A stretch of DNA of 34,080 nt from Rhodospirillaceae bacterium (GTDB lineage Bacteria > Pseudomonadota > Alphaproteobacteria > Rhodospirillales > Rhodospirillaceae). The DNA lies in contig JAIEMI010000322.1 in assembly GCA_019752235.1 (NCBI GenBank), positions 1-34,080 on the forward strand, in the 5' to 3' direction. Made by a program: the position numbers and the translations under genes. Below are positions 1-34,080 of the stretch, in pieces (the first letter of the stretch is position 1; each line of letters opens with the position of its first letter). The notes under the pieces were generated by a model. It did not search any database, had not been told where the DNA came from, and worked only from the letters and a program-made list of their open reading frames with translations.

Positions 1-1273
1 CGGCGAGACGCGTGGCGAGATCGGGCAGTTGGCCTGCGTCGCCGCGCCAGAACCGCCGAACGGTGTCTCGGTAGCGATCGTTCCATTGCCCCCATGCCGA
101 TGGATAGCGGCCAAGATAGTGACCGCTGAGATCCCACGGTTCGGCGATCATTTTCAGCTTCGACAGAACAGGATCGGCGGCAATGGCCCGAAGGAGCGGC
201 GAATCGGGGGAAAACCCTTCAGCGGTATGGCCAAGAATCGGCGCGAGATCGAAGCGAAAACCATCGACCCCGAACGCCGCCCATGTTCCAAGGGAATCAA
301 GAATCAGACGTTGGACCTGAGGATGCAGAACGTTGAGTGTGTTCCCGCATCCAGAATGATTGACGTAGGTGGCCGGATCAGCAGGATCGAGCCAATAATA
401 TATGGCGTTGTCGATGCCGCGTAGCGACAACGTCGGACCGAGCGCGTCGCCCTCGGCCGTGTGATTGAAAACGACGTCCAAAATGACTTCCAGCCCGGCA
501 TCGTGGTAACGCTCGATCAGAACCGTGAAGTCGTCATCGGCAGAGAGATAGCGCGGATCGAGGGCAAAAAAGGAGTAAGGATTGTAGCCCCAATAGTTGC
601 TCAGTCCTTGTGCGGAGAGGTGGGTCTCGTCGGCGAAGGCGAATACCGGCATCAGCTCTACCGCCGTAATTCCAAGCGCACGCAGATGGGCAATCACTGC
701 AGGCGCCGTCAATCCAGCAAGGGTCCCCCGATGGACGGCCGGGACATCGGGATGTTTGAACGTCATGCCCTTGACGTGGAGTTCATACAGAATGGTCCGC
801 GCCCAGGGCGTTTCCGGCCGTTTGTGCGAAAGTGTCCCACGTGGGGCGACGACGACGGACTTTGGCATTGATTGAGCGTTATCGCGCGTGTCGAAGCTTC
901 TCTCTCCATGTGAGCCGGCAAATTGATGAGCGAAGTTCGCCGCGTTCCATTGAACACCGCCGCTAACACTACGGGCATAGGGGTCGATGAGTAGCTTGTG
1001 CCCATTAAAGCGGTGTCCGCCTTCCGGGCGGTAGGGCCCATAGACACGATAGCCATAAAGCAACCCCGGCAGCGCGTTTGGAAGATAGCCGTGCCAGACG
1101 TCTCCGGAGCGGGCCGGAAGCGGGAGGCGGCAGATCTCTTTCCGTCCATCTGCCTCAAATAGACAAAGTTCGACCTTCTCGCCGTTGGCAGAAAACAACG
1201 CAAAATTGATGCCATGGCCGTCCCAATGCGCACCGAGGGGCGCCGGGTTGCCCGATTCAAGGAAGTGGATCAC
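1..1273 (-). CDS. glgX: Glycogen debranching enzyme GlgX (C-terminus off the left edge)
   Basis: This is an isoamylase-type GH13 enzyme that hydrolyses alpha-1,6 branch points during glycogen breakdown in the cytoplasm. About 424 codons are present and the frame runs open off the left edge; full-length GlgX is usually 650-720 aa. An N-terminal CBM48-like region ([19 protein letters not shown] near residues 13-31) precedes the GH13 barrel. Visible barrel motifs are [21 protein letters not shown] with the nucleophile Asp near residue 342, and [10 protein letters not shown] with the acid/base Glu near 378. I chose the GTG start at 1273 because it overlaps the glgB stop as GTGA and gives the expected N-terminal length. 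It is the third gene of a CBS-BON / glgB / glgX operon, so branching and debranching enzymes are translationally coupled. The identity is clear from the motifs; only the C-terminal part is unseen. Confidence 0.93.
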
Positions 1274-3207
1274 GTCGCTTGGAAGACAAGTGTTGCGAGC
1301 GGAGGTAGCGTCAACACAAGAGAATGCGGAAGGTCATTGGTAACGGCAGATTCACTTCCGACACCGCCGGCGTTGCCGACATTGGAACCGCCATAGAAGT
1401 TGGAATCCGTGTTCAGCCGTTCACGATAGTATCCTGCCTTTGGCACGCCCACGCGATACCCGCGGCGCACCACGGGGGAAAAGTTGCAAACCACGACAAC
1501 GATCTGAGATTGATCCGCGCCGAAGCGGAGGAAGGAAATCACGTTATTATCGGAATCGTGTGGATCGATCCACGCAAATCCCTCCCCTTCGCAGTCCCTT
1601 TCATGAAGTGGCCCAAGTTCCTTGTGAAGATGATTCAATTCGCGCACTAAGGCTTGCATGCCGCGATGCTCGGGATACTGAAGCAAATGCCAATCAAGGC
1701 TCGTTTCGTGATTCCACTCGCGCCATTGCGCGATCTCAGCGCCCATGAAGAGTAGCTTCTTACCGGGATGCGCGTAGAAGAATGCAAGATATGCTCTCAG
1801 ATTTGCAAATTTTTGCCACACATCACCCGGCATCTTGCTCAAGAGCGAGCCCTTACCATGAACAACTTCATCGTGAGATAAAGGCAGAATGAAGTTTTCG
1901 TGAAAGCCGTAGAGGAGACCGAAAGTCAGGTCTCCATGATGGTATTTGCGATGAACTGGATCGCTGCGCATGTAGCGTAAGGTGTCGTTCATCCAGCCCA
2001 TGTTCCATTTGAAACCGAAGCCGAGACCGCCCACATATGTGGGTCGCGACACCATAGGCCAAGCAGTTGAGTCTTCTGCGATAGTGAACGCGCCCGGGCA
2101 TCGCTCGTAGATCACTTCATTGAGGCGCTGAAGGAAGCCAACGGCGTCTAAGTTCTCGTTTCCTCCGTGGGTATTCGGGATCCACTCGCCGGGTTGCTTG
2201 GCATAATCGAGATAGAGAATTGATGCGACAGCATCGGCGCGCAGGGCATCGACGTGAAAATCCTCGAGCCAAAGAAGCGCGTTGCAGATAAGAAAATTAA
2301 CGACCTCGGTGCGGCCGTAGTTGTAGATAAGTGTATTCCATTCGGGCTGACGGCCTTGGCGAGGATCATCATGCTCATAGAGGCACGTGCCGTCGAAGCG
2401 CGCGAGACCATGTCCGTCTTCTGGAAAGTGGCTCACAACCCAGTCCAACACGACGCCGATGCCTTCATTGTGGGCACGATTGATGAATGCCTTGAGATCG
2501 CGCGGATCGCCGTAACGTCGTGTAGGCGAAAACAGACTGAGTGGCTGATACCCCCATGAGCCGTAAAACGGATGCTCCGCGAGCGGCAGAAGCTCGATAT
2601 GCGTAAAGCCCATGTCTTTGACATAGTCAATCAGTTGATCGGCGAGCTCCGCATAGGTGAGCATACGATTGCCGTCGGCACGTGCCCATGATCCGAGATG
2701 CACTTCGTAAATGCTCATCGGTGCGCGCCGCGGATCAATACCGCGGCGGCCCTGCATCCAGGCCTCATCAGTCCATGGAAAGGGCTCATCGTCGGCGACG
2801 ACGGAAGCGGAATGCGGTGGAATTTCCTGCATCGCTCCGTAAGGATCGGCCTTCAGGGGTTGAACGTCGCCATCGCGGCCTTCGATTTCGTACTTATATA
2901 GGGCGCCGGCTGTCAGCCCTGGGATGAACAATTGCCAGACGCCGCTTCCGCCGGCCGTCTGCATCTTATGTCGCTGAGCATCCCAAGCGTTGAAATCTCC
3001 CACAACGCTGACGCGTCGGGCGTTCGGGGCCCAAAGCGCGAACGCTACGCCGGACATGCCGCCCCGCTCAGCAAGGTGTGCTCCGAGCTTATGATGGAGG
3101 TGCCAATGTCGACCCTCGCCCATCAAATAGAGGTCGAGCTCACCAATGATCCCATCATGGCGGCGGGGAACCGCTCGCTGCGGCAGCATTGGGGATGCGA
3201 CATCCAT
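1270..3207 (-). CDS. glgB: 1,4-alpha-glucan branching enzyme GlgB
   Basis: GlgB makes alpha-1,6 branches in glycogen by transferring glucan chains. With the start at 3207 it has 645 aa: a CBM48-type domain (roughly residues 25-110, containing [20 protein letters not shown]), then a GH13 barrel with [11 protein letters not shown] (nucleophile near Asp325), FTIAEDST (acid/base near Glu378) and [10 protein letters not shown], then a C-terminal beta domain. It lacks the extra N1 module of the longest GlgB forms. The frame opens further upstream to an ATG at 3273, but that start overlaps the preceding gene by 34 bp and has no ribosome site. The ATG at 3207 has CAGGGA about 9 nt upstream. Its stop overlaps the glgX GTG start. 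The unit is probably driven by the FNR-type box at 3989-4002, which would link glycogen storage to oxygen or energy state (inference). Confidence 0.94.
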
Positions 3208-3239
3208 TGCAACAAATCCCTGGAAAGGCTGTACTGCCT

Positions 3240-3929
3240 TTACAAAATCGACCCAACGTAAGGCTCGATCCATATCAGGTGGTCCCGGACCTTCTTCACT
3301 CCGGGCACATTTTCGGCGGCCACGCGGATCGCATCACGATGGCGTTCGTCATCGATATAACCCCATACATCGACAACGCCGTCTCTTACGACGACGTTGC
3401 CTTCCCGAGCATTCCACCGGCGTTTACAAAGCTCGGCCCATATCTGATCTCGGATCGCTTTGTCTTCCGCTCTTGTCTTAGCGTTCGGCGGACTAGCCGC
3501 CAATGCATGGAGAAAGTTTGCTCGGGTGATAATTCCCACGACACGTCCACCGCGAACAACCGGCAGACGCTTCACATGCCGTCGCTCCATCAGTTCGACG
3601 GCTTGCTCAAGCGCGGTATCCTCGGTCGCGGTCACAACGTCGGAGGTCATCACTTCCGCCACCTTCCGGCCGTGACTATGAACGTATTCGACGGCGAGCG
3701 TACCTGGATTGACAATGAATTCGAGCCAGTGCGGCCGGTTTTTTTCGGTACCAGTCTCGGCGCGGCGAAGCAAATCGTCCTCGGTGACCATCCCGACGAG
3801 CTTGTGGGCGGCATTGATGACAGGCAGACCGCTAATGCGCTCTTTCAGCATGATCTTTGCCGCATCGCTGATGGCGCCCTCTGGAGGCACGGAAAACACC
3901 TCTTGAGTCATGACATCGCCCACCCTCAT
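3240..3929 (-). CDS. CBS-pair plus BON domain protein
   Basis: This 229-aa cytoplasmic protein has two CBS motifs (about residues 4-58 and 91-145) followed by a C-terminal BON domain (about 155-222, containing [14 protein letters not shown] and [11 protein letters not shown]). CBS pairs usually bind adenosine nucleotides and report energy charge; BON domains bind membranes or ligands. The start at 3929 has a strong AGGAGG 7 nt upstream. It is the first gene of the glycogen operon, ending 32 bp before the preferred glgB start. An FNR/FixK-like box lies 60 bp upstream. CBS-BON proteins commonly occur in stress and low-oxygen clusters of proteobacteria. A role as an adenylate sensor for the operon is plausible but inferred; no partner can be read from the sequence. 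Confidence 0.9.
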
Positions 3930-3988
3930 TGCGGCCTCCTTTTTGAAGACATAGCGGGTTAAGTTAATCTAATCCTTTTTGAATGGCC

Positions 3989-4002
3989 TTGATTGAAGTC
4001 AA
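3989..4002. promoter_or_regulatory. FNR/FixK-type box TTGATTGAAGTCAA
   Basis: The site matches TTGAT-N4-RTCAA exactly. Its centre is 66 bp upstream of the CBS-BON start at 3929, a suitable place for class II activation of the CBS-BON/glgB/glgX operon. Binding by an FNR/FixK protein is inferred from sequence only. Confidence 0.75.
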
Positions 4003-4203
4003 TGATTGCAGTCAATTTTGGAGCTGTGTTTATGGCGCGATTGACTACCGTACCCGATCGCGGAAGCTGTTTCGATCGGACCCGGACCAGCGCGCTTTAG
4101 AACAATATCTGTTATGCTTCCCAGAAACATCTCACGCGCCCAGATATGAGGATAAGCCCTCAACATAAGAACGATCCGCGGAACGTCTGAAGGTCCACCT
4201 TCC

Positions 4204-4551
4204 TCAGGCCTCGGGCAGGTCGTCGAATTCGGCGAGAAGCTCCTCGATCGAGCGGGCACATGAACCCACCCTGACGTCAATTCCTTCCGCGCGCATTCGG
4301 TCGCGTTCGGCCTCAGGGACAAACCCGCAAATCAGACGGGTCACTTTGGAGCGCAAAATCAGATCGCAAAAGCCGCACAGGCTGTGTTCAGTATTTGAAA
4401 GGAAGGTCGTCTCTCCGTCGGCAGCGTGAATCATGAGCAGCCCATCACACTTTCCAAAGAATGGGCACAGCACCGTGTCCATGCCGACGCGCATGACCGT
4501 AATGGCTGTAACTGGCGGCGCGGCCTTCGAATGAACCCGTGTCATAGTCAT
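4204..4551 (-). CDS. Cys-rich NifX/NifB-C-like (dinitrogenase FeMo-cofactor family) protein
   Basis: The protein has 115 aa. After about 19 residues it has the fold signature of the dinitrogenase iron-molybdenum cofactor family (PF02579-like): MRVGMDTVLCPFFGKCDGLL, where relatives have a strand followed by HFG; then SLCGFCDLI, TRLICGFV, and a C-terminal GIDVRVGSCARSIEELL. It carries six cysteines (29, 35, 59, 62, 75, 98), many for a small cytoplasmic protein, so it may bind Fe-S or another metal. No nif genes are nearby, so a nitrogenase role is not supported. The start is uncertain: neither the ATG at 4551 nor the ATG at 4494 has a good ribosome site, and family members normally begin near the latter. 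An FNR-like box lies about 47 bp upstream of 4551. I would treat it as a stress-linked small metal or redox protein. Confidence 0.72.
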   Translation of the reverse strand: MTMTRVHSKAAPPVTAITVMRVGMDTVLCPFFGKCDGLLMIHAADGETTFLSNTEHSLCGFCDLILRSKVTRLICGFVPEAERDRMRAEGIDVRVGSCARSIEELLAEFDDLPEA

Positions 4552-4597
4552 CTACAAAGATAGCGTAGCAAGGTGCGCCGATCGTCGCTCCAGAACC

Positions 4598-4611
4598 TTA
4601 AACTGGATCAA
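4598..4611. promoter_or_regulatory. Degenerate FNR/FixK-type box TTAAACTGGATCAA
   Basis: The right half-site ATCAA is perfect; the left half is TTAAA instead of TTGAT. The spacer is 4 nt. It lies 47 bp upstream of the NifX-like start at 4551. Its core CTGGATCAA is identical to the two perfect boxes at 7733 and 10304, which supports it. Confidence 0.55.
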
Positions 4612-4771
4612 ACATTTGCCGGAAAGTGTTGACGCCCGGAGTTTGCCCCCCCCAATCTCGCCCGGGCGATGAGGCAATTCTGGAGCGATCTAGTGGGTAC
4701 GTACGTAGTTATACAGATACCGGGTTGCGGAATGGGCTGCTACTGTTTGAGGCCATAAAATAAGCCTCCAT

Positions 4772-4785
4772 CGGAAATATTTCCG
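4772..4785. promoter_or_regulatory. Perfect 14-bp palindrome CGGAAATATTTCCG upstream of the Crp/Fnr gene
   Basis: This perfect inverted repeat lies 61-74 bp before the preferred start (4846) of the Crp/Fnr regulator and does not resemble TTGAT-N4-ATCAA. Its two-fold symmetry and position fit an operator, possibly an autoregulatory site. No protein can be assigned from sequence alone. Confidence 0.4.
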
Positions 4786-4845
4786 TCAGGTCGGATAAAG
4801 CCAAAGGGTGGGATCATGCCGGAGCCAAGAGTAGGAGAGCGCGAG

Positions 4846-5652
4846 ATGACCTCGGTTATATCCCTTGCAGCGCGGGCAAACGGAAAGACGCTCGGCACTC
4901 GTAACAGCCGCCCTGGAGCGAATCCGGTCCGGTGTCATACGTGTGCCGCGAAAATCAACGGCCTTTGCCAACACAGCACGCCCGGGACGATGGCCAGTAT
5001 GATCCAGTTCAGATCGGGCGAGCGGGCGATCGCGGCGGGTACCGATCTTTTCAGCATCGGCAAGCCCGCGAATGCGATCTTCACTCTCGTGAGCGGGTGG
5101 GCATTTCTTTATCAGTCTCTTAAAGACAGCCGGCGTCAAATCCTGCATTTCGCGCTTCCCGGCGCGGTCCTGGGCTTGCTTCCCGGCCAGGCCGCACGGG
5201 CGCCCTACGGCGCGCAGGCGCTGACGGACTGCGTTCTGTGCATTATCCCTCATGAGAATCTTAGTCCCCTGTCCAGGGAAGTGCCAGAGATCGGCATGCG
5301 ACTCTCCTGGCTGATATCCCACGATCTCCATCTGGCTTTCGATCATCTGACGAGCGTAGGCCGGCGTTCCGCCCGTGAACGCGTGACTCATCTGCTTCTC
5401 GAATTGTTTGTTCGCTATCGCGGCCAATGGCCAGGCAACCGCATCGACGAATTGTATTTGCCGTTGACCCAACAGCATGTCGGCGACGCTGTTGGCCTCA
5501 CCGCCGTTCATGTCAATCGTATCTTGCGGAAGTTGCGCGAGGACGGCGTGATCGAATTTAATTACCGGCATTTGCGCATCCTCGACCCCGACAAATTGAT
5601 CGATGTTTCCGGACTCGACCCGCAACTCGTCATATCGTGGGTCCGAAAATAA
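4846..5652 (+). CDS. Crp/Fnr-family regulator with FNR-type Fe-S cysteines
   Basis: This 268-aa transcription factor has an N-terminal Cys30-x2-Cys33-x7-Cys41 cluster (the FnrL/FnrN spacing), a cyclic-nucleotide-type effector domain (about 50-140), a dimer helix (about 145-185) and a winged helix (about 190-245). Cys132, in VLCIIPHENL, aligns with the fourth ligand of E. coli FNR (MVCEIP). All four 4Fe-4S ligands are therefore present and it probably senses oxygen. The recognition helix reads GLTAVHVNRIL, whereas FNR/FixK proteins have GLTxExxSR. The Glu and Ser that read the TTGAT site are replaced by Val and Asn, so its target may differ from the boxes in this window. I chose the ATG at 4846 because AGGAG lies 8 nt upstream; an in-frame ATG at 4816 with AGGGTGGG is an alternative (278 aa). 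It is a lone plus-strand gene with a palindrome upstream. Confidence 0.9.
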   Translation: MTSVISLAARANGKTLGTRNSRPGANPVRCHTCAAKINGLCQHSTPGTMASMIQFRSGERAIAAGTDLFSIGKPANAIFTLVSGWAFLYQSLKDSRRQILHFALPGAVLGLLPGQAARAPYGAQALTDCVLCIIPHENLSPLSREVPEIGMRLSWLISHDLHLAFDHLTSVGRRSARERVTHLLLELFVRYRGQWPGNRIDELYLPLTQQHVGDAVGLTAVHVNRILRKLREDGVIEFNYRHLRILDPDKLIDVSGLDPQLVISWVRK

Positions 5653-5781
5653 CCGAGCCCTGATATTTTCCAGCCTCAGGAAAAAAAGGAGTGCCACGCC
5701 GATTCACAAGTGGCCGGATATGCAAGACCGCACCGACTGTTCGAAACGGCGCGATCTAATCAGATCACGCGTCGGCCGCCG

Positions 5782-5898
5782 CTAGCGAGAGTTCCAATAT
5801 CCGAGCACAATTAGAGCAAGAAGCATCACGCAACAGGCGCCGACCCAGAGCCATATCCTTGGGTTGCCCTTCTTTTCATCAGCAGGTTCGTGTCGCAT
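5782..5898 (-). CDS. 38-aa single-pass membrane microprotein
   Basis: This short frame encodes a charged N-terminus (MRHEPADEKKGNPR), one hydrophobic segment of about 19 residues (WLWVGACCVMLLALIVLGYW), and a stop right after the basic NSR. It begins only 3 bp after the stop of the DUF2892 gene, so translation is probably coupled; there is no strong ribosome site of its own. It is the last gene of the minus-strand string of tiny membrane proteins. Function unknown. Support is the coupling, a clean transmembrane design and the context. Confidence 0.6.
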   Translation of the reverse strand: MRHEPADEKKGNPRIWLWVGACCVMLLALIVLGYWNSR

Positions 5899-5901
5899 GA
5901 G

Positions 5902-6138
5902 TCACACTTGCGTATTCGTGTTTCGTTGCGCCGTACTCCAGCCCAAGCGATTGTATATTGCGCAATAGCCGCGAGTTCCGGCAATCATCAATTCCGCGCT
6001 CAGCAGGAGGAGGGCAACATAGAGCAGCCGCCACATGAAGCCGGCGCCACCGAAGAACAACACCAGTGCCCAGACCGCTAGGGTACCGCCCAGTACGACA
6101 CGAAGAACGCGTTCGATCATGGCGAGATTCTTCTTCAT
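5902..6138 (-). CDS. DUF2892 / YgaP-like small inner-membrane protein
   Basis: This 78-aa protein starts MKKNLAMIERVLRVVLGG, has two hydrophobic helices (about residues 13-33 and 38-55), and ends with GYCAIYNRLGW. This is the layout of the YgaP C-terminal / DUF2892 family (MKKNxGxxDRxxRxxxG ... GxCPxY). The frame extends to a GTG at 6174, but the ATG at 6138 gives the family-typical start. Function is not established for the family; in YgaP the domain anchors a rhodanese. It lies 98 bp after the DUF5676 gene and 3 bp before the 38-aa microprotein. Its YCxIYN motif recurs in that DUF5676 neighbour. Confidence 0.82.
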   Translation of the reverse strand: MKKNLAMIERVLRVVLGGTLAVWALVLFFGGAGFMWRLLYVALLLLSAELMIAGTRGYCAIYNRLGWSTAQRNTNTQV

Positions 6139-6236
6139 ATCACGCGCATCACCGGCTGTCGCACTTAACGCCACCAGTCACAGATCGGCATAAAGGTTCC
6201 GCGTCTGCCCAGTTGTTCGGAGTGCATGCGGGAATT

Positions 6237-6515
6237 CTACGACGGTGGGCGGATCACCAAGTTCCCCCAGCGCCGATACAACCAGTTGTAGATCGGACAA
6301 TACACCAGACCGGCATAGGCACCGTAGAGGAAACTCTCGACAAGGCCGAGCAGAAAGCCCCACCAGGTGAGCCACCGGAATGCAGGCAGCACCATTTCCA
6401 GAAAATCGCTCATGTGTAGGCTTTGCGGCGTGACGAGACCATAAGTCACGCAAACCACGAAAGTGATAGCGAACCAAATTCCCAGCGCCCAGGTCACGAG
6501 TTTCGTGTTCAACAT
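6237..6515 (-). CDS. DUF5676-like membrane protein
   Basis: The 92-aa protein MLNTKLVTWALGIWFAITF... has a first helix near residues 8-29, an amphipathic stretch (VTPQSLHMSDFLEMVLPAF), a second helix near 50-72, and ends with YCPIYNWLYRRWG. This resembles the small DUF5676 membrane family. The start at 6515 is chosen because GGAGG lies 6 nt upstream; a GTG four codons earlier sits inside that site. It belongs to the run of small membrane genes read leftward from about 7640. Function is unknown; the shared YCxIYN tail with the adjacent DUF2892 protein suggests a related membrane role. Confidence 0.82.
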   Translation of the reverse strand: MLNTKLVTWALGIWFAITFVVCVTYGLVTPQSLHMSDFLEMVLPAFRWLTWWGFLLGLVESFLYGAYAGLVYCPIYNWLYRRWGNLVIRPPS

Positions 6516-6658
6516 CCCATCCTCCACTCAGTCTCACATTGAGACGAATTCGCTGTTATTAAAGGGATCTGTAAGGCGGGCATACTCCATTGGGCAACTA
6601 CACCCGCAGCGCATCCATTGTGGGTCGAGCTTGAATCGAATCGCCATGCGACCGATTG

Positions 6659-6835
6659 CTACGAGTGATGGTGGTGGCCTTTTTGCCTATCGCCTTCAGG
6701 TCGTTCCGAGGATTCGCGGTTGGACCTGTCGTTGTTTCCGCCGTGGCCCCCATGTCCTCCATGGCCGAACATGTGCAAGGCAACGAAGGCGAGGGCGATC
6801 AATACCCACACCCAGTTCGCCGCTAACCAGTCCAT
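6659..6835 (-). CDS. 58-aa W-N-W microprotein with Gly/His repeat tail (DUF2933-like)
   Basis: MDWLAANWVWVLIALAFVAL forms one membrane helix. It is followed by a Gly-His repeat (HMFGHGGHGGHGG), a polar stretch, and a terminal HHHHS. The repeated histidines could bind metal. The start is supported by AAAGGA 8 nt upstream. It resembles the DUF2933-type small proteins often found near metal-resistance genes, though I give that family name with caution. It shares the N-terminal pattern M-x-W-h-x-x-N-W with the next two genes and with a broken copy at 11715-11894. Function unknown. Confidence 0.75.
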   Translation of the reverse strand: MDWLAANWVWVLIALAFVALHMFGHGGHGGHGGNNDRSNRESSERPEGDRQKGHHHHS

Positions 6836-6919
6836 AACTCGATCCTTTCATTCTACAGCCAGACACAGCTCGTTCTTGAGTCACTCCACCGTACGCAGCG
6901 GTAGGGATACTGGCCTCTC

Positions 6920-7105
6920 TTATCTGTTCTTTTCGTGCCGCTCCGAAGGCCCGCCGCTGGAACGTACATGGTCTGTATCGTGACCACGACGCGCCCAGCG
7001 TCCGCCTTGGCCGAACATCAGAAAAGCGAAGAAGGCAATGCCGACCAATACCCAGAACCCCATTAGCCAGAGCCAATTCTCTGATATCCAATGCATGGGC
7101 TGCAT
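6920..7105 (-). CDS. 61-aa W-N-W membrane microprotein
   Basis: The protein begins MQPMHWISENWLWLMGFWVL, has a single hydrophobic helix (to about residue 31), then FGQGGRWARRGHDTDHV and a polar, basic tail. GGGAG lies 9 nt before the ATG at 7105; the ATG at 7096 would give the family-typical M-H-W start. It begins 3 bp after the stop of the preceding paralogue, so the two are likely coupled. The helix is rich in aromatic residues. Function unknown. The inactivated copy at 11715-11894 is most similar to this gene at its N-terminus. Confidence 0.75.
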   Translation of the reverse strand: MQPMHWISENWLWLMGFWVLVGIAFFAFLMFGQGGRWARRGHDTDHVRSSGGPSERHEKNR

Positions 7106-7108
7106 CTG

Positions 7109-7321
7109 TTATGTCTCCCGCGAGAAGTGTCGGTTGTCCGTGTGCCCTTCGCGCCGTTTCGGAGCCCCCGCGGCGGCGACTTTGTCATCGGCACCGTGAC
7201 CATGATCTGACCGGCCTCCCTCTTGGCCGGACATCTCCGAGGCCACGTAGGCAATGATGGCCAATGTGCAGATTGCCAATATACCGAGTATCAAGATCCA
7301 GTTCGCTATTACCCACTGCAT
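7109..7321 (-). CDS. 70-aa W-N-W membrane microprotein
   Basis: The protein begins MQWVIANWILILGILAICTL, with one membrane helix to about residue 26. It then has SEMSGQEGGRSDHGHGADDK and a charged tail. A ribosome-site-like AAGGATAGGG lies just upstream of the ATG. It is the first of three tandem paralogues; its stop lies 3 bp before the next start. It shares the layout M-x-W, N-W, helix, G-x-GG, then His/Asp tail, but the tail is not a simple Gly-His repeat. No function is known; the paralogues could form a heteromeric membrane assembly (inference). Confidence 0.75.
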   Translation of the reverse strand: MQWVIANWILILGILAICTLAIIAYVASEMSGQEGGRSDHGHGADDKVAAAGAPKRREGHTDNRHFSRET

Positions 7322-7388
7322 GGTCCCTATCCTTTTATCAGCTATGTCTCTTGCGCATGTCGCGGGGACGCAAACGCCAGTCCAGGAC

Positions 7389-7637
7389 TCAGGTCTTTTT
7401 TAGGAGGGCGATAGAGTCCGCGACTTCGGCCTGGCATACTTTTTCATTCTTCGTGAGCCGGGCTTGCCGCGCCTCGCCGAGAAGCTGCCAAGCCTTTGCG
7501 ATATCATCGGGCTGAGCCTTGGATAGCTTCAGCACCTGACGAGCCCGGCCGAGATCCTGATCGCAACTATCGGCGAAAGCAGGCGCAGCTCCGCCCGCCA
7601 GCAATATTGCTGAAACCAGAAAGATTATCTTACGCAT
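7389..7637 (-). CDS. 82-aa exported protein with two cysteines
   Basis: A classical signal peptide (MRKIIFLVSAILLAGGAAPAFA, cleavage near residue 22) precedes about 60 helical, charged residues with two cysteines (DSCDQDLG and EKVCQAEV) that could form a disulfide in the periplasm. GAGGAAAG lies about 8 nt before the ATG; a TTG one codon upstream is less likely. It is the first gene after the perfect FNR box at 7733-7746, about 96 bp upstream, and leads the run of small membrane genes. I do not recognise the family. Confidence 0.75.
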   Translation of the reverse strand: MRKIIFLVSAILLAGGAAPAFADSCDQDLGRARQVLKLSKAQPDDIAKAWQLLGEARQARLTKNEKVCQAEVADSIALLKKT

Positions 7638-7732
7638 CAATGCTTTCCTCTACTTATAGATTACGCGACGACCACAACCGCACGGCCACTCCTCACCGCT
7701 ATAATTAATCCGCCGTTTTCATTGTTTTCTCC

Positions 7733-7746
7733 TTGATCTGGATCAA
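7733..7746. promoter_or_regulatory. Perfect FNR/FixK-type box TTGATCTGGATCAA
   Basis: This is an exact TTGAT-N4-ATCAA palindrome. Its centre is 102 bp upstream of the exported 82-aa gene (start 7637), and it probably drives the leftward string of small envelope genes. The identical 14-mer recurs at 10304. Confidence 0.82.
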
Positions 7747-7770
7747 TGATTCCGCCGGGGCAGAATCATT
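7745..7770. terminator. Possible hairpin AATGATTC / GAATCATT
   Basis: Perfect 8-bp arms (7745-7752 and 7763-7770) enclose a 10-nt GC-rich loop, 83 bp downstream of the Met-rich gene (ends 7853, minus strand) and touching the FNR box. It may end that transcript. There is no clear T-run, so confidence is low. Confidence 0.35.
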
Positions 7771-7852
7771 GGCTCTATTTCAAGGCAATGGGCGAGCTCG
7801 CATCATATTTCAGTGCGCGTTAGTCATGATGACTGTCGTTTTGGGTCGTATG

Positions 7853-8185
7853 TTATGGATGGCCCACCGGCTTTTTCTGCTCCTCGGACATCGTCATCAT
7901 GAACTTCATCATGTCGCCCATTCGGTCCTCCATGTCTTTCATAGCACTCATCATTGCGGACTTATCGCAGCGCGCTCCCGGCTTTACGCATTGCAACATA
8001 ACTCCGCGCATCTGTGCCATGCGTTGCACCATGAGCCCCATGTGGTCGGTCATGGTGCAAAAGGGCTGCGCGACTTGAGGACACGGCGGTTCGGTCTGTT
8101 GTTGCGCGTCCTCAGCTCTTCCGCCGGACGACAGAAGACCTATTGCCATTGCCAAGACAGCAGACAGAATCCTCGGACTAGTCAT
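7853..8185 (-). CDS. Methionine-rich exported protein
   Basis: The 110-aa protein has a signal peptide (about residues 1-24, ending in GGRAEDA). The mature part has four cysteines and about 16 methionines, concentrated in TMTDHMGLMVQRMAQMRGVM and in the second half (SAMMSAMKDMEDRMGDMM). Met-rich periplasmic proteins often handle copper or act as oxidant sinks, but I cannot name the family. The ATG at 8185 is preferred because AAGGAG ends 6 nt before it; the ATG at 8191 overlaps that site. No FNR box is visible upstream, unlike its neighbours. It lies between the Usp gene and the small-membrane-protein operon, on the same strand as both. Confidence 0.75.
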   Translation of the reverse strand: MTSPRILSAVLAMAIGLLSSGGRAEDAQQQTEPPCPQVAQPFCTMTDHMGLMVQRMAQMRGVMLQCVKPGARCDKSAMMSAMKDMEDRMGDMMKFMMTMSEEQKKPVGHP

Positions 8186-8424
8186 CGGCATCTCCTTCTC
8201 GATAGATCTCTTGGCGTCGTGGCGTAGGATTTAGGTGGTGGCAACGCGTCCCCTCTGGTGACCAGCGCGATCATGGGACGGTTCAGGCGTGCTCGGGCGT
8301 TGCTGATATTTGCCCCCGGCTTCCTTCGCGTGCCCCTTGCCCAACCTGAATTTCATCGTGGTTGAGGGTTGCATCCTTGAAGCGTCATCAGCCTGCGCGC
8401 CTAACCACAGGACCCCGCAACGCC

Positions 8425-9291
8425 TTAGTGAGCCAGGAGCACCGGCAAGAGGCTAGACCTAAGTACCTGCCGGGTGGCTCCTCCGAACAAGAATTCGCGC
8501 CAGGGCATGTGACCATAGCCGCCCATGACGAGGAGATCGGCACCCTCGTCGCGCGCAGCCGAGAGAATCTGCTCCCCTGGCCCGACGCCCATGGCCGATT
8601 CTACATGACGATGTGTTGCGGTGTGGCCATGCCATGCCAAGTACTCCAGCAGGGACGTGCCGCTGACCTCATGCCTGTCGCCGACGGTGATGACACAAAT
8701 CTTACGCGCCTTCGCCAAGAGAGGCAGAGCACCGACCACAGACCTGACCGAGGCGGACGAGCCATTCCAAGCAATTGCAATCGTTTCGCCGATCGCAGTG
8801 GGTGGTTTGGCGGGCGCCAGAAGGACGGGGCGACCACAGCTGAAGAGCGTTTGCTCATCGGTATCGGAATGAATCCGGTCGACGATACGCTCGGAAGCGC
8901 CGAGCACCACGAGATCGAAAAATCGCGCGCGGCGCGAAACCAGGCTGGGCGGCTTTCCAGTCTCCTCCCGCCAGGCCGCGGAAGCCGACGCGGATGCCGT
9001 GGCCGGGACCGACGCCAGCGAAACCGCATGTCGACTGGCCGCCGCGCTGAAGGCTGCTTGCGCTTTCTTGGCGGTTGCGGCGGCTTCCGCATCGAATTGA
9101 TCGAGCATTCTCTGATCCATCGCCATGGAGATGTCGCTTGCGGCAGCGACCAGGATCTGAGTGGAGTCAAGCTTCACATGAAACCCTTCGAGATGAGCTT
9201 GGAAGTGCTTGGCAAGCATACAGGCGAGTTCCAGCGCGCCGCCACTGGCGGCACCGCCACTCATCGCCACCAAAATCGTCCTATAACGCAT
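8425..9291 (-). CDS. Tandem-domain universal stress protein (UspA family)
   Basis: This 288-aa cytoplasmic protein has two Usp domains (about 1-145 and 155-288). The first begins YRTILVAMSGG. The second has TIAIAWNGS and ends with a nucleotide-binding-like loop GGYGHMPWREFLFGGATR, close to the G-x2-G-x9-G pattern of ATP-binding Usp proteins. The first domain's corresponding loop (VVLGASERIVDRIHSD) is degenerate. GGGAG lies shortly before the ATG. An FNR-like box lies 93 bp upstream. Related tandem Usp proteins are induced by oxygen limitation under ANR/FNR control in several proteobacteria, which fits here. Confidence 0.92.
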   Translation of the reverse strand: MRYRTILVAMSGGAASGGALELACMLAKHFQAHLEGFHVKLDSTQILVAAASDISMAMDQRMLDQFDAEAAATAKKAQAAFSAAASRHAVSLASVPATASASASAAWREETGKPPSLVSRRARFFDLVVLGASERIVDRIHSDTDEQTLFSCGRPVLLAPAKPPTAIGETIAIAWNGSSASVRSVVGALPLLAKARKICVITVGDRHEVSGTSLLEYLAWHGHTATHRHVESAMGVGPGEQILSAARDEGADLLVMGGYGHMPWREFLFGGATRQVLRSSLLPVLLAH

Positions 9292-9383
9292 GATCTATCT
9301 CCCTTTATCTCCGACCGATGGTAGCGACGCAGCTCACGACCGCTTCGGGGTGAAAGGGTAGAACGTTGGACGCCGCTCCAACA

Positions 9384-9397
9384 TTGACTTGGATCAA
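9384..9397. promoter_or_regulatory. FNR/FixK-type box TTGACTTGGATCAA
   Basis: The site reads TTGAC-TTGG-ATCAA, one base off the perfect palindrome. Its centre is 99 bp upstream of the Usp start at 9291. Confidence 0.72.
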
Positions 9398-9693
9398 GGA
9401 TCGCGCAGATCGATGTGCGGGAATAAATACCCGTACCATCTGCCTGATATGCGGCGCATTGTGAGTCTGGGACTCTCCGCCTTTCGCTATCAGAGGGGCC
9501 GATCATGTCGTGCTAACGGCGACGCGGTAGCTCTGGAACTGAGGCGGCGAGTGCTCGGTGGTGTAGCGGGGCCAACCCGCACGCCGCTACTAAAGCGCAA
9601 AAAGAAAGCCCTGAAGATATGATAGTCACAAGGAAGTCATGAGCGTTATCCGTCGATACGGCAGGCACGAAAGTCTATACGGGCGTCGCGCCT
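9398..9693. other. Stretch without a recognisable gene
   Basis: Between the Usp promoter box and the hairpin at 9694 I see no convincing coding frame on either strand. The one open plus-strand frame (9389-9622) has a basic, low-complexity product, no ribosome site, and starts inside the box. It looks like spacer DNA. Confidence 0.5.
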
Positions 9694-9738
9694 GCCGTTC
9701 TCCCGGGCACCGCCAGTTTGCGATGCCCGGGCAACGGC
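9694..9738 (-). terminator. Strong bipartite hairpin downstream of the Cys-ended small gene
   Basis: Nested arms GCCGTT/AACGGC (9694-9699 and 9733-9738) and CCCGGGCA/TGCCCGGG (9702-9709 and 9724-9731) enclose a 14-nt loop, giving about 14 pairs. It begins 6 bp after the stop of the minus-strand gene at 9744. A long T-run is lacking, so it may act as a transcript-stabilising or factor-assisted terminator. Confidence 0.6.
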
Positions 9739-9743
9739 CGGAA

Positions 9744-9926
9744 TCAATGACAACCACCTTTTCGAACGGGCTGCGCCGTTGACTGTTTGGTGTCGGACTT
9801 AGCAGCGCCTGCAGGCGCGTCCTTTGTCTTTGACACAGTAGTGCTGGCGGCGTTATCGCGATCCTGTGAGCGACCGCCACAGCACGCGCCGCGTGATTCA
9901 TTGGTATTCTTGTCGTCCGAACTCAT
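9744..9926 (-). CDS. 60-aa hydrophilic protein with terminal cysteines
   Basis: The protein MSSDDKNTNESRGACCGGRS... is disordered and Ser/Thr/Lys-rich, with a Cys pair (15, 16) near the N-terminus and a C-terminal GGCH (Cys59). There is no membrane segment. The pattern suggests metal or thiol chemistry, but I recognise no family. The start at 9926 is chosen because AAGGAG lies about 6 nt upstream; an ATG at 9941 overlaps that site. An FNR-like box lies 81 bp upstream and a strong hairpin follows directly, so it seems to be a monocistronic unit of the island. Confidence 0.65.
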   Translation of the reverse strand: MSSDDKNTNESRGACCGGRSQDRDNAASTTVSKTKDAPAGAAKSDTKQSTAQPVRKGGCH

Positions 9927-10006
9927 ATTGCTCTCCTTCATGGGTCACAGAGGACTATCCTCCGTGTTCATGATTTACAGCATGGGCGCATACAGGAAGC
10001 TCCGCA

Positions 10007-10020
10007 TTGAGCTAAATCAA
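10007..10020. promoter_or_regulatory. FNR/FixK-type box TTGAGCTAAATCAA
   Basis: The site reads TTGAG-CTAA-ATCAA, one base from consensus. Its centre is 87 bp upstream of the 60-aa Cys-ended gene (start 9926). Confidence 0.6.
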
Positions 10021-10303
10021 GTGTTGGTATCCATGACCTGACGCCTCGCAGTCCGGAGAATGCGCTACGCAGTGACAAAATCGATCGCCAAGAAACACAC
10101 AAGACGACAATCCGGACAAACAACAGGCCGAGACTTCCTGAATGGGATGTTCAGCACAGTCGTTTTCATGATCTTCGGACCACGTCGCCGTCGCGCTGGT
10201 GTCATTAGATGAGACGTTTGGGCAGAGCGACGCTATGGAAGGCCGCTTCGATAATCCGCTACGCGTAACACCCCTGATCGGCAGAATATAAACCACGAAA
10301 TCA

Positions 10304-10317
10304 TTGATCTGGATCAA
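10304..10317. promoter_or_regulatory. Perfect FNR/FixK-type box TTGATCTGGATCAA
   Basis: This is an exact palindrome identical to the box at 7733. It lies about 160 bp upstream of the HtrA GTG start at 10477, farther than the other boxes from their genes, which implies a longer leader. Confidence 0.78.
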
Positions 10318-10476
10318 CGCGGTGAATCGGCGCCGGGTCCAGAAGAGTCCTCGATTATTACGCGGCCGACGACAGGTTCTGTAGCACTCAGAAAAGTACG
10401 AAGACCTTGGGGCTTGGCACTCGGGCTTTTGCAGGGATCAAATGCCAGGACTGCTTTTGGATATGGAGGTGAGTTC

Positions 10477-11607
10477 GTGTCGAAGATCGGAGTTGTCGCT
10501 GTAGTCCTGGCAATCGCAGCCGCGGGAGTATTGGGTTGGGTGGCGCACCCGTTCGCGCCGCCTTCCGGCCTACCCCAGCCGTCTGCAATCGCAAGCATCT
10601 CAAAGGCGGCTTCGGCCGAAGCGCGCGGGCTGCCGACATTGGCCCCGATGTTGCGCAAGGCGATGCCGGCGGTTGTCAGCATCACAGTTCAGGGCCGGGG
10701 CCGCGCCGAGGATAATCCGCTGTTCCAGGATCCGTTCTATCGGCGCTATTTCGAAGACAATGCGCCGGCCGAGCGCGACGTGCTGAGCGCTGGTTCCGGC
10801 GTCGTAATCGATGCGGAGCGCGGATTCGTGATCACCAACGATCATGTGGTCCGCAATGCGGAGCGGATCGGTGCAGCATTTGCCGACGGCCGACGCGTTG
10901 AAGCGAAGCTTGTCGGCACCGATCCCGCCACCGATATAGCGCTCCTCAGTGTTCCCGCGCAAGCGCTGGCGGCGCTTCCACTCGGCAATTCAGATGATCT
11001 CGAGATCGGTGATTACGTCGTCGCCATCGGCAATCCATTCGGACTCGACCAGACGGCTACCTCCGGCATCGTTAGCGCTCTCGGCCGCACCGGACTCGGC
11101 ATCGAAGGATACGAGGATTTCATTCAGACCGATGCAGCCGTCAATCCCGGCAATTCGGGAGGGGCACTCGTCGATATCGAGGGGCGTTTTGTCGGAATCA
11201 ATGCCGCGATTGTCGGCCCAGCCGGCGGCAATGTCGGCATTGGCTTCGCGATCCCGATCAACATGGTGCGGGAGGTGTCCGACCAGCTCGCCCGCTACGG
11301 CCAGGTGGTGCGCGGCCAGCTCGGCGTCGTTATTCAGGACCACCGCGCCGCCATGCCGGCCGCAACGCACCCGGAGAGCTTGCCCGGGGCGATGGTAACC
11401 GACGTCGCGGCTGGGTCCGCCGCCGAACAGGCAGGTATCAACCGGGGTGATGTGATCGTCGCGGTCAATGGCAAACCGGTCATCAGCGCGGCTAAATTGC
11501 GCACCCGGGTCGGTCTTGTCCGCGCTGGCGAGACCGTCGAGATCGAAGTTCTGCGTGACAGCAATCGCATCAAGGTAAACGCTCGTGTGGCGACTATGGA
11601 GCCGTGA
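10477..11607 (+). CDS. HtrA/DegP-like periplasmic serine protease with one PDZ domain
   Basis: This 376-aa envelope protease has an N-terminal membrane anchor or signal (GVVAVVLAIAAAGVLGWVA, about residues 5-23). The trypsin-like domain carries the triad His123 (ITNDHVV), Asp153 (TDPATDIALL) and Ser227 (NPGNSGGAL). A single PDZ domain follows (about 278-372, GQLGVVIQD ... GINRGDVIVAVNGKPV). One PDZ makes it DegS-like or short-HtrA-like, not full DegP, which has two. The GTG at 10477 is preferred because GGAGGT lies 6 nt upstream; the frame extends to a TTG at 10414 with no such site. A perfect FNR box lies upstream. It probably degrades or senses misfolded envelope proteins under low-oxygen stress. 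Confidence 0.92.
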   Translation: MSKIGVVAVVLAIAAAGVLGWVAHPFAPPSGLPQPSAIASISKAASAEARGLPTLAPMLRKAMPAVVSITVQGRGRAEDNPLFQDPFYRRYFEDNAPAERDVLSAGSGVVIDAERGFVITNDHVVRNAERIGAAFADGRRVEAKLVGTDPATDIALLSVPAQALAALPLGNSDDLEIGDYVVAIGNPFGLDQTATSGIVSALGRTGLGIEGYEDFIQTDAAVNPGNSGGALVDIEGRFVGINAAIVGPAGGNVGIGFAIPINMVREVSDQLARYGQVVRGQLGVVIQDHRAAMPAATHPESLPGAMVTDVAAGSAAEQAGINRGDVIVAVNGKPVISAAKLRTRVGLVRAGETVEIEVLRDSNRIKVNARVATMEP

Positions 11608-11714
11608 GGCGGGAAATACCGGGTAGGTCGCTGAGAAAAAAGCTGCGCTCGGCCGTATGCAGCGGGCGCTCCAATCATTCGCTCACTCGGACGAAATCCC
11701 TCTGGCCAGCGGCT

Positions 11715-11894
11715 TCATCTCATGTGCCGTGCTAGCGCCGGCATCCCGCCGGTCTGTCCTGCTTCGCGGAAGGCCCCTGTTCGCACATCCGTCATCTCCA
11801 TCGCGGTCGCGTGTCCGCCGTGTCCAAACAGGTGCCCGGCAACAAGGGCAATAGCGACCACTCTCCAGAGTCAATTCTCTGACAGCCAGTTCCT
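11715..11894 (-). pseudogene. Decayed copy of the W-N-W microprotein family
   Basis: Read leftward from 11894, the frame gives R-N-W-L-S-E-N-stop-L-W, then VVAIALVAGHLFGHGGHA and a polar tail to a TGA at 11715. The intact paralogue at 6920 has M-H-W-I-S-E-N-W-L-W at the same place, and the one at 6659 has HMFGHGGHGG. Two lesions are visible: the start is AGG instead of ATG, and codon 8 is TGA where the family has Trp (TGG). An AAGGA ribosome site is still present at the right distance. The two independent changes argue for real decay over a sequencing error. It is convergent with the HtrA gene. Confidence 0.72.
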
Positions 11895-11908
11895 GCAAAA
11901 CGATCCTT

Positions 11909-12142
11909 CTAAAGTATCGGGGATGACCCCGGATTGTCCTTTTCAAGCTGCAGGCGCACGAGCGTGCAAACGGCCATGGCAATCGTGATCAGCTCCAGGA
12001 CGATCGCATCGCTGAAGAGGTGGGCTTGAGAGAATCCGAGGAAGGTACCGTCTTCTCCGGAGATCCAAGCACCAGCAAGTGCAAGCGCGCCGGCTATCCC
12101 GGCGAGGATACTTATCAGGTGTGCCAATTTTGATAATTTCAT
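11909..12142 (-). CDS. 77-aa two-helix membrane protein
   Basis: MKLSKLAHLISILAGIAGAL starts a first hydrophobic helix (about 8-28). The loop SGEDGTFLGFSQAHLFSDA follows, then a second helix (about 46-63) and a charged end. The ATG at 12142 has AAAGGG about 8 nt upstream; an open extension to 12175 is less likely. I do not recognise a named family. It ends 14 bp before the pseudogene copy, so the two may have formed one operon. The FNR-like box at 12236-12249 lies 94 bp upstream and is shared with the divergent DUF1269-like gene. Confidence 0.7.
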   Translation of the reverse strand: MKLSKLAHLISILAGIAGALALAGAWISGEDGTFLGFSQAHLFSDAIVLELITIAMAVCTLVRLQLEKDNPGSSPIL

Positions 12143-12235
12143 GGTTGACCCTTTATCGATCGTGCGATGTGTCACTGGGCAAACGATCGATACGCATGTC
12201 CATTAGTATTTTGCAGTCTCTTCTGCAGATAATCT

Positions 12236-12249
12236 TTAACCAGGATCAA
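12236..12249. promoter_or_regulatory. FNR/FixK-type box TTAACCAGGATCAA between divergent genes
   Basis: The site reads TTAAC-CAGG-ATCAA, a good right half and an imperfect left half. It lies almost midway between the divergent starts at 12142 (centre about 100 bp away) and 12350 (about 107 bp), so a single site could serve either or both. Confidence 0.58.
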
Positions 12250-12349
12250 AGATCCTTTTGCTCCGCTCACTCAGTGTACACACTTCGCCTTTCGGCACGG
12301 CGATCGAGATGATTGCACGCCAGTATCAATTTCCAGGAAAGGTTTAGAC

Positions 12350-12904
12350 ATGACTTCGCACAACGCGGTTATTGCCGTCTTTGCCCATCACCACACAGCA
12401 GAGGATGCCGTGAGGACATTGGCGGGCGCCGGATTTGATATCACCAAGGTCAATATCGTCGGCAAAGGCTGTCATAAAGAAGAGAAGGTCGTCGGCTTTT
12501 ACAATGCCGGCGACCGTATGAAGTTCTGGGGAAAATACGGCGCCTTCTGGGGCAGCCTATGGGGTTTGTTCGCCGGCGGCCTGTTCCTCGTCGTTCCCGG
12601 TCTAGGACCGCTTATGGTGCTTGGCCATTTTGGCGCGATGGTCCTGGGAGCCGTCGAAGGTGCCGTTTTGGGTGGGGGGCTAGGCGCACTTGGCGCCGCT
12701 CTTGTCAGCATGGGAATTCCTAAGAACAGCGTGATCAACTATGAGGCAGCTGTCAAAGCGGACGGCTTTTTAGTGATGGTCGATGGTTCGCCTCGGGAGG
12801 TGGAGCGCGCCAAGACGATCCTCGAGGCCGCAAAGCCGTCGCGCCTGGACGTTCATGAAAAGGTGCGCGCGCCGGCCGAACATGCTGGACATCATGCGGC
12901 GTGA
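12350..12904 (+). CDS. DUF1269-like membrane stress protein
   Basis: This 184-aa protein has an N-terminal alpha/beta part (AVIAVFAHHHTAEDAVRTLA, then FDITKVNIVGKG) typical of general-stress / low-temperature-induced relatives. A Gly-rich hydrophobic centre (about residues 62-122: GAFWGSLWGLFAGG, GAMVLGAVEGAVLGGGLGAL) looks like a glycine-zipper membrane segment. A second alpha/beta part (SVINYEAAVKADGFLVMVDG) and a His-rich tail (EHAGHHAA) follow. AGGAAAGG lies about 8 nt before the ATG. The function of this family is unknown. It is divergent from the 77-aa membrane gene with an FNR-like box between them. Confidence 0.85.
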   Translation: MTSHNAVIAVFAHHHTAEDAVRTLAGAGFDITKVNIVGKGCHKEEKVVGFYNAGDRMKFWGKYGAFWGSLWGLFAGGLFLVVPGLGPLMVLGHFGAMVLGAVEGAVLGGGLGALGAALVSMGIPKNSVINYEAAVKADGFLVMVDGSPREVERAKTILEAAKPSRLDVHEKVRAPAEHAGHHAA

Positions 12905-12993
12905 CGTTGTTTCAGGACAGCGACGCCTCATCCTCGCCACAAAAAATTGTGAAAGCGAAGGTTAGTCCTTGGGTCAGCGCGGCGCTCGGCCCA

Positions 12994-13007
12994 TTGACCG
13001 GCATCAA
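12994..13007. promoter_or_regulatory. FNR/FixK-type box TTGACCGGCATCAA
   Basis: The site reads TTGAC-CGGC-ATCAA, one base off consensus. Its centre is 100 bp upstream of the PEP synthase start at 13101, matching the spacing of several other boxes in the window. Confidence 0.72.
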
Positions 13008-13100
13008 GGCCACGGATCGTTAGAGCGCGTATTTTGTCAAGCATGGCTGGCGGTCCGCTGGCGTAACACCCGTTGCTCGTCAAGAACATGAGGGATACCG

Positions 13101-15518
13101 ATGACCAAGGAACATTATGTAGCGTGGTTCGAAGACCTCCGCCGCGGCGACGTCGCTAAGGTGGGTGGAAAGAATGCGTCACTTGGCGAAATGGTACGCA
13201 CCCTCAAGACGAAGGGCGTGCGCGTACCTGACGGTTTCGCAACCACGGCCGCGGCCTTTCGGGAATTTGTATCGGCCAACAAATTAGAAGAACGGCTCCG
13301 CCAACAGGTGGCTGCGTTCAAAGGCGGCCAAATTCCGCTGCACGACGTGGGAACGGCAATACGCCGCCTCTTCCTGGATGGAACATTTCCACCGGAAATC
13401 GCAAATCAGATCCGCGATGCTTATACGGAGTTGTCAAAACGAAGCGATCAAGCCGAAGTCAGCGTCGCCGTACGTAGCAGCGCGACCGCCGAGGACCTGC
13501 CGGAAGCCAGTTTCGCCGGACAGCAGGAGACTTTTCTGAATGTGCGTGGCGAACGCGAGCTGCTCGATGCCTGTCGGCGGTGTTATGCCTCCTTGTTCAC
13601 CGACCGTGCAATCAGCTACCGCGAGACCAAAGGCTTCGACCATATGGAGGTCGCATTGTCGATCGGTGTGCAACGCATGGTGCGGTCGGATCTGGCGAGC
13701 TCGGGGGTGATGTTTTCGATTGATACCGAGACTGGCTTTCCCAGGGTAGCCGTCATCAACGCAGCTTGGGGATTGGGCGAAACCGTCGTCCAGGGAGCCG
13801 TAAACCCGGACAAATACGTGGTTTTCAAGCCACTGCTCGGGAAGAAGGGACTGATCCCGATCATCGAGAAAGCGCTTGGCGCAAAAGAGCGAAAAATGAT
13901 CTACGCGACCGGGGGAAGCGCCCGAACGACCACCATTGATACGACGCAGAAGGAGCGGCAGGCGTTCGTTCTCAGCGACGACGAGATTCTTGAACTCGGA
14001 CGCTGGGCGGCGATCATTGAGGCTCATTACGGCCGTCCAATGGATATGGAATGGGCGAAAGACGGCGAAACGAGCGCACTCTATATGGTTCAAGCGCGCC
14101 CAGAAACGGTCCAATCCGCGCGACAAGTCGGCCAAATCAAGACCTACCGCCTCTTGCAAAAGGCGCAACCGATCATGACAGGCGCGGCCATTGGCGAGGC
14201 GATTTCCGCAGGCCAAGCATGTGTGATCCGCAGCGCTGACGATATCGGCAGTTTCCGTGATGGCGCCATTCTCGTGACGGAAATTACCGATCCTGACTGG
14301 GTTCCGATCATGAAACGGGCCGCCGGTATCATTACGGATCACGGCGGCACGACCAGTCATGCCGCCATCGTCAGCCGTGAGCTGGGCGTCCCCGCGATCG
14401 TGGGCACCGGGCACGCAACCGATCTTCTGCACGATGGCCAGGACGTCACCATGTCATGCGCGGAAGGAGACCAGGGCGCCGTCTATGACGGAATCCTTCC
14501 CTTCGAGGCGACGGAGGTCGATCTTACAGGCCTGCCGGAGACGCGGACAGCAATGATGGTCAATGTCGCCAATCCGGCCGCCGCCTTCCGCTGGTGGCCC
14601 CTTCCCGCGAAAGGTGTTGGCCTCGCGCGCATGGAATTCATCGTCAGCAATGCCATCAAAGTCCACCCCATGGCGTTGATCTATCCCGAACGGATCGAGA
14701 ACCGCGAGGAACAGCGCCAAATTCGTGAATTGACGCGAGGCTACAAAAATCCAGCGGATTACTTTGTCGACCGGCTCGCGCTCGGCATAGCGAAGCTCGC
14801 CGCCCCCTATCATCCGCACCCGGTGATCGTTCGCCTCAGCGATTTCAAGACGAATGAATACGCACACTTGCTTGGCGGGGCGGCCTTCGAGCCGCATGAG
14901 GAGAATCCGATGCTGGGATGGCGTGGGGCCTCGCGCTATTACGATGAGCGCTATCGCGAAGGCTTCGCCCTCGAATGCCGTGCCCTCCTCAAGGTACGGA
15001 ACGAGATCGGTTTTGCCAATGTGATCGTCATGGTGCCCTTTTGCCGCACGCCTGACGAAGCGGACCGGGTACTGGAGGTTATGGCCGCGAATGGCCTCAA
15101 GCGCGGTGCCGATGGCCTTCAGGTGTACATGATGTGCGAGATCCCATCGAATGTAATCCTGGCGGAGGATTTCGCACGCCGTTTTGATGGTTTCTCCATA
15201 GGGTCGAACGACCTCACCCAGCTCGTGCTCGGTGTCGATCGGGATTCTGGTGACCTGGCTCCGCTCTTCGACGAGCGCAACGCGGCGGTCAAGTCCATGG
15301 TCCGAGACGCGATCAAAAAAACCCATGCCGCAGGGATAAAGATAGGAATTTGCGGCCAAGCGCCCAGCAATTACCCGGAATTCGCGGCTTTTCTTGTCGA
15401 ACAGGGGATTGATTCGATATCGCTGAACCCTGATAGCTTTGTCGCAACCGTTCGTCATGTCGCCGAAGTCGAACGGCAGTATGCAGCCGCTCCAGTCCGC
15501 ACCGCGGGCCGTACATGA
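13101..15518 (+). CDS. ppsA: Phosphoenolpyruvate synthase (pyruvate, water dikinase)
   Basis: PpsA converts pyruvate, ATP and water to PEP, AMP and phosphate. The 805-aa protein has the N-terminal ATP-grasp part (GGKNASLGEMV; AVRSSATAEDLPEASFAGQQ), the central phosphohistidine domain (GGTTSHAAIVSRELGVPAIVGTG, catalytic His near 420; E. coli uses His421), and the C-terminal PEP/pyruvate barrel with GFSIGSNDLTQLVLGVDRD and GICGQAPSN, whose Cys is the expected acid. Length and motifs match the family throughout. GAGGGAT precedes the ATG. The stop overlaps the start of the dehydrogenase gene (ATGA), and an FNR-like box lies about 100 bp upstream. In this setting it may work with lactate dehydrogenase at the pyruvate node when oxygen is limiting. 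Confidence 0.96.
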   Translation: MTKEHYVAWFEDLRRGDVAKVGGKNASLGEMVRTLKTKGVRVPDGFATTAAAFREFVSANKLEERLRQQVAAFKGGQIPLHDVGTAIRRLFLDGTFPPEIANQIRDAYTELSKRSDQAEVSVAVRSSATAEDLPEASFAGQQETFLNVRGERELLDACRRCYASLFTDRAISYRETKGFDHMEVALSIGVQRMVRSDLASSGVMFSIDTETGFPRVAVINAAWGLGETVVQGAVNPDKYVVFKPLLGKKGLIPIIEKALGAKERKMIYATGGSARTTTIDTTQKERQAFVLSDDEILELGRWAAIIEAHYGRPMDMEWAKDGETSALYMVQARPETVQSARQVGQIKTYRLLQKAQPIMTGAAIGEAISAGQACVIRSADDIGSFRDGAILVTEITDPDWVPIMKRAAGIITDHGGTTSHAAIVSRELGVPAIVGTGHATDLLHDGQDVTMSCAEGDQGAVYDGILPFEATEVDLTGLPETRTAMMVNVANPAAAFRWWPLPAKGVGLARMEFIVSNAIKVHPMALIYPERIENREEQRQIRELTRGYKNPADYFVDRLALGIAKLAAPYHPHPVIVRLSDFKTNEYAHLLGGAAFEPHEENPMLGWRGASRYYDERYREGFALECRALLKVRNEIGFANVIVMVPFCRTPDEADRVLEVMAANGLKRGADGLQVYMMCEIPSNVILAEDFARRFDGFSIGSNDLTQLVLGVDRDSGDLAPLFDERNAAVKSMVRDAIKKTHAAGIKIGICGQAPSNYPEFAAFLVEQGIDSISLNPDSFVATVRHVAEVERQYAAAPVRTAGRT

Positions 15519-16519
15519 AAATCGCGGTCTTTGAAACCGAAGAATGGGAGCATGCGGCTTGCCTAAGCCTGCAGCCCGAACATGCGATCAGCTGCACGCG
15601 TGACGCCCTTAACAAGGCGACAGTACAAGCATATGCGGACGCGGAAATCGTCAGCCCCTTCGTCAATTCAAAGCTTGGCGCCGATGTCCTTGCTCAACTT
15701 CCGCGCCTGAAGTTCATCGCGACGCGATCGACCGGCTACGACCACATTGATCTCGCCTACTGCGCGGCGCACGGCATCGCGGTGTCGAATGTCCCCGACT
15801 ATGGTGACGCGACCGTGGCCGAACACACATTTGCGCTCCTCCTGGCGGTCGCGCGCAATCTGGTGGATGCTGTGGAGCACACGCGGCGTGGCAACTTTTC
15901 GCAGTCGGGTCTTCGCGGGATTGAACTGCATGGCAAAGTTCTCGGCGTGATCGGCACAGGCCGTATCGGGCGGCGAGTCATCGCGATCGCAAATGGCTTC
16001 GGAATGAAAGTCCTGGCCTTCGATACGAATCCGGACTTCACGCACGCCCTAGAGATGGGCGTTGAGCATATGGACCTCGGAAACGTTCTTGCGAGGTCCG
16101 ATATCGTTACTCTGCACGTCCCCTCGACCCCGGCAACGGCCGGGCTGATCTCTGACGCGCAATTCGCGGTCATGAAACGGGGCGCGATCATGATCAATAC
16201 GGCGCGAGGCAATGTCATTGACACCGCAGCTCTTGTGCGCGCTTTGGCCGACGGGAAAATTCGTGGCGCAGGTCTTGACGTCCTGCCCCAGGAACCGCTC
16301 ATCCGGGAAGAAGCGGAGATTTTTCGAGGGCCCGCGAGCACGGAGTACGATCTCAAGGCTCTCGTAGCCAACCATGTATTGCTACGGTTCCCCAACGTCA
16401 TCGTGACGCCGCACATCGCCTACAATACGGAAGACGCCGTCAGGCGTATCATAGAGACGACGTTGGGCAATATACGCGCATTTGGGCGCGGACAACCGCA
16501 AAATACCGTATCGCGCTAA
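15515..16519 (+). CDS. D-isomer-specific 2-hydroxyacid dehydrogenase (D-lactate dehydrogenase-like)
   Basis: This 334-aa cytoplasmic NAD-dependent enzyme has the Rossmann motif VIGTGRIGRR (about 145-154) and the catalytic set Arg231 (NTARG), Glu260 (DVLPQEPL) and His300 (TPHIAYNT). The substrate-domain motif ATRSTGYDHIDL (about 69-80) matches fermentative D-lactate dehydrogenases (LdhA/VanH-like) better than phosphoglycerate dehydrogenase. It would reduce pyruvate to D-lactate and reoxidise NADH. Its start overlaps the ppsA stop by 4 bp, so the two are translationally coupled. This places two competing fates of pyruvate under one promoter. Substrate preference is inferred. Confidence 0.9.
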   Translation: MKIAVFETEEWEHAACLSLQPEHAISCTRDALNKATVQAYADAEIVSPFVNSKLGADVLAQLPRLKFIATRSTGYDHIDLAYCAAHGIAVSNVPDYGDATVAEHTFALLLAVARNLVDAVEHTRRGNFSQSGLRGIELHGKVLGVIGTGRIGRRVIAIANGFGMKVLAFDTNPDFTHALEMGVEHMDLGNVLARSDIVTLHVPSTPATAGLISDAQFAVMKRGAIMINTARGNVIDTAALVRALADGKIRGAGLDVLPQEPLIREEAEIFRGPASTEYDLKALVANHVLLRFPNVIVTPHIAYNTEDAVRRIIETTLGNIRAFGRGQPQNTVSR

Positions 16520-16586
16520 GCGTCCGGCATGACGTCAAGGCGTCCGAGGGGTCCGGGGTTAAGCCGGTGACAGGTGGGACCAGCCA

Positions 16587-17834
16587 ATGCTTGTCGTCAT
16601 TGAAGAGTTGATCTCGCCGTCGGGCGACCTTCTGAATTTTGAAGTCGTCGAACGGAAGGGATTGGGTCATCCCGATACCATCTGCGACGCGTTGGCCGAG
16701 GCTTTGAGCCTCGCGATCTCGCGCCGTTCACTGATGTTGTTTGGACGCATCCTTCACCATAATGTCGACAAGGCCTTGCTCTGGGGTGGTACCGCCCGAC
16801 CAGCCTTCGGCGGAGGAGAGATTTCCAAGCCGATCGAGATATTCCTTGCCGGCAGGGCGCTGACCTCGTTCGGAGACAAGAGTATACCGGTTGATGAATT
16901 GGCACAGGAAATCACGCGCGCGTGGTTTGCCAACAATATCCCAAGTCTCGATCTGGGGCGCGACATCAAGACTCACAGCCTCGTAAGGCAAGGTTCGGCG
17001 GACCTGGTTGCGCTTTTTGAGCGCTCTGCCGCAACGGCGGTTCTTGCGAACGACACCTCGTGCGGCGTGGGCTTCGCGCCGCTGAGCACGTTGGAATCCG
17101 TTGTCCTTAAAGTTGAGATGGGTTTGACTGATCCCGGCCTGCGCAATCTGCATCCAGAAATTGGCGCCGACATAAAAGTCATGGGCGTGCGCAATGGACG
17201 CCACATTCGCCTGGTGATTGGATGTGCATTCATCGGGCGCCATATCAACGATCTTGCAGATTATGCTGGAAAGAAAGCAGGAGTAGCAGATCTTGTGCGC
17301 TCGCTTTGCCGATCGGCCGGCGCTCCAGGTGTGGACGTGATGGTGAACGCCGCCGATGATATCGAACGCGGGAGCGTCTATCTCACGGTCTCGGGAACCT
17401 CCGCCGAGGCAGGAGATGATGGGCAAGCTGGACGTGGCAACCGCGTCAATGGCCTGATAACGCCATTCCGCCCCATGACCATGGAATCCGTTGCCGGCAA
17501 GAACCCGGTCACCCATGTCGGAAAATTATATAATATCGTTGCGACGCTCATTACGCAGAGAATCGTTGAGGCCATTCCACAGGTTGCTGAGGCGCAATGC
17601 ATCCTGGTCAGCAAGATTGGCCATAGGATCGACGAGCCGCAGCTCCTCGATCTTCGCCTTCGCCCGGCAACGAGCAGCCTAAGCCAACGGGATAAAACAA
17701 GAGCGGAAGAGATTGCTCGCGACGAACTCTCGCGTATCGGCACCGTAGCTGACGCTCTCCTGAGCGATACGATACGTTTGGACCGGTGGCCCCTCTCCAA
17801 CAGGCGCACGGATCAACTCTTAAAGACCACCTGA
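16587..17834 (+). CDS. Archaeal-type methionine adenosyltransferase
   Basis: This 415-aa enzyme of the archaeal AdoMet synthetase family (PF01941-like) makes S-adenosylmethionine from methionine and ATP. It is distinct from the usual bacterial MetK. Diagnostic motifs are ERKGLGHPD (22-30), HHNVDKALLWGG (57-68), FGGG (74-77), ANDTSCGVGFAPLS (154-167), DIKVMG (195-200), GTSAEAGDDGQAGRGNR (270-286) and GKNPVTHVGKLYN (304-316). Archaeal enzymes have HHNTDQ; here it is HHNVDK. A weak AGGTGGG precedes the ATG. It follows the dehydrogenase by 67 bp with no separate box visible, so it is probably the third gene of the ppsA unit. A housekeeping metK elsewhere in the genome is likely but not visible here. 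Confidence 0.92.
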   Translation: MLVVIEELISPSGDLLNFEVVERKGLGHPDTICDALAEALSLAISRRSLMLFGRILHHNVDKALLWGGTARPAFGGGEISKPIEIFLAGRALTSFGDKSIPVDELAQEITRAWFANNIPSLDLGRDIKTHSLVRQGSADLVALFERSAATAVLANDTSCGVGFAPLSTLESVVLKVEMGLTDPGLRNLHPEIGADIKVMGVRNGRHIRLVIGCAFIGRHINDLADYAGKKAGVADLVRSLCRSAGAPGVDVMVNAADDIERGSVYLTVSGTSAEAGDDGQAGRGNRVNGLITPFRPMTMESVAGKNPVTHVGKLYNIVATLITQRIVEAIPQVAEAQCILVSKIGHRIDEPQLLDLRLRPATSSLSQRDKTRAEEIARDELSRIGTVADALLSDTIRLDRWPLSNRRTDQLLKTT

Positions 17835-18133
17835 CTTGTGAGTGCTATTCGCTACGTTATGTCGCTCCTGGAAGATGGTGATCGACGCTGAATTCGAGTC
17901 CGACTGACTCTGCGATCCCCCGCCCGCCGAACCGAGCGGACAGAGCAAAGAACTCAATGGCGAGCAAACGTCGGCGCCCGCAGATCCTCGTGCGCACCGA
18001 TCCTGGTATCAGCTCACGGCGAGCGAGGCCCGCGCGCCATCACAGCGATCATCTCAGCCCATTTCAAGGATTTGTGATTTAGCATCAAAGAGCGCAGGCA
18101 AGAATCTGCGCAGCGCGGCGCGCCTGAAATAGA
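17835..18133. other. Convergent intergenic region without a recognisable gene
   Basis: These 299 bp separate the plus-strand adenosyltransferase from the minus-strand ATPase. I see no supported coding frame. A plus-strand ATG frame at 17957 would give about 41 basic residues with no ribosome site. No clear hairpin with a T-run is evident. Confidence 0.45.
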
Positions 18134-20869
18134 TTACGAGCGAGCTTTCCTGTACGACGAACTCATCGCGGGAGTCGTGCCACCTGAAAGTTCCAGCCAC
18201 AGCTGCCCTCCAATGAGCGGCAGCAGGCTGCACCCAATCGCCAGAGCCCAGCCTTCGAGCTCGATCGGCGCGATCTGCAGCGCCGTCGCCAGTACTGGCA
18301 TATGGACCGCTGCGAGGATCAGGCCGAGAGACAGCGCAAGCGCGTACCAGACGAGGGGATTCTCGGTGACGGCGTTCCGCCAAAAGCCGCTTCGGCGGCT
18401 GCGCATGTTGAAAACGTGCCAGAGCTGGGCAAGCGCGATGGTGAGGAAGGAGACTGTCGTCGCTTGTTCGGCGGTGAGCGCGAGCCACTCGGTGGAGACC
18501 ACCAGCGCAAAGAGCGTACTCGCCGAAATCGCCGCCCCGTAGAGTGCTACGGCGCGCCACTGCCCAACCGAAAGGATCGGTTCTTTCGGCGGCCGGGGCG
18601 GACGGGCAAGCACGTCGCCTTCGCCATGGCCGGTGGCCAGCGCGAAGGCGGGGAAGACATCGGTCACCAGATTGAGGAAGAGTATCTGCAACGGCAGCAG
18701 CGGCAGCGGCAGGCCGGCGAAGACGGCGAGGCCGACCACCAGCACCTCGGCGAGGTTCGAGGACAGCAGATAGGTCGAGAAGCGGCGGATGTTGTTGAAG
18801 ATGATCCGGCCCTCGCGCACCGCATGCACGATCGTTGAGAAGGCGTCGTCGAGCAGCACCATGTCGGCCGCCTCGCGCGCAACCTCGGTGCCGCGCTGAC
18901 CCATGGCGATGCCGATATCGGCCTTGGTCAGCGCCGGCGCGTCGTTGACCCCGTCGCCGATCATGGCGACCACCGCGCCCTCGTGCTGAAAGAGGTCGAT
19001 CAAGTCGAGCTTCTGCTCGGGGCTCACGCGCGCGAAGACATGTTTTTGCGCGATTTCCTGGCGCTTCGCTTCGGCAGCCTCTTTAAGGTGCGGCAGCTCC
19101 GTCCCCGTCATCACCGTTGCGCCCGGCTCCGTCATGCCGACAGCGCGCGAAATACTGAGCGCCGTGCTCGGATGATCACCGGTCGCCATCACCACACGAA
19201 TGCCAGCCTGCCGCAGCGCGGCGACGGCGTCGGCAATGTCGTGCCGCGGCGGATCGCGGAAAGCGACAAGGCCGAGGAAGACGAGCCCATCAGCGACTGG
19301 CTGATCGGGCTCCGCCTCCGGGTAAATGGCGACCGCGATCACGCGCAGGCCCTCTGCCGCAAGCCGCTCGGCACGCTCCAGCCAGGCTGCGCGGGCTGTT
19401 TCATCGAGCGATGCCACCTCTATACCGATCCGGTCGGCCGCAGCCAGCACCTCCTCGGGCGCGCCCTTGACAGCGGCGAAATGCCCATCGCCCTGGTGGT
19501 GTACCGTCGCCATCCGCTTGGTCGCCGTGTCGAAGGGATGCTCCGCCACCTCTGGAAAAGCCTCAACCTGCTCGCCGCGATCGAGCCCTGCGAAGCCGCC
19601 GGCGCGCAGAAGCGCCACCTCCATCGGATCGCCGGTGCCGGAACGGGCATGATGGTCATACTCGGCGTTCGAGCAGAGCACGCCGACCAGAAGCGCCCGC
19701 ATCAGCCCCGGATCTGTGGCGGGGTCGACCGGGGTCCCGCCCTTGAGAATCGTGGCGTGCAAGTGGTCGATGGTAAAATCGCCGGAGGGAGTGAGGATAC
19801 GCTCCACCGCCATGCGGTTCTCGGTGAGCGTGCCGGTCTTGTCGGTGATGATGAGCGTGGTGGAGCCGAGCGTTTCCACGGCAGAAAGGTTTTCGACCAG
19901 TGCATTGCGCCGCGCCATACGCAGCATGCCACGGGCGAGCGCCAACGTGTCGACGATCGGCAGGCCTTCCGGGATGGCCGCGACGGCAAGCGCGATTGCC
20001 GTCTCCACCATGAGAAAGGCCGGCTTGCCGGAGTAAAGCCCGACCGCCGTGATGACGACGGCGAGCGCCAGGGTGATCCAGACGAGTTGGCGCGACAGCA
20101 GCGCAAGCTGCTTCTCCAGCGGCGAGTCTCCGCCTTCCGCCTCTTCCACGAGTTGGGTAATCCGGCCGAGTTCGGTTGTGAGCCCAGTGCCGGTGACGAT
20201 GCCCTCGCCGCTGCCACGCACCACGTGCGTGCCCTTGAACAGCATGGCGCTGCGCTCGTGCAGTCCGGCTCTTTCCGGATTTGGGTCAAGTCCTTTCTCC
20301 ACCGGCAGCGATTCGCCGGTGAGCGCCGACTCATCGACACTTAAGGCGGCGCTGCTTGCGCACCGCATGTCGGCCGTGACGACGTCGCCTGCTTCGACGA
20401 GCACCACATCGCCGGGCACCAATAGATCGGCTGAAATCTGCCGCGACTGGCCGTCCCGGCGCACACGCGCGCTGCGCGCCCCGAGTCGCCGCAGCGCCTC
20501 CATGGAACGCACCGCCCGCCGCTCGGTATAGTAGCCGATAGCCGTATTGATCGCGAGGACAACGGCGATCGCTGCGGCCTGCTGATACTCGCCGAAGGCC
20601 AGTGACAGCACCATCGCGGTAGCCAGCAGCGCCACGACCGAGCTGGCAAACTGCCGCAAGATCAGCGTCGTATCGGATACGGGTTTGCGCGTTGTGAGGC
20701 GGTTTGGCCCGAACTGCTTAAGCCGCCGCTCTGCCTCCTCCTGCGTGAGCCCGGCGGCGGGGTCGATGCCCAACGCAGCGGCGACACGTGCGACCGACAG
20801 CGTATGCGGATGGCGCGGTACAACCTCGGGCCGGTTCGCTTTCTGTGCGGTCTCCACTGTGGCTCTCAT
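18134..20869 (-). CDS. P2-type cation-transporting ATPase
   Basis: This 911-aa P-type ATPase starts with the cation-ATPase N-terminal domain (about 20-90). The actuator motif is TGES (184-187), M4 carries IPEGLP (299-304), the phosphorylation site is DKTGTLTEN (Asp343), the N-domain has KGAPEEV, and the hinge is MIGDGVNDAPALTKADIGIAMG. M6 carries NLVTDVFPAFAL, and there are about ten membrane helices. PEGLP and the M6 pattern are those of the Ca2+/Na+,K+/H+ (P2) group; the exact ion cannot be read, since M6 departs from the SERCA-like NxxTDxxPA. An FNR-like box lies 61 bp upstream. The region looks more GC-rich than its neighbours by eye and carries long antisense open frames. It may maintain ion balance when respiration stops. 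Confidence 0.93.
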   Translation of the reverse strand: MRATVETAQKANRPEVVPRHPHTLSVARVAAALGIDPAAGLTQEEAERRLKQFGPNRLTTRKPVSDTTLILRQFASSVVALLATAMVLSLAFGEYQQAAAIAVVLAINTAIGYYTERRAVRSMEALRRLGARSARVRRDGQSRQISADLLVPGDVVLVEAGDVVTADMRCASSAALSVDESALTGESLPVEKGLDPNPERAGLHERSAMLFKGTHVVRGSGEGIVTGTGLTTELGRITQLVEEAEGGDSPLEKQLALLSRQLVWITLALAVVITAVGLYSGKPAFLMVETAIALAVAAIPEGLPIVDTLALARGMLRMARRNALVENLSAVETLGSTTLIITDKTGTLTENRMAVERILTPSGDFTIDHLHATILKGGTPVDPATDPGLMRALLVGVLCSNAEYDHHARSGTGDPMEVALLRAGGFAGLDRGEQVEAFPEVAEHPFDTATKRMATVHHQGDGHFAAVKGAPEEVLAAADRIGIEVASLDETARAAWLERAERLAAEGLRVIAVAIYPEAEPDQPVADGLVFLGLVAFRDPPRHDIADAVAALRQAGIRVVMATGDHPSTALSISRAVGMTEPGATVMTGTELPHLKEAAEAKRQEIAQKHVFARVSPEQKLDLIDLFQHEGAVVAMIGDGVNDAPALTKADIGIAMGQRGTEVAREAADMVLLDDAFSTIVHAVREGRIIFNNIRRFSTYLLSSNLAEVLVVGLAVFAGLPLPLLPLQILFLNLVTDVFPAFALATGHGEGDVLARPPRPPKEPILSVGQWRAVALYGAAISASTLFALVVSTEWLALTAEQATTVSFLTIALAQLWHVFNMRSRRSGFWRNAVTENPLVWYALALSLGLILAAVHMPVLATALQIAPIELEGWALAIGCSLLPLIGGQLWLELSGGTTPAMSSSYRKARS

Positions 20870-20929
20870 ATGCGACCTGTTTCGGGAACCATGGTAGGCA
20901 AACCATACGACGAACGCGCAGACGTTTTG

Positions 20930-20943
20930 TTGACCTGCCTCAA
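20930..20943. promoter_or_regulatory. Degenerate FNR/FixK-type box TTGACCTGCCTCAA
   Basis: The site reads TTGAC-CTGC-CTCAA: a good TTGA/TCAA frame with two off-consensus inner bases. Its centre is 67 bp upstream of the ATPase start at 20869, the same spacing as the box before the CBS-BON gene. Confidence 0.55.
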
Positions 20944-21154
20944 TCAGATCGCGGCGATCCGATCACGACTGCGGCAGGGCTCTGGCCTTCACGCGAGGCG
21001 AGACAGCTCATGAGAAGCATGACGAGGTAGTGCCGAGGTGGAAAACGAATGCCCCCGGGCCCGATTGCAGGCGTTCGCCGAATAATTGATCCTGTTTCGA
21101 TTTCTTGTCGCGGGGGCACGCGATCATAGGGGTATAGCGTAGATGCAGTGCTCA

Positions 21155-22456
21155 TCATCGGTCGTAGCCCAGCAGAGAAGCGTCAGCCCAGTAGGCCAAT
21201 ATGCCAGCCAGGAGCATGACGCCGAAGGCGCCGGCCATTTGCCTCGCCAGTAATCCCCCGCACGTAATTCGAATAAGCACAATCTTCACCGCAATATTGG
21301 CGCCGGCGGCGATAATTATTGCTCTCCAGGCCGCACTGGTGCTCACAGTGCCGGCCGCCGCCATTTTTCCGACAGAAACGGTGATCGCATCGACGTCGGC
21401 GAGGCCGGAGGCGAGTGCAAGCAGATAGAGGCCCTGAGTGCCCACGAGGTCTTGGAGGGCATTGGCGAGAACAAGGATCGCGCTCAAGAGAACGCCAAAG
21501 CCGACAGCGGGTCCTATCTCAAACGGGTTTGAAACGGTTTGTTGGATGGAAATATCGTTGCTCTTTGGTCGGCGCCAGAACCACCATCCCAATACCATGG
21601 CCGTCAGGAGCATTGATCCTATCGGGAGCGCAAGATGGGGAAGCAGCCGTGGTTCGACGGCGCCGGCAAGTACGATGATCCGGAGCAGCATAATTCCACA
21701 TGCCGCAGTAATTGACGCACTCGCCAAATTAACAAACGCCGTTCGCTCTCGTGCGAATCTCGATAACATCAATGTTGTGGCTGTGGATGAGGCTAGCCCG
21801 CCGAAAATGCCGGTAAGCACAAGGCCTCGTTTTGTTCCTACGATCCTCATGGAAACATATCCAATGAAGGATAGGCCGCTAATCAAGACAACCGCCCACC
21901 AAAGACGATAAGGGTTAAGAGAGCCATAGGGTCCGTAATTTTGGTCGGGAAGGATTGGTAGGATGACTACGGAGATCAGCAGCAATTGGAGAGCCGCGCC
22001 AAGTTCACGCGGTTCAATTCTTTGAAGCCAATTGTGGGTAACCTCCTTTGCGCCGAGCAGCACGGCGGTCGCCACAGCACCCGATGCCGCGACAACAAGA
22101 TGATTTTGGGCGGCGAGTACGCCGAAGGTGAAGGCAAGAAGAGCGGCAAAGGCCGTCGTGAGCCCAATACGCAGGGATTCTTTTGCTGAAAGCCAATATC
22201 CCAAGCCGATCAGGATACCGGTTACGAAGAGACCATAGCCCGCCAGGCGGCGATCGAAGTCCACCGCGAGCGTGCCCACAATTCCGCCAAACAGGCCGAT
22301 GAGGCCGAAGGTCCTAAGCCCAGCAAATCGACCGCCTTCGACCAAATCTCGGCCCCGCCACCCGCGCTCAAGCCCAATCAGAAGCCCAGCAGCCAAAGCC
22401 ACTCCCAAGTTGCGGAATGTGGGTAGATGCTCGATCGCTGTTACGTCAATGGCCAA
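21155..22456 (-). CDS. MgtC/SapB-DUF4010 family membrane protein
   Basis: This 433-aa polytopic membrane protein has an N-terminal MgtC/SapB-like part (LGVALAAGLLIGLERGWRGR, then FAGLRTFGLIGLFGGI; about residues 1-140) and a C-terminal DUF4010 part (about 180-425: IFGGLASSTATTLMLSRFAR; LASGLADVDAITVSVGKMAA). About a dozen hydrophobic helices are visible. MgtC relatives affect Mg2+ or phosphate stress, but no activity is established for DUF4010 fusions. The start appears to be a TTG at 22456 (an in-frame TAG lies three codons upstream and there is no ATG nearby), so it is uncertain. It lies between the P-type ATPase and the transporter operon on the same strand; no clear FNR box precedes it. 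Confidence 0.88.
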   Translation of the reverse strand: MAIDVTAIEHLPTFRNLGVALAAGLLIGLERGWRGRDLVEGGRFAGLRTFGLIGLFGGIVGTLAVDFDRRLAGYGLFVTGILIGLGYWLSAKESLRIGLTTAFAALLAFTFGVLAAQNHLVVAASGAVATAVLLGAKEVTHNWLQRIEPRELGAALQLLLISVVILPILPDQNYGPYGSLNPYRLWWAVVLISGLSFIGYVSMRIVGTKRGLVLTGIFGGLASSTATTLMLSRFARERTAFVNLASASITAACGIMLLRIIVLAGAVEPRLLPHLALPIGSMLLTAMVLGWWFWRRPKSNDISIQQTVSNPFEIGPAVGFGVLLSAILVLANALQDLVGTQGLYLLALASGLADVDAITVSVGKMAAAGTVSTSAAWRAIIIAAGANIAVKIVLIRITCGGLLARQMAGAFGVMLLAGILAYWADASLLGYDR

Positions 22457-22538
22457 GGCGTCTGCCTAGTTCGCTAAACTGGCTATGGCATGCGGCTTTT
22501 GGAGGTTGGCGGGGCTGTCTGTGCCGTGCCGGTTAGCT

Positions 22539-22552
22539 GTCACCTGCGTGAC
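22539..22552. promoter_or_regulatory. Inverted repeat GTCAC-CTGC-GTGAC
   Basis: Perfect 5-bp arms (8 bp if a T-G wobble is allowed, GCTGTCAC/GTGACGGC) with a 4-nt loop lie in the 134-bp gap after the exported-protein gene and before the DUF4010 gene. It may be a terminator stem or an operator. There is no T-run. Confidence 0.3.
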
Positions 22553-22590
22553 GGCCTCTGAGGAACAGCCTTTCGAACTTACCATCTCGA

Positions 22591-23103
22591 TTATCTTCTG
22601 CTCACCAGTCGATGATCGAACTTGAAATCAAGTGTTACGGGTTCGCTAACTCCGGGGCGCCGCACAGTAATTCTGATCGTATAGAGGTCATCTGGAAGGT
22701 TGATGAAGCCTCCATAAGTAACGGTATTGGCGATGGACATGGGCTCGAGCGCAATGCTCTCGCCGGCAAGGCCGAGCCCAGACACGCGCGCCTTCACCGA
22801 GGCGTCCTCGATCCGAGCACTGGCCTTCTCGTCGAAGACTGCCGCAACCAGATGATACTCGTGGACGCCGCCCGGTTTCCCGTTATGCATCGTGCTTTCT
22901 GGATGGCTTTTGGGATGTCCCTTGATCAGCTCTGCCGGTAGGAGCCCGAGGTATACAGCGACGCCGGAGGCAACCTTGTACCGGTCGTCACTTGCGGCAG
23001 TGGCCGACCGCAAGAGCGGTACGGTCGCAAGTGTCGCAAATGCAAGAGCAAGGCTGAAACGGCGTAGGGCCATGGTCCATTGAGCACGGGATATCCTGTA
23101 CAT
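22591..23103 (-). CDS. Exported protein with His-rich motif, function unknown
   Basis: The 170-aa protein has an N-terminal signal (MYRISRAQWTMALRRFSLAL ... ATAASDD, cleavage near residue 37). The mature part has a His/Met-bearing segment (KGHPKSHPESTMHNGKPGG, then VHEYHLV), then a predominantly beta region ending TVRRPGVSEPVTLDFKFDHR. This looks like a periplasmic beta-sandwich that could bind metal, but I recognise no named family. Its ATG overlaps the MFS stop (TGATG), and GAAAGGA lies about 10 nt upstream; the frame is open much further upstream, inside the MFS gene, without support. As the last gene of the nine-gene run it may be a periplasmic partner of the MFS or ABC transporter. Confidence 0.78.
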   Translation of the reverse strand: MYRISRAQWTMALRRFSLALAFATLATVPLLRSATAASDDRYKVASGVAVYLGLLPAELIKGHPKSHPESTMHNGKPGGVHEYHLVAAVFDEKASARIEDASVKARVSGLGLAGESIALEPMSIANTVTYGGFINLPDDLYTIRITVRRPGVSEPVTLDFKFDHRLVSRR

Positions 23104-24437
23104 CACGGTGTTTTCCTTTCTGTACGTGTCTGGCTCGATTGAATGGTTGGAGCAGTGGTTGACGGGGTCATCAGGCGCGCAAGGAGACGTGCGCCGGCAA
23201 GGCTGACGATAGCGCCGAACCCAAGCAGTGCCGCCATCAACGTAAAAGAGGCGTTGGGAATTGAGGAAATACCGAACAGAAATCCCCCGGCGCCGGAGCC
23301 GATCGCCTGGCCAAGGCTCGCGACGGCGGTCTGCTTTCCCAGTTGGGCGCCTTGCGCGCGTCCGGCCGCCAGGGAAAGCCAGTAGGTAAGGACTGGCGAC
23401 AGGATGCCGCCGCCGACAGCGACAGCGCCCACGGCAACAAGCAGAACGGTGAAGTCCGACGCTCCGCCAACAAATGCGACACCCGCGGCCATTACCGCGA
23501 AGGCCGGCGCAATCAGCCATCGTGTCGTTTCAGGTTTGACAAACGGCGAAAAGACGATGGCTTGCGCCGCGAACATGACGATGCTGCATTCAGCAAACAT
23601 CAGAGCGAGGCGACTCGCGTCCATCTGCAGGGTCTGGATGGCGCGAAGTGCAAGCCCAACTTCGAAGACACCAACTCCTGCCGCCGTAACAAAGGCCAGC
23701 GCGAGAATCAGTGCTATCGCCTGTCCCTTCCCTGCGCGCGTGTTGTCATCCACAGAGTCGCCCGGAGCTCGTGGCTCCTGGCTCGTCGTCACCGCATAGA
23801 GCGCGGCGGCCGCAAGAACTGACAGGATCGATGTGAAAATGAAGGGCGCACTGAAAAGGGTGCTGCCGACCGCTATTAAGCCACTTTCCTCGGTCGCCAG
23901 ACTGGTGGCGAGGCCGCCGAGCATTGGGCCTACGAAGAAACCGGCAATCCCCGCCATGCTGAGCCAAGCCAGGCGGCGGGCACGCCACTCGTTGTCCGGC
24001 GCGCGATCACCGATCATTGCCGCAGCGACAGGTGTCACAGCCGCCGCGAATAGACCGCTGAGAAAGCGTTCCGCGTAGAGGAGCGCTATATCGCTAAGGA
24101 AAGCAAAAATCAGCGTGCTCGTGGCAAAGCCGATGAGGCCGATGAGCAGGATCGGCCGGCGTCCGTACCGATCCGAAAGCCAGCCCCACATCGGCGCAAA
24201 GAGGAACATAGCGAGCGTATAAAGGCCTGTTAATAAGCCGGTATGGCGTGCCGCTGCCGTCGCGTCGGCCGCGCTCGCGAGCTTTTGAACCAGAATGGGC
24301 AGCACCGGCAGCAAGACGCCGTACCCGACCGAAACTGTGAAGACGCTAAGGAGTAAAACAAGCTGCGCAAAGCGCGTGATCCCCGTCTCCTTCAAAAGAG
24401 GGGCTTGAACCTGCCACGGAATGCGCGTCGCCGCCAT
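23103..24437 (-). CDS. MFS transporter (TetA-like multidrug/drug-proton antiporter type)
   Basis: This 444-aa inner-membrane protein has 12 predicted helices. Between helices 2 and 3 is the MFS signature GWLSDRYGRRPILLIG (about 85-100). The helix 5 region (VTPVAAAMIGDRAPDNEWRAR) has the TetA/Bcr-like pattern of drug antiporters. A Gly/Ala-rich second half follows. Substrate unknown. Its ATG directly follows the HlyD stop (no gap) and its stop overlaps the exported-protein start by one base, so it belongs to the ABC/HlyD operon. Together they could form an export route for a stress metabolite or toxic compound (inference). Confidence 0.9.
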   Translation of the reverse strand: MAATRIPWQVQAPLLKETGITRFAQLVLLLSVFTVSVGYGVLLPVLPILVQKLASAADATAAARHTGLLTGLYTLAMFLFAPMWGWLSDRYGRRPILLIGLIGFATSTLIFAFLSDIALLYAERFLSGLFAAAVTPVAAAMIGDRAPDNEWRARRLAWLSMAGIAGFFVGPMLGGLATSLATEESGLIAVGSTLFSAPFIFTSILSVLAAAALYAVTTSQEPRAPGDSVDDNTRAGKGQAIALILALAFVTAAGVGVFEVGLALRAIQTLQMDASRLALMFAECSIVMFAAQAIVFSPFVKPETTRWLIAPAFAVMAAGVAFVGGASDFTVLLVAVGAVAVGGGILSPVLTYWLSLAAGRAQGAQLGKQTAVASLGQAIGSGAGGFLFGISSIPNASFTLMAALLGFGAIVSLAGARLLARLMTPSTTAPTIQSSQTRTERKTP

Positions 24438-25640
24438 CTAGTCTACCTTCCGTTGCGCAATGCGTGTGCCGCCGGCGACGCGATCGCTGGGATGCAGGAC
24501 AACGCGATCACCCTCCGACAGGCCGGAAAGAACCTCCGCGACGCGGCTGTTGCGCTGCCCGATCTCAACTTGCGTCGTAAGTGCTTTTCCATCCTTTTCG
24601 GTGAACACCGCCCAATTGTCGCCGATGCGAAACAGGGCGCTCACGGGAACTGTCAGGACGTTGTCGCCCTTCCAGGTCTCGACGTGGACAATCACGCGAT
24701 AGTCATGGCCAAGCTGCTTCCATGCTTCGGGCGGGTCGGTGAAGTCGACGATCGTTCGCACACGTTGCTCTTCGATGCCGAGCGCCGATACCTTGAGAAA
24801 GCCTGCGGGCTCGATCCGTTTAACACGGCCTTTAACCGGCGGTCCGCCCCAGCCGTCGATATGGACCGCCGCATTTGGCTTGATCCGAACCGCATCGGTG
24901 GATAGCAGGTCGGCGACGATCTCAAGGTCGAGAGGATTCCCGATCTCGACGAGAGCAGCGCCCGCCGGGACAACAGCCTCGCTCTCCTGAACGCGCTTAA
25001 GGACCTGGCCGGTCACCGGCGCTTGTATCCGGATGCAGCAATCTGAATCGTTCACTCCGATGGCGCTGGGATTGCCAACGCGGGCGGCCACGCTCGCGCG
25101 CTCATAGCGGCGAACTTGAAGCTGCGCCTTCGCACTCGCGAGCGCTGCCTCATTGGTATCCACAACCAGCACAGCCTTATCCAGGGCCGCCTGAGAAATC
25201 GTCCCTTTTTCGGCAAGAGGTTGAGCGCGCTTCAAGTCGCTGCGCGCGAAACTGAGCGCCGCCTCGATTCTGCGCTGCTCGGCCCCCGCCAAGGTCACTG
25301 CCGCGTCAGCCGCCGCCAGGGCACCTCGCAATTCGTCGTGGGTGCGGACGTCATGGAATGCGGGGGTCGACGGCTGCATGACGGCGACGACCGTTTCATC
25401 GGCCGTGACCTGATCCCCAACCTGGAGCGGTGTTCTCAGGACTTTGCCGGCCAGGGGCGCGGAAACGGTGTAGACTTGCCGTATTCGAGTCCTTGCTTCG
25501 TCATCCACGGTGACTTCCATAGACGACCGCGCCACTGTCGCAAGGTCGACGCCAACGGGATTTGGCCGGAAAAACCAAACTGCCGCCGCCACAAGGGCGA
25601 CCGCGCCGAATATCCCGACTAACCGCTTATTCCATTTCAT
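24438..25640 (-). CDS. HlyD/RND-type periplasmic adaptor (membrane fusion protein)
   Basis: The 400-aa protein has an N-terminal anchor (about residues 8-24: [17 protein letters not shown]). A lipoyl-like half follows ([20 protein letters not shown], about 60-80), then a coiled-coil hairpin (about 100-185, Ala/Glu-rich, with [12 protein letters not shown]), a second lipoyl half ([20 protein letters not shown]), a beta-barrel and a membrane-proximal domain. Such adaptors bridge an inner-membrane ABC or MFS pump to the outer membrane. It lies 9 bp after the permease gene and directly abuts the MFS gene. A Cys pair (SDCCIRI) just before the second lipoyl half is unusual. Confidence 0.9.
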
Positions 25641-25649
25641 GTTGATCTC

Positions 25650-28012
25650 TCAATCTCGCGTTTTCAAAACAGAAATCAGGTCAAGGCCATTGACCCGGCT
25701 GCGGACCACCAAGGCGGAAACACCGGCAGCCAAAATGATAATCAGGCTTACAACGCCATAGGTGGAATGCTCGACAACCAGGCGAACACGCATGATCTCG
25801 CCTGCAAGCTGGGTCCTCATCACCCAGGCAAGGCCGTAACCAATCGCCCATCCCAGCGGTTGGGCGATCAAGGTCAACAGCGCAAGTTCGAGAAGCAGGA
25901 TTCGCAAGACTTCTCCCCGCTTAAATCCGAGGACGCGGAGGCTGGCGAGGTCGCGCGCGCGCTCCGAGAGTGAAATGCGGGCGTTGTTGTAGACGACGCC
26001 AAACGCGATGATCGTTGCCAGTCCCGCGTAGATGCCGCCCATCGTCGTCACCAGGAGAGCAACAAGTTCCTGGAAATTCTTGCGGGAGAAATTCTGTAAC
26101 GCAATCCCGCTCGCGGTTGGCAGCCTTTTTACTGCCGCGTACAGAGCATCGGTCATGCTTGGATCGAAGCTGAAATCCACACTGCTGACCGTGGGAGCTT
26201 CACGCATCACGCGGGATAAGGCGCCCGCCTCCATCATTGCTCGGATGCCGAAGTAGTCCTCGACCATCGTCGCAATCGGCAAGGCCACGGTTCGGCGCTG
26301 GCCTTCGAGAAGGTCGACCTCGACAACGTCGCCAACCCGCGCCCCAAGGATCTGCGCAAGCATGCTTGAAACCGCCAAGCCGCTTTCAGGCAGCGTTACC
26401 GACTGGAGGTCAACGTCGATAATACGGCTGAGGTCGGCGTTCTTCTGGTATCCGCCAAGTACGATGCGACGTTCGACGCTGCCGTACCGGATGCGCACGG
26501 GAACACTCCGGCGCGCCTCGGCGGCGATGACCCCAGGTAAACGGGCAACGTCGTACAGTACGCTGGACGAGCGCCGTTCGCCGAAGCTGACCGTCGCATC
26601 CTGACGGTCGGCAAGGGAGTAGGTCACGTCGATCAGGTTGTCCATGGTGTCAGTTATGAACAACGAGACGACAAGAATGCCGGTCGCCAGAGCGATCCCC
26701 AAGGTGGTGAACGCCGTCCGCAGGGGATGATGGGTGATGTTGCGGAACATCATCACGGTCGACTGTGAGACAATCCTGTGAAGCTGTATTCGTTCAGGCA
26801 GGAAATGGCGGAACTGCGACGGTGCGGGGGGCAGCATCGCGATAGCGGGCGGCAACTTGACAACGTCATTCACGGCGCGAAGCGCACCGAGAATTGCCGC
26901 AAGCAGGCTGAGCACGACGGCCAGGAGATAGATCGCCGGATTCTGGCTGAAAATCAAGAAGGGGAAGCGGAAAAGATCCCCAAAGACTGTGGTAATGCGA
27001 CTCCCGAGCACGGTGCCGAGCACGCTGCCGATCACGACGCCGAGCAGAGCGATCAGAATGACGAACTTGAGATAATGGCCGGCGATAGTTGCATTCGAGT
27101 AGCCCACGGCCTTGAGCAAGCCAACCTGCTCCCGCTCGAGGACGACGAGTCGCGTCAGGGTGAGGTTGACCAGGAAAGCCGTCACCAGCAGGAAGATCGG
27201 AGGAAGCGTGCGGCTCAAATTGTTGAGCATATCGAGTTCGTGATCGATCCATGCGTGAGAAGTCTGATCCTTGCGGCCGTAAGCAGCGGTGCCCCCATAC
27301 GGCTCAAGAATGGCGTCGAGCTGTTGAATAACATCTGGCTCGGAGGCATTTCTCAACAGTTTCAGGCTGACGGACGAGAATGCGCCCTTGAGGTTGAAGG
27401 CGGCGGCCAATGCCTTTTCCGGCATCCATACGATGGCGAACCGCCGATTGTCCGGCATGATGTCGCCGGGACCGACGGCGAAAATGAACTCGGGCGACAG
27501 CGCTGTCCCGACGATCACCAGTTCCCTGAGCCGGCCGTTCAATATCGCTGCGAACCTGGAACCTGGTGTAAATCCGTGCGCCGCCGCGAAATCCTCATTG
27601 ACGACGACTTCCTCGTCACTTGCCGGGTCCGGCATGCGACCCTGGCGCATGTAGAGCCGATTGAGCACCTGCTCGCGTTTCTCAGGGATCGAGATGAATT
27701 GGCCGGTGGCGGGCGCACTGAAGTTGGGGATATCAAGGAGGGCAAGCTGCATGACATGCGTTTCGACGGCGGCCACGCCGGGAATGCTTGCGATCTCGCC
27801 GGTTAGGAATTCGGGCGCACGGCGGACCTGCGCGAAAACATCGGCGAAGGCGTAGCGCTCATAGTATGCGGCCCGGGTATCGTCGAGGGCAGGTGGGATC
27901 CCACCGCGAGGATCAGGGTTGCGACGCCGCCGGCGACCACCGCCGCTATGGCTAGTGCCTGCGCCCATAGCCGCTTCAGATCGCGAAAGAGTTTGCGGTC
28001 AAGGATACGCAT
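25650..28012 (-). CDS. FtsX/MacB-type ABC permease, frame interrupted by an apparent 1-nt deletion
   Basis: The product is a large ABC permease with two FtsX-like modules, partner of the ATPase just upstream. The true start is the ATG at 28012 (MRILDRKLFRDLKRLWAQAL, first membrane helix to LILAVGS), 3 bp after the ATPase stop. That frame ends early. The rest of the protein (from ALDDTRAAYYERYAFADVF to a stop at 25650) is in another frame. Restoring one base between about 27880 and 27910, near GGGATCCCACC, would give a normal protein of about 787 aa. Periplasmic regions and two sets of FtsX helices (YSNATIAGHYLKFVILIALL and GFKRGEVLRILLLELALLTL) are intact. It may be a sequencing error, a recent mutation or, less likely, programmed frameshifting. 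Confidence 0.82.
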
Positions 28013-28015
28013 GCC

Positions 28016-28771
28016 TCACCAGCTCAGTTCAGCAACGCTGCGGCGCGATTCGTTGCGCTGCACTTTAGAAATCTGTCCATCCGCGAAAAACAGGACGCGG
28101 TCGGCGACGTTCTGGATGGTCGCATTGTGAGTGATGATCAGCGTCGTCGTGCCCAACTTTTTGTTCACTTCCAGCAGCGCCTCGATCACGCGAATGCCCG
28201 TCTTCGAATCCAAAGCTCCCGTCGGCTCGTCGCACAGTAGAACATCAGGACGCTTGGCGATGGCACGCGCGATGGCAACGCGCTGCTGCTCGCCGCCTGA
28301 AAGTTGCGCAGGGAAGTGGTTCATCCGGTCCTGAAGGCCAACGATCGTCAGCGCCTCCTCCGGCGGCATCGGGTTGTCTGCAATCTCGGTGACGAGGGCG
28401 ACATTCTCATAGGCCGTCAGACTTGGAATAAGATTGTAGAATTGGAACACAAATCCGACATGTTGGCGGCGATATGCGGTGAGCCGGCGGTCATCGAGGC
28501 CGGTAATGCGGATATCCCTAAAGAAGAGATCCCCGCTGGTGGCATGGTCGAGGCCCCCCATGATGTTGAGGAGCGTGGACTTTCCACTGCCGGACGGCCC
28601 GAGCAACACAACGACCTCGGCCGGCGCAATCTCGAAATCCACGCCTCGCAACGCGAGCACCTGTGTCTGCCCTGACGTGTAGGTCTTGGTCAGGGCTTGC
28701 GCCCGAAACACGGTGTCGGGCATAGACTTGTGAGCGACCTTGGCAGCGCTCAAGTTTTGGCTCCTCATCAT
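28016..28771 (-). CDS. ABC transporter ATPase (LolD/MacB type)
   Basis: The 251-aa ATPase has Walker [10 protein letters not shown] (about 58-66), a Q-loop ([11 protein letters not shown]), signature [15 protein letters not shown], Walker [13 protein letters not shown] and an H-loop (IITHN). The FQxxNLIPxLTAxENV pattern is typical of LolD/MacB ATPases that power FtsX-type permeases. The start ATG overlaps the ftsH stop (ATGA), with a second ATG directly after it. It is followed 3 bp later by the permease. The system probably extracts or exports a lipophilic or peptide substrate across the envelope together with the HlyD protein; substrate unknown. Confidence 0.94.
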
Positions 28772-30630
28772 GAAGCGGCTGCGAGCGAGGTTTTGGTCAA
28801 GCCGCTCGACCCGGAGACGTTCTTCTCCATCTGCACGGCAGCGACGGTTTCCTTCAGATCGTCAGCGGCCAGAGTTTCTTTCGCCAGCAGGCGTCTTGCG
28901 CTCTGCTCCAACAGCGAACGATTGCGCGTAAGTACCGCTACGGCACGTTGGAATGCATCCTCGACGAGCGCCTTAACCGCCCCATCAATAGCCGCGGCCG
29001 TTGCTTCGCCATAGCGGCGCTGCTGCCAGGTTCCCGGTGGTGTGCCGAGAAACGCGTTCTGTTCCGGTTCGTAGGTTACCTGACCCAGCTCGGGAACCAT
29101 TCCGAACCGTACGACCATGCTGCGTGCGATATCCGTCACCTTGTTGAGGTCGTCCGCCGCGCCGGTTGACACCTCCGGAAAGATGATGCTTTCCGCTGCT
29201 CGTCCGCCAAGGAGCACAATCATCCGATTGACTAGCTCTGAGCGGCCCATGAGAAAGCGATCTTCAAGAGGCCGTTGGATGGTGTATCCCAGGGCACCAA
29301 TGCCCCTCGGTATGATCGAAACCTTTTGGATAGGATCGCATCCCGGCAAAGCCATCGCCACCAGCGCATGGCCCATCTCGTGATGGGCCACAACTTCGCG
29401 CTCATGGAGGTTGAGAAGGCGATTTTTCTTCTCCAGGCCGGCGATGATGCGTTCGATGGCTTGATTGAAATCTTCGAGGGATACAGTCTCGGCATTCCGC
29501 CGCGTGGCAAGCAGCGCGGCCTCATTTACGAGATTTGCAAGGTCAGCGCCGGTAAAGCCAGGTGTTAAGGCCGCGATATCCTCGACGGACAACCCTGGAG
29601 CGATGTTCACCTTCTTGAGATGGACATTGAGGATCTGGACCCTCCCGCGTCGATCTGGGCGATCGACAAGGATTTGGCGATCAAAACGGCCGGCCCGTAA
29701 CAGCGCGGCGTCAAGGATCTCGGGTCTGTTGGTAGCGGCGAGTAGAACAATGCCACTGCTGGCATCGAAACCATCCAGCTCGGCTAGAAGCTGGTTGAGG
29801 GTCTGCTCTTTCTCGTCGTGGCCGCCGACCATGAACGTGCCCCGCGCGCGCCCTAAGGCATCAAGCTCATCAATGAAGATGATGCACGGCGCTTGCTTGC
29901 GGGCCTGCTCGAAAAGATCGCGCACCCGCGCGGCGCCGACGCCGACAAACATCTCGACAAATTCGGAGCCGCTGATCGAAAAGAACGGCACGCCCGCTTC
30001 ACCGGCGATTGCCTTGGCAAGAAGGGTCTTGCCAGTCCCTGGTGGACCCACCAGCAACACGCCCTTTGGCACGCGCGCGCCAAGACGGCCATATTTCTTA
30101 GGATCTTTCAGAAAGCCGATAACTTCGGACAATTCTTCCTTGGCCTCGTCGACTCCGGCAACGTCGGCAAAGGTGACTTTTGTATCTTTCTCGACGTAAA
30201 TCTTGGCGCGGCTTTTGCCGATAGCCATCATGCCGCCGGCATGGCGCTCCATCATCGGGCGCAGCACCAGGAACCAGAGGCCGAAAAAAAGAAGTATCGG
30301 CATGATCCACCCAAGCACGCCTTTGAGCGCGGAGTCGGGCTTGGCATAGAATTTGACGTCATACTTCGCGAGCTTCTCAGCTACGTCGGGCGCGACGCGT
30401 TCGGTCGCAAAATGGGTCGCACCGCCTTCGGCCGGCTCTTTAAAGGTTCCTGTGATCTGGCCCGTGCCAATCGCCGCTTCGGATATCTTGCCGGCTACGA
30501 GAAGCTTTTCGAATTCGCTGTATGGAAGTGCTTCGACGTGCTGCTGCGCGACCCATGCGTCCCTGAAAACAAGAACCCCCATGATAGCCAGGAACACATA
30601 GATGATCGTGATCTTCGTTTTTCTATCCAT
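28768..30630 (-). CDS. ftsH: ATP-dependent zinc metalloprotease FtsH
   Basis: FtsH degrades membrane and regulatory proteins. The 620-aa protein has two N-terminal membrane helices (about 8-24 and 104-124) flanking a short periplasmic domain. The AAA+ module has Walker A GPPGTGKT (195-202), Walker B IIFIDEL (Asp254, Glu255) and the second region of homology ([20 protein letters not shown]). The protease has the zinc site HEMGH (417-421), where most FtsH proteins have HEAGH. GGGAG lies about 10 nt before the ATG. It lies in the middle of an operon with nucleotide and transporter genes, so it is probably a paralogue and not the housekeeping copy. Its stop overlaps the ABC ATPase start. Confidence 0.95.
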
Positions 30631-30663
30631 GGCGTCTTCGCTCCCGCGCGATTGGAATTGCCG

Positions 30664-31623
30664 TCATTTTGCGACTGCCGCGTCTGGCCTATTGCCGGTG
30701 CGCAGAGCAGCAGCGGCCGGCGCGGTTGCTGCTGTGAGCCGCTCGATCGCCGGGGCAAGGAGGCTACTAATGTCAATCTGATTGGTCGGATGGTTCACGG
30801 TGTTGCAAGTTGCGATGACAGCCGCGCCCGCCTGTTTCAGCTCCATGTGGGCTCTGCCCGCGAATATCCCGTGAACCCCGACGCAGTAAGGGGGCGGGGT
30901 TCCGCGGGTCTTCAACTCCTTGACCGTCTCGATCATGGTGTGGGCCGTCGAGATGATGTCGTCGACAACGACGGGCGTTTGGGACGAGAATTCGCCGAGG
31001 TCCGGCATCTCAACTTTGACAGCCCGGTCCCCGGTTCGTGTTTTCTTCAGAACAAGATGCGGAGCACCGGCCTGGCTCGCCACGGATGCCACCCACTGCT
31101 CGCTCTCTTCATCGGGTCCGATAATGATCGGCTTTTCGACATTTGTGCGAATCCACGCAGCGATCAGCGGCGCCGCGTGCACAACTTCGCTTGGGATCGT
31201 ATATATGGCGTCGAGACTCTTGTGCCGGTGCAAGTGCGGGTCGACTGTGACCATCCAATCAAAATGACTCGACATCATGCGTGCGAAGAAGTTCGACGTG
31301 AGGGCTTCGCCATTCAGAAACCTGCGGTCTTGCCGCATATAGGGGAGATACGGGCAGACAAGGCCGATCCGGCCGGCGCCCAAATCGCGCAAATTGTCCG
31401 CCAGGAACCAGATCGGGAGGATCTTGTCGTCAGGCCGGTCCAAAGGAGCGACGATAACGACATCGCGGTCTTCCACTGAAGTGCCGACAACATCCACCCG
31501 AACGTAGGAATCGCCATCGGGAAAGCGGCGAACTTCGAGTTTCCCAAGCTCTGCGCCGGACAAAGATGCCAATTGCTCGGCGAGCTTCTGACTGTAGGGC
31601 ATGGCATACATGAGCGGTTTCAT
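30664..31623 (-). CDS. Ribose-phosphate pyrophosphokinase (PRPP synthetase)
   Basis: This 319-aa enzyme makes PRPP from ribose 5-phosphate and ATP. Motifs: RRFPDGDSYVRV (32-43), PYLPYMRQDRRF (91-102), VDPHLHRH (127-134, catalytic His region), and the PRPP loop VVVDDIISTAHT (218-229). The usual bacterial sequence around the loop is DDMIDTAGT; here it is DDIISTAHT, which fits a divergent paralogue, so a housekeeping prs elsewhere is likely. Its start overlaps the phosphorylase stop by 4 bp (ATGA), and ftsH follows after 33 bp. The context suggests it acts on ribose phosphates freed from RNA or nucleotides (inference). Confidence 0.92.
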   Translation of the reverse strand: MKPLMYAMPYSQKLAEQLASLSGAELGKLEVRRFPDGDSYVRVDVVGTSVEDRDVVIVAPLDRPDDKILPIWFLADNLRDLGAGRIGLVCPYLPYMRQDRRFLNGEALTSNFFARMMSSHFDWMVTVDPHLHRHKSLDAIYTIPSEVVHAAPLIAAWIRTNVEKPIIIGPDEESEQWVASVASQAGAPHLVLKKTRTGDRAVKVEMPDLGEFSSQTPVVVDDIISTAHTMIETVKELKTRGTPPPYCVGVHGIFAGRAHMELKQAGAAVIATCNTVNHPTNQIDISSLLAPAIERLTAATAPAAAALRTGNRPDAAVAK

Positions 31624-33155
31624 GGTCCCTCCTCCACGGCGAAGATATCGCCTTGGCGGGCGAGGAACTCGAGGGCGTAGGCAAGCTCGCCCCGCGTCTC
31701 GGCGTGAATGGTGTACAGCGGTTGACTCTTTTCGATGCGGTCGCCTAACTCCACATGAACATCGATGCCTGCGGCCTTGGCACTGGGTGCGCCGGCGAGC
31801 TTTGCGATGCGGGCAAGCAGGCGATTGTCGATGTTCGCGACGACACCGCGCCGCTGGGCTACAATCGCGTGTCTGATATCCGCTATGGGTGGCGCGCGCA
31901 TTCCGCCCTGGCTGGCGCAGATGGCTTGAAACTTTTTCCAGGCCTGGCCCGAGCGGAGTACCTCCTCGGCCCTTGCGAGACCCTCGCCGCGGCCAACGAT
32001 CCCGACGAGCTCCAGAAGAGGTCCCGCAAGGCTTAAGGCTCTTTGCCGCAAAGACAGCGGAGCCTGCGGATCATTTTGCAGTACCGCCAGGACATCGCGT
32101 GCCTCAAGGGCAGGTCCGACACCGCGTCCTACTGGCTGTCGGCCGTCGGACTCCACCACACGCAAAGTCAGACCTGCGCGTTCGGCGACGAGTTCGAGGA
32201 CGTCGGCGAGATGTTTAGCCATGGCCGCCGACCTGATCTTGGCCGTCGGCCCGACCGGGAGATCGATCACAATATGGGTCGATCCGGCTGCAATCTTCTT
32301 TGAGAGGACCGACGCGACCAACTGGCCTTCGCTGTCCAGATCCAGCTGCCGTTCGACCCGCACCAGAACATCATCCGCGGGGCTGAGATCAACTGCGCCA
32401 CCCCAGACGATGCAGCCGCCCTCGGCCTCGACCACCCGGCGCATGTCAGCGACGGATAGGTCAACGGGCGCTAAGACTTCCATGGTGTCCGCCGTGCCGG
32501 CCGGCGAGGTAATGGCCCGCGACGACGTCTTTGGAATCCTCACGCCACACGCCGCGATGATAGGAACCACAATGGGTGTCGTGCGGTTGCCAGGAAGGCC
32601 GCCGACGGAATGTTTGTCGGCAATGGGGCCTTGGCCCCAGTCAAGCCGGCTTCCAACCGAGACCATGGCCTCCGTCAGATAGAAAACTTCGTCCTGATTG
32701 AGTGCCCGTTCGGCGACGGCCGTGATGAAGGCGGACAGCGCCACCTCCGAATAGCGTCCGGCCGCGATGTCGGCGATGATTTCGTGAACCGAGCTTTTGT
32801 CCAAAGACCGGCCGTAAATCTTCGCGCGAACGTGACTGAGCGATTCCACGGGATCTGCATGAGCGACCGAGACAAGCGCTCCGGCGCTCGGGCCCAGGTG
32901 CGGCCGCGCCGGGGCCGACAGACTCGCCTCTTCGTCGGCCAAGAGATCCGACGTCACGCGCACGAGCGTCGCCAGCAGTGAGCGTCCGCTATAAGTCACC
33001 TCCACGCGCGTGCGCGCAGAGAACCCTTCCGCCCGGCAAATGTGGCAGTCACGGCGCATGAAAATGGCGAACTCGTCACCGAAGTCGATGCCGAGACGCC
33101 GCAAACGCAGCGTGTTTGCGCTGGCATCATGCTTGTGGGCTGCTATTGAAATCAT
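31620..33155 (-). CDS. AMP phosphorylase / thymidine phosphorylase family enzyme (archaeal-type DeoA)
   Basis: This 511-aa phosphorylase has an extra N-terminal domain of about 85 residues, as in archaeal AMP phosphorylases, before the nucleoside-phosphorylase fold. Motifs: DKHSVGGLPGNRTTPIVVPI (180-199), KTSSRAITSPAGTADTMEVL (209-228), GGCIVWGGAVDLSPADD and GRQPVGRGVGPALEARD. The sequences SRAITSPAGTADT and CIVWGG are those of archaeal AMP phosphorylases, not of E. coli DeoA. AMP phosphorylase releases the base and gives ribose 1,5-bisphosphate. The ATG at 33155 overlaps the RNase stop (ATGA); an extension to 33203 is less likely. With the RNase and PRPP synthetase it forms a coupled cassette. 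Substrate is inferred. Confidence 0.9.
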   Translation of the reverse strand: MISIAAHKHDASANTLRLRRLGIDFGDEFAIFMRRDCHICRAEGFSARTRVEVTYSGRSLLATLVRVTSDLLADEEASLSAPARPHLGPSAGALVSVAHADPVESLSHVRAKIYGRSLDKSSVHEIIADIAAGRYSEVALSAFITAVAERALNQDEVFYLTEAMVSVGSRLDWGQGPIADKHSVGGLPGNRTTPIVVPIIAACGVRIPKTSSRAITSPAGTADTMEVLAPVDLSVADMRRVVEAEGGCIVWGGAVDLSPADDVLVRVERQLDLDSEGQLVASVLSKKIAAGSTHIVIDLPVGPTAKIRSAAMAKHLADVLELVAERAGLTLRVVESDGRQPVGRGVGPALEARDVLAVLQNDPQAPLSLRQRALSLAGPLLELVGIVGRGEGLARAEEVLRSGQAWKKFQAICASQGGMRAPPIADIRHAIVAQRRGVVANIDNRLLARIAKLAGAPSAKAAGIDVHVELGDRIEKSQPLYTIHAETRGELAYALEFLARQGDIFAVEEGP

Positions 33156-34080
33156 GTTCCAAACTCGAAAGTGTCGCGATAAGCCGGGACGCGGACGGAC
33201 CATTTCAGGCGATCTTCAATGGTCAGGCGCAGTGTGTCGGCGGCCGTCGGCTCGCCGTGGGTTACAAAGGTCTGCCTCGGCGACGAGCGGAAGTTTCCCA
33301 GCCATTTCAGGATTTCTTCGCGGTCGGCGTGGGCCGACATCGCGCCGATGTTCGCCACTTCGGCAAGGATCGGGACGTAGCCTCCGTGGACCTTGACCTG
33401 CTGCGCGCCGGCGGCGATAGCGGCCCCGCGAGTTCCGGCCGCCTGAAAGCCTACGAGCACGATCGCGCTCCGTGGATCGGGGCCGAAGACCTTGAGGTGG
33501 TGCAGCACTCGGCCGCCCGTCATCATTCCGCTGGCCGCCAAGATGATCTTCGGCATGGGATCGCGGGTGAGGCGTTTTGAGTCCTCCGCCTTATTGACGT
33601 AGCGCGCGGTCCCGCAGATTGCCTTACACATGGCATCATCCATGCGGTGCCATTTGAGGTACGTGTGGAGCAGGTCGCTGGCGTTAATCGCCATGGGGCT
33701 ATCGAGAAAAACCGGCACCTCGGGGATGCGCTTGTCCTGCTTGAGCTGGTGGAGATGGTAGAGAATGGTTTGCACGCGACCGACGGCGAAGGTCGGTATG
33801 AGGACACTACCTCCACGTTGCACGGCGCGATTGATCACAGTGGCGAGGGCGTCCTGCGGATTGGTGCTGTCATGGAGCCGATCTCCGTAGGTCGATTCAA
33901 CCACGAGATAATCAGCGCTTTCGACCGGCGTCGGATCGAGCATCGTTGGGTCGTTGAGCCGGCCAAGATCGCCCGAGAATACCAGCGTGCCGTCCGGTAA
34001 CGACAAGCTGACAATAGACGCGCCCAGGATATGGCCCGCGGGCAGAAGCGTTGCTTTCACGCCAGGTACAACATCAATCG
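33152..34080 (-). CDS. Beta-CASP metallo-beta-lactamase RNase (N-terminus off the right edge)
   Basis: The C-terminal 309 codons of an MBL-fold / beta-CASP protein of the CPSF/Ysh1-like group, which cut or trim RNA, are present; the frame is open to the right edge. Visible metal and beta-CASP motifs are PAGHILGAS, LVFSGDLGR, VVESTYGDR, LIPTFAVGRVQ, LAASGMMTGGRVLHHL, MSAHADREEIL and FVTHGEP. The HxHxDH zinc motif would lie in the missing N-terminal part. Full-length relatives are about 450-470 aa. Its stop overlaps the AMP phosphorylase start by 4 bp. It seems to be the first gene visible of a nine-gene run whose promoter lies outside the window. RNA as substrate is a family inference. Confidence 0.9.
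   Translation of the reverse strand, partial: IDVVPGVKATLLPAGHILGASIVSLSLPDGTLVFSGDLGRLNDPTMLDPTPVESADYLVVESTYGDRLHDSTNPQDALATVINRAVQRGGSVLIPTFAVGRVQTILYHLHQLKQDKRIPEVPVFLDSPMAINASDLLHTYLKWHRMDDAMCKAICGTARYVNKAEDSKRLTRDPMPKIILAASGMMTGGRVLHHLKVFGPDPRSAIVLVGFQAAGTRGAAIAAGAQQVKVHGGYVPILAEVANIGAMSAHADREEILKWLGNFRSSPRQTFVTHGEPTAADTLRLTIEDRLKWSVRVPAYRDTFEFGT

Follow-up and report, generated by a model that had tools for sequence, protein, structure and literature searches.

The intergenic boxes of the 34,080-nucleotide window (the whole stretch of DNA that was analysed) are predicted from sequence to be sites for FixK, the FNR-type activator of a FixL-FixJ-FixK low-oxygen switch, and we put the probability of this reading at about 80%. 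All nine 14-mers of the original prediction are found at the positions given in Table 1, and the two boxes at 7733 and 10304 that were claimed to be identical and perfect have the same sequence, an exact match to TTGATN4ATCAA. The wider claim, a co-regulated low-oxygen set, is supported by the intergenic placement of the boxes, the position of the -10 element for part of them, a consensus G beside the box, the conservation of boxes ahead of homologues, and the presence of FixL-, FixJ-, and FixK-like genes in the genome.

We infer a chain that runs from the oxygen signal, through FixK as the reader of the boxes, to binding, activation, and the limits of the operons. Falling oxygen would cause FixL to phosphorylate FixJ, and phosphorylated FixJ would switch on fixK. 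FixK dimers would then bind TTGAY-N4-RTCAA boxes at about -41.5, and, as in class II activation, box-bound FixK would bring RNA polymerase to a -10 element whose distance from the centre of the box is 29 bp. This would turn on as many as ten transcription units of the window: the CBS-BON and glycogen genes, the ORF at 4551, the small-protein run, the Usp gene, the 60-aa ORF at 9926, the HtrA-like gene, the gene of the 77-aa protein, the YflT gene, ppsA with the 2-hydroxyacid dehydrogenase and methionine adenosyltransferase genes, and the cation ATPase gene. The GlgB ORF (3273-1270) overlaps the end of the CBS-BON gene, so the glycogen genes probably belong to the same operon.

Table 1 Boxes and genes of the window. 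The strand of a box is that of its target gene. Distances run from box centre to start codon as placed by a home-made gene caller; the starts at 4551 and 9926 were placed by eye.
Feature	Position	Strand	Remarks
Glycogen branching enzyme-like gene (GlgB)	1270..3273	-	Pfam domains CBM48, alpha-amylase
CBS-BON protein gene	3240..3929	-	Pfam CBS 1.7e-33, BON 3e-12
Box TTGATTGAAGTCAA	3989..4002	-	66 bp to CBS-BON start; TAACTT at +29
Second box	4002-4015		Overlaps the 3989 box
Weak box TTAAACTGGATCAA	4598..4611	-	Score 15.0; about 53 bp to small ORF start 4551
Crp/Fnr protein gene	4846..5652	+	FNR-type cysteines; V--NR recognition helix
Small-protein run	5902..7637	-	Five called genes (YgaP-like TM, DUF5676, DUF2933, others) and one more ORF
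Perfect box TTGATCTGGATCAA	7733..7746	-	102 bp to small-protein run (7637 to 5902)
Universal stress protein (Usp) gene	8425..9291	-	Pfam Usp 6.6e-10
Box TTGACTTGGATCAA	9384..9397	-	Ahead of Usp gene; TACCCT at +30
Box TTGAGCTAAATCAA	10007..10020	-	About 87 bp to 60-aa ORF start 9926 (missed by gene caller)
Perfect box TTGATCTGGATCAA	10304..10317	+	166 bp to HtrA-like gene
HtrA-like trypsin-PDZ protease gene	10477..11607	+
77-aa protein gene	start 12142	-	Divergent partner of YflT gene at 12236 box
Box TTAACCAGGATCAA	12236..12249		Score 15.8 (weak); divergent genes, 100 bp to 12142 (-), 107 bp to 12350 (+)
YflT-domain stress protein gene	12350..12904	+
Box TTGACCGGCATCAA	12994..13007	+	100 bp to ppsA; TATTTT at +29
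ppsA, D-2-hydroxyacid dehydrogenase, archaeal-type methionine adenosyltransferase genes	13101..17834	+	Probable operon
P-type cation ATPase gene	18134..20869	-	Best NCBIfam models PMR1- and SERCA-type Ca, below cut-off
Box TTGACCTGCCTCAA	20930..20943	-	67 bp to P-type ATPase gene; TATGGT at +29

The case rests first on where the boxes lie. By an FNR/FixK score whose weights were hand-set from the consensus once the original prediction was known, the window contains 10 matches of score at least 15 in 5.0 kb of intergenic DNA and a single one (32631) in 29.1 kb of coding DNA. The ten are the nine predicted boxes and the overlapping box at 4002. The binomial probability of 10 intergenic matches out of 11 is 5e-8, a somewhat flattering value because the boxes at 3989 and 4002 overlap. 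At a score of at least 14 the coding matches rise to 22 and the intergenic matches stay at 10, so the signal is confined to strong boxes. As a reference we used 10 stretches of 20 kb (200 kb) from the longest contigs of the same genome, picked regardless of boxes; they carry 8 matches in 37.3 kb of intergenic DNA (0.215 per kb) and 28 in 162.7 kb of coding DNA (0.172 per kb). The intergenic DNA of the window is therefore about 9-fold richer in boxes than that of the reference (Fisher 1e-5). Equal frequency of the boxes in coding DNA would speak against a co-regulated set, and the density scan of the window and the 200 kb did not refute it.

The raw count at up to two mismatches is weak evidence (18 matches in the window vs 11.3 +/- 3.3 in shuffles, with 18 reached in 5 of 100 shuffles); it is the position of the boxes that makes the case strong. 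Genome-wide, perfect sites number 15 vs 0 for the reversed pattern, and TTGAYN4RTCAA with at most one mismatch occurs 411 times vs 103 for a control pattern. That the boxes are chance palindromes surviving in intergenic DNA would fit a raw count only marginally over shuffles. However, this explanation is very improbable and largely contradicted: reference intergenic DNA of the same genome has almost no excess of matches over coding DNA, boxes recur ahead of CBS homologues, and the -10 element lies at a preferred distance from the box.

In 12 of 24 box-gene pairs of the genome outside the window, "TA" lies 29 bp from the centre of the box, which is the geometry of class II FNR sites. At other offsets the same pairs have TA in 3.4% on average and in 3/24 at most. 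The binomial probability for +29 is 4e-12, where +29 is the best of 72 offsets in another set that overlaps the 24 pairs and equals the class II expectation. In the window, TA is at +29 in 3 of the 10 box-gene pairs, and 6 of the 10 lack TA at both +29 and +30. Ahead of CBS genes in named relatives, TAnnnT is at +29 of 3/24 boxes vs 0.6% at other offsets. A G two bases past the box is present in 9/10 pairs of the window, 16/24 pairs of the genome outside it, and 14/24 boxes of the named relatives; the published consensus TTGANCNNGATCAANG also has this G (PMC4999443).

The original prediction had placed the box centres 50-110 bp upstream of the start codons, with the HtrA box farther. Distances of 66, 102, 100, 107, 100, and 67 bp agree with it, as does the HtrA distance of 166 bp. 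The values of 53 bp (4551), 87 bp (9926), and 99 bp (Usp) fit only if those start codons are correct; the 9384 box centre is 126 bp from the Usp start as called and 99 bp from an ATG farther upstream, at 9291.

The box ahead of the CBS-BON gene is conserved. In nine related genomes, every one of the 10 CBS-BON homologues is preceded by a box at 67-145 bp. A box also precedes 18 of 29 CBS homologues in named records, the other 11 having none within 250 bp. The background rates are 3/130 for genes of the same genome and 2/46 for genes in the relatives' loci. Two ppsA homologues are present in relatives, one with a box at 98 bp and TA at +29, the other with no box. That DUF2933 genes in general are boxed is not supported. 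Of 148 genomes, counting this one, 14 have the family, and 18 of its loci were scanned (2 own, 16 other; in three of these the upstream sequence is shorter than 300 bp). The 16 loci from other genomes have no box of score at least 15.5 within 300 bp upstream.

Candidate components of the switch are encoded elsewhere in the genome. The FixK-like protein (C105:6508-7203) carries the FNR-type recognition helix E--SR, is closest among solved structures to FixK2 (4i2o, E 1e-39), and has FixK as its best NCBIfam model, with a score of 176.5 below the equivalog cut-off of 300. FixJ scores 255.7, just over its NCBIfam cut-off of 255. For the kinase next to FixJ on contig C105 the best model is FixL (597, below the cut-off of 850). 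A search of 25 genomes that included this one found FixK in 10. It shares one contig with the CBS-BON gene in G012 (C82) and G015 (C25), and was not found in G004 (79% complete) despite a boxed CBS-BON gene there.

The assembly is 79.5% complete, and therefore a true FNR (FnrN/FnrL) or DNR that is missing from it could read the boxes, in which case the input would be direct sensing of oxygen by an Fe-S cluster or of NO. Predicted FNR, FixK, and DNR sites are described as virtually identical (PMC2908626), and cysteine-bearing E--SR proteins are present in the relatives G021 and G024. However, no such protein was seen in this genome: the E--SR helix is confined to the FixK-like protein among the three HTH_Crp_2 proteins that pass the Pfam cut-off (four weaker matches fall below it). 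We consider a missing FNR or DNR unlikely.

A Crp/Fnr protein that the original prediction leaves unmentioned is encoded in the window itself. It is a putative oxygen-labile Fe-S sensor that would act locally, and its gene sits in the middle of the box cluster. Aligned with an FNR-type regulator (9qlt), it shows the four cluster cysteines, three of them in a C-x2-C-x7-C motif and one outside it. However, its recognition helix reads GLTAVHVNR, vs GLTVETISR in FNR, so that E209/S212/R213 correspond to V/N/R, with V and N at the positions of E209 and S212. Its score with NCBIfam FnrL is 102 (cut-off 300). A first contig scan with this protein as query found no relative, and homologues (E <= 1e-20) are present in 6 of 40 other genomes. 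The one that keeps both cysteines and the V--NR helix (L047) has no box of score at least 15.5 in its 3.7-kb locus. That this protein is the main reader of the boxes is thus quite improbable. The palindrome CGGAAATATTTCCG (4772-4785) upstream of its gene was rejected as its own site: the genome has fewer matches to CGGAAN4TTCCG than to its reversed control (10 vs 22), the second exact copy (C97) lies within a gene, and the palindrome is upstream of Crp/Fnr homologues in 0/8 other loci.

That copies of the gene set on plasmids carry the same boxes is mostly not supported. We read four plasmid regions, from 135 records with a PpsA match and 27 with a methionine adenosyltransferase match; one of the four is also among 156 plasmid records that contain a CBS homologue. 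Matches of score at least 15.5 number 0, 1, 2, and 0 in their intergenic DNA and 4, 1, 3, and 1 in their coding DNA. In the Phenylobacterium region a perfect box precedes a sigma-factor gene by 64 bp, and the Methylocystis region has a box of score 17 located 375 bp upstream of ppsA, plus one of 15.8. The EcfG-type general-stress motif is GGAAC-N15-18-CGTT; it is absent from the intergenic DNA of the window, of the four plasmid regions, and of both the five box-rich and the ten unselected stretches. No title or abstract opening among the literature matches listed is on point for a plasmid-borne FixK island, nor among the best 10 of 26 for archaeal-type methionine adenosyltransferase at low oxygen.

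We tentatively suggest, as a possibility that we hold to be doubtful, a module for survival at low oxygen that is portable, comprises the genes for ppsA, 2-hydroxyacid dehydrogenase, CBS, glycogen metabolism, FtsH, and their partners, and occurs on plasmids of other Alphaproteobacteria mostly without FixK boxes. In this lineage it would have been wired unit by unit to FixK control, and the local Fe-S FNR-like protein, with its DNA specificity changed, would supply a second oxygen input. The plasmid comparison may show the same genes wired differently. With FixK control, an uncultured lineage gains a predicted low-oxygen survival programme to which the small proteins of the window (DUF2933, DUF5676, YflT, and unnamed ORFs) are tied, making their role testable.

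Usp and CBS proteins are already known as members of FixK/FNR regulons, and PEP synthase is already known to be induced at low oxygen. In Bradyrhizobium diazoefficiens at 0.5% O2, Table 2 of PMC6515984 lists Usp, host-attachment, CBS-domain, PEP synthase, and phosphofructokinase proteins as raised, from the loci bll4644, bll4645, blr4646, blr4655, and blr4659. That table does not mark these five as FixK2 targets, as it does Usp blr2761 and bll6069 and CBS blr6074; in the window, by contrast, a box stands ahead of both the CBS gene and ppsA. The word HtrA is absent from that paper. The predicted alphaproteobacterial FNR/FixK/DNR regulons share the box of the window, count Usp as a core FNR member that also occurs in known FixK regulons, and include a CBS-domain protein and Hsp20 that are FixK-dependent in B. 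japonicum (PMC2908626). The passages of that study used here treat families conserved over 87 species, and describe no dense cluster of the window's make-up. The lxa locus of Burkholderia cenocepacia spans 50 genes, among them six for Usp and one for a BON-domain protein, and is raised at low oxygen (PMC6127331, PMC9733578); compared by gene content, it differs from the window in being betaproteobacterial and in having six Usp genes where the window has one. The docking sites ahead of the stress and energy genes look like those of an ordinary FixL-FixJ-FixK switch connected to a closely packed group of survival genes.

All nine FNR/FixK-like boxes of the original prediction (TTGAT-N4-ATCAA-like 14-mers at 3989, 4598, 7733, 9384, 10007, 10304, 12236, 12994, and 20930) are located at their positions in the window, an entire 34,080-bp contig from a 3.82-Mb assembly (346 contigs, 79.5% complete) of what is probably an uncultured alphaproteobacterium. 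An FNR/FixK score (maximum 18), with weights assigned by hand after the nine boxes were already known, gives ten intergenic matches of at least 15, namely the nine boxes and a second box at 4002 overlapping that at 3989. The only coding match is at 32631, so the comparison of intergenic with coding DNA suggested as a check (10 against 1) does not refute the prediction. The signal is lost below 15 (10 intergenic and 22 coding matches at 14 or above), and with up to two mismatches the box count of the window barely exceeds that of shuffled sequence. Perfect sites number 15 in the whole genome, compared with 0 for the reversed pattern. In ten 20-kb stretches of the same genome, picked without regard to boxes, the density is 0.215 per kb in intergenic DNA (8 matches in 37.3 kb) and 0.172 per kb in coding DNA (28 in 162.7 kb), indicating that intergenic DNA is not box-rich per se.

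Other contigs of the genome are rich in boxes as well. Contig C1 carries a dense cluster of nine TTGAYN4RTCAA sites, and boxes are also dense on C60, C105, and C143. The neighboring genes resemble, by eye on translations, those for Usp, hemerythrin-like and CBS proteins, P-type ATPase, and oxidase; tests of identity covered the CBS gene of C1 and, on C105, the Fix genes. The box-bearing contigs contain 28 intergenic matches of at least 17 in 23.9 kb, a biased density, as the set was selected for having boxes.

Features of the window and of related sequences (C, other contigs of the genome; L, a locus read from elsewhere)
Feature	Coordinates	Strand	Remark
Tandem boxes	3989-4015		overlap of one base
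Crp/Fnr protein	4846-5652	+	
Short membrane proteins (YgaP-like TM, DUF5676, DUF2933)	5902-7321	-	run behind perfect box 7733
PpsA	13101-15518	+	
Archaeal-type methionine adenosyltransferase (PF01941)	16587-17834	+	
FtsH, PRPP synthase, thymidine-phosphorylase-like, beta-CASP genes	22591-34060	-	long, almost gapless run
Box cluster	C1:1-18,000		
Genes resembling the FtsH run (by eye)	C105:1-2565		near FixLJ genes
Decayed methionine adenosyltransferase piece	C60:8904-9080		nearest box roughly 0.4 kb away
Phenylobacterium zucineum box	L143:25757-25770		sole intergenic box of its plasmid region

Three HTH_Crp_2 proteins of the genome score above the cut-off. The protein on C105 has the helix VIETVSR and FixK2 as its closest solved structure; it lacks the FNR cysteine motif, and FixJ- and FixL-like genes adjoin its gene. 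The protein on C29 has the helix LHTVSR. The protein of the window has FNR-type cysteines, but its helix is TAVHVNR (V--NR type); a homologue in a relative (G021) has a similar combination. In section 8 of PMC2908626, E and R at these helix positions are linked to the site common to FNR, FixK, and DNR. Judged by these residues, FixK is most likely the reader of the boxes. Ten of 25 genomes, counting this one, have a FixK homologue; among the 14 loci, eight fit the helix pattern, all with ETVSR, and six are not resolved by it. In G012 and G015, a FixK homologue is encoded on the contig that also carries the CBS-BON gene, though G012 has a more similar FixK homologue on a different contig; in G004, which has the CBS-BON gene, the search for a FixK homologue gave no match.

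In class II promoters, a box centered at -41.5 places the -10 element at +29 from the box center. "TA" stands at +29 in 12 of 24 box-gene pairs outside the window (gene within 130 bp; boxes between divergent genes entered twice) and at other offsets in 3.4% on average, 3/24 at most, +29 having been the best of 72 offsets in a scan of an overlapping set. Three of ten window pairs have it (3989, 12994, and 20930), 9384 has it displaced by 1, and the remaining six at neither position. The second base past the box is G in 9/10 window pairs, in agreement with the published consensus TTGANCNNGATCAANG (PMC4999443).

Box 3989 would drive the CBS-BON gene and, because the ORFs overlap, GlgB and another CBM48/amylase-type enzyme. 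Box 7733 would serve a minus-strand set of five called small proteins plus one more ORF; 9384, Usp; 10304, HtrA; 12236, YflT and a 77-aa protein; 12994, PpsA, a 2-hydroxyacid dehydrogenase, and methionine adenosyltransferase; and 20930, the P-type ATPase. The promoter of the FtsH run would fall past the contig end, so the absence of boxes there is uninformative on its control.

CBS-BON homologues are found in 10 of 61 genomes searched, own included. In the nine others, all ten CBS-BON genes (one split over two rows) have a box of at least 15.5, the nearest 67-145 bp upstream; controls have boxes at 3/130 own genes and 2/46 genes in other loci of the relatives. One relative (L059) has two boxes upstream of this gene, as does the window. 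The CBS paralogue on C29 has a perfect box 163 bp upstream, and that on C1 lies behind a boxed gene resembling Usp. In named records, 18/29 CBS homologues have a box within 250 bp, and 106/368 called genes of these loci, CBS genes included, are boxed, indicating that CBS neighborhoods are themselves box-rich. PpsA has a match in 2/60 other genomes, one with a box at 98 bp and one without.

PpsA shares 80% identity with the copy carried by a conjugative Indioceanicola plasmid (NZ_CP030129.1), compared with 55% for a match from the same family (G019) and 52% for a partial match from the same genus. Therefore, ppsA was probably acquired by horizontal transfer. A DUF5676 gene also occurs in the Indioceanicola region. 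Few boxes are present in four plasmid regions of similar gene content, and one of these boxes lies 375 bp upstream of ppsA; a sample of four does not suffice for a claim of rewiring. The methionine adenosyltransferase is present in the own genome only, among 198 searched, and has homologues in 27 plasmid records (e.g., Methylocystis). The Phenylobacterium zucineum box stands upstream of a gene for a sigma factor, with fixJ about 4 kb from that gene, a placement that might reflect a relay via the sigma factor.

CBS and Usp genes are reported FixK/FNR regulon members in PMC2908626 and PMC6515984; in the latter, PEP synthase is up at low oxygen and bears no FixK2-target mark. A comparable gene block is already known from the low-oxygen-activated (lxa) locus of Burkholderia cenocepacia (PMC6127331 and PMC9733578). 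The less ordinary aspect is the history, with a plasmid-like PpsA and few boxes in the four plasmid regions with similar genes.
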